Assembly (NCBI GenBank): GCA_012798805.1
Contig: JAAZMM010000044.1
Span: 22,392 to 86,391, forward strand
Origin: Bacteroidales bacterium
GTDB lineage: Bacteria; Bacteroidota; Bacteroidia; Bacteroidales; UBA932
DNA: 64,000 nt
Direction of reading: 5' to 3'
Shown here piece by piece: positions 1 through 64,000 of the stretch. Each line of letters begins with the position of its first letter. The stretch's first letter is position 1. The notes below the pieces were generated by a model, which saw only the letters and a program-made list of their open reading frames with translations, had not been told where the DNA came from and ran no database searches. A program made the translations under genes and the position numbers.

Positions 1-1208
1 TGTGCCCAAAGCAGACCATTATTGTGAAGAATAACCTCCGGACGTCCCTGTATAAAGGAATTGACAATATCTTTCAGAAGTTTCCCATATCTGGACCATG
101 CCTTTGCCGGATCTTTGGTAAAAGAGACAAGGTGCTGAACAACCTCCGTCAAACGAAGAGGAGCCTCAACCTGATCACATCCTTTAAGGATAGCTTCCTT
201 ATGATAAGAAATAGTATCGTTGAGAATATTTGTAAATAGACGCACATCGCCATTGTTGTAAAGAGTCAGACCGGGAAGAGCAACACAAGTCTCTCTCAAA
301 AGTCCCGTCTCAAGCCAGGGATATCCGGCACATATTTTTGTGGTTTTGTTGCGACGTGTGATAAGTTGCATTGCAGCATCTCTGAGACAATCCTCATAAC
401 TCTCCAGAGGATTACGGGCATTGAGTTCCCTTGTAAATCTGCCCTTGAGAGCTCTTGGAGAACATTCGGCTGTTGATGCTGAAAATACTATGGTCTCACC
501 CTTTTTAATTGGCATCTCGAAATAACCGGGAACAAAAAGATCTTCAGTGCAGTCAAATCCGCGGCGATACTCCTCAGAATAGACAATATTGTAGTACCAA
601 TCAGGAGAGGCCACATAGTCGCATGGTTTTGAAATCTGAAGATTTAGATCAGGAAAGCCCTCATACATCTTGAATGCCACTCCATTTTCTATAGTTCTGT
701 AACGTGTATCTGCATCACTGTTGGCCCTTGTAAGGGAGTGAATATTACGAAATGCAAGAAAAGGTTTGAGTCTGAGGATAGTATTACTATGAGCATCCAG
801 AAGGGTGTACTTGATCAGCAGTTGATCTCCATTCTTGCTGGAAAAAACAATGCTTTTGCGGAACACCATACCGCCAACACGATATGTAATGACAGGAATA
901 GGATCCATTTCAAAATCGACGATATACTTGTGGCCCTTGGGCTCAAATACGGAGCCAAAGTTGTGGATACCGAGGTTGAAGGGTCGCCCATGTTGAATCA
1001 GCGTCTCATCAAGGGAGGACAACAGAATATGCTTGCTTCCGCCGAAGTGGTCAACGGGAGCAACGAGCAGGCCATGATATTTTCTCGTATTGCAACATAC
1101 AATGGTCGTATTGCAGTAGCCACCGGCCATATTTGTTGAAACAAACTCCCGTTTGAGAGAGTATTCGAGATTCACCAATTCCGCTTTATTAAATTTCAAG
1201 TATGCCAT
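1..1208 (-). CDS. Glycogen debranching enzyme (amylo-alpha-1,6-glucosidase, GDE N-terminal domain), 3' end outside window
   Basis: Absent from the ORF track because it runs off the left edge. Manual reverse translation from ATG at 1208 gives MAYLKFNKAELVNLEYSLKREFVSTNMAGGYCNTTIVCCNTRKYHGLLVAPVDHFGGSKHILLSSLDETL..., typical of the bacterial/archaeal GDE N-terminal domain; next to glgB. Confidence 0.8.
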   Translation of the reverse strand, partial: MAYLKFNKAELVNLEYSLKREFVSTNMAGGYCNTTIVCCNTRKYHGLLVAPVDHFGGSKHILLSSLDETLIQHGRPFNLGIHNFGSVFEPKGHKYIVDFEMDPIPVITYRVGGMVFRKSIVFSSKNGDQLLIKYTLLDAHSNTILRLKPFLAFRNIHSLTRANSDADTRYRTIENGVAFKMYEGFPDLNLQISKPCDYVASPDWYYNIVYSEEYRRGFDCTEDLFVPGYFEMPIKKGETIVFSASTAECSPRALKGRFTRELNARNPLESYEDCLRDAAMQLITRRNKTTKICAGYPWLETGLLRETCVALPGLTLYNNGDVRLFTNILNDTISYHKEAILKGCDQVEAPLRLTEVVQHLVSFTKDPAKAWSRYGKLLKDIVNSFIQGRPEVILHNNGLLWA

Positions 1209-1319
1209 ATAGTTATTTTGTTATTATCGTGTTTGTTACAACTGTTTGTCCTTCTCTGTTCGTCTTTGCTTAGAACTTGCAAAATTAATCACAAAATCTC
1301 AATATTTCAACGATGTAAC

Positions 1320-3293
1320 CTAATCGTCATATTTTAACACAAGTGCACTACGACAGGGAATATAAAGCGAAAGCCAATTTTTCCCTTCCTTAAATTGCGT
1401 AAAATGCTCTACGTCAACATCATTCCTATCAAAACCGCCAAACTCCGAAGCATCGCTGTCCAGGAGAGGCACCCATTTTCCCGCAGGGGCCTCAAAAGAG
1501 TAATTTACAAAGGAATGTTCCGGATTGAAACTAAAAACAAAGAGAAACGCACCTCTGGTGAAGATAAGTATCTTCTTTTCTTCATCCTGACGAAGAGATA
1601 CAATCTTGTATTTCAATATATTATTCTCTGCAAATAGATGAATCATCGCTATATCAAAATCACGTAACGATTTGTAACGAAGGTAGTCGGCTTCAGCCAG
1701 CGACCACTGCCTGCGGGCATAGAAATAGGACCAGCCATTTCCCTCTCTGGGAAAATCTATCCACTCCGGATGTCCAAATTCGTTGCCCATAAAATTGAGG
1801 TAGCCATCACCGGCAGTGGCAAGCGTCACCAGACGTATCATCTTGTGAAGAGCTATGCCCCTATCCACAACGATACTCTGCGACTCTTTGTTCATAGAGG
1901 TATACATTTCCTTATCCATAAGGCGGAAAATGATGGTTTTGTCCCCTACAAGTGCCTGGTCATGACATTCTGCGTAGCTAATGGTCCTCTCATCATCTCG
2001 CTTGTTGGTGAGTTGGTAAAAGATCTCTCCCATACTCCACTCCCAATCTGAAAGCTCCTTTATCCACTTGATCCAATGATCGGCAACTCCCATACTCATC
2101 CTAAAATCAAACCCAAATCCTCCTTTTGCTACCGGAGCGGCCAGTCCGGGCATCCCGGACATATCCTCAGCAATGGTGAATGCAGTAGGCTTCAATTCCT
2201 TGACAAGAATATTTGCAAGAGCCAGATAAACCAGCGCATCCTCATCCTGTCCGCCGTCGAAATAACAATCATAACCTATAAAGTCACGTTCCAAACCATG
2301 ATCGTAATAGAGCATACTGGTAACTCCGTCAAAACGGAATCCATCGAGATTGTACTCTTCTATCCAATACTTGCAGTTGGAAAGCAGGAAATAGAGTGTC
2401 TCATCCTTGCCGTAGTCAAAACAGCGGGAATTCCAGGCAGGATGCTCTCCCCTCGCCCCTTCGTGAAAATAGGTAGTATAGGTACCGTCCAGACGGCTAA
2501 GACCCTCCACCTCATTTTTGACGGCGTGCGAATGGACAATATCCATAATCACAGCAATGCCGAGCCCGTGAGCCTCATCCACCAGCTCCTTGAACTCATC
2601 CGGAGTGCCGAATCTGCTGCTAAGCGCAAAAAAATTGGAAACCTGATACCCGAAAGAGCCATAATAGGGATGCTCCTGTAGAGCCATTATCTGTATGGTA
2701 TTATAGCCCCCTTCTGCTATTTTGGGAAGCACATTGCGCCTAAATTCACTAAATCCAGCCACTTTCTCCTCTTCAGAGCTCATTCCGATGTGGGTCTCAT
2801 AGATCAGAGGGTTTTTTACCTTCTTACGGAACTTTCTCTTCCATTTGTAAGGCTTTGGGGGGTCCCATACCTGGGCAGAAAATATCTTCGTCTGTTCATC
2901 CTGAACACAGCGGGTGGCGTAGGATGGCAAACGTTCTCCTCCACCTCCCGGCCACTCTATATACCAGCGGTAGAGATTTCCATGGGATATGCTTTCAGCG
3001 GGTAACACAAGCTCCCAATTGCCTTCACCGATCGGTGTAAAAGCATACCTATCCTCCTTTTTCCAACCATTGAAGTTACCAAGAAGCCAGATACCGGTAG
3101 CATTGGGGGCCCATTCACGGAACACCCATCCGCGTGGATCACGATGGAGCACATAGTAAAGATGGTTATTCACCGCATCGGACAGAGGGCCATCTCCTGC
3201 TATTTGCCTTTTTTTCTGCAATACCAAGGCGTTTCGACGCTCTATGATATCCTTATAAGGCGCAAGGTACTTGTCTGTTTTATATATCTTCAT
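1320..3293 (-). CDS. glgB: 1,4-alpha-glucan branching enzyme (GH13)
   Basis: ORF 1320..3353; start likely at the internal Met (MKIYKTDKYLAPYKD). CBM48-like VFREWAPNATGIWLLGNFNGW, GH13 motifs DIVHSHA, DGFRFDGVTSM, GNEFGHPEW. Confidence 0.93.
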   Translation of the reverse strand: MKIYKTDKYLAPYKDIIERRNALVLQKKRQIAGDGPLSDAVNNHLYYVLHRDPRGWVFREWAPNATGIWLLGNFNGWKKEDRYAFTPIGEGNWELVLPAESISHGNLYRWYIEWPGGGGERLPSYATRCVQDEQTKIFSAQVWDPPKPYKWKRKFRKKVKNPLIYETHIGMSSEEEKVAGFSEFRRNVLPKIAEGGYNTIQIMALQEHPYYGSFGYQVSNFFALSSRFGTPDEFKELVDEAHGLGIAVIMDIVHSHAVKNEVEGLSRLDGTYTTYFHEGARGEHPAWNSRCFDYGKDETLYFLLSNCKYWIEEYNLDGFRFDGVTSMLYYDHGLERDFIGYDCYFDGGQDEDALVYLALANILVKELKPTAFTIAEDMSGMPGLAAPVAKGGFGFDFRMSMGVADHWIKWIKELSDWEWSMGEIFYQLTNKRDDERTISYAECHDQALVGDKTIIFRLMDKEMYTSMNKESQSIVVDRGIALHKMIRLVTLATAGDGYLNFMGNEFGHPEWIDFPREGNGWSYFYARRQWSLAEADYLRYKSLRDFDIAMIHLFAENNILKYKIVSLRQDEEKKILIFTRGAFLFVFSFNPEHSFVNYSFEAPAGKWVPLLDSDASEFGGFDRNDVDVEHFTQFKEGKNWLSLYIPCRSALVLKYDD

Positions 3294-3492
3294 TACTGTT
3301 TTCAACATTATTGATGATAGTCTCAAGCTTCTCCTGCTCTCCACGTATGGCATTCCTGCAATACTCTATCAATTTCATAGCTCTTTTTACATCATTTTCA
3401 ATGCCGGAGAGATCTCTTTCAGGATCTTCTATGCCGGTAACAAGCCGTTCCAGCTCAGCAAAAGCCTCTTCATAGCTCATTTTTTCTTTCAT
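3280..3492 (-). CDS. xseB: Exodeoxyribonuclease VII small subunit
   Basis: MSYEEAFAELERLVTGIEDPERDLSGIENDVKRAMKLIEYCRNAI; overlaps the xseA stop by 4 bp. Confidence 0.9.
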   Translation of the reverse strand: MKEKMSYEEAFAELERLVTGIEDPERDLSGIENDVKRAMKLIEYCRNAIRGEQEKLETIINNVENSNEDI

Positions 3493-4688
3493 AGTGCATT
3501 ATTTTTTATTTCGCTCGATATAACTTCACATTCTACCACAGCATCACTGAACATAACCTTAAGCCGTTGCCCTGGCGTAAGATTCGCACCTGATGCAATC
3601 CTGCGCCCATCTTTAAGAACCACCAAATAGCCCTTTGCAATCAAGGTCCTGGGGTCGGCAGCCAACAGGCGGGCCTCCAGAAGATCAACTCTACGCAAAG
3701 CCTCAGAAGTTTTTAGGGAAATTGCGCTTTGTAGGCGCATCTTCATGTTTTCAAAACGAGTCAGTTCGCGATGACTCTTGCTCTTGAGAGTCAGTCTGAG
3801 ACGGGAAATCAGAGAGAGTACCGCCTGCTCCTCCCGTGCGAAAATATCCACGAAAAAGTCAGCGAGAGCCGTGGGTGTCTTGACATTGTGCCATGCGACC
3901 ATATCTATGACGTGATAATCTTTATCATGACCGATACCGGTGAGTACAGGAATTGGAAACTGAGCCACATTCAGTGCTAAATCATAGTCATCAAAACAGA
4001 CCAGATCCATAACCGAACCACCTCCTCTTAATATCAGGACAGCATCAAAATCCTCAATATGCTGCGCAATAGCATCAAGTGCTGCAATTATACCTGCCGG
4101 TGCCTCAGCTCCCTGCATAGGAGCCGAAAATAGTGTCGTAACAAAGGTGAATCCATACTCATTACCATGAAGATGTTGGATAAAATCACGATATCCGGCC
4201 GCTCCTTCAGCCGATATCACCGCCAGACGACGGGGTAACACGGGGATCTCAAGAGAGGCATTGAGCTCCATCATCCCCTGCTCAGAGAGTCGCGCAATGG
4301 TCCTTTGCCGCTCCAACTCTAAATTGCCTATTGTAAAAGAAGGGTCAATATCCCGCACATTAAGCGATAGGCCATAAACCTCACTATACTGAACCTGTAC
4401 CCTGAACAACACGTTCATACCTGCAACGATGTCGCTACCGGTAACGCTCTTAAAGTGTGCAGATAGAATGCGGTAAGTCTGTGCCCAAATTACCGCAGAG
4501 CACCTTGCAAGCAATCTGCCGCTTTTATCCTCCTTTTCCACAAGAGTAAGATAACAATGCCCGGAGCGATTGACGCTGCATTCACTCACCTCGGCTCTAA
4601 CCCAGAGCGAATCAGTAAAAGAGTCAGCCAGGACCTCGGAGATATCGCTCTGCAACTGATACAGTGTATAGAGTTTTCTATCGTCCAT
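3489..4688 (-). CDS. xseA: Exodeoxyribonuclease VII large subunit
   Basis: OB domain plus AVISAEGAAGYRDFIQHL, LILRGGGSVMDLVCFDDYDLALNVAQFPIPVLTGIGHDKD; start chosen at MDDRKLYTLYQLQSDI. Confidence 0.93.
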   Translation of the reverse strand: MDDRKLYTLYQLQSDISEVLADSFTDSLWVRAEVSECSVNRSGHCYLTLVEKEDKSGRLLARCSAVIWAQTYRILSAHFKSVTGSDIVAGMNVLFRVQVQYSEVYGLSLNVRDIDPSFTIGNLELERQRTIARLSEQGMMELNASLEIPVLPRRLAVISAEGAAGYRDFIQHLHGNEYGFTFVTTLFSAPMQGAEAPAGIIAALDAIAQHIEDFDAVLILRGGGSVMDLVCFDDYDLALNVAQFPIPVLTGIGHDKDYHVIDMVAWHNVKTPTALADFFVDIFAREEQAVLSLISRLRLTLKSKSHRELTRFENMKMRLQSAISLKTSEALRRVDLLEARLLAADPRTLIAKGYLVVLKDGRRIASGANLTPGQRLKVMFSDAVVECEVISSEIKNNAL

Positions 4689-4747
4689 AACAGGACAAAG
4701 ATAATGATAATTGGACAAATATATTTCTAAAATTCAAGTTACTTGCG

Positions 4748-4755
4748 TACATTTG
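4748..4755 (+). promoter_or_regulatory. Bacteroidetes -7 element TACATTTG upstream of engB
   Basis: Match to TAnnTTTG about 20 nt before the probable engB ATG (4776); no clear -33 TTTG. Confidence 0.4.
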
Positions 4756-4775
4756 CAAATAAAGGATTTGAAGTG

Positions 4776-5384
4776 ATGATTATTAAAAATGCTATTTTTG
4801 CTGGTAGCAGCGAAAGAGTTGACCAAAAACCGAAAGCGCTCCATCCGGAGTTCGCTTTTATTGGCAGGTCCAATGTGGGCAAATCGTCACTTATCAACTG
4901 CTTATGTCAGAACAAAAAGCTTGCGCACACCTCTTCCACCCCGGGCAAGACACAACTCATCAACCACTTTCTGATCAATGACAGCTGGTATCTAGTTGAC
5001 CTTCCCGGATACGGGTATGCCAAAATGAGTAAAACCGGCAGGGCGAAGCTATCGAGAATCATCAACGGCTACATAGATCGCTCACAGGAGATGATACTGC
5101 TTTTTGTGCTGCTCGATTCGCGACACGACATTCAGCAGATCGATCTCGATTTCTTGATCTCTCTTGGAGAGAAGGGTATCCCCTTTTCCATCATTTTCAC
5201 CAAATGCGACAAATCCTCTAAAAACCTCCTTGAACGACAGATTGAGAAAAACCGGGATCATTTACTTGAATACTGGGAAGAGCTTCCTCCCCTATTTCTC
5301 TCCTCCTCCGAGACCGGTATGGGCCGTGAAGAAATTCTTTCGTATATTGATTCGGTACTCGAAACCCTAGATTCTGACCCTTAA
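4776..5384 (+). CDS. engB: Ribosome biogenesis GTP-binding protein YihA/YsxC/EngB
   Basis: G1 GRSNVGKSSLIN, STPGKTQ, DLPGYGYAKMSK, TKCDK. Confidence 0.93.
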   Translation: MIIKNAIFAGSSERVDQKPKALHPEFAFIGRSNVGKSSLINCLCQNKKLAHTSSTPGKTQLINHFLINDSWYLVDLPGYGYAKMSKTGRAKLSRIINGYIDRSQEMILLFVLLDSRHDIQQIDLDFLISLGEKGIPFSIIFTKCDKSSKNLLERQIEKNRDHLLEYWEELPPLFLSSSETGMGREEILSYIDSVLETLDSDP

Positions 5385-5490
5385 CATGGAGTTATAAACT
5401 AATAACCCATTCCCCGAATCTCACAACAATAACGCGTAGCACGCAAAACTAAAATCAAGACTGAAACAAACAACAAGTACACGGTTCTGA

Positions 5491-5567
5491 AAACTAAATA
5501 CTAAACACTCAAACCTACATACTACACACTACATACTACATACTACACACTACACACTCATTACTCT
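5491..5567. repeat. Heptad array A: 11 contiguous 7-bp units (NNACTNN on +; RGTNNNN on -)
   Basis: aaactaa atactaa acactca aacctac atactac acactac atactac atactac acactac acactca ttactct; ends 4 nt before the prs ATG. Confidence 0.9.
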
Positions 5568-5571
5568 ACCC

Positions 5572-6525
5572 ATGACACCTAACGATCATCAATTCAAAAT
5601 TTTCTCTTGCAGAAACTCACGTTACCTCGCTGAAAATATAGCTAAAAACCTCAAAACCGAGCTCGGCCGTTCCGAGGTAACAGTATTCAGTGACGGCGAA
5701 TTTCAACCTGCATTTTTGGAAAGCGTACGCGGAGCTACAGTGTTCATTGTTCAATCCACATTTCCTCCCACTGAAAACCTGTTTGAACTCCTTCTTATGA
5801 TTGATGCTGCCAGAAGAGCATCGGCATATAAAGTAATTGCCGTAATACCCTATTTCGGCTGGGCAAGACAGGACCGCAAAGATCGCCCGAGAGTTCCGAT
5901 AGGAGCAAAACTAGTAGCAAATCTCCTCCACGCTGCAGGGTGCGACAGAGTGATGACTGCCGACCTTCATGCTGACCAAATCCAGGGATTTTTTGACTTC
6001 CCTGTTGACCATATTTACGCCAGCAATCTTTTCCTTGCCTATATCAAAGGTCTCAAACTGGAGAATCTCTCCATTGCCTCTCCGGATATGGGTGGAGCAA
6101 AGAGGGCAAATGCATACTCCAGGATCCTCGGAGTACCAATGATTATCTGCCATAAATCGCGTGAAAAAGCCAATGTAGTGGGTACTATGACAGCCATAGG
6201 AGATGTAGAGGGCAGAAACATAATCATAGTTGATGACATGGTTGACACAGCCGGCACAATAACCAAATGCGCCGATATGTTACTCGAGAAGGGAGCTCTG
6301 AGTGTAAGGGCGGTTTGTACCCATGCAGTACTCTCCGGCAACGCTTGCGCCCGCGTGGCCAAGTCGGGCATCGAAGAATTTATCGTGACCGATACAATCC
6401 CCATGAAAAAGGGGCCGGATATCGATACATCGAAGTTTACCGTACTCTCTTTGGCGGAAACCTTCGCAGATGTCATCGAAAAGGTCTATAACTTCAAGTC
6501 CATCAGCGATACATTCATCTTCTAG
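5572..6525 (+). CDS. prs: Ribose-phosphate pyrophosphokinase
   Basis: FSDGEFQPAFLESVRG, ARQDRKDRPRVPIGAKLVANLL, DLHADQIQGFF, VDDMVDTAGT. Confidence 0.95.
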   Translation: MTPNDHQFKIFSCRNSRYLAENIAKNLKTELGRSEVTVFSDGEFQPAFLESVRGATVFIVQSTFPPTENLFELLLMIDAARRASAYKVIAVIPYFGWARQDRKDRPRVPIGAKLVANLLHAAGCDRVMTADLHADQIQGFFDFPVDHIYASNLFLAYIKGLKLENLSIASPDMGGAKRANAYSRILGVPMIICHKSREKANVVGTMTAIGDVEGRNIIIVDDMVDTAGTITKCADMLLEKGALSVRAVCTHAVLSGNACARVAKSGIEEFIVTDTIPMKKGPDIDTSKFTVLSLAETFADVIEKVYNFKSISDTFIF

Positions 6526-6539
6526 AGTTCTATTGCAAC

Positions 6540-7382
6540 ATGATACTTAATGACAACATTCCTATCGAAGTGGCTTACGAGACAATAGTGACCAAAATGC
6601 GTGACTATTTCAATAATGCCGGCATGAAAAAGGCCGTCCTGGGACTCTCAGGTGGCATCGATTCGGCTGTTGTCATGGCAATTGCCTGCGAAGCACTCGG
6701 AAGGGAAAATGTTTATGGTCTCCTAATGCCCTCCCAATTTTCCACTCTGCACTCCGTTTCAGATGCCGTGGACCTTGCAAACAATCTCGGCGTTGAATAC
6801 ACGATAATTCCGATTGAAAAGATCTATAATCGTTTCATGAGAGAAATGTTTTCATTTTTCGAGATAGGCAAATGGAGTGTTGCACAGGAAAATCTCCAGG
6901 CACGAATTCGCGGCACTATCTTGATGACCTACTCAAACCGCTTTAACGCTCTTTTGCTCAACACTTCCAATAAAAGCGAAATATCTGTCGGATATGGCAC
7001 ACTCTATGGTGACCTTTGCGGTGCAATGATGGTAATCGCCGACCTTTACAAGCTCCAGGTTTACGAATTGGCCGGTTACATCAACTCCTCATCGGGCAAT
7101 GTCATTCCCGCCTCCACAATACAGAAGACTCCTTCAGCAGAGCTTAGACCCGGACAGAAAGATAGCGATTCTCTGCCTCCATATGATATACTTGACCCTA
7201 TCCTTTATAGTCTCAACGAAGAGGGAAAAAGCGCGGAAGAGGTAATTGCCGGAGGGGCAGACAAAGCAATTGTAGAGCGCATTATTGCACTGAAGCGGGC
7301 ATACGCATTCAAGATTGCACAAATACCACCCGTAATCACCGTAACTGATAAGCCGGTAGTACCTGAATATAAATGCATCTGA
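6540..7382 (+). CDS. nadE: NH3-dependent NAD+ synthetase
   Basis: LGLSGGIDSAVVMAIA PP-loop; LLNTSNKSEISVGYGTLYGDLCGAM. Confidence 0.93.
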   Translation: MILNDNIPIEVAYETIVTKMRDYFNNAGMKKAVLGLSGGIDSAVVMAIACEALGRENVYGLLMPSQFSTLHSVSDAVDLANNLGVEYTIIPIEKIYNRFMREMFSFFEIGKWSVAQENLQARIRGTILMTYSNRFNALLLNTSNKSEISVGYGTLYGDLCGAMMVIADLYKLQVYELAGYINSSSGNVIPASTIQKTPSAELRPGQKDSDSLPPYDILDPILYSLNEEGKSAEEVIAGGADKAIVERIIALKRAYAFKIAQIPPVITVTDKPVVPEYKCI

Positions 7383-7383
7383 T

Positions 7384-7656
7384 ATGAAAGTTTTGATAGC
7401 AGCCATAATCGTTGTAGGATGTTCAATCCTGGGAATGTGTGTCACTATAATTTTCAAAAAGGACGGACAGTTCCCTGACGGGGAGATTTCACGCAACAAA
7501 CATCTCCGCGAAAAGGGTATAGTTTGTGCTAAAGATGAGGAAATCAGACTTTGGGTAAACAAAGAGAAATGCGATGCTGATGCAATATGTTCTGAAGGAG
7601 GTTGTGGAGCTTGTGCATTCAACACAATGCGCAACCCTAAAAAGGATTCCGCCTAA
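7384..7656 (+). CDS. Small single-TM protein with Cys-rich C-terminal tail, unknown function
   Basis: 90 aa: N-terminal TM MKVLIAAIIVVGCSILGMCVTIIF then ...GIVCAKDEE...KCDADAICSEGGCGACAF; 1 nt after nadE. Confidence 0.7.
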   Translation: MKVLIAAIIVVGCSILGMCVTIIFKKDGQFPDGEISRNKHLREKGIVCAKDEEIRLWVNKEKCDADAICSEGGCGACAFNTMRNPKKDSA

Positions 7657-8403
7657 TTATTGCTTTTCGTGAAGCACCGCTTTGCGAAGCTCAAAATTTT
7701 GTCCAAGATATTTCTTTCTCACTTCCGGATTGTTGGCCAGTTGCTCTGCAGTGCCACTCTCCAGAATCATACCCTCATAAAGGAGATATGCCCTGTCTGT
7801 AATAGCAAGAGTTTCGTGAACATTGTGGTCGGTAATGATAATACCGATATTCTTAGTCTTAAGTTTTGCTATAATGTGCTGAATATCTTCGACGGCAATG
7901 GGGTCCACACCAGCAAAAGGCTCGTCGAGAAGAATGAACTTAGGATCTATCGCCAACGCCCGGGCAATTTCACAACGGCGTCTTTCACCACCTGAAAGCT
8001 GTATTCCAAGGTTTTTACGCACTTTTTGAAGCCCAAACTCCTCTATGAGTGATTCCAGACGTTCATAACGCTCCTCTTTGGAGTAGCCCGCCATTTCCAT
8101 CACGGAAAGGATATTATCTTCGACATTGAGAGTACGGAAGACGGAGGCCTCCTGGGCGAGATAGCCCAGACCTTTCTGTGACCTTTTATACATCGGGAGT
8201 TTTGTTATTTCCTCTTCGTCCAGAAAAATTTTCCCATCATTGGGCTTTATCAATCCGGTTATCATATAAAATGTGGTGGTTTTACCGGCACCGTTAGGCC
8301 CGAGAAGTCCCACGATTTCACCCTGTTCAACTTCAATTGAGACACCTTTTACAACGGTTCTCTTACCATATTTCTTGACCAGATTTGTACAGAAAAGCTT
8401 CAT
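7657..8403 (-). CDS. lptB: LPS export ABC transporter ATP-binding protein LptB
   Basis: Walker [12 protein letters not shown], signature [31 protein letters not shown]. Confidence 0.93.
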
Positions 8404-8421
8404 ATCGAATATTTCGGTGTT

Positions 8422-10185
8422 CTAAATAGTGTCAAGTCCGAGAGTTTTCTTGAGCTCGCGGTACTCTTCGGATGTCTTCTGCAAATAGTTTGCCTTGTCG
8501 GAAGGCATATATAATTTTTGGGAGTTTTCCTGATCGGAAACCTCTTCCAAAACCACCTCAAGACGAAGTGAAGGATGATCTATGCGTTCCTTGACGAATG
8601 ATTCAAGACGCGAAAGAAAATGACGGTCAATGTACTCCTTCTGCGTTATATTGCTGACTTTGAAAGTAACGACTGAGCGCGATTCATCAATCTGCGGATT
8701 GCCCTTTGCAAGGGCGGCAGAGAGGTTGGGAGAACGGGATTCACTGGCCACCAGTGCTTCCCATACGCTCTTGAGATTCTCCTCATTGAGAGCCACTTTC
8801 TCTATCTCCGGCGCAAACTCCATCTGTTTTGAGGCTCCGGATTTAACTTGTTTCATCACATTTTTGATAGAAAGAGTTGAGGGACCCGGGGTGCGGGAAG
8901 TAGTTGATAGTTTGGAGTCTGTAGTGTGTAGTTCTGAGTTCTGAGTTTCGGGTTGCGGGGTGCTGGTTGCAGGTTGCGCGGTAGGAGCGGTCGGAGAGGG
9001 CTGGGGAGCAGCGGGTTGAGCTACCGGAGCGACCTGTGGCGCTACTTGTACCGTAGGAGCAGCCTGAACGGTAGCTTGTGCGACTGCGGGAGCTGCCATT
9101 ATACGGGATATTTTAAGCAATGCAAACTCTATCAACAACCTGGGATTGCCACTCTGGCGATAAGAAACCTCACATTCGGTAGTGACTTCGAGTGCCTCAT
9201 AGAGAAATTTCGCCGGACATTGCGCAGAGAGCTCTCTGTATCTTTGAGCCACCGAAGGTGCAAGCTCGAGAAGTGACTGCGATGCATCATGTTTGCAAAC
9301 AAGCAGGTCACGAAAATGATTGCTTAGACCTGAAACAAAGTGGAGCGCATTGAATCCTTTTGAAAGTATCTCGTCAAAAGTAAGGAATGTCGCTGCGTAG
9401 TCGCCTTTCAGAAAGTCTGCGGTTAGCCTAAAGTAATATTCGTAATCCAGAACGTTGAGGTTGTGGATCACCTGCTCATAACTCACCTCATGACCGCAGA
9501 AAGCTACGGTCTGGTCAAAAAGTGTGAGAGCATCACGCATTGCACCGTCGGCTTTTTGGGCAATGATATGGAGAGTGTCATCCCCTATGGTTACCTGCTC
9601 CTTTTGAGCTATGTCCTTGAGATTGCGCACTATATTCTCTACTGATATACGATTGAAGTCATAAGTCTGACATCTGGAAAGAATAGTTGGGAGAATCTTG
9701 TGCTTTTCAGTAGTAGCAAGGATAAAAATCGCATAGGATGGTGGCTCTTCGAGAGTCTTGAGAAAGGCATTGAAGGCCTGTTGCGAGAGCATGTGAACCT
9801 CGTCTATGATATAGACGCTGTATTTTCCTATTTGAGGCGGAATGCGGACCTTGTCGGTAAGATTGCGGATATCATCTACGGAATTATTGGATGCGGCATC
9901 CAACTCATGTATGCTATATGAGCGCCCTTCGGCAAATGAGAGACAAGATTCACAAACACCACAGGGCACCAGATCGTCCGAGAGGTTGGAGCAGTTGATA
10001 GTCTTTGCAAAAATCCTGGCAGCACTGGTTTTTCCCACTCCACGCGGACCGCAGAATAGGTATGCATGCGCCAGCTGATTTCTGATAATGGAATTCTTAA
10101 GGGTCCGGGCAATGTTTTCCTGGCCAATTAGCGAATCGAAATCATTCGGTCTGTATTTACGTGCAGATACTATGAACTGTCCCAT
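8422..10185 (-). CDS. dnaX: DNA polymerase III subunit gamma/tau
   Basis: ARKYRPNDFDSLIGQENIARTL, FCGPRGVGKTSAARIFAK, zinc-binding CxxxxxxxxCxxCxxC, SRC (ILSRCQTYDF); Pro/Ala-rich linker. Confidence 0.95.
   Translation of the reverse strand: MGQFIVSARKYRPNDFDSLIGQENIARTLKNSIIRNQLAHAYLFCGPRGVGKTSAARIFAKTINCSNLSDDLVPCGVCESCLSFAEGRSYSIHELDAASNNSVDDIRNLTDKVRIPPQIGKYSVYIIDEVHMLSQQAFNAFLKTLEEPPSYAIFILATTEKHKILPTILSRCQTYDFNRISVENIVRNLKDIAQKEQVTIGDDTLHIIAQKADGAMRDALTLFDQTVAFCGHEVSYEQVIHNLNVLDYEYYFRLTADFLKGDYAATFLTFDEILSKGFNALHFVSGLSNHFRDLLVCKHDASQSLLELAPSVAQRYRELSAQCPAKFLYEALEVTTECEVSYRQSGNPRLLIEFALLKISRIMAAPAVAQATVQAAPTVQVAPQVAPVAQPAAPQPSPTAPTAQPATSTPQPETQNSELHTTDSKLSTTSRTPGPSTLSIKNVMKQVKSGASKQMEFAPEIEKVALNEENLKSVWEALVASESRSPNLSAALAKGNPQIDESRSVVTFKVSNITQKEYIDRHFLSRLESFVKERIDHPSLRLEVVLEEVSDQENSQKLYMPSDKANYLQKTSEEYRELKKTLGLDTI
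8888..8984. repeat. Heptad array B, inside the dnaX linker (RGTNNNN on +)
   Basis: From 8902: agttgat agtttgg agtctgt agtgtgt agttctg agttctg agtttcg ggttgcg gggtgct ggttgca ggttgcg cggtagg; translated on - as PTAQPATSTPQPETQNSELHTTDSKLSTTSRTPG. Confidence 0.88.
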
Positions 10186-10238
10186 ATTATGTCTCTACGA
10201 TAGGTATTGAGTAATTTCACAAAAATAGGAATAATTTA

Positions 10239-10246
10239 TAACTTTG
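10239..10246 (+). promoter_or_regulatory. Bacteroidetes -7 element TAACTTTG upstream of M16 peptidase
   Basis: Match to TAnnTTTG, 20 nt before ATG 10267. Confidence 0.4.
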
Positions 10247-10266
10247 CGCCACTCAAAAGAGAATAG

Positions 10267-11529
10267 ATGGATAATTCTTCGCAAAATATATATATAAAAA
10301 CACTTCCCTCCGGAATCAAATTTGCCTTCAAACGCTCACTTTCACCGGTAGCCTATTGCACGCTCAATATCCGCTCCGGGACGCGTCACGAACCGGAAGA
10401 ACTTCCCGGTACTGCCCATTTTGCGGAACACATGCTCTTTAAAGGCACTTCAAAACATTGCCAGCGCGAGATCAACAACCGTCTGGAGCGCCTGGGAGGT
10501 GAACTTAATGCATTTACCACCAAAGAAGAGACGGTAGTTCATGCCACAACTCTCAAGGAAGACATCGGCAAGTCGGCAGATCTGCTTTTTGAAATAGTAC
10601 TCAGTTCTACATTTCCTGAAAAGGAACTCATCAAAGAACGCTCTGTAATCATTGATGAAATCAATATGTACAAAGATTCTCCTGCCGAGAAGATCTATGA
10701 TGACTTCGAAGAGCTTCTCTTCGGCAACCATCCTCTATCAAGATCCATTTTGGGAGATGCAAAAAGTCTTAAAAAAATATCTACAACAGATCTGCGGGAT
10801 TATGCCAAATCGAGATTCACTCCATCTGCCCTTTGTTTCACCGCAGTAGCTGATATGGAGCCTGAAATTGTCGCTAAAATGGTAGAAAAGGCCATTTCAC
10901 GCCATTTTGACGGATCAGTAAAGAGCAAAACGTCCCAACAAGTTAATTCCTCCAATAGATCTTCACTTGATATCGGTGAAATATTTCACAAAGAAATCTC
11001 GCGCAGAAACCATCAGGCCCACTGCATCATAGGTAGCAGCGCCTACTCGCTCTATGACAAGAATCGTCTTGCTCTCCTGTTGCTCTGCAACATGCTGGGC
11101 GGTCCCTCCTCCAACTCGCGTCTCAACCAAAGACTCAGGGAGCGCTCCGCACTGGTATATGCGGTAGAATCGTCATACACTCAATATTCGGACACCGGCA
11201 CCTTCGCTATATATTTCGGATGTGATAAAGGGGATGTGGAAAAATGTCTATCTTTAACCGACAAAGAGATCGGATTTTTCCGTGACGGCCGGCTCAGCGA
11301 AGCACAGCTTAGCTCAGCCAAAAAGCAACTTCTCGGACAACATGCCATCTCCTCGGACAATGGCGAAGTGCAGGCTCTCTCCATGGGCAAAAGCCTTCTC
11401 TCTTACGGCAACGTAATGCCCGACAGTGAGATAATTCGCCTGATAAAGGAGATCACTACTGAAGATATCCGTAGTGTAGCATATGAGGTGCTGGCCCCCG
11501 AACGACTCTCGACTCTCATATACAGATAA
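10267..11529 (+). CDS. M16 family zinc peptidase
   Basis: HFAEHMLFKGT (HxxEH) and downstream Glu; M16 C-terminal repeat. Confidence 0.92.
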   Translation: MDNSSQNIYIKTLPSGIKFAFKRSLSPVAYCTLNIRSGTRHEPEELPGTAHFAEHMLFKGTSKHCQREINNRLERLGGELNAFTTKEETVVHATTLKEDIGKSADLLFEIVLSSTFPEKELIKERSVIIDEINMYKDSPAEKIYDDFEELLFGNHPLSRSILGDAKSLKKISTTDLRDYAKSRFTPSALCFTAVADMEPEIVAKMVEKAISRHFDGSVKSKTSQQVNSSNRSSLDIGEIFHKEISRRNHQAHCIIGSSAYSLYDKNRLALLLLCNMLGGPSSNSRLNQRLRERSALVYAVESSYTQYSDTGTFAIYFGCDKGDVEKCLSLTDKEIGFFRDGRLSEAQLSSAKKQLLGQHAISSDNGEVQALSMGKSLLSYGNVMPDSEIIRLIKEITTEDIRSVAYEVLAPERLSTLIYR

Positions 11530-11535
11530 CTGAAA

Positions 11536-12165
11536 ATGGACCTCTTGGAGAAATATCTTATTGCACACTCCACACCTCAGAGCGAGGAACTTATCTGGCT
11601 TACGCGCCAGACGCACCTTAGGACCAACCGTGGCCGGATGCTTTCCGGACCCATTCTCGGTAAATTTTTGGAAATGGTCACTAAAATGATCTCTCCCTCC
11701 AGAGTCCTCGAGATAGGAACATTTACAGGTTACTCTACTATTGCCATTTCACGCGGACTTGCCCCCGGCGGCACCATTGATACCATAGAAATTAATGATG
11801 AACTCGAAGATCTCATTCGCGAAGCTTACGACAAAGCGGGTATTACAGAGAGAGTAAGACTTATCTTCGGAGATGTACTCCAACTGCTTCCAACACTCAA
11901 AGAGGGCTACGACTTTATATTTTTGGATGCCAATAAACGAGAATATCCCCGCTATTATGAAGCAGCTATCGGATTGCTCCGTAGCGGAGGCTTCATTCTG
12001 GCGGATAATGTGCTCTGGGACGGCAAGGTATATGAAGATTCCCCTTCAACGGATCCACAGACACGTGGCATCCTCGAATTTAACCGTATCGTAGCTGAAG
12101 ATCCCCGGGTGGAAAATGTCATCATACCTCTGCGTGACGGCATCAATATCATTAGAAAACTCTAA
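11536..12165 (+). CDS. Class I SAM-dependent O-methyltransferase (caffeoyl-CoA OMT-like family 3)
   Basis: VLEIGTFTGYSTIAISRGL, DFIFLDANKREYPRYYE, ILADNVLWDGKV. Confidence 0.88.
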   Translation: MDLLEKYLIAHSTPQSEELIWLTRQTHLRTNRGRMLSGPILGKFLEMVTKMISPSRVLEIGTFTGYSTIAISRGLAPGGTIDTIEINDELEDLIREAYDKAGITERVRLIFGDVLQLLPTLKEGYDFIFLDANKREYPRYYEAAIGLLRSGGFILADNVLWDGKVYEDSPSTDPQTRGILEFNRIVAEDPRVENVIIPLRDGINIIRKL

Positions 12166-12198
12166 AAAACAATATCAACTTTACAAAACTCATCAGTT

Positions 12199-12666
12199 AT
12201 GTCAAAATTTATTAAAGAATTCAAAGAATTCGCAATGAAAGGCAATGTGATGGATATGGCAATCGGTGTTGTTATCGGTGCTGCTTTCGGAGCAATCGTT
12301 ACTTCACTAGTAGCTGATCTTATCATGCCACTCATCAGCTGGGCGACCGGTGGACTGGACTTCTCAGATTGGAGAATAACCCTTCGTGCCGCCATAGAGG
12401 CTACTGAAACCACCGATGCAGTAGAAGGCCTCTACATTAGCTACGGTAACTTTATCAATGTGCTCTTTAACTTTATCATCATTGCGCTCTCAATTTTCCT
12501 TGTAATAAAGGGAATAAACAAGATGTCCAACAGATTTGAGTCTGAAAAGGCTAAAAAAGAGAGAGAAGAGGCCGAAGCTAAAGCAAAAGCAGAAGCAGAA
12601 GCTCCGGCTCCCGAAAGCGAGGAGGTGAAAATATTGAAAGAAATCCGCGACGCACTCAAAAAATGA
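12199..12666 (+). CDS. mscL: Large-conductance mechanosensitive channel
   Basis: FIKEFKEFAMKGNVMDMAIGVVIGAAFGAIVTSLVADLIMPLI; C-terminal helix ILKEIRDALKK. Confidence 0.94.
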   Translation: MSKFIKEFKEFAMKGNVMDMAIGVVIGAAFGAIVTSLVADLIMPLISWATGGLDFSDWRITLRAAIEATETTDAVEGLYISYGNFINVLFNFIIIALSIFLVIKGINKMSNRFESEKAKKEREEAEAKAKAEAEAPAPESEEVKILKEIRDALKK

Positions 12667-12674
12667 TCTGCAGA

Positions 12675-13970
12675 TCAAAGCAGATCCAGCACATAATCGC
12701 GGTAATATTGACTGGTAACGAAATTCGAGGCAAGGTGGCGAAGCGAGTCACGACAAGCCTCGAATTTTGCTTTATTAGCCTCTTTTATCGGCTCTGCCGG
12801 AGGTGACTCCATTTTGAGCGGATTGATTGGTGTTCCGTTTTTCCAAACCCTAAAGTCGAGATGGGGGCCGGTGGACATCCCCGTGCTACCGACATAACCG
12901 ATAACCTGGCCCTGAGAAACCCTGGAGCCCACTTTCAGGCCGGAGGCATACTTTGACAAATGAAGATAAGCGGTCGTATAGACAGAGTTGTGACGAATTT
13001 TCACAGTATTACCGCCCCCTCCTTTGTAACCCTTTTCTATCACCACTCCATCTCCAATGGTAAGTACCGGAGTGCCGGTCGGGGCTGCATAATCGACACC
13101 CGTGTGAGGCCTGACTACCCGGGTAATAGGATGTCTTCTGGCATAGGAAAATCCCGAACTTATCCTCGAGAAATATTTCAAAGGACATTTTAGAAAAGAT
13201 TTCCTCATACTCTCCCCGTCGGTATTCCAGTAACGGTTGGAAGTGCCTTCTTCTTCAAAATAGAGACACTCTATAGACTTGCCGCCACTTGTAAAGGTCG
13301 AAAACCATACTTCACCTATATCGATTGCCTCTCCATCACAAGAGTATTCATTGTAGAGCACTTTGAACGAGTCACCCTTCTGCAATCCGAAAAAATCAAC
13401 ACTCCAGGCATATATTTCAGATAGTTTTATTGCCAATAGCGGTGAAGCACCTGCATCCTGAATATCATTCCATAGAGAAGAAGAGATCTCCACTTCTACA
13501 TATTTCTGCTCCACATCCACTTGCTTTTGCACAAGCGATACGGCAAGGGTATCACGCAGATCGAAAACTACTGCAGAGAGATTGTCCTTCTGATAAACAA
13601 AAAAATCGGGAGCCTCGCCCTCGGCAGGGAGATAAGCATAATAGGGCTGCCCCGTCTTGAAAGCAGTCGCATCAAAGATACCCCGTGATTTGGAGACCAG
13701 ATCATTGACCTTGCCGAGAGGTACTCCGAAACCATTGAGTACTGTAGAAAAATAGTCCCTTGCTCCCACCTTGCCTTCCACCACTATATATTTGTCCTGC
13801 GGAATCCCGAAATAATCTGTTGAGACCTCCTCTACCCAATGCTCCTGTTCCGAAATCTCATCGGATGCTCCATTTCCATTACACGCAGCCAATAATACCA
13901 CAAAAATCATCAATACCGCCAATCCGGGCAGCACTCTTGTAAATTCGCCTTTATATCTCACTTTACGCAT
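12675..13970 (-). CDS. M23 family metallopeptidase, putative lipoprotein
   Basis: Start at MRKVRYKGEF; lipobox LLAAC; HPITRVVRPHTGVDYAAPTGTPV, HLDFRVW. Confidence 0.9.
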   Translation of the reverse strand: MRKVRYKGEFTRVLPGLAVLMIFVVLLAACNGNGASDEISEQEHWVEEVSTDYFGIPQDKYIVVEGKVGARDYFSTVLNGFGVPLGKVNDLVSKSRGIFDATAFKTGQPYYAYLPAEGEAPDFFVYQKDNLSAVVFDLRDTLAVSLVQKQVDVEQKYVEVEISSSLWNDIQDAGASPLLAIKLSEIYAWSVDFFGLQKGDSFKVLYNEYSCDGEAIDIGEVWFSTFTSGGKSIECLYFEEEGTSNRYWNTDGESMRKSFLKCPLKYFSRISSGFSYARRHPITRVVRPHTGVDYAAPTGTPVLTIGDGVVIEKGYKGGGGNTVKIRHNSVYTTAYLHLSKYASGLKVGSRVSQGQVIGYVGSTGMSTGPHLDFRVWKNGTPINPLKMESPPAEPIKEANKAKFEACRDSLRHLASNFVTSQYYRDYVLDLL

Positions 13971-14030
13971 CTTTTTACTCTTAATTTTCCCGCAAGTTAA
14001 CCATTTTTCAACACTCTGTTGATATTTTTG

Positions 14031-14068
14031 TGGAAAAATTTGTAAAAATTTGTAAAAAAGTGGAAAAC
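14031..14068 (+). promoter_or_regulatory. Candidate MraZ operator: four TGKAAAA repeats at 10-bp spacing
   Basis: TGGAAAAATT TGTAAAAATT TGTAAAAAAG TGGAAAACTA; TG at 14031, 14041, 14051, 14061. Confidence 0.55.
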
Positions 14069-14082
14069 TATTATTACTTTTG
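14049..14082 (+). promoter_or_regulatory. dcw cluster promoter: TTTG (14049-14052), N22, TACTTTTG (14075-14082)
   Basis: Match to Bacteroidetes -33 TTTG / -7 TAnnTTTG, ahead of mraZ ATG 14122. Confidence 0.6.
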
Positions 14083-14121
14083 CAAAACACATCATATAAA
14101 CAACTATACTATCACATTTGA

Positions 14122-14568
14122 ATGGCAAAGTTTATCGGCGAATATAAAGCAAAAGTTGACGACAAGGGGAGGTTAATCTTCCCCTCTGCCTTCAAATCCG
14201 CTATGGGTAGCGGAGCCGACCTGCGCTTTGTCATAAAAAAATCCCTGTTTTCCGAGTGTCTCGAGATGTATGAATATGCTGAGTGGGAAAGGGAGTCTGA
14301 GGAGGTCAGAAGCCGTCTCAACTTCTTCAACCGCGAGCACGCTGTTTTTTGGAGAGAATATATGCGTGGCAGCCATGTTGTGGAGCCCGACGAGAAACTT
14401 GGCAGGATCTCCATCCCAAAGGAAATGCTCGACTCTGTCGGAATCCTGAAGGATGTGATATTCTTTGGCAACAATCACAAGATCGAGGTCTGGGCTAAGG
14501 AGAAACTCGAAGCCCAGCAGCTCGACAGTGATGCCTTTGTTGCACTTGCTGAAAAGATTCTGGGCTAG
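14122..14568 (+). CDS. mraZ: Division/cell wall cluster transcriptional regulator MraZ
   Basis: FIGEYKAKVDDKGRLIFPSAFKSAM and second motif DEKLGRISIPKEMLD; first gene of dcw. Confidence 0.93.
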   Translation: MAKFIGEYKAKVDDKGRLIFPSAFKSAMGSGADLRFVIKKSLFSECLEMYEYAEWERESEEVRSRLNFFNREHAVFWREYMRGSHVVEPDEKLGRISIPKEMLDSVGILKDVIFFGNNHKIEVWAKEKLEAQQLDSDAFVALAEKILG

Positions 14569-14586
14569 AAAAGAAGGAGGTGAGAG

Positions 14587-15489
14587 ATGTCAGCCTACCA
14601 TATACCTGTGTTACTGGAGGAGAGCGTGTCAGCTCTGGCAGTAAAAGAGAGTGGGATCTATGTTGATGCCACTTTCGGGGGCGGAGGTCACAGCAGGGCT
14701 ATTCTCGAGCGTCTAGGCAGCAAGGGTCGCCTGATGGTATTTGATAAGGACTACGAGGCTTTTGCAAATTTGCCTGACGACGATAGAGTTATCGCAGTCA
14801 ACAACAATTTCCGGTTTATCCACAACTATGTGAGATACCATGGTTTTGACAAGGTGGATGGAATAATAGCCGACCTGGGGGTTTCCTCCCATCAATTCGA
14901 CACAAGTGAGCGGGGGTTTTCCTTTAGATTTAACGCTCCGTTGGATATGAGGATGAATCTGGAAGCGAGAAAAAGTGCGAAAGATATTTTAAATAGTTAT
15001 ACGTTAGAAGAACTGGAAAAGGTCTTCAGAGTCTATGGGGAGGTAGGTGAGAGCAGAAAGGTAGCAGATCTTATATGCAGGGCCAGGGAGGTCACTCCCA
15101 TAGAGACAACCGAAGATTTGGGCAGAGCCTTAGAAAGCGTTCTGCCCAAATTTTCAGAACACAAATTCCTCGCCAGGATCTATCAGGCGCTTAGGATTGA
15201 AACCAATGATGAATTGCGTGACCTGGAGGGATTGATGAAGGGAGTTGTGCGTTCACTTAAAAGCGGAGGCATAGTTTCAATTATCAGTTATCACTCCCTT
15301 GAGGATAGGATAGTGAAGAATTTTCTCAAATCCGGCAATGTGACCGGCAGGATTGAAAAAGACCTGAAAGGGCATGGCTCCTCCCCTTTCGAACTGGTCA
15401 ACAAAAAGCCGATCCTCCCCGGTGAAGATGAAATTGCCGGCAACACCCGCGCCAGGAGCGCTAAACTCAGGATTGCTAAAAGGAGATAG
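14587..15489 (+). CDS. rsmH: 16S rRNA (cytosine1402-N4)-methyltransferase
   Basis: HIPVLLEESVSAL, YVDATFGGGGHSRAIL, GIIADLGVSSHQFD, ERGFSFRFNAPLDMRM. Confidence 0.96.
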   Translation: MSAYHIPVLLEESVSALAVKESGIYVDATFGGGGHSRAILERLGSKGRLMVFDKDYEAFANLPDDDRVIAVNNNFRFIHNYVRYHGFDKVDGIIADLGVSSHQFDTSERGFSFRFNAPLDMRMNLEARKSAKDILNSYTLEELEKVFRVYGEVGESRKVADLICRAREVTPIETTEDLGRALESVLPKFSEHKFLARIYQALRIETNDELRDLEGLMKGVVRSLKSGGIVSIISYHSLEDRIVKNFLKSGNVTGRIEKDLKGHGSSPFELVNKKPILPGEDEIAGNTRARSAKLRIAKRR

Positions 15490-15492
15490 GAT

Positions 15493-15825
15493 ATGGGACT
15501 GAGAAGAAATATCATAGATAAGATCACTTCGTTTTTTAGTGGATCTTTTATATTAAAAAGAAGACTTGACAGATTTCTTTGGTTCTTCATCTATATATTT
15601 ATCCTGCTCGTGCTCTTTATCAGCTGGAATCTCTATATCGAGAGCAGACTGGTTAAAATCGAAAAAAACTCGGCTATCATCAAGGATCTCGAGATCAACC
15701 ACCAGCAACGCTCCCTGGAGCTTGTGGCCCTTGACTACAAGCCAGAAGTAGAAAAAATGTTACAGAATTTCGGTTCAAAGCTACAGGATCCGACCGACCC
15801 GCCTATAAGAGTAAAAGGAGAGTAA
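15493..15825 (+). CDS. FtsL-like cell division protein
   Basis: 110 aa, single TM then short coiled region, in the ftsL position of dcw. Confidence 0.75.
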   Translation: MGLRRNIIDKITSFFSGSFILKRRLDRFLWFFIYIFILLVLFISWNLYIESRLVKIEKNSAIIKDLEINHQQRSLELVALDYKPEVEKMLQNFGSKLQDPTDPPIRVKGE

Positions 15826-15828
15826 AAA

Positions 15829-17853
15829 ATGAAAGTCAACATCGGAAAAGTGGGCATGGCGTATGTCATTTTCATCCTCATCGCATTAGCTGCGGTGGTG
15901 AAGATCGTCTATACCCAGTTTTTCCATACCCCCGAAAAGTCCGAAGTTGCAAGTGCAATTACCGATACGGAGGAAATCAAGGGTCGCAGAGGGAGCATCC
16001 TCTCTGATGATGGACGTTACCTGGCCTTTTCAATTCCGGAATACAAACTCTATATGGACCTAAGCAGCAAGGTGATATCCGACACTCTTTTTGACAATAA
16101 TGTGAAAGCCCTTTCAGTAGAGTTGGCAAATCTTTACAAGGATCGCAACGCAGCAGGATATGAAAGGCTTCTGCGTACAGCACGCAAAGAGCAAAAAAGA
16201 TATCTCTGCATCAATAAGAAACTGCTTACTTACCAGGAAATGAAGCGTGCGAAGACCTTCCCTATTTTCGACCATGGACAAAGGAGGGGCGGTCTGATCA
16301 TAGAAGTAGTGGATGATCACCGTGAATATCCATACGATTACCTCGCCTACCGCACTCTGGGCCATCTCAAGAGCGATACTGCTCAGATAAGAGTTGGTAT
16401 TGAAGGGAGTTGCGATTCCATACTTAGGGGCAAACCAGGTCAACGACCAATTAGGAAAACAGAGGGTAATGAGTGGATTCCCGATTATGACAGAGCCATT
16501 ATTCCTCCGGTAAATGGTACCGATATAAAGACCACTCTCAATATCGATATCCAAAGTATAGCTGAAAGAGTGCTACGCAAGATGTTTTCTCAGAGCGAAG
16601 ACCTTCAGGCCGGCACAGTGATAGTCATGGAGGTTGCCACAGGCGAGATAAAGGCTATGGTGAATCTTGAAAAATATAACGGCAAGTATGTGGAGAGATA
16701 CAATTACGCTATAGGCAGAAAAGGTGAACCGGGATCAGTATTCAAACTCACCTCGCTGGCGATTCTCCTTGAGACCGGGAAAGTCAAATTGGAGGATGAA
16801 ATGAAGGCGGAAGTCTATTACAGTGTACCGGGGAACAAATATGAAGACCCTTACCTTCGAGGCTACGATAAAATAAGCGTCCAAAGAGGATTTGAGATCT
16901 CCTCAAATAATGTCTTCATAAAGCAGGTGTGGGAAAATTTTGGCTCCAGCAGATCCGCACAACAACAATATACAGATCTCCTTAAAGCAATGAATATCCA
17001 CTATGATCACGACATTGAAATAAACGGTCTCGCTAAAGCAACAATCCCTTCACCCTCGGATAAGGTCAGACCTTGGAAAGATATAGACCTTGCCTCTCTT
17101 GCCTTTGGATATGCAGCAGAACTGACTCCACTCCATACTGTGACCTTCTATAACGCTATCGCCAACAATGGAGTAATGGTCAGACCTCACCTGATAAGCG
17201 AATTTATCAAAGATGGAGAGACAATTAAAAAGATTGAGCCGGTAGAGATCTCAACTGTTTGCTCAGAATCTACTGTAAAGGAGCTTCATAAGGCTCTTAG
17301 AGCCGTAGTCGAGAATGAGCGTGGAACAGCAAGGTCTGCATTCAAAGATTGCAAAGTAAAAGTAGCAGGAAAAACAGGCACCGCAAAAGTAGTCATTCCC
17401 TCTACCGGGACTTATAATGACCGTCAGGGCAGAAAAATGCACCAGGGCTCATTTGTGGGCTTTTTCCCCTATGAAAACCCAAAATATACCGCAATTGCCG
17501 TAGTCTATTCGGGGCTGACACATAAAAACTTTTATGGCAGCAAATGGGCCGCCCCAATAGTTAGGGAGATTGCCGAATACATCTATACGACATCGCCCGA
17601 ATGGAATGGGCGGTTGACTGCTTCTGCGCAACTTCCCGCATATAAGGAGTACCCTAACCATGCGGTCAATGATACGCTGTCGGGAGTACCAAATGTGGTC
17701 GGAATGGGACTTAAAAACAGTATTAGCACCCTTGAAAGCAGAGATTACAGAGTCTCTTTTTCGGGACATGGCAATGTAATAAAACAGGAGCCCGCTCCCG
17801 GCACGGAGAGCACAAACAGAATAGTAAAACTTTACCTGGCAGAAAAAAAATGA
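15829..17853 (+). CDS. ftsI: Penicillin-binding protein 3/FtsI-type transpeptidase with PASTA domain
   Basis: GEPGSVFKLTSLAI (SxxK), SSNNVF (SxN), KTGTAKV; C-terminal VPNVVGMGLKNSISTLESRDY. Confidence 0.93.
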   Translation: MKVNIGKVGMAYVIFILIALAAVVKIVYTQFFHTPEKSEVASAITDTEEIKGRRGSILSDDGRYLAFSIPEYKLYMDLSSKVISDTLFDNNVKALSVELANLYKDRNAAGYERLLRTARKEQKRYLCINKKLLTYQEMKRAKTFPIFDHGQRRGGLIIEVVDDHREYPYDYLAYRTLGHLKSDTAQIRVGIEGSCDSILRGKPGQRPIRKTEGNEWIPDYDRAIIPPVNGTDIKTTLNIDIQSIAERVLRKMFSQSEDLQAGTVIVMEVATGEIKAMVNLEKYNGKYVERYNYAIGRKGEPGSVFKLTSLAILLETGKVKLEDEMKAEVYYSVPGNKYEDPYLRGYDKISVQRGFEISSNNVFIKQVWENFGSSRSAQQQYTDLLKAMNIHYDHDIEINGLAKATIPSPSDKVRPWKDIDLASLAFGYAAELTPLHTVTFYNAIANNGVMVRPHLISEFIKDGETIKKIEPVEISTVCSESTVKELHKALRAVVENERGTARSAFKDCKVKVAGKTGTAKVVIPSTGTYNDRQGRKMHQGSFVGFFPYENPKYTAIAVVYSGLTHKNFYGSKWAAPIVREIAEYIYTTSPEWNGRLTASAQLPAYKEYPNHAVNDTLSGVPNVVGMGLKNSISTLESRDYRVSFSGHGNVIKQEPAPGTESTNRIVKLYLAEKK

Positions 17854-19298
17854 AACTGAATGAGATATTAAAGGGACTTGAAGTCCTCGACATAAAAGGC
17901 AGCAAATCCATAGAGATAAGCAACATCACTCTTGACTCCCGCAAATGTAGTGCTGGCTCGCTTTTCATAGCAGCTGTCGGCACCAAGGCTAACGGACACG
18001 ATTATATCGAAAGTGCCGTCAAAGCAGGTGCATCAGCAATAATCTACCAGGAAGGAGCATATAGCGGTGGAGAAGCAACATATATAAAGGTACCCGACAG
18101 CAGAAGGGCTGCGGGTCTTGCCGCATCCAATTTTTATGGCAATCCTTCTTCAAAATTCAACCTTGTGGGGGTGACAGGCACCAACGGCAAGACCACTACG
18201 GCCACACTCCTCTACAACCTCTTCACCTCTCTCGGTTATTACTGCGGACTTATTTCCACCATTGCCAACTATATCGGGGAGGAAAAATTTGAAACCGAAC
18301 ACACCACTCCCGATGCCATTGCTCTCAATAAATTGATGTCCCTCATGGTAGAAAGAGGTTGCGAATATTGCTTTATGGAGGTAAGTTCCCATGCTCTGGA
18401 TCAGGAGCGTGTCTATGGTCTGCAATTCAGGGGAGCGATATTCTCCAACCTGACTCATGACCATCTCGATTATCATGAGACATTTCTTGAATACCTCCAG
18501 TGCAAGAAGCGTCTCTTTGACAACCTGCCGAAAAAAGCTTTTGCCCTTATAAACATAGATGATAAAAACGGTGAAGTAATGGTGCAAAACTGCAGGGCAA
18601 ACATAAAGAGATACTCATGCAGAACGCTTGCCGACTTCAATTGCAAAATATTGGAGGAGAGTCTGGAAGGAATGATGCTCGCTATTGGCAACGATCGCTT
18701 CTGGACGCAGTTTATCGGCGCACACAATGCCTACAATCTGCTGGCAGTCTATGCAACGGCAATTCTTCTGGGAGCTGACAGAGATGAGGTGTTGGTAAAA
18801 ATGAGCATGTTGCAGGCTGTTGCGGGCCGACTCGAATATATTCGCGGAGGCAATGAGATCACTGCTATAGTGGACTACGCTCACACTCCCGATGCGCTCG
18901 AAAATGTCCTTAAAACAATTCGCTTGACTGCCAAAGGAAGAGAGGTGATCTGCGTATTCGGCTGTGGAGGCAATAGAGATAAGAGCAAACGCCCCGAAAT
19001 GGGAGTCATTGCAGCAAAATATGCCGACAAAGTAATTGTAACATCGGACAATCCCCGTTTTGAGGATCCCGATGCCATTATAAATGATATCCGTAACGGA
19101 CTCAACAATGCCGAAAAGGCGAAGTCGCTCTTTATCACCGACCGCAGAGAGGCTATCCGCACCGCCATAATGATGGCTCCCAAAGGTGCCGTAGTACTTG
19201 TAGCAGGTAAAGGGCACGAAAACTACCAGATTATCGGTGGAGAAAAACACCATTTTGACGACAAGGAAATCATCTCCGAAACATTTGAACAACTTTAA
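17850..19298 (+). CDS. murE: UDP-MurNAc-L-Ala-D-Glu:2,6-diaminopimelate ligase
   Basis: VGVTGTNGKTTTATLLYNL, HDHLDYH, DNPRFEDP (DNPR motif, meso-Dap specificity). Confidence 0.95.
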   Translation: MKLNEILKGLEVLDIKGSKSIEISNITLDSRKCSAGSLFIAAVGTKANGHDYIESAVKAGASAIIYQEGAYSGGEATYIKVPDSRRAAGLAASNFYGNPSSKFNLVGVTGTNGKTTTATLLYNLFTSLGYYCGLISTIANYIGEEKFETEHTTPDAIALNKLMSLMVERGCEYCFMEVSSHALDQERVYGLQFRGAIFSNLTHDHLDYHETFLEYLQCKKRLFDNLPKKAFALINIDDKNGEVMVQNCRANIKRYSCRTLADFNCKILEESLEGMMLAIGNDRFWTQFIGAHNAYNLLAVYATAILLGADRDEVLVKMSMLQAVAGRLEYIRGGNEITAIVDYAHTPDALENVLKTIRLTAKGREVICVFGCGGNRDKSKRPEMGVIAAKYADKVIVTSDNPRFEDPDAIINDIRNGLNNAEKAKSLFITDRREAIRTAIMMAPKGAVVLVAGKGHENYQIIGGEKHHFDDKEIISETFEQL

Positions 19299-19324
19299 CC
19301 AGTAACAGAACAAAACCTACACCT

Positions 19325-20623
19325 ATGCTGTACCACCTTTTTGAATATTTTGAGAAAGCTAACATAGATTTCGCCGGTTCGGGACTGATGAAGTATATCT
19401 CATTCAGATCTTTCGGAGCCAGCATAATTGCCATTATATTATCAATGATAATCGGGCACAAAATAATTGCATGGCTACAGAAAAAACAAATAGGCGAAAC
19501 CATCCGCGACCTCGGCCTGGAAGGTCAGCTCCAAAAAAAAGGCACTCCTACTATGGGCGGTATTATAATCATAATATCAATCCTGGTGCCGGTACTGCTT
19601 TTCTGCGATCTGACCAACATCAATATCCTGATATTGATCCTGACTACATTGTGGTTTGGCACTCTCGGTTTCGTAGATGACTACATCAAAGTATTCAAGA
19701 AAAAAAAGGAGGGGCTCAACGGCTGGTACAAAATAGCATCTCAGGTGCTTCTGGGTTTGATTGTCGGCTTAATAATGTGTTTCAGCAATGAGGCTGGATT
19801 CAGGGAGCAACCAAAGAAAACTCCCGTAATAGAAACAACGGCCGAAGTAATTGCTGCAGACTCAACCACTCCGGCCGCAACGGCGAGTCTCAATGACGAC
19901 ACATTAGAAAACAGCACCAAAACCACACTTCCATTTGTAAAGAACAATGAGTTTGACTACGGATGGCTCTCTCCTTTCGGAGGAGTGTTCGGGGAATATT
20001 TCAAATGGTTCATATATATATGTTTCATCATTTTGGTAATAACGGCCTGTTCCAACGGCTGCAATGTCACGGATGGACTTGACGGTCTGGCAGCCGGAGT
20101 AACGGCCATTGTAGGGGCTACCCTCGGAATCTTTGCATATCTGTCAGGTAACGTCATTTACTCCGAGTACCTCAACATAATGTATATCCCGAGCAGTGCG
20201 GAGATTACTGTTTTCTTTTCCTCAATGGTAGGGGCCCTGCTGGGATTTATGTGGTACAACGCTTACCCGGCTCAGATCTTTATGGGCGATACAGGCAGTC
20301 TGACACTCGGTGGCATTATAGGCGTAAGTGCTATTCTTGTAAGAAAAGAATTGCTCTTGCCCTTGCTTTGCGGAATATTTTTCCTTGAGAGCCTTTCAGT
20401 TGTGGTGCAAAGATTCTATTTCAAATACACAAAGAAAAAGAGTGGCACAGGTGTGAGAGTATTCAGGATGTCACCTCTCCACCACCATTTTCAGAAGGAG
20501 AATCCGGATGCAATAATCCAGTGGCCCTATAAAGTATATCCGGAACAGAAAGTGGTAGCGAGATTTATTATTATCTCAATAATACTCGCAGTTTTAACAG
20601 TAGTAACATTAAAGATAAGATAA
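19325..20623 (+). CDS. mraY: Phospho-MurNAc-pentapeptide transferase
   Basis: KKGTPTMGGI, NVTDGLDGLAAG, FMGDTGSLTLGG, HHHFQ. Confidence 0.95.
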   Translation: MLYHLFEYFEKANIDFAGSGLMKYISFRSFGASIIAIILSMIIGHKIIAWLQKKQIGETIRDLGLEGQLQKKGTPTMGGIIIIISILVPVLLFCDLTNINILILILTTLWFGTLGFVDDYIKVFKKKKEGLNGWYKIASQVLLGLIVGLIMCFSNEAGFREQPKKTPVIETTAEVIAADSTTPAATASLNDDTLENSTKTTLPFVKNNEFDYGWLSPFGGVFGEYFKWFIYICFIILVITACSNGCNVTDGLDGLAAGVTAIVGATLGIFAYLSGNVIYSEYLNIMYIPSSAEITVFFSSMVGALLGFMWYNAYPAQIFMGDTGSLTLGGIIGVSAILVRKELLLPLLCGIFFLESLSVVVQRFYFKYTKKKSGTGVRVFRMSPLHHHFQKENPDAIIQWPYKVYPEQKVVARFIIISIILAVLTVVTLKIR

Positions 20624-20626
20624 TAT

Positions 20627-21961
20627 ATGAAACGAATCGTTGTATTGGGAGGTGGTGAGAGCGGCTCCGGAGCTGCAGTTCTGGCGAAAGTCAAGGGTTT
20701 TGACGTCTTTCTTTCAGATAAAGGAAAACTCAAAGAAGAGCACATTGAGCGCCTTATGAAGTATGACATTCCCTTCGAAGAAGATGGACATAGTTTCGAT
20801 AAGATATATAATGCCGATGAGGTAATCAAAAGTCCCGGCATTCCCGACAACTTACCGCTTATTGAGGGGTTCCACTTCCGTCATATACCCGTGATTTCGG
20901 AAATTGAATTCGCCGGCAGATATGATAACTCCAGAAAAATCTGCATCACCGGGAGTAACGGCAAGACTACGACCTCATCACTTATATACTATTTACTCAA
21001 AAACGCAGGCATGAATGTGGGGCTTGGCGGCAATATAGGCCGGAGTTATGCATTCCAGGTTGCCACTGAGAATTACGATATATATGTACTTGAGCTTAGC
21101 AGTTTCCAGCTTGACGGAATGTACGATTTCAAAGCAGATATCGCCGTGTTGCTCAATATTACTCCGGACCATCTCGACAGATATGGCAATCAGATGCAGA
21201 AATATATCAATTCCAAATTCCGGATTACCCAAAATATGGCAAAAGAAGATTGCTTCATCTTTTGCTCGGATGATGAGATAACTATAGGCCACCTCAACCA
21301 GATAGTTATTCAGGCACAGAAACTTCCATTCAGCCAAACTACCGTTGTGGAACAGGGAGCCTGCTTGGAGGGAGACAAAATGTGCGTCAGATATGGCGAA
21401 AGCAGCTACGAGATGTTTCTTAATGAGCTAGCACTCCAGGGGAAACACAATATATATAATTCCATGGCTGCCGCCATCACCGGCAAAATAATGAACATAA
21501 CAAATAGCACCATCCGTGAAGCTCTTACCACATTCAAAGGAGTAGAGCATAGAATGGAAAAGGTGCTCTCCGTCGGTGGTGTAATGTATATCAATGATTC
21601 CAAGGCGACCAATGTCAACTCCACCTGGTATGCACTGGAGAGCATCAAAACACCCATTGTGTTAATACTAGGGGGGACCGACAAGGGCAACGACTACTCC
21701 CCCATTTCTGAGCTGGTAAAGGAAAAGGTAAGAGCTATTATTTGTCTTGGAGTTGACAACCGCAAGATCCATGAGTATTTTGAGGACAAGGTGGCTGAAA
21801 TTCACGACACACGCTCTGCAGAGGAAGCAGTACAAATAGCCGCGTCAATAGCAAAAAGCGGTGATACCGTACTCCTTTCACCTAGCTGTGCAAGTTTTGA
21901 TCTATTTGAAAACTACGAAGATAGAGGCAACCAATTTAAGAGTGCCGTTAGAAATCTTTAA
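20627..21961 (+). CDS. murD: UDP-MurNAc-L-Ala:D-glutamate ligase
   Basis: CITGSNGKTTTSSLIYYLL, ELSSFQLDGM, ITPDHLDRY. Confidence 0.94.
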   Translation: MKRIVVLGGGESGSGAAVLAKVKGFDVFLSDKGKLKEEHIERLMKYDIPFEEDGHSFDKIYNADEVIKSPGIPDNLPLIEGFHFRHIPVISEIEFAGRYDNSRKICITGSNGKTTTSSLIYYLLKNAGMNVGLGGNIGRSYAFQVATENYDIYVLELSSFQLDGMYDFKADIAVLLNITPDHLDRYGNQMQKYINSKFRITQNMAKEDCFIFCSDDEITIGHLNQIVIQAQKLPFSQTTVVEQGACLEGDKMCVRYGESSYEMFLNELALQGKHNIYNSMAAAITGKIMNITNSTIREALTTFKGVEHRMEKVLSVGGVMYINDSKATNVNSTWYALESIKTPIVLILGGTDKGNDYSPISELVKEKVRAIICLGVDNRKIHEYFEDKVAEIHDTRSAEEAVQIAASIAKSGDTVLLSPSCASFDLFENYEDRGNQFKSAVRNL

Positions 21962-21965
21962 GGAG

Positions 21966-23264
21966 ATGGGTAGAATTAAAATACAACTCAAGGGAGACAA
22001 GATTATATGGATACTTGTGCTTTGCCTTGCCATTATTTCGCTGTTGGCAGTCTTCTCTTCCAGCACCTATTTGGCAAATAAGGAAGGCGTGAGCAAACTC
22101 CATATCCTCCAAGAGCAACTCATATCGGTATCTATCGGTTTTGCGGCTCTGCTGATATGCTATCTGATCCCTATGAGGTTTTACCGATTTGCCGCATTTC
22201 CCCTCTTTGCCGTTACCTTGGTAATGCTGGCTCTTCTTTTCATCATACCTGATGTACGCAACGAGGCAGCCAGAGGTATTAAGATCTTCGGCAGAACAAT
22301 CCAGGTGTTTGAGTTTGCCAAAGTGGGGTTGATACTCTATATTGCAAAGGCACTGGAGCATTGGCAGGACTCCCTGACCACATACAAGGAATTCCTGCTT
22401 AAGATATTGTTGCCGGTAGCAGTTGTATGCATTATGGTTATGGCCAACAGTTTCTCGTCTGCGCTGCTATTTGGTGTAATCAGCATATTGCTGCTCTTCT
22501 TTATGAATGTAAACGCCAAGCATTTGGCAATAACCGCAGGCATCGGAATAGTGGCAATAATGTTGCTTTTTGGCGTTTACAGGATATTTTACCACAATAA
22601 AGTCTATGCCGAAGGAGAAAAACCAGGTGCCGTAGCAAAGTTATTCAACCGTTTCGGTACAGCCACCAACCGTGTCATCAATTTTGTGGAAGCAAAAAAG
22701 GAGAAGGAAGAAGCGGTAGAGGATATGACGGATGAGGAAAGAATAAGGTATAATGATAGCCGGCGCCAGGCGAAAAATGCCGAAATTGCAATACATGAAG
22801 GAGGAATATTTGGAAAAGGTCCGGGTAAAAGCACTCAGAGATATTCATTATCGATGGCCTTTTCTGACTTCATTTATGCCTTTATTGTGGAAGAATATGG
22901 GTTGTTGGGAGGGCTTTTCGTCATTATGATCTATCTGATATTTCTCTTCAGGTGCATCACTATAGCATTCCGGTGTGAAACCATCTTTTCAGGGGCTCTG
23001 GTACTGGGTCTGGCATTCCTGATTGGCACACAGGCATTTCTACACATTATGGTAAATGTCGGGATGATTCCCGTCACAGGACACACATTACCTTTAATCA
23101 GCCACGGGGGAACAGCATACATGGTGCTTAGCGGCACGTTCGGCATTATTCTCTCCATAAGCAAACAGTTGGACAAACAGGATGAACAAAAGCGCAAAGA
23201 ACTTGAAGAAGAGGCAAGAGAAAAAGAATCAGAAATAATGTATTCGGAGGATTACATATTATGA
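21966..23264 (+). CDS. ftsW: FtsW/RodA/SpoVE-family glycosyltransferase
   Basis: MGRIKIQLKGDKIIW start; GPGKSTQRYSLSMAFSDFIYAFIVEEYGLLGG, PVTGHTLPLISHGGTA. Confidence 0.92.
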   Translation: MGRIKIQLKGDKIIWILVLCLAIISLLAVFSSSTYLANKEGVSKLHILQEQLISVSIGFAALLICYLIPMRFYRFAAFPLFAVTLVMLALLFIIPDVRNEAARGIKIFGRTIQVFEFAKVGLILYIAKALEHWQDSLTTYKEFLLKILLPVAVVCIMVMANSFSSALLFGVISILLLFFMNVNAKHLAITAGIGIVAIMLLFGVYRIFYHNKVYAEGEKPGAVAKLFNRFGTATNRVINFVEAKKEKEEAVEDMTDEERIRYNDSRRQAKNAEIAIHEGGIFGKGPGKSTQRYSLSMAFSDFIYAFIVEEYGLLGGLFVIMIYLIFLFRCITIAFRCETIFSGALVLGLAFLIGTQAFLHIMVNVGMIPVTGHTLPLISHGGTAYMVLSGTFGIILSISKQLDKQDEQKRKELEEEAREKESEIMYSEDYIL

Positions 23265-24373
23265 GTAAGAGTAAACCAAGAATTATCATCAGCGGAGGAG
23301 GTACGGGAGGACATATATTTCCTGCCCTCTCCATAGCAGGTGCTATAGAGAAAATTGTGCCTGATACCGAAATACTTTTCGTCGGTGCAGAAGGAAGAAT
23401 GGAGATGGAGAGAGTTCCACAGGCGGGTTACGAGATTAAAGGCCTGCCGGTAGCAGGATTGCAGCGTAAACTCTCCCTTTCCAATTTTGCTCTTCCTTTC
23501 AAAATACTCAAAAGTCTCTCGATGGCTAAGAAAATCATCAGAGAGTTCAAACCCGATGTGGCGGTTGGGGTGGGCGGTTATGCAAGTGCACCACTGCTCT
23601 GGAGTGCAGCCGGAATGAATATCCCCTGCCTCATACAAGAGCAAAACTCATTTGCTGGATTAACCAACAGGATTCTCTCAAAAAAAGCCGATAAAATCTG
23701 TGTCGCTTATAGCGGAATGGAGAAATTTTTCCCGGCTGATAAAATTATACTTACAGGAAATCCAATCAGAAAAGAGATAAATCCCCCTACAGAAGCAGAA
23801 AAAGCTGAAGGATATCAATTCTACGAGCTTAATCCGGAGAAAAAGACCATCTTTGTAGTCGGAGGCAGCCTTGGTAGCGGAACTCTCAACAAAGCAATGA
23901 AGAGATGGGTAGCAGAAAAGGGAGACCAAGCTGACTATCAGATAATTTGGCAGAACGGAAAATATTACGGCAGCGATATTGCCGAATTTATGAAGGAGCG
24001 CAAACTGTCCAATGTAAAGCATTTTGATTTCATCCGAAGGATGGATCTCGCCTATGCTGTAGCGGATGTGGTTATTTCCCGCGCCGGAGCGGGGACTATC
24101 TCCGAACTCTGCGTCGCCGGCAAAGCCACCATCTTTGTCCCGTCGCCCAATGTGACAGAGGATCATCAGACGCACAATGCAATGGCATTAGTGGAAAAAG
24201 AGGCGGCATTGATGGTTAGAGATAATGAGGCAGAAGAGGTACTGATGAATGTTGCAGAAGAGCTGCTCAGAGATAACGAACGGATCCTAAAATTGGAGAA
24301 AAATGTACTCAAACTGGGGCGCAAGGGGGCTGCAGAAGAGATTGCGAGGGAGGTGCTTTCCCTTATTAAATAA
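23261..24373 (+). CDS. murG: UDP-GlcNAc:undecaprenyl-PP-MurNAc-pentapeptide GlcNAc transferase
   Basis: ISGGGTGGHIFPALSIA, GVGGYASAPLLW, ISRAGAGTISELCVAGKATIFVPSPNVTEDHQTHNA. Confidence 0.95.
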   Translation: MSKSKPRIIISGGGTGGHIFPALSIAGAIEKIVPDTEILFVGAEGRMEMERVPQAGYEIKGLPVAGLQRKLSLSNFALPFKILKSLSMAKKIIREFKPDVAVGVGGYASAPLLWSAAGMNIPCLIQEQNSFAGLTNRILSKKADKICVAYSGMEKFFPADKIILTGNPIRKEINPPTEAEKAEGYQFYELNPEKKTIFVVGGSLGSGTLNKAMKRWVAEKGDQADYQIIWQNGKYYGSDIAEFMKERKLSNVKHFDFIRRMDLAYAVADVVISRAGAGTISELCVAGKATIFVPSPNVTEDHQTHNAMALVEKEAALMVRDNEAEEVLMNVAEELLRDNERILKLEKNVLKLGRKGAAEEIAREVLSLIK

Positions 24374-24382
24374 TAAAGAGGA

Positions 24383-25753
24383 ATGGAGAAAAAATATAAA
24401 AACTACTACTTCATAGGAATTGGCGGCATTGGGATGAGCGCCATAGCGCGTTACTTCAACAATGCCGGATACAGCGTTTCCGGCTATGACAAGACTCCTT
24501 CTGCGCTCACTGAACGACTTGAAAAAGAAGGAATTGCCATACACTATGAGGAGGATGTCAGCTCAATTCCGACAGACAAGGAGAATACATTAGTTGTCTA
24601 TACTCCGGCTATTCCTGATGATATGAGTGAGCTGCGTTATGTTAGGGAGCAGGGATATGCTGTGTGCAAAAGGTCCCGCGCACTGGGAGAGATTGCTCGC
24701 GGACAGAAGTGTCTTGCTGTGGCTGGAACACACGGAAAGACCACCACAAGCACACTGTTGGCCCATCTGCTGACACACTCCGGAGAGGGATGCAATGCTT
24801 TTTTGGGCGGTATTTCGCGAAATTATGACTCCAATCTGCTGTTGAGCCCCAACCCTGTGCTGGTAGCCGAGGCTGATGAATATGACAGATCATTTTTGCA
24901 GCTATACCCCGACATAGCGGTAATTACCTCCGCTGATGCCGACCATCTGGATATCTATTTAGATCACAAACATCTACAAGAGGCCTTTGCCCAATTTGCA
25001 TCGCAAATAAGGGAGGATGGGTTCCTTATTCTAAAGAAAGGTGTGAACATTTCTCTTGAAGGTGTAAAGGCAAAGATTTTGACCTATTCATACGATACTC
25101 CGGCCGATTTTTATGCATCCGATATCATCCCTCTCGAGAGTGGCTATTATGATTTTACACTCAACACTCCCAAAGGGAAAATAGAGAAATGCACTCTGGG
25201 CATACCCGGTTGGATTAATGTGGAGAATGCTGTAGCTGCATCGGCAGTTGCACTTCTGCACGGTATTGCCCCGGATAAACTCAGAGCCGGTCTGGCGAGT
25301 TTCAAAGGAGTTTCAAGAAGGTTTGATATACGCCTCAACACTCCTCAATGTGCTTATGTGGACGATTATGCCCATCACCCCAATGAACTGCGTCATGCAA
25401 TCAGCTCTATGAGAGGTATTTTCAAAGGGAAACGCCTTTGTGGTATATTCCAGCCCCATTTGTATTCGCGCACTCGGGATTTTGCCGAGGAATTTGCCGA
25501 TGCATTGGGAGGATTGGATGAGCTGATATTGCTCCATATTTATCCTGCAAGAGAGCTGCCGATAGAAGGGGTGTCGTCAAAGATAATATTTGACAAGGTA
25601 AATCTGGACAACAAGATACTTATCAGCAAAGAAGAATTGATGGATACCATTCGTAAGAGAGATTTCGAATGTTTGATCACCTTCGGAGCCGGAGATATTG
25701 ATAGGTTTGTATTGCCTATAGAGGAAGAATTGAAAGCAAGAATTAAAAAATGA
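24383..25753 (+). CDS. murC: UDP-N-acetylmuramate:L-alanine ligase
   Basis: FIGIGGIGMSAIARYF, VAGTHGKTTTSTLLAHLL, DDYAHHPNELRHAI. Confidence 0.95.
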   Translation: MEKKYKNYYFIGIGGIGMSAIARYFNNAGYSVSGYDKTPSALTERLEKEGIAIHYEEDVSSIPTDKENTLVVYTPAIPDDMSELRYVREQGYAVCKRSRALGEIARGQKCLAVAGTHGKTTTSTLLAHLLTHSGEGCNAFLGGISRNYDSNLLLSPNPVLVAEADEYDRSFLQLYPDIAVITSADADHLDIYLDHKHLQEAFAQFASQIREDGFLILKKGVNISLEGVKAKILTYSYDTPADFYASDIIPLESGYYDFTLNTPKGKIEKCTLGIPGWINVENAVAASAVALLHGIAPDKLRAGLASFKGVSRRFDIRLNTPQCAYVDDYAHHPNELRHAISSMRGIFKGKRLCGIFQPHLYSRTRDFAEEFADALGGLDELILLHIYPARELPIEGVSSKIIFDKVNLDNKILISKEELMDTIRKRDFECLITFGAGDIDRFVLPIEEELKARIKK

Positions 25754-26523
25754 AAGTAAAAAAGATATTGCTGCTGGTGTTGATATCGCTCCTGTTTTTA
25801 GGAGTGATGATACCCTACTTTTATTTCGTATCACAAATGGAGGAAGAAGCCATTGAGGAGAGAGTATGCAGTGATATCAATGTCAACTTTAAAGATTCCC
25901 TAAAGGTCAATCTCATAAGCAAAGAAGAGATTATTTCTCTTGTGGACAGGAGGGAGAAGGTAATAGGCTCAAGAAGTGATGAAATAAATCTTTCCAGGAT
26001 CGAAAGCCTGCTGGATAACCGGGGAGAGATTTTCAAATCGGAGGTCTATTTTTCTTCACCTACCACTTTGAGCATAGATATAGTACAGAGAAAGCCCGTT
26101 GTAAGATTTGAAAACGATACCGAAGGCTATTATGCCGATGAGACCGGATTTCTTTTTCCTCTTCTGAACTCCTACGACGTGCCTATTGTTACGGGAGAGA
26201 TTCCCTTACGTTTGGGTAAAGAGTATATGGGCATTCCTGAAGGAAAAGAGGGCGACTGGATAAAGGAAATTCTCCATCTTACCAACTATATCAGCAGCAA
26301 TGAATACTGGGACAAAAACATTGAACAGATATATATAGAAAATGGCGACATATGCCTTGTTTCACGTGTAAGCCATCATAAAATAATATTCGGCAACTGC
26401 CGCAATATTGATGCGAAATTTAAAAAATTGGCGACATTCTACACGACAATTGCTCCTGCAAAAGGGTGGGACACCCATAATGTCGTCAATCTAAAGTACA
26501 ACAAACAGATTATTTGCAAATAG
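25750..26523 (+). CDS. ftsQ: Cell division protein FtsQ-like
   Basis: N-terminal TM, POTRA-like region, position between murC and ftsA. Confidence 0.8.
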   Translation: MKVKKILLLVLISLLFLGVMIPYFYFVSQMEEEAIEERVCSDINVNFKDSLKVNLISKEEIISLVDRREKVIGSRSDEINLSRIESLLDNRGEIFKSEVYFSSPTTLSIDIVQRKPVVRFENDTEGYYADETGFLFPLLNSYDVPIVTGEIPLRLGKEYMGIPEGKEGDWIKEILHLTNYISSNEYWDKNIEQIYIENGDICLVSRVSHHKIIFGNCRNIDAKFKKLATFYTTIAPAKGWDTHNVVNLKYNKQIICK

Positions 26524-26530
26524 GAAATAT

Positions 26531-27865
26531 ATGAGCGATTTTATTACAGCGATTGATTTCGGATCATCCAAAGTGGCCGTGGCAGTCGGAAAAGAGACTT
26601 CAGAAGGTGTAAAAGTGGTCTCATTTCATAGTTCCCCAATTCCAAACGGCATAAAAAATGGTGAAATCATCAACGAGGGCAGAGTAATTGAAGCCCTACG
26701 AACGGCACTCAAGGCTGCTTCTTCCGATATTGGAGAGGATATTAATAAGGCGGTAATCAATATCAGCGGAAGATTTCTCTCCTGTAAGGAGATAGAGAGC
26801 ACGATCATCAGGAATGACAGCAGCAAATATGTGACCGCAGAAGAACTGGAAAAGTACCGCAGGGAGCGCTACAAATTTGTAGTGGACGAAGGAAATATCA
26901 TTTACGAAGTTATTCCGCAAAAATACGACATCGACGATCTGATAGGATACCAACAGCATGAGATTATCGGAACAACGGGAAGGACTCTTAAAGCATACTA
27001 CAAGATCTTCCACGGTAAGGCAACATGGCTCACCAGATGCAGGAAGGTACTTTCAGCATGTGGTGTGGAGATCTCTAAAATCGTGCTCTCACCCATTGCT
27101 TCCGCAAGAGCAGTACTTACAGAAGCAGAGATGGAAAATGGAGTGGTACTGGCGGATATAGGACGTGGCCTGACACAAATTGCCGTTGTCAAAAAGGGCA
27201 TAGTCATAGATGTGCGCATGATTCCTTTCGCGGGTGAATCCATCACAGTCGATATCCAGACAGAGACCTCAATAAGTCCTAAATGGGCTGAAATGATCAA
27301 ACTCAAACATGGGTGTTGCGTCGGAGAATTTACTCCAGAGGACAAAAAACTGATACTCAGAGGCAATGATGGCATCATAGAAGATGAAGTGTCGCTTGCC
27401 AAACTTACAAATATCATCGAAGCGCGCACCAGCGAGATCCTTGAAGCAATCAAATATGTAAAGGAGGAAAATGAGTTACAAGGAAAACTCTCTGCCGGAG
27501 TGGTTATAACAGGCGGGACCTGCTATCTTGAAGGTTTTCTGGATCTGGCAAAAGTTTTTCTGGGTAAAAGAACACGACTTGCAGCGCCAAGAGGTTGCAT
27601 TACTCCGGATTCGGAAGAGAAAGCGCAAGACACATTCTCTTCAACAGTTGTAGGACTTTTGCTGGAGGGCTTTTCAAACAAACTCTCCTTTACCGAGTAC
27701 GACAGAATAAACGCGAGTGAGACTGAAGTTAATATGGAAACAGAGACCGAAGAAGTCAAGGGAAAAAAAGAATCGGGTAGAAAGAAAGAAGGAAACAGGA
27801 CGCAGAAAAGGGGATTAGGTGACTTATTCGGAGGAATTTTCGGTGAAACCAATGACAATTGCTGA
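26531..27865 (+). CDS. ftsA: Cell division protein FtsA
   Basis: AIDFGSSKVAVAVG, VVLADIGRGLTQIAVVKKG, VVITGGTCYLEG; C-terminal amphipathic GLGDLFGGIFGE. Confidence 0.94.
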   Translation: MSDFITAIDFGSSKVAVAVGKETSEGVKVVSFHSSPIPNGIKNGEIINEGRVIEALRTALKAASSDIGEDINKAVINISGRFLSCKEIESTIIRNDSSKYVTAEELEKYRRERYKFVVDEGNIIYEVIPQKYDIDDLIGYQQHEIIGTTGRTLKAYYKIFHGKATWLTRCRKVLSACGVEISKIVLSPIASARAVLTEAEMENGVVLADIGRGLTQIAVVKKGIVIDVRMIPFAGESITVDIQTETSISPKWAEMIKLKHGCCVGEFTPEDKKLILRGNDGIIEDEVSLAKLTNIIEARTSEILEAIKYVKEENELQGKLSAGVVITGGTCYLEGFLDLAKVFLGKRTRLAAPRGCITPDSEEKAQDTFSSTVVGLLLEGFSNKLSFTEYDRINASETEVNMETETEEVKGKKESGRKKEGNRTQKRGLGDLFGGIFGETNDNC

Positions 27866-27871
27866 CAAATT

Positions 27872-29098
27872 ATGGAAACATTAGTACCAAAAAACTGGCC
27901 CAAGGGCTCAAATAACATTCTCAAAGTCATAGGCGTTGGGGGTGGCGGCAGTAATGCCGTACAATATATGTATTCACAGCAGATAGAGCAGGTCGATTTT
28001 ATTGTATGCAATACCGACAAACAAGCTCTCGATGGAAGTACCGTGCCGGTCAAACTTCAGATCGGCGGAATATTGACAAAAGGTCTTGGAGCAGGTCAGG
28101 ACGCAAGCATAGGTAGAAAATCGGCAATTGAGTCCAGAGAGGCTATAGAAGAACATCTGGGCGAAAACACACAAATGCTCTTTATCGCCGCCGGCATGGG
28201 TGGTGGCACAGGGACCGGAGCCTCTCCTGTAATAGCGGAAATTGCCAGATCCAAAGGTATTCTGACTGTCGGAGTAGTTACTCTTCCGGCGCGTTTTCTC
28301 GGCAACGAAGTGCTCTACAAAGCTATTGAGGGAGTGAAAGAACTCTTCAGACATGTGGACAGCCTTCTTATAATAGACAATGAGAAACTCTTCGATATCT
28401 ATGCCGACCTCGATATTCTGACACTTCTTCCAAAAGCCGATGAGGTATTGGCTACTGCAGTCAAGAGCATTGCAGAGATCATCACAGTTAGGGGCCAAAT
28501 CAATATGGACTTTGCCGATGTCAAGAAGATAATGCAAAACAGCAATGTCTCCCTAATGGGCATAGGCAGGGCATCCGGCGAAGACAGGGCCTATAAAGCT
28601 GTTGAAATGGCTCTCACATCTCCCCTGCTAAATCAGCTTGACCTTAAAACCGCAAAAAGAGCGTTGGTCAACATCACAACTTCGAGCGGTGAACATGTCA
28701 TTGAGGGAAATGAGGTAACGGCTCTTATGGAGTACATCAAAGAACTCACCAACCCCGATCTCAGTTCCAAAATGGGCCTTGTGCAAAATGATGAGATGGG
28801 AGAAAACATCGGAGTGACCATTATCGCTACCGGATTTGAGATGACACAGCTGCCCATCATCAGCGAAGACACGTTAAAAAACAACAGGATCGAGGTTAAG
28901 TACGATTTGACAAATAATAAAAGGGGTGTACCTTTGTGCCCCGACATCGAATCTCCCGTTACCAAAAAGGAAATGGTAATCGGCATACCTGCCCTAATTA
29001 CCGATAATCCGCAGACTATCAGCGAACTTGAGTCTGAGCCCGCAGTAATCAGAAGGGAAAGGATGTTGCAGCAACAGAAACTAACACAGAGTGAATGA
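27872..29098 (+). CDS. ftsZ: Cell division protein FtsZ
   Basis: VIGVGGGGSNAVQYM, GMGGGTGTGASPVIAEIA, NVDFADVKKIM-like motif INMDFADVKKIM. Confidence 0.96.
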   Translation: METLVPKNWPKGSNNILKVIGVGGGGSNAVQYMYSQQIEQVDFIVCNTDKQALDGSTVPVKLQIGGILTKGLGAGQDASIGRKSAIESREAIEEHLGENTQMLFIAAGMGGGTGTGASPVIAEIARSKGILTVGVVTLPARFLGNEVLYKAIEGVKELFRHVDSLLIIDNEKLFDIYADLDILTLLPKADEVLATAVKSIAEIITVRGQINMDFADVKKIMQNSNVSLMGIGRASGEDRAYKAVEMALTSPLLNQLDLKTAKRALVNITTSSGEHVIEGNEVTALMEYIKELTNPDLSSKMGLVQNDEMGENIGVTIIATGFEMTQLPIISEDTLKNNRIEVKYDLTNNKRGVPLCPDIESPVTKKEMVIGIPALITDNPQTISELESEPAVIRRERMLQQQKLTQSE

Positions 29099-30648
29099 TG
29101 AAACAGAGAAGAGTACGCTTTGCACCAAGTCCCACGGGGCCTCTACATATAGGCGGTGTAAGAACTGCACTATATAACTATCTTTATGCTAAACAAGCAG
29201 GAGGGAAATTCATACTGAGAATAGAAGATACCGACTCTCAGAGGTTCGTTCCGGGCTCCGAAGAGTATGTAATTGAATCTCTCAAATGGTGCGGCATTGT
29301 CCCTGACGAAGGTGTCGACAAAGAGGGCAAGGTAGTAGAAATACCCTGTGAGGAGCATCCACACGCACCCTACAGACAATCCCAACGCAAGCACATTTAT
29401 CGAAAATATGCTGAGCAGCTTGTAGCAAGCGGAAACGCCTACTATGCATTTGACACTCCGGAGGAACTAAATGCGCTCAGAAAAGAGGCAGAGGCCCAAA
29501 AAAGCAGTTTCATATACAATCACGAATCACGCAACTCACTCAAAAATTCACTCACGATTCCGGCTGATGAGGTAGAGCGTCGTCTTGCTGAAGAAGATGG
29601 GTGGACAATCAGATTCAAGATTCCTGAAAATAGAGTTGTGAAGATGTACGATCTTATCAGAGGCGACATCGAAGTCAACACCTCCACTCTGGATGACAAG
29701 GTGCTCTGGAAGAGAGCCGATGAACTCCCCACCTATCACCTTGCCAACATTGTTGACGATCATCTTATGGAGATAACAGAGGTTATAAGGGGAGAAGAAT
29801 GGCTTCCTTCCCTCCCACTTCATTATCTACTCTACGAAGCCTTTGGTTGGGAAGAGAACCGACCGCAATTTGCACACCTTTCGCTACTGCTTAAGCCTGA
29901 CGGCAAAGGCAAACTCAGCAAAAGAGATGGAGACAGATTGGGGTTTCCGGTATTTCCTCTCCAATGGATCAATGAAGATGGAGAAATCTCGCATGGCTAT
30001 CGCGAAGATGGCTATTTCCCGGAGGCATTTGTCAATATGCTGGCTTTTCTGGGATGGAATCCGGGAACGGAACAGGAGATTTTTACCCTGGAAGAACTGG
30101 TAGAGGTCTTTTCTCTTGAAAGAGTGGTCAAATCGGGCGCAAGATTTAATCACGACAAAGCAAAATGGTACAATCAGGAATATCTTCGCCGCAAAAGCAC
30201 TCAAGAACTTGTGGAGGCTTTTAGAGCACTTGAGGGAGAGCGTCTGGCCCCATTTGACGACCAATATGTAGGTGCAGCAGTGGAACTGATCAGGGAGAGA
30301 GCCTATTTTGTATATGAGTTCTGGGAGCTCTGCAGTTTCCTTTTCGAAGCCCCCGGGGAGTATGATCCTGCAGGAGTAAAAAAATTCTGGAAAGATGATG
30401 TTAAGGAGATTATTCCGCAAGTTGCACACTTGTTAGAGGATCTGGAACCCTTCAGCAAAAGTGTAATCGAAGAAAGACTAGAAAATCAGATTCGCTCCAA
30501 TGACTGGGGTATGGGCAAAGTCATGAATACCCTTCGCCTCTTCCTGATGGGTCGTAATTCCGGTCCCGGAGTAGCAGACATTATGGCTATTCTTGGCAAG
30601 AAGGAGGTATTACAACGGATCAACAACGCAATCACCCATTTGGGTTGA
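29095..30648 (+). CDS. gltX: Glutamyl-tRNA synthetase
   Basis: RFAPSPTGPLHIGGVRTALYN, KLSKRDG. Confidence 0.95.
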   Translation: MMKQRRVRFAPSPTGPLHIGGVRTALYNYLYAKQAGGKFILRIEDTDSQRFVPGSEEYVIESLKWCGIVPDEGVDKEGKVVEIPCEEHPHAPYRQSQRKHIYRKYAEQLVASGNAYYAFDTPEELNALRKEAEAQKSSFIYNHESRNSLKNSLTIPADEVERRLAEEDGWTIRFKIPENRVVKMYDLIRGDIEVNTSTLDDKVLWKRADELPTYHLANIVDDHLMEITEVIRGEEWLPSLPLHYLLYEAFGWEENRPQFAHLSLLLKPDGKGKLSKRDGDRLGFPVFPLQWINEDGEISHGYREDGYFPEAFVNMLAFLGWNPGTEQEIFTLEELVEVFSLERVVKSGARFNHDKAKWYNQEYLRRKSTQELVEAFRALEGERLAPFDDQYVGAAVELIRERAYFVYEFWELCSFLFEAPGEYDPAGVKKFWKDDVKEIIPQVAHLLEDLEPFSKSVIEERLENQIRSNDWGMGKVMNTLRLFLMGRNSGPGVADIMAILGKKEVLQRINNAITHLG

Positions 30649-30657
30649 CAATATTAT

Positions 30658-31101
30658 ATGATTATGAGAACTATTGGAATGGCGTCCGACCACGCCGGAT
30701 TTGAACTTAAGGAGTTTCTGAAACCTTATCTTAAATCAATGAGGTACGAGATCTTGGATTTCGGTACCCATTCTACCGGGAGCATGGACTATCCCGACAC
30801 CGCGCACCCTCTTGCAGAAGCTATAGAAAGTGGAAAAGTAGAGTGCGGTATAGCAATATGCGGATCCGGCAACGGCATTGCGATGACGCTGAATAAGCAC
30901 CAGGGTGTGCGGGCGGCTCTTTGCTGGACTCCTGAGCTCGGTGCCCTGGCGCGTCAGCACAATGATGCAAATGTTCTCTCGCTTCCGGCAAGATTTATCT
31001 CGCAGGAGCTTGCCCTGGAGATTGTAAAGAGCTTTTTATCCTCAGAGTTCGAAGGTGGAAGACACCGGCGCAGGGTAGATAAAATTGCAGTGAGCAGCTA
31101 G
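30658..31101 (+). CDS. rpiB: Ribose-5-phosphate isomerase B
   Basis: GMASDHAGFELKEFL, DYPDTAHPLAEAI, GIAICGSGNGIAMTLNK. Confidence 0.94.
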   Translation: MIMRTIGMASDHAGFELKEFLKPYLKSMRYEILDFGTHSTGSMDYPDTAHPLAEAIESGKVECGIAICGSGNGIAMTLNKHQGVRAALCWTPELGALARQHNDANVLSLPARFISQELALEIVKSFLSSEFEGGRHRRRVDKIAVSS

Positions 31102-31103
31102 AT

Positions 31104-31946
31104 ATGGGGTATTTTATACTGGAAGGATGTGATGTAGAGAAGGAATCGTTATCCGAATTTTTCGGAGAACATCTGGCTGCCTCAATCGATGAATACCGGA
31201 AAGGGATCGTACTTCCTGTTGACAAACCCTACAGGTGGACTTCGGCCGATGTGGTAAGAAAAATCAAATTCCAAATCCAGAAACATTTCAAGCAGAAAAA
31301 AATCAAAGTAGGCCATGCCGGCACTCTGGATCCTCTGGCAACCGGCCTGCTGATTGTCTGCGTAGGCAAGGCTACCAAAATAGCAGAAGAGCTGCAATCT
31401 CAGGAAAAGGAATATATTGCCACAATAGAATTTGGTGCGACCACCCCCTCTTTTGACCTTGAACAGGAGATTGACGCCTATTATCCTTTTAAGCATATTA
31501 CTGAAGAGATGGTGCGCAACGCTCTGAAAGAGTTTGAGGGTGAGCAATTACAGGTACCGCCTCTATTTTCCGCAAAGGTGGTTGATGGATTGCGCGCCTA
31601 TGAATATGCACGTGCCGGTGAGGAGGTTAAGCTACGCAAGTCCCTGATCAACATTACCGGGATCGAACTGCTCTCATTTACCGAAGCCTCTGCAGAAAAT
31701 CAGGAATCCGAAGAAAAGAATGAAGAGGAGAGCATACAAGAGGCATCCCCGGGTGGAAAATACTACTATCACCACTCGAGCAGCAAGAGCGATGGCACAC
31801 GTCCCTACGCTACGATCAGGGTGCGCTGCAGCAAGGGAACATATATTCGTTCCCTGGCCCGCGACCTCGGTTGTACTCTCGGCAGCGGCGGTTATTTGAC
31901 GGCTCTTCGCCGGACCGCATCGGGTGATTTTGTGCTAAATAATTGA
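31104..31946 (+). CDS. truB: tRNA pseudouridine(55) synthase
   Basis: VDKPYRWTSADVVRKIK, KVGHAGTLDPLATGLLIVCVGKATK, CSKGTYIRSLARDLG. Confidence 0.93.
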   Translation: MGYFILEGCDVEKESLSEFFGEHLAASIDEYRKGIVLPVDKPYRWTSADVVRKIKFQIQKHFKQKKIKVGHAGTLDPLATGLLIVCVGKATKIAEELQSQEKEYIATIEFGATTPSFDLEQEIDAYYPFKHITEEMVRNALKEFEGEQLQVPPLFSAKVVDGLRAYEYARAGEEVKLRKSLINITGIELLSFTEASAENQESEEKNEEESIQEASPGGKYYYHHSSSKSDGTRPYATIRVRCSKGTYIRSLARDLGCTLGSGGYLTALRRTASGDFVLNN

Positions 31947-32009
31947 TTTTTTGAAACTTTTTGAAATATTTTTCGTATAAGAGAGTGTTTTGTACATTTT
32001 TTTCCAGCA

Positions 32010-33059
32010 ATGAAATTATCCCAATTTTACTTTGAACTACCTGAAGAGAGAATCGCCAAATATCCGGCAACTTTCAGAGACGAATCGCGCCTTATGGTGC
32101 TTAACAAGGAAACCGGAGAGATTGAGCACAAAATCTTCAAGGATATACTTGATTATTGTAAACCTCATGACCTCTTCGTGTTCAACGATGCGAGGGTATT
32201 TCCTGCACGTCTCTTCGGAAACAAGGAGAAAACCGGAGCTGAAATAGAGGTTTTCCTTCTCAGAGAGCTCAATAAAGATCAGCGTTTGTGGGATGTACTG
32301 GTGGATCCTGCCAGAAAAATCCGCATCGGCAACAAATTGTATTTCGGTGAAAATGATGCTCTTGTTGCTGAAGTCATCGACAATACCACATCCAGAGGCC
32401 GTACTTTGAGATTCCTTTTTGACGGTACTTACGAAGAGTTTAAACAGACACTTCTGAGGCTAGGAGAGTTGCCTATTCCAAAATGGATACGCTCAAGAGC
32501 CGAAGAGTGTGATACTGAACGTTTCCAGACCATCTACGCTCAAACTGAAGGGGCTGTCGCCTGCCCTGCAGCGGGCCTCCATTTTAGTAAAATTCTCTTC
32601 AAAAGAATGGAACTCGAGGATATTGACACCACCTTCCTCACACTCTATATGAGCAACGCCCATTTCCACAATGTTGACGTAGAGGATCTATCCAAACACA
32701 AAATGGATTCCGAAAAGGTTGTAATTTCAGAAGAAACCGCATCCAAAGTCAATCAGGCCAAGGCTAATGGCAACAAAGTATTTGCTGTAGGCGTTACCAC
32801 CGTACGCGCACTGGAGACTTATGTCACCACACGCAATGAGATCAAAGAGCTGGACACCTGGACCAACAGGTTTATATTTCCGCCATACAAATTCTCGATT
32901 CCTGACGCAATGGTTACAAATTTCCATCTTCCTTCCTCCACAATGTTGATGAGTGCCGCCGCATTCGGAGGTTATTACAATGTAATGAATGCCTACAAGG
33001 TTGCCATTGACCAGGAGTATCGCTTTGGTACATACGGAGATGCGATGTTGATTATTTAA
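32010..33059 (+). CDS. queA: S-adenosylmethionine:tRNA ribosyltransferase-isomerase
   Basis: FYFELPEERIAKYPATFRDESRLMVL, PAAGLHFS, GTTVRALE-like GVTTVRALET. Confidence 0.95.
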   Translation: MKLSQFYFELPEERIAKYPATFRDESRLMVLNKETGEIEHKIFKDILDYCKPHDLFVFNDARVFPARLFGNKEKTGAEIEVFLLRELNKDQRLWDVLVDPARKIRIGNKLYFGENDALVAEVIDNTTSRGRTLRFLFDGTYEEFKQTLLRLGELPIPKWIRSRAEECDTERFQTIYAQTEGAVACPAAGLHFSKILFKRMELEDIDTTFLTLYMSNAHFHNVDVEDLSKHKMDSEKVVISEETASKVNQAKANGNKVFAVGVTTVRALETYVTTRNEIKELDTWTNRFIFPPYKFSIPDAMVTNFHLPSSTMLMSAAAFGGYYNVMNAYKVAIDQEYRFGTYGDAMLII

Positions 33060-33085
33060 AATTGTCTTTTAAGCACCCCAAATAG

Positions 33086-33134
33086 AATCATACTCCATAA
33101 TTTAGCGACAAAAAAGCTGATATGGAGTATGATT
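33086..33134. promoter_or_regulatory. Perfect 14-bp inverted repeat with 21-nt spacer; right arm covers the dprA start codon
   Basis: aatcatactccata (33086-33099) ... tatggagtatgatt (33121-33134); dprA ATG at 33122. Confidence 0.85.
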
Positions 33135-34231
33135 TTTACATTTGCGCAGCTGCTTTAAGTAAAATATTTGCCTATAAACCGGCAGTTGCGCTCCAACTCA
33201 TCGAAAGGGTCGGAGAGATAACCGAAATTTTCAAATTGAATAAAAGGGAACTCGGAGAAATGCTCCCATTCGACAAAGAGATTCTTGAGGCTCTCACTGA
33301 CCCCAGGCTACTCGAATGGGCACAGAAAGAGATAGATTGGGCGCACACTCACGGAGTTCAGACACTTTACATTACCGATCAGAACTATCCTTACCGGCTC
33401 AGAGAGTGCTACGATGCCCCTATCCTACTCTATTACAAAGGAAAAGCAGATCTAAATGCACGAAGGGTGCTTTCAGTAGTTGGCACCCGCAAATCCTCTT
33501 ATTACGGCAGAAATAGCTGCCGCAAGATCATAGAGGAGCTCGCCTCATCCAGCAAACCACTGGTAATAAGCGGACTGGCATACGGCATCGATGCGTCTGC
33601 ACACCGGGCCGCAATGGAGTACGGACTTCCTACCGTGGGAGTAATGGCTACCGGCATCGACACCATCTATCCCCCTCAACACCGGAGTCTTGCGGAGGAA
33701 ATGTTGGAAAATGGTGGCATCATCACTGACTTTTATCGTGGCTGTGAGGGCATTAAGATCAATTTCATCAAGAGAAACCGTATCATAGCAGGAATGGCGG
33801 ATGCCGTACTCCTTGGAGAATCACACTCAAAAGGGGGCGGACTTATTACCACCTCTCTTGCCTTATCTTACTCGCGTGAAGTCTTTGCTATCCCGGGACG
33901 AATCGGGGATGACTCTTTCGAGGGTTGCAACAGGCTAATAGAGCGGGAAGCTGCCAGAATAGTCACAAATCCCGGCACCATCAGTGCAGCTATGGGGTGG
34001 AGGGAGAAAACAAATCGCAGGAAGAACTCTACACCCGATCTTTTCGACGGTGTCACCGGCGATAATGCACGTGCAATACTCAATACCCTCAAAGATAGAG
34101 ACTCTCTGACAGCGGAACAAATTGAAGAACGCACCAGTATTCCCCTGCGGAACCTCTCCACCGAACTCCTTCAACTCGAGATTTCCGGTAAAATAGTGCA
34201 AATTATGGGAGACAAGTATTCAATTGCTTGA
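33122..34231 (+). CDS. dprA: DNA processing protein DprA/Smf
   Basis: VVGTRKSSYYGR, VISGLAYGIDASAHRAAME, GVMATGIDTIYPPQHR, FIKRNRIIAGMADAVLLGES. Confidence 0.94.
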   Translation: MEYDFYICAAALSKIFAYKPAVALQLIERVGEITEIFKLNKRELGEMLPFDKEILEALTDPRLLEWAQKEIDWAHTHGVQTLYITDQNYPYRLRECYDAPILLYYKGKADLNARRVLSVVGTRKSSYYGRNSCRKIIEELASSSKPLVISGLAYGIDASAHRAAMEYGLPTVGVMATGIDTIYPPQHRSLAEEMLENGGIITDFYRGCEGIKINFIKRNRIIAGMADAVLLGESHSKGGGLITTSLALSYSREVFAIPGRIGDDSFEGCNRLIEREAARIVTNPGTISAAMGWREKTNRRKNSTPDLFDGVTGDNARAILNTLKDRDSLTAEQIEERTSIPLRNLSTELLQLEISGKIVQIMGDKYSIA

Positions 34232-34241
34232 TATTTTTCCA

Positions 34242-34249
34242 TAACTTTG
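34242..34249 (+). promoter_or_regulatory. Bacteroidetes -7 element TAACTTTG 6 nt before the tatD ATG
   Basis: ccaTAACTTTGctgaatATGgcggaattc. Confidence 0.5.
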
Positions 34250-34255
34250 CTGAAT

Positions 34256-35029
34256 ATGGCGGAATTCATAGACACCCATGCACATTTGTACGATCAGGCC
34301 TTCAGCAAAGATATTACAGAGGTGATCCAACGACTGGAAGAGGCAGGCGTGAGCCATTGCGTACTCCCGGGGATCGACATATCCGCATACGAACCGATGA
34401 TTGCACTTGCAAAAAGCCGTCCTGACCTTTTTTCCCCCTGTATCGGACTACATCCTACATCTGTGGGTGAGGATTGGGAGAAAGAGCTCAATTTCGTAAA
34501 AAAACATGCTCGCGACCACCGTTTCGTTGCCATTGGTGAGATAGGTATTGACAAATATTGGTCCACAGAGTACCTTACCCAACAGACGAGGGTTTTTGCC
34601 GAGCAGCTGACACTTGCCGCAGAGCTTAACCTGCCTGTAATTATCCACTTGAGAAATTCCACTGAAGAGATATTCCAAGTGCTCTCCGATCTTCGGGGCA
34701 TCCCTCTCAGAGGTGTATTCCATGCCTTTTCGGGAAGTTACGAAACCTATAAACGTATTCTTAAACACGGCGATTTCAAAGTAGGCATAGGAGGCGTTTC
34801 AACCTACAAAAACGCAGGAGTCGCTGCTACACTGGAAAAGATTTCACTCGATGATATAGTACTGGAAACAGATGCCCCCTGGCTCACTCCGGTCCCTTTC
34901 CGCGGCAAACGCAACGAGAGTTCCTATCTGGTCCATATTGCTGCCAATATCGCGAGTATAAAGGGTGTTCCTATTGAAACTGTCGCAACAGCCACAACCA
35001 ACAACGCAAGAAAACTTTTTTCACTATGA
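34256..35029 (+). CDS. TatD family metal-dependent hydrolase
   Basis: FIDTHAHLYDQAF, GLHPTSVGEDW, AIGEIGIDKYW, LETDAPWLTP. Confidence 0.93.
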   Translation: MAEFIDTHAHLYDQAFSKDITEVIQRLEEAGVSHCVLPGIDISAYEPMIALAKSRPDLFSPCIGLHPTSVGEDWEKELNFVKKHARDHRFVAIGEIGIDKYWSTEYLTQQTRVFAEQLTLAAELNLPVIIHLRNSTEEIFQVLSDLRGIPLRGVFHAFSGSYETYKRILKHGDFKVGIGGVSTYKNAGVAATLEKISLDDIVLETDAPWLTPVPFRGKRNESSYLVHIAANIASIKGVPIETVATATTNNARKLFSL

Positions 35030-36060
35030 GCCAAAAAATACTTCTGATCTACACCGGAGGCACCATCGGAATGAAACAAGATCCCGAAACCCTGGTTTTA
35101 AAGCCCTTCAACTTCGGACTCATTACCGAGGAGGTACCCGAACTTAAAAAATTCGGTTACCGGATTGATTCACACTCTTTCGATCCGGTAATTGACTCTT
35201 CGGACGTAACCGTAACTTTCTGGCAGGAGCTGGCAACCCTCATTTATGACAACTACGATAAATATGACGGCTTTGTGGTACTACATGGTACAGATACCAT
35301 GGCATACTCCGCATCGGCGCTGAGCTTTATGCTTGACCGGCTTGACAAGCCCGTTGTATTTACCGGAAGTCAACTGCCTATCGGTATGCTGCGAACTGAC
35401 GGCAAGGAAAATCTTATCTCATCAATTGAGCTTGCCGCTGCACAGGATGAAAACGGCCATGCATTGGTGCCGGAGGTATGCATCTATTTTGATAGCTATC
35501 TTTACCGCGGCAACCGCACTACAAAATATAATGCAGAGTACTTTGAGGCCTTCCACTCAGCTAATTATCCGGTACTCGCCCAGGCCGGCATCCATATCAG
35601 ATACTACCGCGAATATGTCCACTATCCGGAAAAATGGGGTGAAGGTTTACGTCTCTACCTCAAAATGGACACCAATGTCGCTATTCTAAAGATTTTTCCC
35701 GGTATCACGCCCGCTTATGTGGAGGCAGTTCTTGGCACAAAGGGTCTCAGGGCAGTAGTTCTGGAGAGTTTCGGTAGCGGAAATGCACCCTCCATGGAGT
35801 GGTTTGGAAAAATGTTGTCCGAAAGTGTAGCGAAGGGAGTTATAATCGTCAATATCACTCAGTGCCATGCAGGAAGTGTGGATATGACAGCCTATGCCAA
35901 CGGAGCTTTCCTTATGGAGTGCGGACTTATCAGCGGATATGATATGACCACGGAGGCAGCGGTCACCAAATTATTCCATCTACTGGGTAGATTTTCTGAT
36001 AATGAAGAGGTAAAATCTCATATGAAGCGATCATTAAAGGGAGAATTTTCAAATAAATGA
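35026..36060 (+). CDS. ansA: Type I L-asparaginase
   Basis: LIYTGGTIGMKQD, VVLHGTDTMAYSASALSFML, FTGSQLPIGMLRTDGKEN. Confidence 0.93.
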   Translation: MSQKILLIYTGGTIGMKQDPETLVLKPFNFGLITEEVPELKKFGYRIDSHSFDPVIDSSDVTVTFWQELATLIYDNYDKYDGFVVLHGTDTMAYSASALSFMLDRLDKPVVFTGSQLPIGMLRTDGKENLISSIELAAAQDENGHALVPEVCIYFDSYLYRGNRTTKYNAEYFEAFHSANYPVLAQAGIHIRYYREYVHYPEKWGEGLRLYLKMDTNVAILKIFPGITPAYVEAVLGTKGLRAVVLESFGSGNAPSMEWFGKMLSESVAKGVIIVNITQCHAGSVDMTAYANGAFLMECGLISGYDMTTEAAVTKLFHLLGRFSDNEEVKSHMKRSLKGEFSNK

Positions 36061-36161
36061 ATCGTTATTTAAAAAAAATAACTAAATTGCGCGATATTTT
36101 ACTACATAACACGAAAACTATAACTATTTAATACATCGTTTAATTATTTAAAACAAAACTT

Positions 36162-36965
36162 ATGAAAAAATTTTTCATGTTTTTGGCAGTTCTCGGCCTA
36201 ATGACCGTATCTGCACAATTCCAGGTAGCTTATGCACAGGAAGAGACTCCTGAAGCTACTACAGAAGATGTTCAAGAAGCTCCCGCAGTTGAAGAAGAGG
36301 AAATCGTTGACCCATTCGCTGCAGGAAAATCTGACCAGCCCATGCACCAGGCCCTCAAACAGAAATTCATTGAAGGTGGTGCAGGTTTTATGGCAACAAT
36401 TTTATTGTGTCTCATCTTTGGTCTCGCTATTGCTATTGAAAGGATTATCACATTGAGCCTTGCACAGACTGATACAAAAAAGCTTGTTACAAAAGTGGAC
36501 CAGGCACTCAAAGAGGGTGGCATTGAAAAAGCCAAAGACGTTTGTCGCGATACCCGCGGTCCGGTTGCCAGCATTTTCTATCAAGGTCTTCTCCGCGCCG
36601 ATCAGGGTCTTGAGGCAGTTGAAAAATCAGTTACTTCATACGGCTCCGTACAGATGGGCCAGCTCGAGAGCGGTCTTTCATGGATTACACTCTTTATCGC
36701 TATTGCTCCGATGTTGGGTTTCCTCGGTACAGTTGTCGGCCTTGTTTTGGCATTTGACGCAATTGAGGTTGCAGGTGATATCTCTCCGGCACTCGTAGCA
36801 CACGGTATGAAGGTTGCGTTGATTACAACTATCGGTGGTCTGATCGTTGCCATTATACTCCAATTGTTCTACAACTATTTGATTGCAAAGGTTGAGTCCA
36901 TCGTAGTTCAGATGGAAGATGCCTCCATTACTCTGGTTGACCTTCTGGTTAAACATCAGAAATAG
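36162..36965 (+). CDS. exbB: MotA/TolQ/ExbB proton channel family protein with N-terminal signal peptide
   Basis: Signal peptide MKKFFMFLAVLGLMTVSAQFQVAYA; TolQ-like GLSWITLFIAIAPMLGFLGTVVGLVLAF. Confidence 0.9.
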   Translation: MKKFFMFLAVLGLMTVSAQFQVAYAQEETPEATTEDVQEAPAVEEEEIVDPFAAGKSDQPMHQALKQKFIEGGAGFMATILLCLIFGLAIAIERIITLSLAQTDTKKLVTKVDQALKEGGIEKAKDVCRDTRGPVASIFYQGLLRADQGLEAVEKSVTSYGSVQMGQLESGLSWITLFIAIAPMLGFLGTVVGLVLAFDAIEVAGDISPALVAHGMKVALITTIGGLIVAIILQLFYNYLIAKVESIVVQMEDASITLVDLLVKHQK

Positions 36966-37024
36966 TCCCTACCCGGACCAATCAATAGTGTAAACAATTT
37001 TAACAACGAATTAATCATCCTATT

Positions 37025-37441
37025 ATGAAATATATAAAGTATATCCAATACTTGCTGTTTGCCATATCAATAGTGTTGATTGCTGTTTTCTATGCGACTC
37101 AAACCGGGTCTATGGATGACAAAATCCTTGATGCAAACTTGATTTGGGCATACATACTTGTAGGTATAGCAGCGCTACTTGCAGTGATTTTTCCCCTTAT
37201 TAAGGCTTTTAAAACCAAAAAAGGATTTCTCAGGCTTCTGCTTGTGGTAGTAGGTACAGTAGTGTTGATCGGAGTTTGCTACCTGCTTGCCCCCGGCACT
37301 CCTATTGATATGAACATAGAGGTTTCAGCAGCTACCTTCAAATTCACAGACACAGCATTGTACGTTACATATGCCCTTGTTGGGGCTTCTATTATTGCAC
37401 TTCTCTGGAGTGCTATCCGTAATGCAACATTTAAAAAGTAA
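37025..37441 (+). CDS. Hypothetical membrane protein in the exb locus
   Basis: 138 aa, several hydrophobic segments, between exbB and exbD as in other Bacteroidetes. Confidence 0.75.
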   Translation: MKYIKYIQYLLFAISIVLIAVFYATQTGSMDDKILDANLIWAYILVGIAALLAVIFPLIKAFKTKKGFLRLLLVVVGTVVLIGVCYLLAPGTPIDMNIEVSAATFKFTDTALYVTYALVGASIIALLWSAIRNATFKK

Positions 37442-37446
37442 TTGAG

Positions 37447-38034
37447 ATGGCAGCACCCAGAAAGACACCAGAAATTAATGGCGGTTCTATGGCGGACATC
37501 TCCTTCTTGATGTTGATATTCTTCTTGATGGTGAGTACTATGGATAAAGAGGAAGGTATCTCAAGACGTCTTCCCGTTATGCCTCCCGAAGATATGAAAG
37601 TGGAGGACCAGAAGGTCAATCGTCGTAATATCATCCAGGTAAAAGTCAACGCTCAGGATAGACTTTTCGCAGGAAACGAGATTATTGATATCACTCAGCT
37701 CAAGGACAAGATCAAGGAGTTTATGACCAATCCCCAAAATGACCCCAATCTTCCCGATAAGGAGGTGACGTTCATTGAGGGCTATGGTGATTGCCCCGTA
37801 TCCAAAGGTGTGATTTCTCTGCAGAATGACCGTGGTACCAGCTACTCAAAGTACATTGAGGTACAGAATGAACTTATTCGTGCCGTCAACGAACTTCGTG
37901 ATGAATGGTCTATGGCTAATTATGGCAAGAGATATTCCAGACTCACCGAAGATCAACAGACTATTGTACGTAAAGCGGTTCCGCAGAATATTTCAGAGGC
38001 AGAACCGAAGGATGTAACCAAGAGAAGACGTTAA
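37447..38034 (+). CDS. ExbD/TolR family biopolymer transport protein
   Basis: GSMADISFLMLIFFLMVSTMDKEEGI. Confidence 0.9.
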   Translation: MAAPRKTPEINGGSMADISFLMLIFFLMVSTMDKEEGISRRLPVMPPEDMKVEDQKVNRRNIIQVKVNAQDRLFAGNEIIDITQLKDKIKEFMTNPQNDPNLPDKEVTFIEGYGDCPVSKGVISLQNDRGTSYSKYIEVQNELIRAVNELRDEWSMANYGKRYSRLTEDQQTIVRKAVPQNISEAEPKDVTKRRR

Positions 38035-38046
38035 GGAGGATTTATT

Positions 38047-38517
38047 ATGTCAAAATTTGTAGATAAAGGTAAAAAAGAAACCCCGGGTATCAGTACCGCA
38101 TCTCTGCCTGATATAGTTTTCATGATCTTGATGTTCTTCATGGTATCCGTTAGTATGCGTCAGACAGACCGCAAGGTAATCGTATCCCTTCCAGGTGCTT
38201 CGGAAGTTGCAAAACTGGAAAGAAAAGACCTTGCATCTTACATCTACATCGGTACCCCTACTCTCCAATATCAGAGTCTATATGGTACGGATTCACAGAT
38301 CCAGCTCAATGATGCTTTCCGCAGCATAGAAGATATTCGTGACTTCATAGCAGCAGAGCGTGAATCTATAAGCGAGGCAGAACGTCCGTTCATGACAGTA
38401 TCTATCAAAGCCGACCAGAATACCCGAATGGGTATTATTACAGACGTTAAGCAAGAGCTTCGTCGCTGTTCGGCTCTAAGAATAATGTATAGTGCACGTA
38501 AAGTCAGTGCTATCTAA
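38047..38517 (+). CDS. ExbD/TolR family biopolymer transport protein (second copy)
   Basis: STASLPDIVFMILMFFMVSVSMRQTDRKV. Confidence 0.9.
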   Translation: MSKFVDKGKKETPGISTASLPDIVFMILMFFMVSVSMRQTDRKVIVSLPGASEVAKLERKDLASYIYIGTPTLQYQSLYGTDSQIQLNDAFRSIEDIRDFIAAERESISEAERPFMTVSIKADQNTRMGIITDVKQELRRCSALRIMYSARKVSAI

Positions 38518-38531
38518 TTATTATTTATTTT

Positions 38532-38566
38532 ACAAGAAAGGGTGGCCAAGTGTCACCCTTTCTTGT
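38532..38566. terminator. Strong hairpin (13-bp perfect stem, 9-nt loop) after exbD
   Basis: ACAAGAAAGGGTG-gccaagtgt-CACCCTTTCTTGT; no U-tract follows. Confidence 0.6.
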
Positions 38567-38593
38567 ATGACACAAAAATTATTGCAAAAGAAA

Positions 38594-39835
38594 ATGAGAA
38601 AATTTTTGGTTTTTATCCTCACTCTGCTCGTCGTTACATCCTGTAGTGAGAAAAAGGCTAAATATGTATTCCTTTTTATAGGAGATGGTATGGGATTTTC
38701 CCACGTAGCCGTTACTGAGGCATTCAAGGCTACTGAAAAAGGCGTAATCGGGAGTGAACCTCTTACTTTCACACAATTCCCCATACTGGGAATGGCTACC
38801 ACTCACTCAGCTAACGAGTTCATCACCTGCTCTTCAGCTGCCGGCACTGCTCTTGCCGCCGGTATCAAGACACGTAATGGTATGTTGGGAGTAACACCGG
38901 ACACCACAAATGTTACGGCAATCTCATATAAATTTCATGATGCAGGACGCAAGGTGGGGATTATCAGCTCCGTAACCATAAACCACGCTACTCCGGGAGC
39001 TTTCTACGCACACAATCCCTCCAGAAGTGACTACTATGCCATTGCAAAGGAGCTGCCTGAGACAGGATTCGAATTCTTTGGCGGAGGCGGTTTTGCCAAG
39101 CCATTCGGTAAAGAGGATTCCGAGCGTCCCATTTATGAGATAGTAGCTGAAAAAGGCTATACAATCTCTTACGGCATGGAGGACTATATGGCACTTAAAG
39201 ATAAGGCAGAAAAAATAATAATGCTTCAGGAAAAAGGCAAAGAGGAAAATGTCCTTCCCTACAAAAACGAACTTGAAGAGTCTGATCTCACATTAGCTCA
39301 GGTAGTCGATGCAGCTGTAAAGTTCCTTGAAAATGAAAAGGGATTTTTCATTATGGCCGAAGGGGGCAAAATAGATTGGGCAGCCCACTCCAACGACGTT
39401 GCCAATACTATTTTTGAGACACTCGATTTCGATGCAGCAATCGAGGTTGCATATAAGTTTTACCAGCAGCATCCCGATGAGACGCTTATCGTTGTGACGG
39501 CAGACCACGAGACCGGCGGAATCTCACTTGGCAGCTCAAAAGGCTATAAAGTTGACCTTACAATAGTGAAGGAAATTTTGGATGATATAGAAGATCGGGA
39601 TGGTAAAACTGAAATGGAGAGCGAAGAAACTCCCGACGTCTTCACTTATATGTCTGCAAAAGAGATTAACTCCTATGTCTCCGATAAAGCTAGTGTAGGC
39701 TGGACTACCACAGGACATACCGGAGGTGCTGTTCCTGTATTTGCCATCGGAGCCGGCAGCTCACTTTTCAGTGGCAGGATGGATAATACAGACATACCTA
39801 AGAAAATATGTAAAGCGGCGGGCATTGCCTTCTAG
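38594..39835 (+). CDS. Alkaline phosphatase family lipoprotein
   Basis: Start at MRKFLVFILTLLVVTSCSEKK (lipobox); FIGDGMGFSHV, TCSSAAGTALAAGIKT, EGGKIDWAAHSND, VTADHETGG, TGHTGGAVPVFA. Confidence 0.93.
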   Translation: MRKFLVFILTLLVVTSCSEKKAKYVFLFIGDGMGFSHVAVTEAFKATEKGVIGSEPLTFTQFPILGMATTHSANEFITCSSAAGTALAAGIKTRNGMLGVTPDTTNVTAISYKFHDAGRKVGIISSVTINHATPGAFYAHNPSRSDYYAIAKELPETGFEFFGGGGFAKPFGKEDSERPIYEIVAEKGYTISYGMEDYMALKDKAEKIIMLQEKGKEENVLPYKNELEESDLTLAQVVDAAVKFLENEKGFFIMAEGGKIDWAAHSNDVANTIFETLDFDAAIEVAYKFYQQHPDETLIVVTADHETGGISLGSSKGYKVDLTIVKEILDDIEDRDGKTEMESEETPDVFTYMSAKEINSYVSDKASVGWTTTGHTGGAVPVFAIGAGSSLFSGRMDNTDIPKKICKAAGIAF

Positions 39836-39843
39836 TCCATACT

Positions 39844-39875
39844 TTTGGTAGTTTGTCATTGATTGTCTAACTTTG
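39844..39875 (+). promoter_or_regulatory. asnS promoter TTTG-N20-TAACTTTG
   Basis: TTTG 39844-39847, TAACTTTG 39868-39875, ATG at 39897. Confidence 0.65.
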
Positions 39876-39896
39876 TCATTTTGATTATCAAAAGCA

Positions 39897-41282
39897 ATGA
39901 AAAGAACTAAAGTTATCAAGTTGCTTCAACAATCACCCGGCAGCAAAGTACTTGTAAAGGGCTGGGTTAGAACAAAACGAGGCATCAAAAATGTGGCATT
40001 CATAGCTCTTAATGACGGATCCACAATAAATAATATTCAGATCGTCTGCGACACTACTTCTTTTGACGAAGCACTGCTCAAGCAGATCACAACAGGCGCA
40101 TGTATCGCGGTAAAAGGCGAACTGACAGCATCACCAGGAAGCGGACAAGCAGTTGAAATCCAGGCAAGAGAGATTGAAGTATTGGGACCTGCCGATCCTG
40201 ATAGCTATCCTCTTCAAAAGAAGGGACACAGCATGGAATTCCTTCGTGAGATAGCTCACCTGCGTCCCCGCACCAATACTTTCGGTGCCGTATTTAGAAT
40301 CCGCCACGCTATGGCATTTGCCATCCACAAATTTTTCAATGACAAAGGGTTTTTCTACCTTCACACTCCTATTATAACAAGCTCGGACTGTGAAGGCGCG
40401 GGTGAAATGTTCCATGTCACAACACTCAATCTGAAGAACGTCCCCAAAAACAAAGATGGTAGCGTAAACTTTGAAGAGGACTTTTTTGGTCGTGAGACAG
40501 CCCTTACTGTAAGCGGACAGCTGGAAGGCGAACTCGGGGCTATGGCTCTGGGAGATATTTATACTTTCGGACCCACTTTCCGTGCCGAAAACTCCAATAC
40601 TCCCCGCCACCTCGCAGAGTTCTGGATGATTGAACCGGAAATGGCATTTTATGAGATAGAGGATAACATGGACCTGGCTGAGGAGTTTATCAAATATTTG
40701 GTACAATATGCGCTGGACCATTGTAAAGATGACCTCAACTTCCTCAACAAGATGATTGACAAGGAGCTTATATCCCGTCTCGAAAGTGTTGTAAATACTA
40801 AGTTCGTACGGCTCTCCTACACCGAAGGTATAGAAATCCTGAAAAAATCGGGAGCCAAATTTGAATTCCCGGTTTCCTGGGGCATTGACCTTCAGAGTGA
40901 ACATGAAAGGTATCTCGTCGAGAAGCACTTCAAGAAACCCGTTATCCTTACTGACTATCCCAAGGAAATTAAAGCTTTTTATATGAAGTTGAACGAGGAC
41001 GGAAAGACAGTTAGAGCAATGGATGTTCTCTTCCCTAAAATTGGCGAAATCATAGGCGGTTCACAAAGAGAGGAGTCTCTGGAAAAACTGGAGCGCAGAA
41101 TAGAAGAACTCGATATGGACAAAAGCAACCTCTGGTGGTATATTGATACCCGTCGTTTTGGTACTGCACCACACAGCGGATTCGGACTTGGATTTGAGAG
41201 GCTTCTGCTCTTTGTTACCGGAATGGCCAACATAAGGGATGTCATTCCCTTCCCAAGGACACCAAAGAACGCTGAATTTTAA
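39897..41282 (+). CDS. asnS: Asparaginyl-tRNA synthetase
   Basis: OB fold [25 protein letters not shown]; class II motifs, [28 protein letters not shown]. Confidence 0.95.
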
Positions 41283-41299
41283 CAAAACATTAGACCAAT

Positions 41300-41917
41300 A
41301 TGCTTATCATCGGTATCGCCGGTGGCACCGGCTCAGGCAAGACCACAGTGGTCAATAAGATCTCAGAGAAGCTTAAAAACAAGGTAGTTGTAATACCTCA
41401 GGATTCCTATTACAAAGACCAGAGCCACCTCCCGATGGAGGTACGCCAGGAGCTCAACTTTGATCATCCTGATGCCATTGATTTTGAACTGCTCGTTCAG
41501 CAGCTCAAGGAGCTCAAAGAGGGAAAGATCATCTATCAGCCGGTCTATTCTTACATCACTTGCTCCAGATCAACCACCGAGACTGTAAAGGTAAGCTCCG
41601 CACCTGTTATCATTGTTGAAGGTATCCTCATATTTACCTGTAAGGAACTCCGTGAGCTAATGGACATAATGGTCTATGTTGACGCAGACGATGACGACCG
41701 TCTGATGCGTGTCATTTCAAGAGATATTATCGAGAGGGGTAAAAGTGTAGAAAAGGTAATGGAGCGCTATCAGAAAACAGTTAAACCAATGCACCTGCAA
41801 TTTATTGCACCAAGCAAGCGCTACGCCGATATCATAATACCTCAGGGCGGTCACAACAAGGTAGCTATTAATATGCTCATAGCCACAATTGAGCAAGCAC
41901 TGGACAATAAAGAGTAA
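41300..41917 (+). CDS. udk: Uridine kinase
   Basis: IGIAGGTGSGKTTVVNKI, QDSYYKD, NFDHPDAIDFELL, VEGILIF. Confidence 0.95.
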   Translation: MLIIGIAGGTGSGKTTVVNKISEKLKNKVVVIPQDSYYKDQSHLPMEVRQELNFDHPDAIDFELLVQQLKELKEGKIIYQPVYSYITCSRSTTETVKVSSAPVIIVEGILIFTCKELRELMDIMVYVDADDDDRLMRVISRDIIERGKSVEKVMERYQKTVKPMHLQFIAPSKRYADIIIPQGGHNKVAINMLIATIEQALDNKE

Positions 41918-42648
41918 TGAGCGATAAACCAAAGAAGATCAAGACTGAACAGAGGGTCGGGTTGTATCTGACCCTCATTTTCCATCTTGCCGTACTTATT
42001 ATCCTATTGCTTGTATCCATTCAGTCGGTAGTTGCTCCTGAAGCCTCATTTGTGCTTGATTTTACCAAACAGGAGGAGATGGAAGAGCAACAGAGAATAA
42101 TAGAGTTGAAAGAGGAGATCAGTCGCGAACTTGACAATCTAATTGCTGCTCCAAGAGGACAGATTCGCAATGTGGTAGTGGATGCCGGATCCCCACTTAG
42201 GGATGACCGTCATTCAAACCCCGACAGGGTCTATGAAGAAGCACGCAAACTCCAAGAAAAATTGGATGCATCCAAAGAAGATGCTATGAAGGAGGAATCA
42301 TCTGAGACAGTGGATCTCAATCCGGAGGTCGAAAAAAAGCAAAAGAAGGAGGATGCTCCCGCTTATAAAGGGCCTTCAGTCATCTCCTACCGGCTTGAGG
42401 GACGCAAGGCACAACACCTGCCGGTACCTGCCTATAAGGGCTACGGATCAGGGGATGTTTTTGTCGAAATAGTTGTCAATCCAAGAGGAAGGGTGATAGA
42501 TGCACGTGTGATGGAGAGTATTTCCAGTCCGGACAAATCACTTCACGATTTTGCAATAGAGGCAGCAAAGCGTTCACGTTTCACAGCCTCGGAAACTTCC
42601 GGATCCCGCCACATCGGCGAAATAGTTTATCGGTTTATTGCACAATAA
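41917..42648 (+). CDS. TonB-like energy transducer
   Basis: N-terminal TM LTLIFHLAVLIILLLVSIQSV; C-terminal GSGDVFVEIVVNPRGRVIDARVMES...AKRSRF. Confidence 0.8.
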   Translation: MSDKPKKIKTEQRVGLYLTLIFHLAVLIILLLVSIQSVVAPEASFVLDFTKQEEMEEQQRIIELKEEISRELDNLIAAPRGQIRNVVVDAGSPLRDDRHSNPDRVYEEARKLQEKLDASKEDAMKEESSETVDLNPEVEKKQKKEDAPAYKGPSVISYRLEGRKAQHLPVPAYKGYGSGDVFVEIVVNPRGRVIDARVMESISSPDKSLHDFAIEAAKRSRFTASETSGSRHIGEIVYRFIAQ

Positions 42649-42655
42649 ACCGCAC

Positions 42656-42690
42656 CACTACAAACTACATACTACACACTACACACTACT
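42656..42690. repeat. Heptad array C: five units between convergent tonB-like and ctp genes
   Basis: cactaca aactaca tactaca cactaca cactact; on - AGTGTGT AGTGTGT AGTATGT AGTTTGT AGTGG; supplies the ctp TAG stop. Confidence 0.85.
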
Positions 42691-44269
42691 CTCCCAGTGC
42701 TCTTTGGACGACATTATCATTCTCCAGATAGATCGGATAAAAAGCATCATCACCCATCGGTGTATATCTGCCGATAACCGCTTTTACCTGAGTCATTAAT
42801 ATATCACCTGAAATCTTCCAATCCGATTCTGAGGGGATTATCCCATTTACCGTTGTATAATCGATGAATTCTCTCTTGAGATTATGCTCTGCAAAAAAGG
42901 CATAAAGTGCATCCATATCCTTGATGGTCCTCATTCGCGTGCGATGTCTGTCACTAAATTTGTTGGCAAACTTGACGACCATGCTTTGACGGTTGCACTT
43001 AATAAGATAATCGGTAACTCCTACCGTATCGAGAGGTACAAAAACGTCGGGAATTATGCCGCCACCACCATAAACGATCTTACCCCCCGGAGTGACATAT
43101 TTTAACGAATCATTAACTTTAATACTATCCGCACTCAACATTTCTCCATGCTCATATCGCTCGAGGATATCCATCTCATATTTATCTGAATAGGGCTTTT
43201 GAATACACCTACCCGTCGGAGTATAGAAACGGGCAACTGTCAGGCGTATGCCCGATCCATCTGAAAAATAGACCGGCTCCTGCACGAGACCCTTTCCGAA
43301 TGAGCGTAAGCCATAAATCAAAGCCCGGTCATTGTCCTGCATGGCTCCTGCGAAAATTTCACTGGAAGAAGCTGAGGCTTCATTAATGAGAACGGCCAAT
43401 TCAATATCCTTGCAACTGCCTTTTCCATCCGCTACAAGATCCTGACGTGGACGATTTTTACCCTCCATATAGACTACCAAATCGCCCTTTTCGAGAAATT
43501 CATTCGAGAGCATCATTGCCTGGTCGAGATAGCCACCCGTGTTATCCCTCAAATCGAATATTAGCCGTTTCATGCCCTTTTCACGAAGGACAAGCGTCGC
43601 CTGAAGAAACTCGAAATAACTGGTCTTGGAAAATTTGGAAAGCTTGATGAATCCCGTGGTATCATTTATCATAAATGCCACATCCACACTATGAATCGGG
43701 ATCATATCCCTTACAATAGTGAAAGGTATCAATTTATCTTCGCCCTCCCTCTTTAGTTCCAGTTTTACCTTTGTACCCCTAGGGCCTCTCATCATCGAGA
43801 CCATGGAATCCTGCTGCATACTGACTCCGGCAACATTTCTGTCATCAATCTTGATTATACGGTCTCCACTGAGCAAACCTGCTTTTTCTGAAGGGCCGCC
43901 GGCAATGACATTGGTAACTATAGCCGTGTCATTGGGAACATTGAACTGGATACCTATACCGTCAAAACCTCCTTGGAGTACTTCGTCAGCTTTTTCCAGA
44001 TCCACGGGAGGCAGATAGACCGAATGGGGATCGAGTGCTGCCAAAACAGATGGAAGGATTTTTTCCGTAACGGCCTGATGATCGATATTGTCAACATAGT
44101 CCCTATCCACACTATTTAGCACAAGCACCAGTTTGGCCCAATCATCCTTTGTGGAATCGATATTGATCACATTCTTTTTGGGGAATCTCTGAATCAGTAT
44201 GACCAGCATCACAATGATTATAATCCATACCGACACTCTCAATATTCGCATTGCTCTGTCACTGTTCAT
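42686..44269 (-). CDS. S41 family C-terminal processing peptidase
   Basis: PDZ GIGIQFNVPNDTAIVTNVIAGGPSEKAGLLSGDRIIKID; active-site NEASASSSEIFAGAMQDNDRALIYGLRSFGKGLVQ. Confidence 0.94.
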   Translation of the reverse strand: MNSDRAMRILRVSVWIIIIVMLVILIQRFPKKNVINIDSTKDDWAKLVLVLNSVDRDYVDNIDHQAVTEKILPSVLAALDPHSVYLPPVDLEKADEVLQGGFDGIGIQFNVPNDTAIVTNVIAGGPSEKAGLLSGDRIIKIDDRNVAGVSMQQDSMVSMMRGPRGTKVKLELKREGEDKLIPFTIVRDMIPIHSVDVAFMINDTTGFIKLSKFSKTSYFEFLQATLVLREKGMKRLIFDLRDNTGGYLDQAMMLSNEFLEKGDLVVYMEGKNRPRQDLVADGKGSCKDIELAVLINEASASSSEIFAGAMQDNDRALIYGLRSFGKGLVQEPVYFSDGSGIRLTVARFYTPTGRCIQKPYSDKYEMDILERYEHGEMLSADSIKVNDSLKYVTPGGKIVYGGGGIIPDVFVPLDTVGVTDYLIKCNRQSMVVKFANKFSDRHRTRMRTIKDMDALYAFFAEHNLKREFIDYTTVNGIIPSESDWKISGDILMTQVKAVIGRYTPMGDDAFYPIYLENDNVVQRALGE

Positions 44270-44281
44270 AATATTGGGAAA

Positions 44282-44698
44282 TTACAACTGTTCAACCTCG
44301 ATACCGGCTCTGCGAAGCAATTCAATACCGTCAGTAATGCGATACTCTTCATGATAAACCACCCTCTTTATACCCGCCTGGATTATGAGTTTCGAGCACT
44401 CCAGACAGGGGGCGGCAGTCACATAGAGAGTAGAACCCTCACTGCTATTGCCGCTCTTTGCCACTTTGGTTATTGCATTTGCCTCAGCATGAAGGACATA
44501 TGGTTTCGTAGCACCTGTTTCATCTTCACATACATTTTCAAAACCTGAAGGTGTGCCATTATATCCATCTGATATTATCATTCTGTCCTTGACGATGAGG
44601 GCCCCCACCTGTTTGCGTTTGCAGTAGGAATTTTTTGCCCAAACCTGCGCCATTTCAAGATAACTCAGGTCAAATTTATTGCGTTTTTTATTATCCAT
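44282..44698 (-). CDS. Deoxycytidylate (dCMP) deaminase family protein
   Basis: LHAEANAITKVA, TAAPCLECSKLIIQAGIKRVVYHEEYR. Confidence 0.9.
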   Translation of the reverse strand: MDNKKRNKFDLSYLEMAQVWAKNSYCKRKQVGALIVKDRMIISDGYNGTPSGFENVCEDETGATKPYVLHAEANAITKVAKSGNSSEGSTLYVTAAPCLECSKLIIQAGIKRVVYHEEYRITDGIELLRRAGIEVEQL

Positions 44699-44709
44699 TT
44701 TGTTCTCTA

Positions 44710-46383
44710 TCAGTTGCTTTCGGCAGGCGCGCTATTTCTCTGGTAAATGTAGCGCTTGATACTGCGTTTGGGAGTTTTCTCAAATTCTTCGGGAACAATC
44801 TCTACGCCGGCCAGTTTGCAATAGTTTGGAAGCTCGATGTTGGCAAGCTGAATGCCCTCTTGAAGTTTTTCGAGAAGTTGCTCGTGTGAGAGTCCCTCTT
44901 CACTTGCCTGGTCAAAGTCGGGATAGATAAGTGCAATCAATAAACCTTTATCCTCAACCACAAGCGATTCTACCACATAGGGCATATTATTGAGAATACT
45001 CTCCACCTCCTCCGGATAGATATTTTGGCCGGAAGGCCCGAGGATCATACTCTTACTGCGTCCCTTGAGGAAGAGATAGCCATCTGAGTCTATAATACCC
45101 ATATCACCGGTTTTCAGCCAGCCGTTGGAGAGTACCTCATCGGTAGCCTCTTTATTCTTATAATATCCGAGAAAAACATTGTCACCCTTTACATATATCT
45201 CGCCGGGAATATTTTTAGGATCCTTAGAGTCAATTTTGATTTCCATTCTGGGAGCAGCTTTTCCGCAGGAATAAAGTTTGGTCTTGTCCCATGGCGCATA
45301 TGCAATGATGGGAGCACATTCAGTCATACCATAGCCTACTGTAAAGGGGAAGTTGATTCTTTTGAAGAATGCTTCAGCTTCGCGGTTAAGGGCGGCTCCA
45401 CCAATAATCACCTCCTTAAATTTGCCTCCAAAGGCAGATACTATGCTATTGAGTATCTTTTTCTGAATCATCTGATCGATCACGGGAAGATTAAGCAGTA
45501 GTTTAATCCTATTCTTGCTGATGATGGGAGCGAGCATCCTCTTATAAATTTTCTCAATAATCAGAGGAACAGCTATAATGATGTCCGGTTTGATTGTGCC
45601 CATAGCATCAAGGATAATATTGGGGCTGGGTAGTTTGGTCAGGAAGTGCGTATGCCCTCCTACCGACATTATAAACAAAAACTCGAACATCATCCCATAC
45701 ATATGTGCAGTAGGAAGCATGGAGACAAGATTGGAGGTATTGTTAAGTTGCGGATGCACGGCCCTCGCAAAAAGAATATTGGAGTGGAGAGACCTGTAAG
45801 GAAGCATTACTCCCTTTGAAAACCCCGAAGTTCCCGATGTATAGTTAATCATCGCAAGCTCATTGGGCGAGTCCTCATAATACTTGAGATCTGCGGGGGT
45901 GAAGTTATTTGGATATTTCTTTCCGAATAATTCATTCAAATGCTCCCTTGTATGAATATATTTTTCATCTCTTGCATATGCGACCTGCATATCTCTCATC
46001 AATAAGACTGCCTCCACTTCAGGCATTTCATCAATGTTCAGATTCTCCCAGATCGAATTTCCGACAAAGAGGAGCTTTGAGTCGGAGTGATTGACCAGAT
46101 GATGAATATTTGCCGGTTTAAATTCATGTAGAATGGGCACGGGCACGGCCCCATAGGTTAGTACAGCAAGGAAAGCCACTCCCCAGTTGGACTGGTTGCG
46201 GCTACAGATTGCGATTTTATCACCTTTGGCTATATCGCAATTTTCAAAGAGAATATGCAATTTAGCGATTCTTCTTGCAACATCGCGATAATTAAGAGTG
46301 AGACCTTTGTAATCAGAGAGTGCCGGGCAATCCCAGTTCTTCTTAAAACTCTCTTCGAATAATTTGTTGACAGATTTTTTCAT
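44710..46383 (-). CDS. AMP-binding long-chain acyl-CoA ligase
   Basis: INYTSGTSGFSKGVMLPYRSL, GYGMTECAPIIAY, LKTGDMGIIDSDGYLFLKGRSKSMI. Confidence 0.92.
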   Translation of the reverse strand: MKKSVNKLFEESFKKNWDCPALSDYKGLTLNYRDVARRIAKLHILFENCDIAKGDKIAICSRNQSNWGVAFLAVLTYGAVPVPILHEFKPANIHHLVNHSDSKLLFVGNSIWENLNIDEMPEVEAVLLMRDMQVAYARDEKYIHTREHLNELFGKKYPNNFTPADLKYYEDSPNELAMINYTSGTSGFSKGVMLPYRSLHSNILFARAVHPQLNNTSNLVSMLPTAHMYGMMFEFLFIMSVGGHTHFLTKLPSPNIILDAMGTIKPDIIIAVPLIIEKIYKRMLAPIISKNRIKLLLNLPVIDQMIQKKILNSIVSAFGGKFKEVIIGGAALNREAEAFFKRINFPFTVGYGMTECAPIIAYAPWDKTKLYSCGKAAPRMEIKIDSKDPKNIPGEIYVKGDNVFLGYYKNKEATDEVLSNGWLKTGDMGIIDSDGYLFLKGRSKSMILGPSGQNIYPEEVESILNNMPYVVESLVVEDKGLLIALIYPDFDQASEEGLSHEQLLEKLQEGIQLANIELPNYCKLAGVEIVPEEFEKTPKRSIKRYIYQRNSAPAESN

Positions 46384-46392
46384 CAGTTATCA

Positions 46393-48219
46393 TTATGCAA
46401 AGGCCTGGAGTTCGCAAAGATGCGAATAAAGGCCTTGGTTATTAATCAATGTATCATGATCTCCACGCTCAACTATAACGCCATTTCGCAGGACTATTAT
46501 CTCATCTGCATGGCGAATTGTGGAGAGACGGTGTGCAATTACAAGTGAGGTGCGATTTCTCATAAGGTTGGAAAGCGCCTCCTGTACAAGTCGCTCGCTT
46601 TCTGTATCAAGTGCAGAGGTAGCCTCATCGAGAATAAGGATCGGAGGGTTTTTAAGCACAGCACGTGCAATAGCCAACCTCTGTCTCTGACCTCCTGATA
46701 GTTTGGCTCCCCTATCTCCGATATTTGTTTGGTAACCCTCTTCCGTCTGCATTATAAATTCATGCGCATTTGCAATTCTCGCTGCAGCTTCTATCTGCTC
46801 CTGCAAGACATTCTCCATACCAAAGGAGATATTATTGGCAATGGAATCATTAAAAAGAATAGGCTCCTGAGTAACCACCCCCATCTGTGATATGAGATCA
46901 GCTATCTTGTACCTGCGGATATCAATCCCATCAAGCTCGATGGAACCGCCGTTAACATCCCAAAACCTGGGCAGGAGGTCAGCCATTGTGGATTTTCCGG
47001 CTCCTGAGGGACCTACGACTGCCACCATTTTCCCTTTGGGAATAGTAAAAGAAATGTTCTTTAGTACCGGTTCATCAGTATAACTGAAAAAGACATTTTT
47101 ATACTCGATGGAGTGCTCAAATGAGGTAAGCGGAATGGGGTTGGGATCCTCTTTGATAATAGAAGGAGCATCCAGTATATCAAAAATCCTTTGCCCTGAA
47201 ACAAGTCCTTTTTGCACGGCAGCAAAAGAGTTGGCCATTGCTTTGGCCGGCTCCAGCACCTTCCAGTAAAAACCGATATAGACTATAAATTGGGGCCATG
47301 TCATACCAAGATTGCCCTGAAAATTGAGCCACCCACCATAAAAGAGCACCATTGCAGCTATGGAAATCCCGAGAAACTCCGAAGTAGGCGATGCAAGCTC
47401 CTGTCTGTTGGAAACCTGCCTGCTCACCTTGCGATGGCGCTCATTATAACGTTCAAAGCGCTTTTCAACATATTTCTGCGCATTGAAAGCCTTAATTATC
47501 CTCGATCCGGAAATAGCCTCTTCATACTGGCTTAGAATATGGCCCATCAATGATTGCGTCTCTACAGAGCCTCTGCGAAGTTTGCGGGTGAGACGGGTAA
47601 CCATAAGTGCAGAAATCGGCAGGGCAATTAGCGAAACCGCAGTCAGTCGCGGTGACATGTAGAAAAGCATTGCCAAAAATCCCAGTGCAAGCAATGGCTC
47701 CCGAAACATCACATGGAAGCTGCTGGCAACACTATTTTGCACCTCATTGACATCATTGGAGATACTTGAAAGGATATCCCCTTTCTTTCTGTTGTTGAAA
47801 TATCCTATATCTAGAGAAGCTATCTTACTATAAAGGTCCTTCCGGATATTCTTCATCAGATTTGTCTTCATGCTTACCAAAATTCTCTGGGAAAGATATC
47901 TGCAGACATCTGAAAAGAAACAGGCCACAATCAACGAGAGCGACACGAAGAGCAGAGCCTTGATCACCCCGCCGGAAGCAGCAATGGAGGAAAGAAAATA
48001 TGAAAAGAGATCGTTGACATACTGAAGAGTGAGAGAAAATTCGGGCCTTGCTACTGTTTGAGGAATGGTATCCGACTCAAAAAGCACGGTCAAAAAGGGA
48101 CCAAGGAGAGCATAATTGGCAATACCGAATATTACGGAGAATATCGACAAAACCAGATATCCGGGCCAGTACCTCCCCCACGGCTTCGCATATCCCAGTA
48201 TTCTCTTAAATGTATCCAT
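46393..48219 (-). CDS. MsbA-like ABC transporter, fused permease/ATPase
   Basis: 6-TM domain; VVGPSGAGKSTMADLLPRFWD, KLSGGQRQRLAIARAVLKNPPILILDEATSALD. Confidence 0.93.
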   Translation of the reverse strand: MDTFKRILGYAKPWGRYWPGYLVLSIFSVIFGIANYALLGPFLTVLFESDTIPQTVARPEFSLTLQYVNDLFSYFLSSIAASGGVIKALLFVSLSLIVACFFSDVCRYLSQRILVSMKTNLMKNIRKDLYSKIASLDIGYFNNRKKGDILSSISNDVNEVQNSVASSFHVMFREPLLALGFLAMLFYMSPRLTAVSLIALPISALMVTRLTRKLRRGSVETQSLMGHILSQYEEAISGSRIIKAFNAQKYVEKRFERYNERHRKVSRQVSNRQELASPTSEFLGISIAAMVLFYGGWLNFQGNLGMTWPQFIVYIGFYWKVLEPAKAMANSFAAVQKGLVSGQRIFDILDAPSIIKEDPNPIPLTSFEHSIEYKNVFFSYTDEPVLKNISFTIPKGKMVAVVGPSGAGKSTMADLLPRFWDVNGGSIELDGIDIRRYKIADLISQMGVVTQEPILFNDSIANNISFGMENVLQEQIEAAARIANAHEFIMQTEEGYQTNIGDRGAKLSGGQRQRLAIARAVLKNPPILILDEATSALDTESERLVQEALSNLMRNRTSLVIAHRLSTIRHADEIIVLRNGVIVERGDHDTLINNQGLYSHLCELQAFA

Positions 48220-48322
48220 TTTTTATAATAGATGCCAAAATAGTTACAATTTACAAATTTACGAAAAAATTATGCCAGAAAGGCAAATACTGAAATAGTT
48301 TCGACTTAGGAGAAATGGGCCC

Positions 48323-48350
48323 GCAATTCGCAACCCGTAACTGGCAACTA
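48323..48350. repeat. Heptad array D: four units directly downstream (on -) of the fkp terminator
   Basis: gcaattc gcaaccc gtaactg gcaacta; on - TTTTTAGTTGCCAGTTACGGGTTGCGAATTGCGGG. Confidence 0.8.
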
Positions 48351-48377
48351 AAAAGGCGACCACCTGGCCGCCTTTTT
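48350..48377 (-). terminator. Rho-independent terminator downstream of FKBP gene
   Basis: AAAAAGGCG...CGCCTTTTT stem, T-run on both strands. Confidence 0.85.
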
Positions 48378-48398
48378 ATATAATCTATTCTTTCAGAC

Positions 48399-49130
48399 TT
48401 ATTCTTCCTCTGCTTCTGCGGGAACTATGCGAATAAGTTCCACTTTAAACTTCAAAGTCTCATTAGGACCAATGTTGCTACCTGCGCCACGCTCACCATA
48501 AGCAAGATTGGCGGGGATCCAGAGAGTGATCTCACCACCCTCATCAATAAGCTGAAGACCTTCTGTCCAACCCTGGATAACATACTGTAGAGAGAATGTT
48601 GCAGACTCTCCTCTTTGATAGGAAGAGTCAAACACAGTACCATCTAGGAGGGTGCCTTCATAGTTACACTCAACAGTGTTTTCAGCTGTGGGAAATACAC
48701 CATTACCCGCTCTTTCGATCCTATATTGCAGACCGGATTCTGTTGTTACCACACCTTCATTTTTGGCATTATTCTCGAGAAACTCCCGGCCTTTGGTAAT
48801 AGCCTCTTCACCTTTGATCTTGGTGCGAGTCTCAAGAAATTTGTTGATTGCAGCGTAAGATTCGCTACCGATACGATTTACCTCCTGTGGATCTATCTTA
48901 CCCATAGACAAAACATCCTTCATGCCGGCTACAATCTCATTAAAGTTGAGTGAGCCGAAATCGCTCATTGAAATGGCCATTCCGAAGTTCTGACCAAGAG
49001 CATAACTCACCGAATCAACCTGAGCTTTTGTGATGCCTTCAGGCTGGCCTTCATCGGAAGTCTGGGCGGAGCAAGAAAACATTATCATCGCTCCGAGAGC
49101 GCAAATAGCGCAAAATTTGATTATTCTCAT
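48399..49130 (-). CDS. FKBP-type peptidyl-prolyl cis-trans isomerase, lipoprotein
   Basis: Lipobox MFSCSAQ; VECNYEGTLLDGTVFDSSYQRGESATFSLQYVIQGWTEGLQL...IPANLAYGERGAG. Confidence 0.93.
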   Translation of the reverse strand: MRIIKFCAICALGAMIMFSCSAQTSDEGQPEGITKAQVDSVSYALGQNFGMAISMSDFGSLNFNEIVAGMKDVLSMGKIDPQEVNRIGSESYAAINKFLETRTKIKGEEAITKGREFLENNAKNEGVVTTESGLQYRIERAGNGVFPTAENTVECNYEGTLLDGTVFDSSYQRGESATFSLQYVIQGWTEGLQLIDEGGEITLWIPANLAYGERGAGSNIGPNETLKFKVELIRIVPAEAEEE

Positions 49131-49183
49131 ACTGTTTTATAGTTAATATTATTGATTTGTGATTGCTTTAAAAAAATAATTTA

Positions 49184-49214
49184 CAAATATATTGATTTTT
49201 ATAAAATATCACAA
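49184..49214 (-). promoter_or_regulatory. FKBP gene promoter TTG-N20-TATATTTG
   Basis: Reverse strand TTG (49214-49212), 20-nt spacer, TATATTTG (49191-49184). Confidence 0.6.
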
Positions 49215-49308
49215 TTCGTCGCTTTTATTCCGCTTCTGGGAGAACAAATATTTTACAATAAGGAAAATATTGTTTAATTTAGTAAAATCAAAGGCAAATC
49301 TTTTGTAT

Positions 49309-51516
49309 ATGAAAATTACCTCAGAAGAACTACATAAAAAGCTGAAGGAATTTTTCGGATTTAATTCCTTCAAGGGAGATCAGGAAGAGATAATAAAACA
49401 TCTGATAGCAGGCAATGACGCTTTTGTGCTGATGCCTACGGGTGGCGGTAAATCTCTTTGCTACCAGCTTCCGGCTTTATGTCTGGAAGGTACTGCTATT
49501 GTCATTTCTCCGCTTATTGCACTCATGAAAAATCAAGTTGATGCCATACGCGGATTTATCCACAATCAGGAGGGAGTAGCTCATTTCCTCAACTCTTCCC
49601 TCAATAAGACACAGGTTGCCGAGGTTAAGGATGATCTTCTCAAAGGCATTACCAAACTGTTATATGTAGCTCCTGAGTCCCTTACTAAAGAGGATAATAT
49701 ACAATTCCTCAAACAGCTTAAGATCTCATTTTATGCTGTTGACGAAGCCCACTGTATCTCCGAATGGGGACATGACTTCCGCCCTGAATACCGTAAAATT
49801 CACAATATCGTGCAGGAAATCGGTGAAGCACCACTAATTGCACTTACCGCTACTGCCACACCTAAAGTTCAATCCGATATACAGAAGAACCTCTGCATGA
49901 CAGAGGCACGGGTCTTTAAGTCTTCATTCAACCGCCCCAATCTCTATTATGAAATACGCGACAAAGCAAATCCCAAAAGGGATATCGTCAAGTTTATCAA
50001 GGAGAATCCCGGCAAAAGCGGCATCATCTACTGCCTCAGCCGCAAACGTGTTGAAGAGATAGCGGAGTTTCTCAATGTAAATGGCATCAAGGCTCTTCCC
50101 TATCACGCCGGTATGGACTCCAATACCCGCAGCCAAAATCAGGATATGTTCCTGATGGAAGAGGTGGACGTAATAGTTGCTACCATAGCTTTTGGGATGG
50201 GAATAGATAAGCCTGATGTAAGATTTGTCATACATTACGACATTCCAAAGAGTCTTGAGGGTTACTACCAGGAGACCGGACGTGCGGGCAGAGATGACCA
50301 GGAAGGACAATGTATTGCATTCTACAGTTATAAGGATATTCTTCGCCTCAAGAAATTCATGCAGGGCAAACCCATTTCCGAACAGGAGATTGGCAACCAA
50401 CTGCTGATGGAGACGGTTGCTTATGCCGAGTCGAACCAGTGCCGCCGCAAGATTCTGCTCAATTATTTTGGGGAAAAATATCTCCAGGACAGTTGTGGTA
50501 ATTGTGACAACTGCCTCCATCCCAAGAAACATTTCGACGGTCAGGAGCAGATGCTCACTGTCATGGAGCTTATTCTCTCTCTCTCCGAGAATTTTGTGGA
50601 AGAACATTTGGCAAATATTCTTGCAGGAGTAACCAACTCCAAAATCAATTCATACAAACACAACAAACACGAACTATTTGGCATCGGCAAGGATCAAGGA
50701 GTTCGATTCTGGGCAGCCATTATCCGTCAGGGAGTAGTCCTGCGGCTGCTGGATAAGGATATTGAGCGTTATGGCCTTATAAGCGTTACTGAGCAAGGAA
50801 AAGCCTTCTATGACTCACCCCACACTCTGATGCTCACCGGAGAGAGAACATTTTCGGAGTATGATGATGACGATGATGATGACTTTGGCATCTCCGGAGC
50901 CAGGCCCACCGCTTCCGGTGGAGGCGACCCCGAGCTTCTGGCAATCCTCAAGGATCTGCGTAGAAGTGAATCAAAGAGGCTCAATCTTCCCCCCTGGATT
51001 ATCTTCTCCGACCCCTCTCTTGAGGATATTTGCATTCAGTATCCCATTACAATTGACGAACTCAAGAATTGCCAGGGAGTGGGTGAAGGAAAGGCACGCA
51101 AATATGGAGAACCCTTCCTGAAGGTCATCGCCAAATATGTGGAGGAAAATGAAATTGATCGTCCTGATGACTTCGTTATTCGTACGGTAGTCAATCGTTC
51201 TGCAAACAAGGTATATATCATAAAGTGTATCGACAGGCGCCTGCCTTTAGAAGATATCGCTCGTGCCAGAGATATGGATCTGGAAGAACTTATTGAGGAA
51301 GTGGAATCAATCGTAGGATCCGGCACCAGGCTAAACATTGATTATTATATTCGCCAGACTATTGACGAAGACAAAATCTATGATATCTACACCTATTTCA
51401 GAGAGGAGGCAGTCTCAGACTCGGTCAACGATGCTCTCAAGGAGCTCGGCCATGACTATACGGAAGAGGAGGTCAGACTGGTAAGGATTAAGTTTATGTC
51501 AGAGCTGGGCAATTGA
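49309..51516 (+). CDS. recQ: ATP-dependent DNA helicase RecQ
   Basis: Start at MKITSEELHKKL; PTGGGKSLCYQLPAL, DEAHCISEWGHDFRPEY, QETGRAGRDDQEG, zinc site CRR...CGNCDNC, HRDC-like GVGEGKARKYG. Confidence 0.95.
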   Translation: MKITSEELHKKLKEFFGFNSFKGDQEEIIKHLIAGNDAFVLMPTGGGKSLCYQLPALCLEGTAIVISPLIALMKNQVDAIRGFIHNQEGVAHFLNSSLNKTQVAEVKDDLLKGITKLLYVAPESLTKEDNIQFLKQLKISFYAVDEAHCISEWGHDFRPEYRKIHNIVQEIGEAPLIALTATATPKVQSDIQKNLCMTEARVFKSSFNRPNLYYEIRDKANPKRDIVKFIKENPGKSGIIYCLSRKRVEEIAEFLNVNGIKALPYHAGMDSNTRSQNQDMFLMEEVDVIVATIAFGMGIDKPDVRFVIHYDIPKSLEGYYQETGRAGRDDQEGQCIAFYSYKDILRLKKFMQGKPISEQEIGNQLLMETVAYAESNQCRRKILLNYFGEKYLQDSCGNCDNCLHPKKHFDGQEQMLTVMELILSLSENFVEEHLANILAGVTNSKINSYKHNKHELFGIGKDQGVRFWAAIIRQGVVLRLLDKDIERYGLISVTEQGKAFYDSPHTLMLTGERTFSEYDDDDDDDFGISGARPTASGGGDPELLAILKDLRRSESKRLNLPPWIIFSDPSLEDICIQYPITIDELKNCQGVGEGKARKYGEPFLKVIAKYVEENEIDRPDDFVIRTVVNRSANKVYIIKCIDRRLPLEDIARARDMDLEELIEEVESIVGSGTRLNIDYYIRQTIDEDKIYDIYTYFREEAVSDSVNDALKELGHDYTEEEVRLVRIKFMSELGN

Positions 51517-52373
51517 TTTCCTATTTCAAGCCATTTTATCTCATTATCCCGACCCCAGTATGTAAGCTGGCGCTTAGCGTAGCGGCGGGAATTGCGTTTT
51601 ATCAGTCTTACAGCCTCTTCGAGAGAGATATTTCCATCAATCCAATCGAAGATTTCTTTATATCCCACCGTCTTGAGTGCGGGCATGTCACGATATTGAA
51701 TTAAAGAGCGCGCCTCTTCCACCAGACCTGCCTCCATCATCATATCAACCCGCTTATCTATACGGTCGTAGAGTAGTTCACGCGGACGCGTAAGACCTAT
51801 CTTGACTATTTCAAAGTCTCTCTTTCTTGTACGACCTGTCTTGAATGAGGAAAATTTGCGCCCGGTGGTCATAGTCACCTCAAGTGCTCTTATCAGACGT
51901 TGTCCGTTATTTAGGTCGATGGAGTCGTAGGACTCGGGGTCAAGCCTTTTCAATTCTGCCTGCAAAGAGTCGATTCCCTCTTTTTTTAAGCGCTCAGTCA
52001 AAGATTTGCGCAATTTCTGGTCCACCTTCGGAAAATCATCCAGACCTTTGCAGAAAGCATCTATATAGAGTCCTGACCCACCCGTCATAACAAGCGTTTC
52101 GTGACTGTGGAAGAGCTCCTCAACCAATGAAAGAGCCTCTACCTCATATTTGCCTGCGGCATAATATTGTTCAACTGAGTGTGAATGAATAAAATAGTGC
52201 TTAACCCGGGATAGTTGTTCCGGAGTAGGAACAGCTGTACCTATGCTCATTTGACGAAAAATTTGGCGGGAATCACAACTGATTACCGGAGAGCCGAAAT
52301 GGAGTGCCAGCTCGATACTATAATCCGTCTTTCCCACTGCCGTGGGCCCAAGCAATATGACTACTCGTCGCAT
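51456..52373 (-). CDS. miaA: tRNA dimethylallyltransferase
   Basis: LLGPTAVGKTDYSIELA, SCDSRQIFRQMSIGTA, GGSGLYIDAF, RYAKRQLTYW. Confidence 0.95.
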   Translation of the reverse strand: MRRVVILLGPTAVGKTDYSIELALHFGSPVISCDSRQIFRQMSIGTAVPTPEQLSRVKHYFIHSHSVEQYYAAGKYEVEALSLVEELFHSHETLVMTGGSGLYIDAFCKGLDDFPKVDQKLRKSLTERLKKEGIDSLQAELKRLDPESYDSIDLNNGQRLIRALEVTMTTGRKFSSFKTGRTRKRDFEIVKIGLTRPRELLYDRIDKRVDMMMEAGLVEEARSLIQYRDMPALKTVGYKEIFDWIDGNISLEEAVRLIKRNSRRYAKRQLTYWGRDNEIKWLEIGNQLPSSDINLILTSLTSSSV

Positions 52374-52849
52374 ACCGGAAGATCATCGGTATCCAGCACC
52401 TCTTCAGGTTTTTCCCCAAGATCCTCCCGATACTCGACAATATCTTCATAATGTGATGAAAACTGTTCGGGATTGTGACCTTTGCCCTCTGCATTGTGGG
52501 GATAGGAACGCATTGGAACAAACTTTACCTCATCAATAAACTCAAAACGGATATATCTGTCCTCAGCGATATCATATATATAGTTGATGACAGGCTCACC
52601 TTTGTTGAGGGTGTCCTCAAATGTGACACGGTCCATAGTACCGGCTCCCGTATCGAACATCCCATATTCGCTACATAGATAACCCTCTGCATCACATCCC
52701 TCAAACATTACAATCTGATCCGGAGCAAATTCCAAGTCTGCCAGCATAAAGCTGTTAAAAGCAAAAAGCGTCATATTGGACTTTACTTCATATATCCTGT
52801 AGAAAACTTTGCTCTGCGGGATGGTAGCCCTGTATCTGTAAATAACCAT
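52361..52849 (-). CDS. Plasmid pRiA4b ORF-3-like family protein
   Basis: MVIYRYRATIPQSKVFYRIYEVKSNMTLFAFNSFMLADLEFAPDQIVMFEG...; chromosomal, overlaps miaA start by 13 bp. Confidence 0.65.
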   Translation of the reverse strand: MVIYRYRATIPQSKVFYRIYEVKSNMTLFAFNSFMLADLEFAPDQIVMFEGCDAEGYLCSEYGMFDTGAGTMDRVTFEDTLNKGEPVINYIYDIAEDRYIRFEFIDEVKFVPMRSYPHNAEGKGHNPEQFSSHYEDIVEYREDLGEKPEEVLDTDDLPVCDE

Positions 52850-52869
52850 TGCCTATCAATTTAGTATTG

Positions 52870-52900
52870 CAAAATTACTAAAAAAGCTATATTTTTACAA
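52870..52900 (-). promoter_or_regulatory. Promoter TTG-N20-TAATTTTG upstream of the pRiA4b ORF-3-like gene
   Basis: Reverse strand TTG (52900-52898), 20-nt spacer, TAATTTTG (52877-52870). Confidence 0.6.
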
Positions 52901-52906
52901 TTCAGA

Positions 52907-53521
52907 ATGAATTCATTGCCAAAATCAGATACTGACAGCTACCTAAGCATCGCAGCACCCTCAGAAGGCCTATACAAGGAGAAAGGAAGCAAGTTCATGG
53001 CTTTTGCATACCCTGTGGAAGAAGAGGAGCAGGCAAAAGAGATTATTGCCGATCTCAAGAAGGAATATTTCGATGCCAGACATCATTGTTATGCCTACCG
53101 GATCGGGCATACCGGGGACCAGTGGCGTATGAATGATGATGGAGAGCCCTCTTCGACTGCCGGCAGACCTATCTTCGGACAACTGCTTTCCAATGAACTG
53201 AGCGACATCCTGGTGGTTGTGGTGAGGTATTTTGGTGGCATCAAACTCGGCGTTCCCGGTCTTATACGGGCTTACAAAAGCGCAACAGCTGATGCTATTG
53301 CAAATGCCGAAATTGTGGAGAAAATTGCCGGAGAGTTTTTCACCATCACTTTTGACTACTTGCAGATGAATGATGTAATGAAAGTGCTGAAAGAGATGAA
53401 TATCACTCCAATTTCACAGGATTTCGATCTGACCTGCACCATGGAAGTAAGAGTGCGCCTTACACAGATTGAACAGTTTTACGAATCACTGAAGAACATC
53501 CAAATATGCCGAAAAATTTAA
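52907..53521 (+). CDS. YigZ/IMPACT family protein
   Basis: [83 protein letters not shown]. Confidence 0.93.
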
Positions 53522-54411
53522 TTTCAATTCACGATTTTTCAAAAGAAGAGATTCTCCACATCGTGGAAGTCGCATCAAATTTTGAAAAAAACAAATCGCA
53601 GAATATCCTTGAAGGCAAGGTGATCGCCTGCATCTTTTTCGAACCCTCCACCAGGACTCGTCTTAGCTTCGAAACTGCAGCCAATCGCCTCGGTGCCCGT
53701 GTGATAGGATTTGCAGACGCAGCCAACACCAGCATTGCCAAAGGAGAATCCCTAAAGGACACCATCAAGATGGTTTCCAACTATGTGGACATGGTCATCA
53801 TAAGACATCCGCTCGAAGGAGCAGCCAGGTATGCCGCCGAGGTCACTCCTGTACCTGTGATCAATGCCGGAGATGGTGCAAACCAACATCCCTCTCAGAC
53901 ATTGCTCGACATCTATAGCATCAAAAAGACTCAAGGACGCCTTGATGACCTCACCATAAATATGGTGGGTGATCTCAAATATGGACGCACAGTGCACTCG
54001 CTCCTCCAGGCTATGTCGCATTTCTCTCCCAAGTTCATCTTTACCTCACCCTACGAACTCAAAATGCCCCTCGAATACAAAAGATTTCTTGAGAAAAAGA
54101 AAATACCATACATCGAAACGCGACAATTATCTGAGTACCTTGACAGTACCGACATACTCTATATGACCAGAGTTCAGCAGGAAAGATTTAACGACCCCAT
54201 AGAGTATGAAAATGTCAAAAATATCTATCGACTCGACGCCGAGATGCTCTCAAACGTGCGCGACAATCTCAAAATCCTTCATCCGCTCCCCCGGGTAAAC
54301 GAGATTGCCGCCAATGTGGATGACACTCCATATGCATACTATTTCAAACAGGCCGAAAACGGAATGTACATAAGGATGGCTATAATAGCATATTTATTGG
54401 GATACAGATAA
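53506..54411 (+). CDS. pyrB: Aspartate carbamoyltransferase catalytic subunit
   Basis: [44 protein letters not shown]. Confidence 0.96.
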
Positions 54412-54421
54412 ACAGAGAATC

Positions 54422-54895
54422 ATGACACAAAAAGACAAACATTTGAAAGTCACAGCCATTAAAAATGGCACCGTACTTGACCACTTACCTGCCGAAACTC
54501 TATTCAAGGTGATTGACATCCTCAACCTCTCCAAGCGATCCAACCAGATCACCATCGGCAGCAATCTGGATAGCCGTAGTATGGGCAAAAAGGGCATCAT
54601 AAAGATCTCCGAACACTTTTTTGAAGATGAGGAGATAGGTGAAATTGCTTTGATAGCACCCAATGCTACTATCAATATAATCCGCGACTACGAAGTGGTG
54701 GAAAAGAAAATAATCTCCATTCCCGAGAGTTTTATAGGCATCTTCAAATGCATGAATCCGATGTGTGTTACCAACCATCAGGAGATTCCAACAAAATTCA
54801 CCACCATACGGGAAATGGACGAAGTTTTCCTTCTCTGCCATTATTGTGAAAAGACCACCGACACCCGCAATTTAAAAATCGTAAGCAAAAAGTGA
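54422..54895 (+). CDS. pyrI: Aspartate carbamoyltransferase regulatory subunit
   Basis: KVTAIKNGTVLDHLPAETLFKVIDIL; zinc site CMNPMC...CHYC. Confidence 0.95.
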   Translation: MTQKDKHLKVTAIKNGTVLDHLPAETLFKVIDILNLSKRSNQITIGSNLDSRSMGKKGIIKISEHFFEDEEIGEIALIAPNATINIIRDYEVVEKKIISIPESFIGIFKCMNPMCVTNHQEIPTKFTTIREMDEVFLLCHYCEKTTDTRNLKIVSKK

Positions 54896-54913
54896 TTTAT
54901 TGCGAAAAAATTA

Positions 54914-54921
54914 TATCTTTG
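54914..54921 (+). promoter_or_regulatory. Bacteroidetes -7 element TATCTTTG upstream of serC
   Basis: Match to TAnnTTTG, 33 nt before ATG 54955. Confidence 0.5.
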
Positions 54922-54954
54922 TAGGATTAATAACAAACAAAATAAAACCAAAAT

Positions 54955-56031
54955 ATGAAAAAAGTTTACAATTTTAACGCAGGCCCTTGCGCACTGCCTA
55001 AGCAGGCCATCGATGCTGCAATCGCTGCATTGCAGGATTTCAAGGGTACAGGTATTCCCGTTATTTCAGTTTCACACCGCTCAAAAGAGTGGCAAGCAGT
55101 TATGGATGAGTGCAGTGCACTCTGGAAAGAGCTTCTCGAAATTCCCGATGACTACGAAGTACTCTTCCTCGGTGGCGGTGCATCTATGCAGTTCCTCTAT
55201 GTTGCAATGAACCTCCTGGAGAACAAAGCAGGTTACCTCGAGACAGGTTCTTGGGCCAAGAAAGCTTTCAAAGAGGCTAAAGATCTCGGTAATGCCGTTT
55301 GTATAGCATCTTCTGCTGACAAGACCTACAGCTACATTCCGAAAGGATATGAGATCCCTACCGACCTCGATTATTTCCATATCACCACCAACAACACCAT
55401 CTATGGTACAGAGATCAGATATGATATGGATTGTCCTGTAAACCTCGTGGCAGATATGTCGTCCGACATCATGAGCCGTCCCGTTGACGTTTCCAAGTAT
55501 GCTCTCATATATGGTGGCGCACAGAAAAACGTTGGTCCCGCAGGTGTTACATTTGTTATTGTACGCAAGGATATTCTTGGCAAGGTAACAAGACATTTGC
55601 CCACAATGATCGACTACAGGACTCATATTGATAAGGGTTCAATGTTCAACACTCCTCCCGTATTCCCTATCTTCGTAATGACTGAGACACTCAAATGGGT
55701 AAAGGGACTTGGAGGTCTTAAAGTAATGGAAAAGATGAACATTGAGAAAGCAGAACTTCTCTACAATGAAATCGATCGCAACTCCCTCTTCGTAGGCACA
55801 GCAGCCAAAGAAGACCGTTCCATCATGAATGTATGCTTCGTAATGGCAGAAGGCTATGAGGCCCTTCAGGATGAATTTATGAAATTTGCTACAGAGAGAG
55901 GAATGGTAGGTATTAAGGGTCACCGCTCAGTAGGTGGTTTCCGTGCCTCGATCTACAACGCCTGCCCTAAAGAGCATGTTCAGGCACTTGTTGACTGTAT
56001 GAAAGAGTTTGAAAAAATCCATAAAAAATAA
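54955..56031 (+). CDS. serC: Phosphoserine aminotransferase
   Basis: [66 protein letters not shown]. Confidence 0.96.
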
Positions 56032-56036
56032 GAAAT

Positions 56037-56963
56037 ATGAAAGTACTGATAGCTACAGAAAAACCCTTTGCAAAAGTTGCCGTTGATGGCATAAGAGATA
56101 TTGTTGAACAGGCAGGTCATGAGCTGGTGCTACTTGAAAAATACACCTCTCCCGACCAGCTTCTGGAAGCTGTTGCCGATGTTGATGCTCTCATCGTGCG
56201 TTCGGATAAGGTAACAGCCGATGTTGTTGATGCTGCAAAAAACCTCAAGATTGTGGTACGTGCAGGAGCAGGATATGACAATCTGGATCTTGATGCTTTA
56301 ACTAAAAAGGGCGTTGTTGCAATGAACACTCCCGGCCAAAACTCCAATGCAGTAGCAGAACTGGTTTTCGGTATGCTGATTTACTTGCAGCGTGGAGGAT
56401 TTTCAGGTGCGTCAGGATCTGAGCTTAAAGGCAAGAAACTGGGATTGCATGCTTTCGGCTACATAGGAAAAATAGTTGCCAACATTGCAAAAGGTTTCGG
56501 AATGACTGTTTATGCCTTCTCTCCTTCATTAGCACGTAACCCTAAGCTTGGGGAACAATATGGTGTTACAGCCATCACTACCCCTGAGGAGTTATATGAC
56601 AAGAGCGACATCATTTCGCTTCACATGCCTGCTAATGACCAAACGAAAGGTAGCATTAACTACGCCTTGATGAGTCGTTTGCCCGAAAACGGTATTATCA
56701 TTAATACCGCACGCAAAGAGGTTATGAACGAAGCCGATATAGTGCGTATTATGGAAGAGCGTCCGAAATTTAAGTATGCTACCGACATTTTACCCGGAAA
56801 CCATGAAGAAATGGTGGAGAAATTTGGTATCCGCTATTTTGCTTCAGCTAAAAAGTGCGGTGCCCAGACTCAGGAAGCCAATATTAATGCCGGACTTGCC
56901 GCTGCCAACCAGATTTGCAAATTTTTCGCAACCGGTGACAGGACATTTCAACTTAACAAATAA
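56037..56963 (+). CDS. serA: D-3-phosphoglycerate dehydrogenase (short form, no ACT domain)
   Basis: VVRAGAGYDNLDLDALTKKGVVAMNTPGQNSNAVAELVFGMLIY; NAD-binding GLHAFGYIGKIVANIAKGF. Confidence 0.92.
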   Translation: MKVLIATEKPFAKVAVDGIRDIVEQAGHELVLLEKYTSPDQLLEAVADVDALIVRSDKVTADVVDAAKNLKIVVRAGAGYDNLDLDALTKKGVVAMNTPGQNSNAVAELVFGMLIYLQRGGFSGASGSELKGKKLGLHAFGYIGKIVANIAKGFGMTVYAFSPSLARNPKLGEQYGVTAITTPEELYDKSDIISLHMPANDQTKGSINYALMSRLPENGIIINTARKEVMNEADIVRIMEERPKFKYATDILPGNHEEMVEKFGIRYFASAKKCGAQTQEANINAGLAAANQICKFFATGDRTFQLNK

Positions 56964-56977
56964 TCTCATCTGATAAT

Positions 56978-58222
56978 ATGGTAAAAATTAAACCTTTTGC
57001 AGCTATCCGCCCTCCAAAAGCAATTGTCAAAGAAGTAGCAGCACGCCCATACGACGTGCTCAACTCGGTTGAGGCAAAAGCTGAAGCCGGAGAAAAATCA
57101 CTCCTGCACATTACGAAACCGGAAATTGATTTTGATCCTATCATAGACGAGCATTCACAGCCCGCTTATGACAAGGCAGTAGAAAACTTCAAACTCTGGA
57201 TGGAGAGAGGATGGCTTGTACAAGATCCTAAGGAGAATTACTATGTCTATGCCCAGACCATGGATGGCCGCACACAATATGGCCTGGTGGTCTGCGCCAA
57301 TGTAGAGGATTACCTTACCGGCAAGATCAAGAAACACGAGCTTACACGCAAGGATAAGGAGGAAGACCGTATGATCCATGTTCGCATACAAAATGCAAAT
57401 GTGGAGCCGGTATTCTTCACCTATCCCGACAATGATGAGATCAATGATATCGTGAAACGTTATGCCGCAGGTGAACCCGAATATGATTTCGTAGCCGATG
57501 ACGGTTTCGGACATCATTTGTGGATAATCAGCGATGAAAAAGATATCGCACGCATTACTGAGATTTTTGCAGGTATTCCTGCATTCTACGTGGCCGATGG
57601 TCACCATAGGACAGCAGCAGCTGCACTTGTAGGAGAGGAACAACGCCGCAACAATCCCAACCATACCGGCGATGAGGAGTACAACTACTTCATGGCAGTA
57701 GTATTCCCGGAAAGCCATCTCAAGATTATCGACTACAACAGAGTTGTCAAGGACCTCAACGGTATGACTCCAAAAGAGTTTCTTGAAGCTCTTAAAGAGG
57801 ATTTCATTATCGAAAGCAAAGGTTCGGCAGAGCCGTACAGACCTTCAAAACTTCACAACTTCTCGATGTATCTTGAAGGCGAGTGGTACTCATTGACTGC
57901 CAAGCCCGGCACTTACGACGACAATAACCCCATCGGTGTTCTCGACGTTACAGTTTGCTCCAATCTCATTTTTGACAAGCTTCTCGACATTAAGGATCTC
58001 CGCACATGCACCAGGATTGACTTCGTTGGCGGTATCCGTGGTCTTGGCGAGTTGAAGAAGAGAGTGGATTCAGGAGAAATGGCTGCAGCATTTGCGCTCT
58101 ATCCCGTTTCTATGAGACAACTGATCAACATTGCCGACACGGGCAACATAATGCCTCCCAAGACCACCTGGTTTGAGCCAAAGCTCAGAAGTGGTCTCAC
58201 AATCCACAAGTTGGAAAAGTAA
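56978..58222 (+). CDS. DUF1015 family protein
   Basis: KPFAAIRPPKAIVKEVAARPYDVLNSVEA; FYVADGHHRTAAAA. Confidence 0.9.
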   Translation: MVKIKPFAAIRPPKAIVKEVAARPYDVLNSVEAKAEAGEKSLLHITKPEIDFDPIIDEHSQPAYDKAVENFKLWMERGWLVQDPKENYYVYAQTMDGRTQYGLVVCANVEDYLTGKIKKHELTRKDKEEDRMIHVRIQNANVEPVFFTYPDNDEINDIVKRYAAGEPEYDFVADDGFGHHLWIISDEKDIARITEIFAGIPAFYVADGHHRTAAAALVGEEQRRNNPNHTGDEEYNYFMAVVFPESHLKIIDYNRVVKDLNGMTPKEFLEALKEDFIIESKGSAEPYRPSKLHNFSMYLEGEWYSLTAKPGTYDDNNPIGVLDVTVCSNLIFDKLLDIKDLRTCTRIDFVGGIRGLGELKKRVDSGEMAAAFALYPVSMRQLINIADTGNIMPPKTTWFEPKLRSGLTIHKLEK

Positions 58223-58225
58223 AGT

Positions 58226-58258
58226 AAAAAATGGCCTCACCGAGTGAGGCCATTTTTT
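58226..58258 (+). terminator. Rho-independent terminator of the serC-serA-DUF1015 operon
   Basis: AAAAAATGGCCTCAC-cga-GTGAGGCCATTTTTT, perfect 15-bp stem. Confidence 0.92.
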
Positions 58259-58313
58259 AGTTGCGCGTTACATGTTGCGGGGTGCGGGGTACGGGTACGG
58301 GGTGTGGGTTTTA
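58259..58313. repeat. Heptad array E: directly follows the terminator T-run
   Basis: agttgcg cgttaca tgttgcg gggtgcg gggtacg ggtacg gggtgtg ggtttta (one 6-mer unit); overlaps the stop codon of the - strand lipoprotein gene. Confidence 0.82.
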
Positions 58314-59423
58314 TTTCTTTTCCCAAGGCCTCTTACCGGGTTCGTAAGGCACATATTTGATCGTAATCTGCAGATCAACTTCGCTCTCGTTGATAAAGTC
58401 AACTATCAGGTTATACATATTAACCATATTATTGTACTCTATTTCACTGATACCCATCTTCTCTCTCCATTCCCTGTCGGAATTCTGAATAAACGAGAAG
58501 GCACCATCCAGGAGAGGGAGCATTGTCTCCTTATTGAGGACAAGAGAGAATGAATCCTCGGAAATATCGGCAAACGGTAGTTTGATATCAAACGATTTCT
58601 CCTCAAGAGAGAAGCTAAATCCCATACCGTCAAGCACTTCCTCAAGATCTTCCACGGCACTTGCGGGAACATGGAGATATAGCTCTCCATCAATTACCAC
58701 ATAATGGAATGGTGATGAACTTGCAAACTCAGAGACGATTTTGAGTTCATCGTCATCAAAACCGGTAATGAATGAACCATCCAGCTCGAGATTAAATTCG
58801 CAGTCATCTTCAAATGTAATACTACCACAACAGATATTGGAAGAGATCGTTCCAACAATATTATCAATTATGGTTGAGATAAAGGAAAGAGTCAATGATT
58901 GCCTCCCAAGCATAAATGAAGCGCTGCCACCAGAAGTAGTGAGCGTAATGGTGATATCGGGCAGATAGACCGTATTCCAGCTAATGGCTTTAGTGTCACC
59001 CATTAAGCCCCCTTTCCTTTTTGTGCCGATCATCCAGCGACCGGTAAGGGGGGATTTGATTTTGGTCCTGATGGATAGATCGCGAACCTTACCTTTGTGT
59101 AGAGATCCTGTGGCCTCTACGGTAAGATTCCCCTCTTTTCCACTTGCAGTGAAACGGGTACTACCGCCATCATCAATGATATCAGTATTTGGAAGTAAAA
59201 ATTGGGGATAGCCGACAATGAGATTGTTGAGTTGAATAGCGCTTGAGCCACTTTTGGTTTCTACAACTATGGAAGGATTATCGAAATCGCTAATCGGAGA
59301 TTCTTTCTTGCCATTAAAGGCAACAGATTCTACTTTGTAGGTGCCGTCAATTTCACTCTTATCACATGCAGTGAAAGTAAACGTCATAAGGCATACAACT
59401 GCCAATAATAGTGTTCGTCTCAT
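58311..59423 (-). CDS. Putative lipoprotein of unknown function, Bacteroidetes lipocalin-like/DUF4923-type
   Basis: Lipobox TFTACDKSEIDGTYKVESVAFNGKKESPI; repeated beta-rich segments. Confidence 0.6.
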   Translation of the reverse strand: MRRTLLLAVVCLMTFTFTACDKSEIDGTYKVESVAFNGKKESPISDFDNPSIVVETKSGSSAIQLNNLIVGYPQFLLPNTDIIDDGGSTRFTASGKEGNLTVEATGSLHKGKVRDLSIRTKIKSPLTGRWMIGTKRKGGLMGDTKAISWNTVYLPDITITLTTSGGSASFMLGRQSLTLSFISTIIDNIVGTISSNICCGSITFEDDCEFNLELDGSFITGFDDDELKIVSEFASSSPFHYVVIDGELYLHVPASAVEDLEEVLDGMGFSFSLEEKSFDIKLPFADISEDSFSLVLNKETMLPLLDGAFSFIQNSDREWREKMGISEIEYNNMVNMYNLIVDFINESEVDLQITIKYVPYEPGKRPWEKK

Positions 59424-59483
59424 AATGGTATTTTTGGTTTAATCCAATAAGATACAAAAAATATTCCAATATGGACTGAGGAC

Positions 59484-60086
59484 TCAATAATCAATATAGA
59501 GCACACCTTTGAGATGGTCAGTCTCGTGCTGAAAAATGACTGCCGTATATCCTGAGACTCTTTCCGTGCGGAGCTCGAAGGTAAGTTCGTCGTTGTATGA
59601 GATCTCAATGGATGTGGAGCGAAGCACTGTATCGCGCTGACCCGGGACCGAGAGACAACCCTCCCACCCATATTTCTTTTCAGGAGAGTAGGAAGTTATC
59701 ACTGCGTTTGGATAAAACTCGAAGGGTTCCCCCTCTTTATCAAATCTCTGCACAGCCACAAGCTGTCTGCTGATACCAACCTGAGGCGCAGCAATACCTA
59801 CACCCGGATTTTCAGGATCATTTACCGTACAGAGCATCCTATGTCGCAAGACCTTGTAAATATCGGAGGTTATATCTTTTGCCGTCAGTGGAGCAGCAAC
59901 CTTACGGAGCAACTCCGTCTCTGAAGGACTATCTGTGGTATAAAGGGGCATTATCGCTGCAGAGGTATCTTTGCCTATAAGTTCCTTTTCCGCTTTAGTA
60001 AAGGTCGTGCCATCACCGCAAGAAAAAAGTGTTGAAGCGGAAGCAATGGCCGCTCCAACACAAATTATAATTTTTGATAATTTCAT
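59484..60086 (-). CDS. def: Peptide deformylase with N-terminal lipoprotein signal peptide
   Basis: Motifs GVGIAAPQVG, EGCLSVPG, HETDHLKG; N-terminus MKLSKIIICVGAAIASASTLFSCGDG (lipobox LFSC). Confidence 0.9.
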   Translation of the reverse strand: MKLSKIIICVGAAIASASTLFSCGDGTTFTKAEKELIGKDTSAAIMPLYTTDSPSETELLRKVAAPLTAKDITSDIYKVLRHRMLCTVNDPENPGVGIAAPQVGISRQLVAVQRFDKEGEPFEFYPNAVITSYSPEKKYGWEGCLSVPGQRDTVLRSTSIEISYNDELTFELRTERVSGYTAVIFQHETDHLKGVLYIDY

Positions 60087-60098
60087 TGTCTAAAAATT

Positions 60099-61052
60099 TT
60101 ACCAGGCGAGCGCACCTGCACCAAGTATGGCCGCATCAGACTCTTTGAGACCGGAACGGAGAACCTTAACCTTACCGCCTTTCCAAATGCCGAGAAGATT
60201 CGCCTCCATTGCCTCTATAATGGGCTTCATAATGAGATCACCCGCCTCTGCAAGACCTCCGAAGAGGATAATTGCTTCAGGTCTGCTAAATGCCACAAAG
60301 TCTGAAAATGATTCCCCAAGCTTTTTACCCGTAAACTCAAATACCCTTTTTGCGATAGCATCACCTGCTATGGCAGCATCATAAACATCTTTGGATGATA
60401 TAACCTCGAGAGAACGGAGTGTGGAGGGTTCATCACTCATATCGAGCCATTCACGCGCCGTGCGCGCAACTCCTATTGCCGAAGCATAAGTTTCGAGACA
60501 ACCCACTTTACCGCAATTGCACTGACGACCATTTTGCCTTACCGCACAGGTATGGCCCAGCTCACCGGCAAAGCCGTCATGACCGTAAACCATCTGTCCA
60601 TTGATAACAATTCCGCTGCCGACACCTGTACCGAGGGTGATTTCAATGAAATTAGTCATACCCTTTGCATTGCCATAATGCATTTCTCCGATAGCTGCCG
60701 CATTTGCGTCATTGGTAACTGTTACCGGCTTTCCGGTTTTTTTGGCAATATAATCCCTGAGAGGCACAATACCTTTCCCCCAGGGGAGATTAGCTGCACC
60801 CTCAATGGTGCCTTGATAATAGTTGCCATTAGGAGCACCGATACCGATACCTTCGATATTATCCCAGTCAACAGGCTCTGCAATTTTCCTGATATTGGCG
60901 CAGAGATCGTCCATAAATTTCTCCGCATCATCCTCGCCATAACATTTTGTATCCATTCTGCTCCTCGCAAGGATGTTAGCGCGTCTGTCCACGACACCTA
61001 TCATGGCCGACTGGCCACCGATATCAACTCCTATCACATATTCTTTCGTCAT
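60099..61052 (-). CDS. ROK family sugar kinase (glucokinase/N-acetylhexosamine kinase-like)
   Basis: GVDIGGQSAMIGVVD, TNDANAAAIGEMHYG, GTGVGSGIVINGQMVYGHDGFAGELGH, CNCGKVGCLE. Confidence 0.92.
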   Translation of the reverse strand: MTKEYVIGVDIGGQSAMIGVVDRRANILARSRMDTKCYGEDDAEKFMDDLCANIRKIAEPVDWDNIEGIGIGAPNGNYYQGTIEGAANLPWGKGIVPLRDYIAKKTGKPVTVTNDANAAAIGEMHYGNAKGMTNFIEITLGTGVGSGIVINGQMVYGHDGFAGELGHTCAVRQNGRQCNCGKVGCLETYASAIGVARTAREWLDMSDEPSTLRSLEVISSKDVYDAAIAGDAIAKRVFEFTGKKLGESFSDFVAFSRPEAIILFGGLAEAGDLIMKPIIEAMEANLLGIWKGGKVKVLRSGLKESDAAILGAGALAW

Positions 61053-61082
61053 ATTTCGATCTTATTATTGTTGAAAAGCAAT

Positions 61083-62360
61083 TTATTCTGTGACAATATC
61101 TTTATTCACATTCTTATAACCGAAAAGGGCATAGAAGAGGATATATGCAAACCCCACAATCACCACCCAATAGCTATTTATATGACCCACGGAGTCGGCA
61201 ACCCAATTCTGCACGAAAGGAAGGATGCCACCGCCGCACACGAGTGTCATGAAGATACCTGAAGCCATCGGGGTATATTTTCCGAGACCCTCGGTCGAGA
61301 GGTTGAAGATAGCTCCCCACATCACCGAAGTACAGAGACCGCAGAGAACAACGAACACCATACTCAAAGGAAGTGCTTTCTCACGGAAAGAGATGGTAAC
61401 ATTTTCAGGTATGAAGAGGATACAAAGCACGAAAGCTATTGCCAATAGTGAGACTGAGACGAGCATCCTCTTGCTGGAAACCTTGCCTGCTATAGGAGCT
61501 CCTATCAGCCTTCCCACCAACATCATAAACCAGTAAAACCCCACCAAAGTACCCGCTATTGCAGGTCCCACATTGGGATTGCCGGACATATAGAGGTTGG
61601 CAGTATTAGGAATACCCACCTCTACTCCAACATAGAAAAATATTGCAATTGCTCCAAGAACAAAATGACGGAATGACATCGGACCATGTTTATCCCTCTG
61701 CACATTCCCGCTCCTGCGGGCAGCTTTCTGCTCTGCCGTCTCCATGTGGGGCTCGGGAATATTGGTAGCTCCAAGAACAATGCCGGCGAGAACGAAGATA
61801 CCCATAGCAATCATCATTGCGGGGGCCGCATCACTAACTGTAGCGGTCTCCATCGAGCCACCGATAAGGTAACCGAGAAGAATGGGAGCTATTGTACCTC
61901 CGATGGAATTGCAGGAACCTCCAAACTGGATCAGCTGGTTACCGCGGTTGCCACCGCCACCGAGCGTATTGAGGAGCGGGTTGACCACGATGTTGAGAAG
62001 ACACATCGAAAGACCCGCTACAAATGCACCGAGGACATAGATTCCAAAAGCGATTGATGGGGAAACATACCCTGAAAGGAACTGAATGCCCACTCCCACA
62101 AACCCCACAATTACTGCGGTCAGAGCTGTAAACTTGTAGCCTTTGCGCTTTAGGATGATACCCGCGGGAATACCCATACAGGCGTAAGCGATAAAGTTGG
62201 CAAGCGTACCGAGCTGCGAAAGGGCATTGCTTGCGCCGAACTGGTTTTTAACGATTACTCCCATCGAGCCCGCGAAATTGGTAACGAAGGCGATCATAAA
62301 GAAGAGGGAGAACATTATTGCAATCGGCAGTGCAAAATTCTGTTTCTTGACGTTTGTCAT
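61083..62360 (-). CDS. MFS transporter, FucP/NagP-like sugar permease
   Basis: 12-TM pattern; FFMIAFVTNFAGSMGVIVKNQFGASNALSQLGTLANFIAYACMGIPAG, CLLNIVVNPLLNTLGG, FYWFMMLVGRLIG. Confidence 0.88.
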   Translation of the reverse strand: MTNVKKQNFALPIAIMFSLFFMIAFVTNFAGSMGVIVKNQFGASNALSQLGTLANFIAYACMGIPAGIILKRKGYKFTALTAVIVGFVGVGIQFLSGYVSPSIAFGIYVLGAFVAGLSMCLLNIVVNPLLNTLGGGGNRGNQLIQFGGSCNSIGGTIAPILLGYLIGGSMETATVSDAAPAMMIAMGIFVLAGIVLGATNIPEPHMETAEQKAARRSGNVQRDKHGPMSFRHFVLGAIAIFFYVGVEVGIPNTANLYMSGNPNVGPAIAGTLVGFYWFMMLVGRLIGAPIAGKVSSKRMLVSVSLLAIAFVLCILFIPENVTISFREKALPLSMVFVVLCGLCTSVMWGAIFNLSTEGLGKYTPMASGIFMTLVCGGGILPFVQNWVADSVGHINSYWVVIVGFAYILFYALFGYKNVNKDIVTE

Positions 62361-62402
62361 ATTGTTGAATTTTAAATTTTAAAAACTTTGTCAAATATCT
62401 TC

Positions 62403-62410
62403 CAAAGGTA
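62403..62410 (-). promoter_or_regulatory. Bacteroidetes -7 element TACCTTTG upstream of MFS-ROK-deformylase operon
   Basis: Reverse complement of caaaggta; about 43 nt before the MFS ATG; -33 element not clear. Confidence 0.45.
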
Positions 62411-62443
62411 GCAAAAAAAGGAGAATTGCCTTGAGGAAGAAGA

Positions 62444-63853
62444 TTATTTCCCGACAAAAGCGTGGCGATATCCCTCAATACGATCCCATTCCCCACGGGT
62501 AAAGTCGGGAACCGCTACCGGCATTGAGCCGGACTCTATCGAGATACGACTTAGCTCAATCAGGCAGGACCATTCGGCAAGATCATAGACATCCTGGTCG
62601 AGAGGCAATCCATTGCGCAAACAATAGACCAATCTATAGTCCATTATGAAGTCCATACCGCCGTGGCCACCCACCATACGCGCTTTCTCTTCAATCTCTG
62701 CGGTTATCGGATGCTTGTACTCCTCCAAAAGCATCTCCAGCAGCTCGGGGCTGACAAAGCGTTCTCCATCCAATCCCGCATATTCCTCGCGACCTTCGGG
62801 GAGATTGTGGCTCATAAGCGCGAAACCGCGCACAGGATATTTATTTGCAAAGCCCTCAGTGCCGGTAATCTGGTACATTCTGTTATAGGGACGACGCGAA
62901 TAGACATTGTGCTGAATCTCTATCTGCCTTCCGCCCACAGTACGAATCAAAGTGACTGTGTGATCGCCATTGGCAAACTCCTCAGTCCCCATTATCTCCT
63001 TCGCTACCTCTTTGCCGTGTACCGACTTGGTATCCATTGAGACCAGATACTCCATCCTGTCACCTCTGTGGATATTGAGCACCTGACAGGCAGGACCGAG
63101 GCCGTGTGTGGGATAGTTGTCGCCGCGATGCTTTTGATTGAAGTCGAGCCTCCAATTGCCCTGATAGAGTTTCCAGTAGGGATCGAGGTTGTGAATATAG
63201 GCCCCTTCCACGTGCAGGATTTCACCGAAAAGCCCCTGCTGAGCCATATTGAGTGCGGTCATCTCAAAGAAATCGTAGCAGCAGTTTTCCAGCATCATAC
63301 AATGCTTGCGGGTGTTCTCACTGGTATTGATTATCTCCCAGCATTCGGCTATGGTCATTGCCCCGGGGACCTCTACGGCTACGTGTTTACCGCATTGCAT
63401 AGCATAAACCGATATCTCCGCGTGATTTTGCCATGGGGTACAGATATAGACCAAATCCACATCCGGATTTTCACAGAGCTCGCGCCACCCCTCCTCTCCG
63501 GAATAGAGCGCCGGCTCGGGCCAACCTCTCTCCAGAAGTGCATTTTTGGAGGCCTCCGTCCTATCCGGAAGCAAATCACAAAGCGCAGTTATACGCACTC
63601 CATCTATATATGTGTAACGAATCACAGCGCCATAGCCTCTCATACCGAGTCCTACGAAACCCACCCTGAGGGTGTCGATCGGATCGCAAGCCATTGCGAG
63701 GGCACTCTGCTGTCCGGCAGGACGCTTGGGTGTCTGAAGCACAATTCTGCCATTTTCTACCGAATATGGCATTGAGGAATCCACCTTCACCTGCATACAG
63801 CCGGCAGTGAAAATTAATGTGCAGATCATGCACAATGCGAATAGTTTTTTCAT
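62444..63853 (-). CDS. Gfo/Idh/MocA-like lipoprotein, GH109 (alpha-N-acetylgalactosaminidase) type
   Basis: Lipobox FTAGC; RVGFVGLGMRGYGAVIRY, CTPWQNHAEISVYAMQCGKHVAVEVPGA, HRGDNYPTHGLGPACQVLNIHRGDRM (GH109-like). Confidence 0.85.
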   Translation of the reverse strand: MKKLFALCMICTLIFTAGCMQVKVDSSMPYSVENGRIVLQTPKRPAGQQSALAMACDPIDTLRVGFVGLGMRGYGAVIRYTYIDGVRITALCDLLPDRTEASKNALLERGWPEPALYSGEEGWRELCENPDVDLVYICTPWQNHAEISVYAMQCGKHVAVEVPGAMTIAECWEIINTSENTRKHCMMLENCCYDFFEMTALNMAQQGLFGEILHVEGAYIHNLDPYWKLYQGNWRLDFNQKHRGDNYPTHGLGPACQVLNIHRGDRMEYLVSMDTKSVHGKEVAKEIMGTEEFANGDHTVTLIRTVGGRQIEIQHNVYSRRPYNRMYQITGTEGFANKYPVRGFALMSHNLPEGREEYAGLDGERFVSPELLEMLLEEYKHPITAEIEEKARMVGGHGGMDFIMDYRLVYCLRNGLPLDQDVYDLAEWSCLIELSRISIESGSMPVAVPDFTRGEWDRIEGYRHAFVGK

Positions 63854-63874
63854 ATTATATTTTGTAAGCGGTTT

Positions 63875-64000
63875 TTACTCTTTCATCAATTCGTAGGTGA
63901 TGTAATGTTCTCCGGTCATACCGATTGCTTCATAGACCTCTTGGGCGCGGGTATTGCGTTTATCTACGTAAAGACGAATCCCCTTGACATCGGACGTAGA
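63875..64000 (-). CDS. GNAT family N-acetyltransferase, C-terminal fragment (5' end outside window)
   Basis: Manual translation STSDVKGIRLYVDKRNTRAQEVYEAIGMTGEHYITYELMKE*; absent from ORF track because it is edge-truncated. Confidence 0.75.
   Translation of the reverse strand, partial: STSDVKGIRLYVDKRNTRAQEVYEAIGMTGEHYITYELMKE

Follow-up and report, generated by a model that had tools for sequence, protein, structure and literature searches.

Strand-polar degenerate heptanucleotide arrays at gene borders in a clade of Bacteroidales

The genome of this uncultured Bacteroidales bacterium carries a family of degenerate heptanucleotide arrays at dozens of loci, and these arrays obey a placement rule: they lie mainly in spacers at gene 3' ends, and their G-rich strand (RGTNNNN) runs outward from the nearest gene border. 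The rule, which was absent from the initial annotation, is a more informative feature than the repeat itself. Other bacteria had been known to carry heptamer arrays of the same general type, with the same placement rule in quadruplex-forming heptamers; new is the occurrence of the rule in arrays without G-quadruplex-forming sequence and in a second Bacteroidales family (genome G059). On balance, we favor the reading that the arrays are slippage-grown repeats tolerated at gene borders, with an orientation set largely by selection. Sister species were included in the analysis, and clade A denotes seven species, this bacterium and six sisters (genomes G000, G017, G062, G005, G014, G012, and G020).

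Results

In the window, the 64-kb stretch of DNA that was analyzed, a motif-free period-7 autocorrelation detected tracts at 5504-5569, 8908-8983, 42650-42698, and 58260-58310; 50 third-order Markov shuffles of the same sequence yielded no tract. Runs of RGTN4 with at least four units were seen three times versus 0.06 expected, and TRF called period 7 at four of the five initially annotated sites. Four of the five tracts in the window are decisively above chance, the exception being 48323-48350, which, with no more than three phased units, does not reach significance by itself, as 2.4 such runs are expected per window, though the orthologous site holds arrays in three sister species (G017, G005, and G020). 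Genome-wide (1.73 Mb), ACTACNN x3 gave 69 matches and ACYN4 x5 gave 117, versus zero for the reversed control pattern. A chance origin is excluded by the shuffles and the reversed-pattern controls, and the initial description was borne out: the family is dispersed and degenerate, has period 7, and keeps a fixed RGT/ACY core. Triplets repeated at period 7 number 681 in spacers versus 24 in shuffles, which places the arrays in the general kind of intergenic heptanucleotide long simple sequence repeats. Other periods from 5 to 10 are enriched at most about 2-fold (G000), and no short period but 7 shows strong enrichment in spacers; a motif-free scan put AGT first among conserved triplets.

The AT-type array at 5491..5567 (ACTACAY on the + strand, RGT strand −) stops 4 nt short of the ATG of prs, which encodes ribose-phosphate pyrophosphokinase (5572-6525); the orthologous leader contains heptamers in G017, G062, G014, and G005, and in G012 it is only 46 nt long. 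The mixed AT/GC-type array at 8888..8984 (RGT on +) is not intergenic, as it lies inside dnaX (8422-10185, −) and codes for a low-complexity linker of the protein, and all seven clade A species examined have an array or a degenerate array at this site. Between convergent genes, the AT-type array at 42656..42690 (RGT strand −) provides the TAG stop (42686-42688) of an S41-peptidase gene (42686-44269, −), and in relatives this site is GC-type with opposite orientation (G062), composite (G020/G012), or near-empty (G014/G005). The short GC-type array at 48323..48349 (−) borders the intrinsic terminator (hairpin and T-tract, 48350..48378, −) of an FKBP gene (48399-49130, −); read on the − strand, the array starts precisely at the T-tract. 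The GC-type array at 58259..58313 (+; GTTGCG/GGGTGCG) starts directly past the last T of the terminator hairpin and T-tract (58226..58258, +) of a DUF1015 gene (56978-58222, +), from which its RGT strand leads outward, and adjoins the 3' end of the gene at 58311-59423 (−). The genes adjoining the five arrays are unrelated to each other.

The AT-type unit is ACTACAC, and the GC-type units are AACCCGC/ACCCCGC. Both had been annotated as one family, and this holds in part: GC-type and AT-type units often meet out of phase, so that a single shared core is strict only for the AT type. Neighboring units are identical in 18-29% of cases versus 4-7% expected from the pool (G000, G017), a 4-5 times excess, blocks of several units are found duplicated, and array lengths differ between species. 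Local copying therefore clearly operates, and the initial judgment that the arrays do not look like simple slippage was not supported. A vocabulary comprising AGTGTGT, AGTATGT, and AGTTCTG is common to dozens of loci, and the transition counts (31 S-to-G versus 27 G-to-S) gave no support to the visual impression that unit classes follow one another in a set direction. All-against-all searches of 724 kb of G000 and of 456 kb of G017, each genome against itself, revealed no shared core outside the heptamers, which are the only multi-copy sequence there, CRISPR and coding repeats aside. Spacers are often composite, with an RGT part on the left and an ACY part on the right, and composites end in inverted sequences TAGTTCTGAGT...ACTCAGAACTA.

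Triples occur at 4.6-5.5 per kb in spacers versus 0.07-0.17 in coding DNA (G000, G017), and the array density of spacers is ~65-fold that of coding DNA. Arrays were found in 1 of 134 divergent, 52 of 289 co-directional (18%), and 32 of 80 convergent spacers (40%). Per gene 3' end there are ~0.18-0.20 arrays, and purely 5' spacers have hardly any. When the stop codon, terminator T-tract, or start-codon leader is counted as the border, the G-rich strand runs outward from the nearest one at 101:31 (p=7.6e-10), and the RGT 5' end lies a median of 13 nt from the gene behind, whose counterpart on the other side, the gene ahead, is 122 nt away from the 3' end. Both borders, 5' as well as 3', show the same polarity, and arrays at distances above 10 nt from either border retain it in weaker form (40:14, p=5e-4). 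After the T-tracts of plausible, hand-sorted terminators, there are ~18 RGT versus 5 ACY arrays, and the junctions are exact (TTTTT|AGT), the array beginning right at the T-tract. Arrays without any GG keep the polarity (33:7), and a quadruplex was therefore rejected as its cause. In the second family (G059), which has other units, the rule holds as well (53:15, p=4e-6). Some arrays of the clade sit directly ahead of start codons; a near-start-codon bias of the Beggiatoaceae type was not seen.

TAG stops are in excess in genes that are followed by an RGT array, with 23/31 versus 119/516 in G000 (p=9e-9) and 11/23 versus 82/339 in G017 (p=0.02), indicating that the array often supplies the stop codon. 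A stop triplet is present in 545 of 680 units on the RGT strand versus 88 of 680 on the ACY strand, and in all in-ORF arrays of at least four units the sense strand is ACY.

The array family marks the clade of seven species, and most other members of the genus have none. Orthologous spacers keep the position of the array, and unit type, length, and even orientation have changed; some sites are nearly empty, and about one fifth of the 3' ends have an array. No clean empty site with target duplication was found among the orthologous spacers compared. An RVT_1 reverse transcriptase is absent from five array-bearing genomes (G017, G062, G005, G014, and G012), and telomerase-like or reverse-transcriptase-templated repeats were rejected on this ground. 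Six of the seven clade A genomes (G000, G017, G062, G005, G014, and G012) lack Y1_Tnp, and G020 has one match; most congeners without arrays carry it. Loss of the polA 5' nuclease was rejected as a cause because it is present in the array-bearing genomes searched, and so was loss of MutS, which is present in all of those searched except the 51%-complete G012. The searches found no difference in repair genes that would account for the restriction to the clade. For MutS_III, clade members scored somewhat below the rest of the genus (125-139 bits versus 141 or more).

Discussion

Our preferred model is that the arrays would grow, shrink, and be rewritten by local 7-bp copying, through replication slippage or small unequal duplications, in the unconstrained spacer DNA of one Bacteroidales clade. 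Their spread would halt at the first base that matters, be it a stop codon, a terminator T-tract, or a start-codon leader, and selection at the gene border would largely decide which orientation survives. As the RGT strand offers TAG or TGA in most units, and in all three frames every 21 nt, it can safely substitute for a natural stop, and the ACY strand, with few stops and little G, would be tolerable both ahead of start codons, where it forms an open leader, and in the coding sequence of disordered linkers, of which the one in DnaX is an example. Slippage would thus be the copying step and selection the cause of the polarity, and the arrays would have no dedicated function. Against tolerance speaks that the polarity remains more than 10 nt from borders and past T-tracts, where stop-codon selection should not act, that one vocabulary at dozens of loci is not predicted by purely local slippage from random seeds, and that no difference in repair genes explains the restriction to the clade. 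Outward-running G-strands could instead reflect one general, unrecognized strand-polar process at gene borders, common to Bacteroidales, Xanthomonas, and cyanobacteria and independent of quadruplexes and stop-codon selection, for which transcript-end-coupled slippage or directional fill-in of breaks may be examples; we regard such a process as unlikely.

The arrays might also work at mRNA 3' ends, for example as insulators against read-through or antisense transcripts that enter a gene, or as 3'-end stabilizers. Their frequency at 3' ends and near absence from purely 5' spacers, the exact starts at terminator T-tracts, and the equal polarity at both borders are compatible with this role, to which we give a modest probability, as the polarity extends to 5' borders, only about one fifth of the 3' ends are equipped, and orthologous sites vary in unit type, length, and orientation, some being nearly empty. 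As an insulator, the RNA entering the gene would be the G-poor ACY strand, which could favor Rho loading; Rho prefers YC dinucleotides, however, and ACTACAC units have none. The frequent RGT-left/ACY-right composites and a G/T-rich strand that mostly leads away from the gene would also result if a repair polymerase added (RGTNNNN)n to 3' ends at spacer breaks and the tailed ends were joined, giving RGT...ACY composites with a telomere-like polarity. This model needs no selection, but we consider it improbable, because the block order is non-directional and there is no candidate enzyme, RVT_1 being absent from the five genomes named above.

Binding sites of a DNA- or RNA-binding regulator, by analogy with the TAACTGA repeats of Beggiatoaceae (PMC4679880), could account for a fixed AGT core with drifting spacers, the clade-wide occurrence, and the arrays just ahead of start codons. 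We nevertheless hold this to be quite improbable, since the core is kept inside the coding sequence of dnaX, the near-start bias of Beggiatoaceae is lacking, and the five window arrays have unrelated neighbors. Least of all do we expect a mobile palindromic element, either a REP/RAYT system or a MITE with TAGT...ACTA ends, even though the REP tag GTAG occurs in the units, the ends of composites are inverted, and REPs likewise favor co-directional and convergent spacers (PMC3733652). REP/RAYT was rejected because Y1_Tnp is missing in most of the clade and found in most array-negative congeners, and a MITE because only heptamers recur, constant-length copies with a shared core and target-site duplications not having been found.

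Among known systems, the STRR1-3 repeats of filamentous cyanobacteria, with the units CCCCAGT, TTGTCAT, and CAACAGT, had been named as the nearest precedent. Like these, the arrays are heptanucleotide arrays dispersed in the genome, and cyanobacterial heptanucleotide arrays are indeed among the nearest precedents, but none of the three units occurs even as a doublet in 1.18 Mb, and the arrays are thus not STRR members. A parallel in placement is provided by the G-rich heptamers GGGAATC of Xanthomonas and GGGGA(C/T)T of Nostoc, which form G-quadruplexes in vitro, have the G-rich strand sense after stops or antisense before starts, are rare in divergent spacers, and share positions between relatives while length and sequence vary (PMC4692102). 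The arrays of the clade follow the same placement rule; in contrast to the units of Xanthomonas and Nostoc, theirs are degenerate around an AGT core, a canonical quadruplex motif is present in only 1 of 107 runs of at least four units, and GGGAATC or GGGGAYT doublets number zero. As the rule holds in non-quadruplex arrays, quadruplexes are not needed for it.

The initial statement that no equivalent had been named in Bacteroidales was partly wrong, as direct TAACTGA repeats are described for Beggiatoaceae, where they were proposed as regulator binding sites, for cyanobacteria, and for five Bacteroidetes including Paludibacter (PMC4679880). They resemble our arrays in being intergenic heptamers of sporadic taxonomic spread with neighbors of no functional class, and their reverse complement includes AGT, but they consist of one exact unit, located shortly before start codons in Beggiatoaceae, whereas our units are degenerate, and TAACTGA doublets are absent from the 1.18 Mb. 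The heptanucleotide repeats TDNGATT and NNTGAGT in the P6b stem of the Nostoc trnL intron (PMC4476775) are likewise degenerate with a fixed core, NNTGAGT being AGTNNTG in another register, but they are confined to one RNA stem-loop, while our arrays are scattered over many spacers. REP elements with RAYT transposases lie mostly in co-directional and convergent spacers close to gene 3' ends (PMC3733652), a placement that our arrays share, unlike the fixed-length palindromic unit and, in six of seven clade genomes, the Y1 transposase.

The cause of the strand polarity of heptamers at bacterial gene borders thus becomes a testable question, for which sister species that differ in having an array at a given site are natural replicates. 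In the metagenome assemblies of the clade, several contigs start or end in heptamer arrays, and part of the assembly fragmentation is therefore probably caused by the arrays.

Results

The initial annotation had described five dispersed arrays of degenerate 7-bp units with an RGT core, and four of these were recovered by motif-free period-7 autocorrelation of the window, while 50 Markov-3 shuffles of it contained no period-7 tract. With three phased units, the tract at 48323-48350 falls short of significance by itself, but its orthologous site holds arrays in three sister species. In the whole source genome (G000, a metagenome-assembled genome of 1.73 Mb in 127 contigs, 85% complete, with the window at C2:22392-86391), ACTACNN x3 matched 69 times and ACYN4 x5 117 times, and the reversed control patterns of both never matched. 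Strong enrichment in its spacers was restricted to period 7 (681 triplet repeats vs 24 in shuffled sequence), with ACT/AGT as the top triplet, and the consensus unit of motif-free tracts contained RGT in 42 of 46 cases, and in 31 of 33 in the sister species G017; composition predicts about half. The spacers of G017 form an exception with a period-9 signal, to which one tract contributes most; the clearest spacer period other than 7 is the period-9 tract (AGTAGGTAT/AGTAAGTAG) at about 4500-4680 of G017 stretch L164 (C35), immediately after a heptamer array.

Gene calls come from a greedy longest-ORF method, and the G000 and G017 stretches were mostly picked around array matches, which biases densities upward but should not affect placement or polarity. 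In 1.34 Mb, arrays occupied 1 of 134 spacers between divergent genes, 52 of 289 between co-directional genes and 32 of 80 between convergent genes, or about 0.2 arrays per gene 3' end; two array-free congeners had none in 78 kb. The start of most runs coincides with a functional border, which can be a position within a few nucleotides of a stop codon, the exact end of a terminator T-tract, or a point 2-20 nt before an ATG. The RGT strand has its 5' end at a median of 13 nt from the gene behind and its 3' end at 122 nt from the gene ahead, and its polarity is 101:31 (p=7.6e-10; G000 alone p=8e-5, G017 alone p=6e-7), the sites of the two genomes being partly orthologous and thus not independent. 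A smaller set of other clade members gave 12:8, a non-significant bias. Scored motif-free by the strand richer in G, polarity was 32:11 in G000, 27:2 in G017 and 53:15 in G059, a genome of another Bacteroidales family with different units. In G059 the polarity holds but the tight abutment does not, as both median border distances are larger (128 vs 289 nt) and divergent spacers hold 10 of 76 arrays.

DnaX identity sets a seven-species clade (G000, G062, G020, G012, G005, G014, G017; 86-89% identity to G000) apart from the remaining genus. ACYN4 x6 matched 32-130 times in each member searched, and G062, outside that search, has arrays at orthologous loci. Other congeners had no match except G009 and G026, in each of which one array of a different unit was seen (ACTCTCA, GGTATTA). 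Within the order, ACTACNN x4 was matched in 10 of 149 genomes, G000 included, the others showing it on few contigs with almost uniform units; period-7 tracts of other units are common in Bacteroidota. Since contigs begin or end in or beside arrays (G000 C88, C61, C76; G062 C99, C45, C96, C91), the arrays probably fragment these metagenome assemblies.

The commonest units are AGTGTGT and AGTATGT, followed by AGTTCTG, AGTGGGT and related units; GC-type units (AACCCGC, ACCCCGC) adjoin AT-type units, the phase often breaking where the two meet. Neighbouring units match exactly at rates of 18% in G000 and 29% in G017 vs 4% and 7% expected, and units are therefore copied locally; a small set of other clade members lacked this excess (4%). 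In G017 L160 (C22), 10868-11454 holds two near-identical copies of about 95 nt, each running from an RGT block through a short middle to an ACY block and adjoining a terminator copy; here the entire composite was duplicated locally. A third, scarcer class, GCCAANN/GCYAACR (e.g., GCCAACGGCCAACAGCCAAT), often lies a little upstream of start codons (G000 L098, L091 and L090; G017 L156 13221-13515 and L165 9834-10028).

Discussion

Our data suggest that selection at gene borders explains a large part of the polarity, because a stop triplet is present on the RGT strand of 545 of 680 units and on the ACY strand of 88, because TAG precedes RGT arrays in 23 of 31 genes (G000) and 11 of 23 (G017) vs 23-24% of other genes, and because all in-ORF arrays of at least four units have ACY as the sense strand. 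The stop codon is thus often provided by the array, as at 42686-42688 of the window. The DnaX linker offers the best in-ORF example, 7 nt x 3 yielding a 7-residue repeat; all seven clade species have this repeat, in some cases in degenerate form, and it is longer in G005 and G014. Border selection is not the whole cause, since polarity persists where both borders are more than 10 nt away (40:14) and after terminators (about 18:5, hand-sorted). Nor does the rule need quadruplexes, which have been discussed for the Xanthomonas and Nostoc heptamers GGGAATC and GGGGAYT (PMC4692102), as arrays without any GG are also polar (33:7).

Those heptamers share placement and strand preference with the arrays described here. 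In the paper by MacGregor (PMC4679880), TAACTGA heptamers are reported from Beggiatoaceae, cyanobacteria and five Bacteroidetes, and an earlier proposal that 7-nt units favour polymerase slippage is summarised. The published units tested did not occur in tandem here, except for three register matches to the degenerate NNTGAGT in G017. New relative to the open-access literature are the AGT-core family of degenerate units, its restriction to one clade, the stop-codon replacement and the polarity rule independent of quadruplexes.

The convergent site 42641-42699 holds ACTACAC arrays in G000 and G017, a GC-type array of opposite orientation in G062, a composite in G020 and G012, and a 21-nt remnant in G014 and G005, with similar between-species changes at further sites. 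Array position is conserved and array content is not, and tolerated, quickly rewritten spacer DNA therefore fits better than a fixed regulatory site.

Neither a reverse transcriptase, a Y1 transposase, the polA nuclease, MutS nor a longer mobile element accounts for the arrays. Most congeners without arrays encode Y1_Tnp transposases, and six of the seven array-bearing genomes of the clade lack them, an inverse pattern that may be phylogenetic. MutS_III domain scores are lower in the clade (125-139 bits) than in the remaining genus (at least 141 bits), which suggests faster MutS evolution there. A CRISPR-like array with at least four copies of ACTGTTTGCGATATATCAAAGATACAAAGATGTAGTCAATTCAC, spaced about 76-77 nt, lies at a contig end of G000 (L188, C33, 15224-15497).
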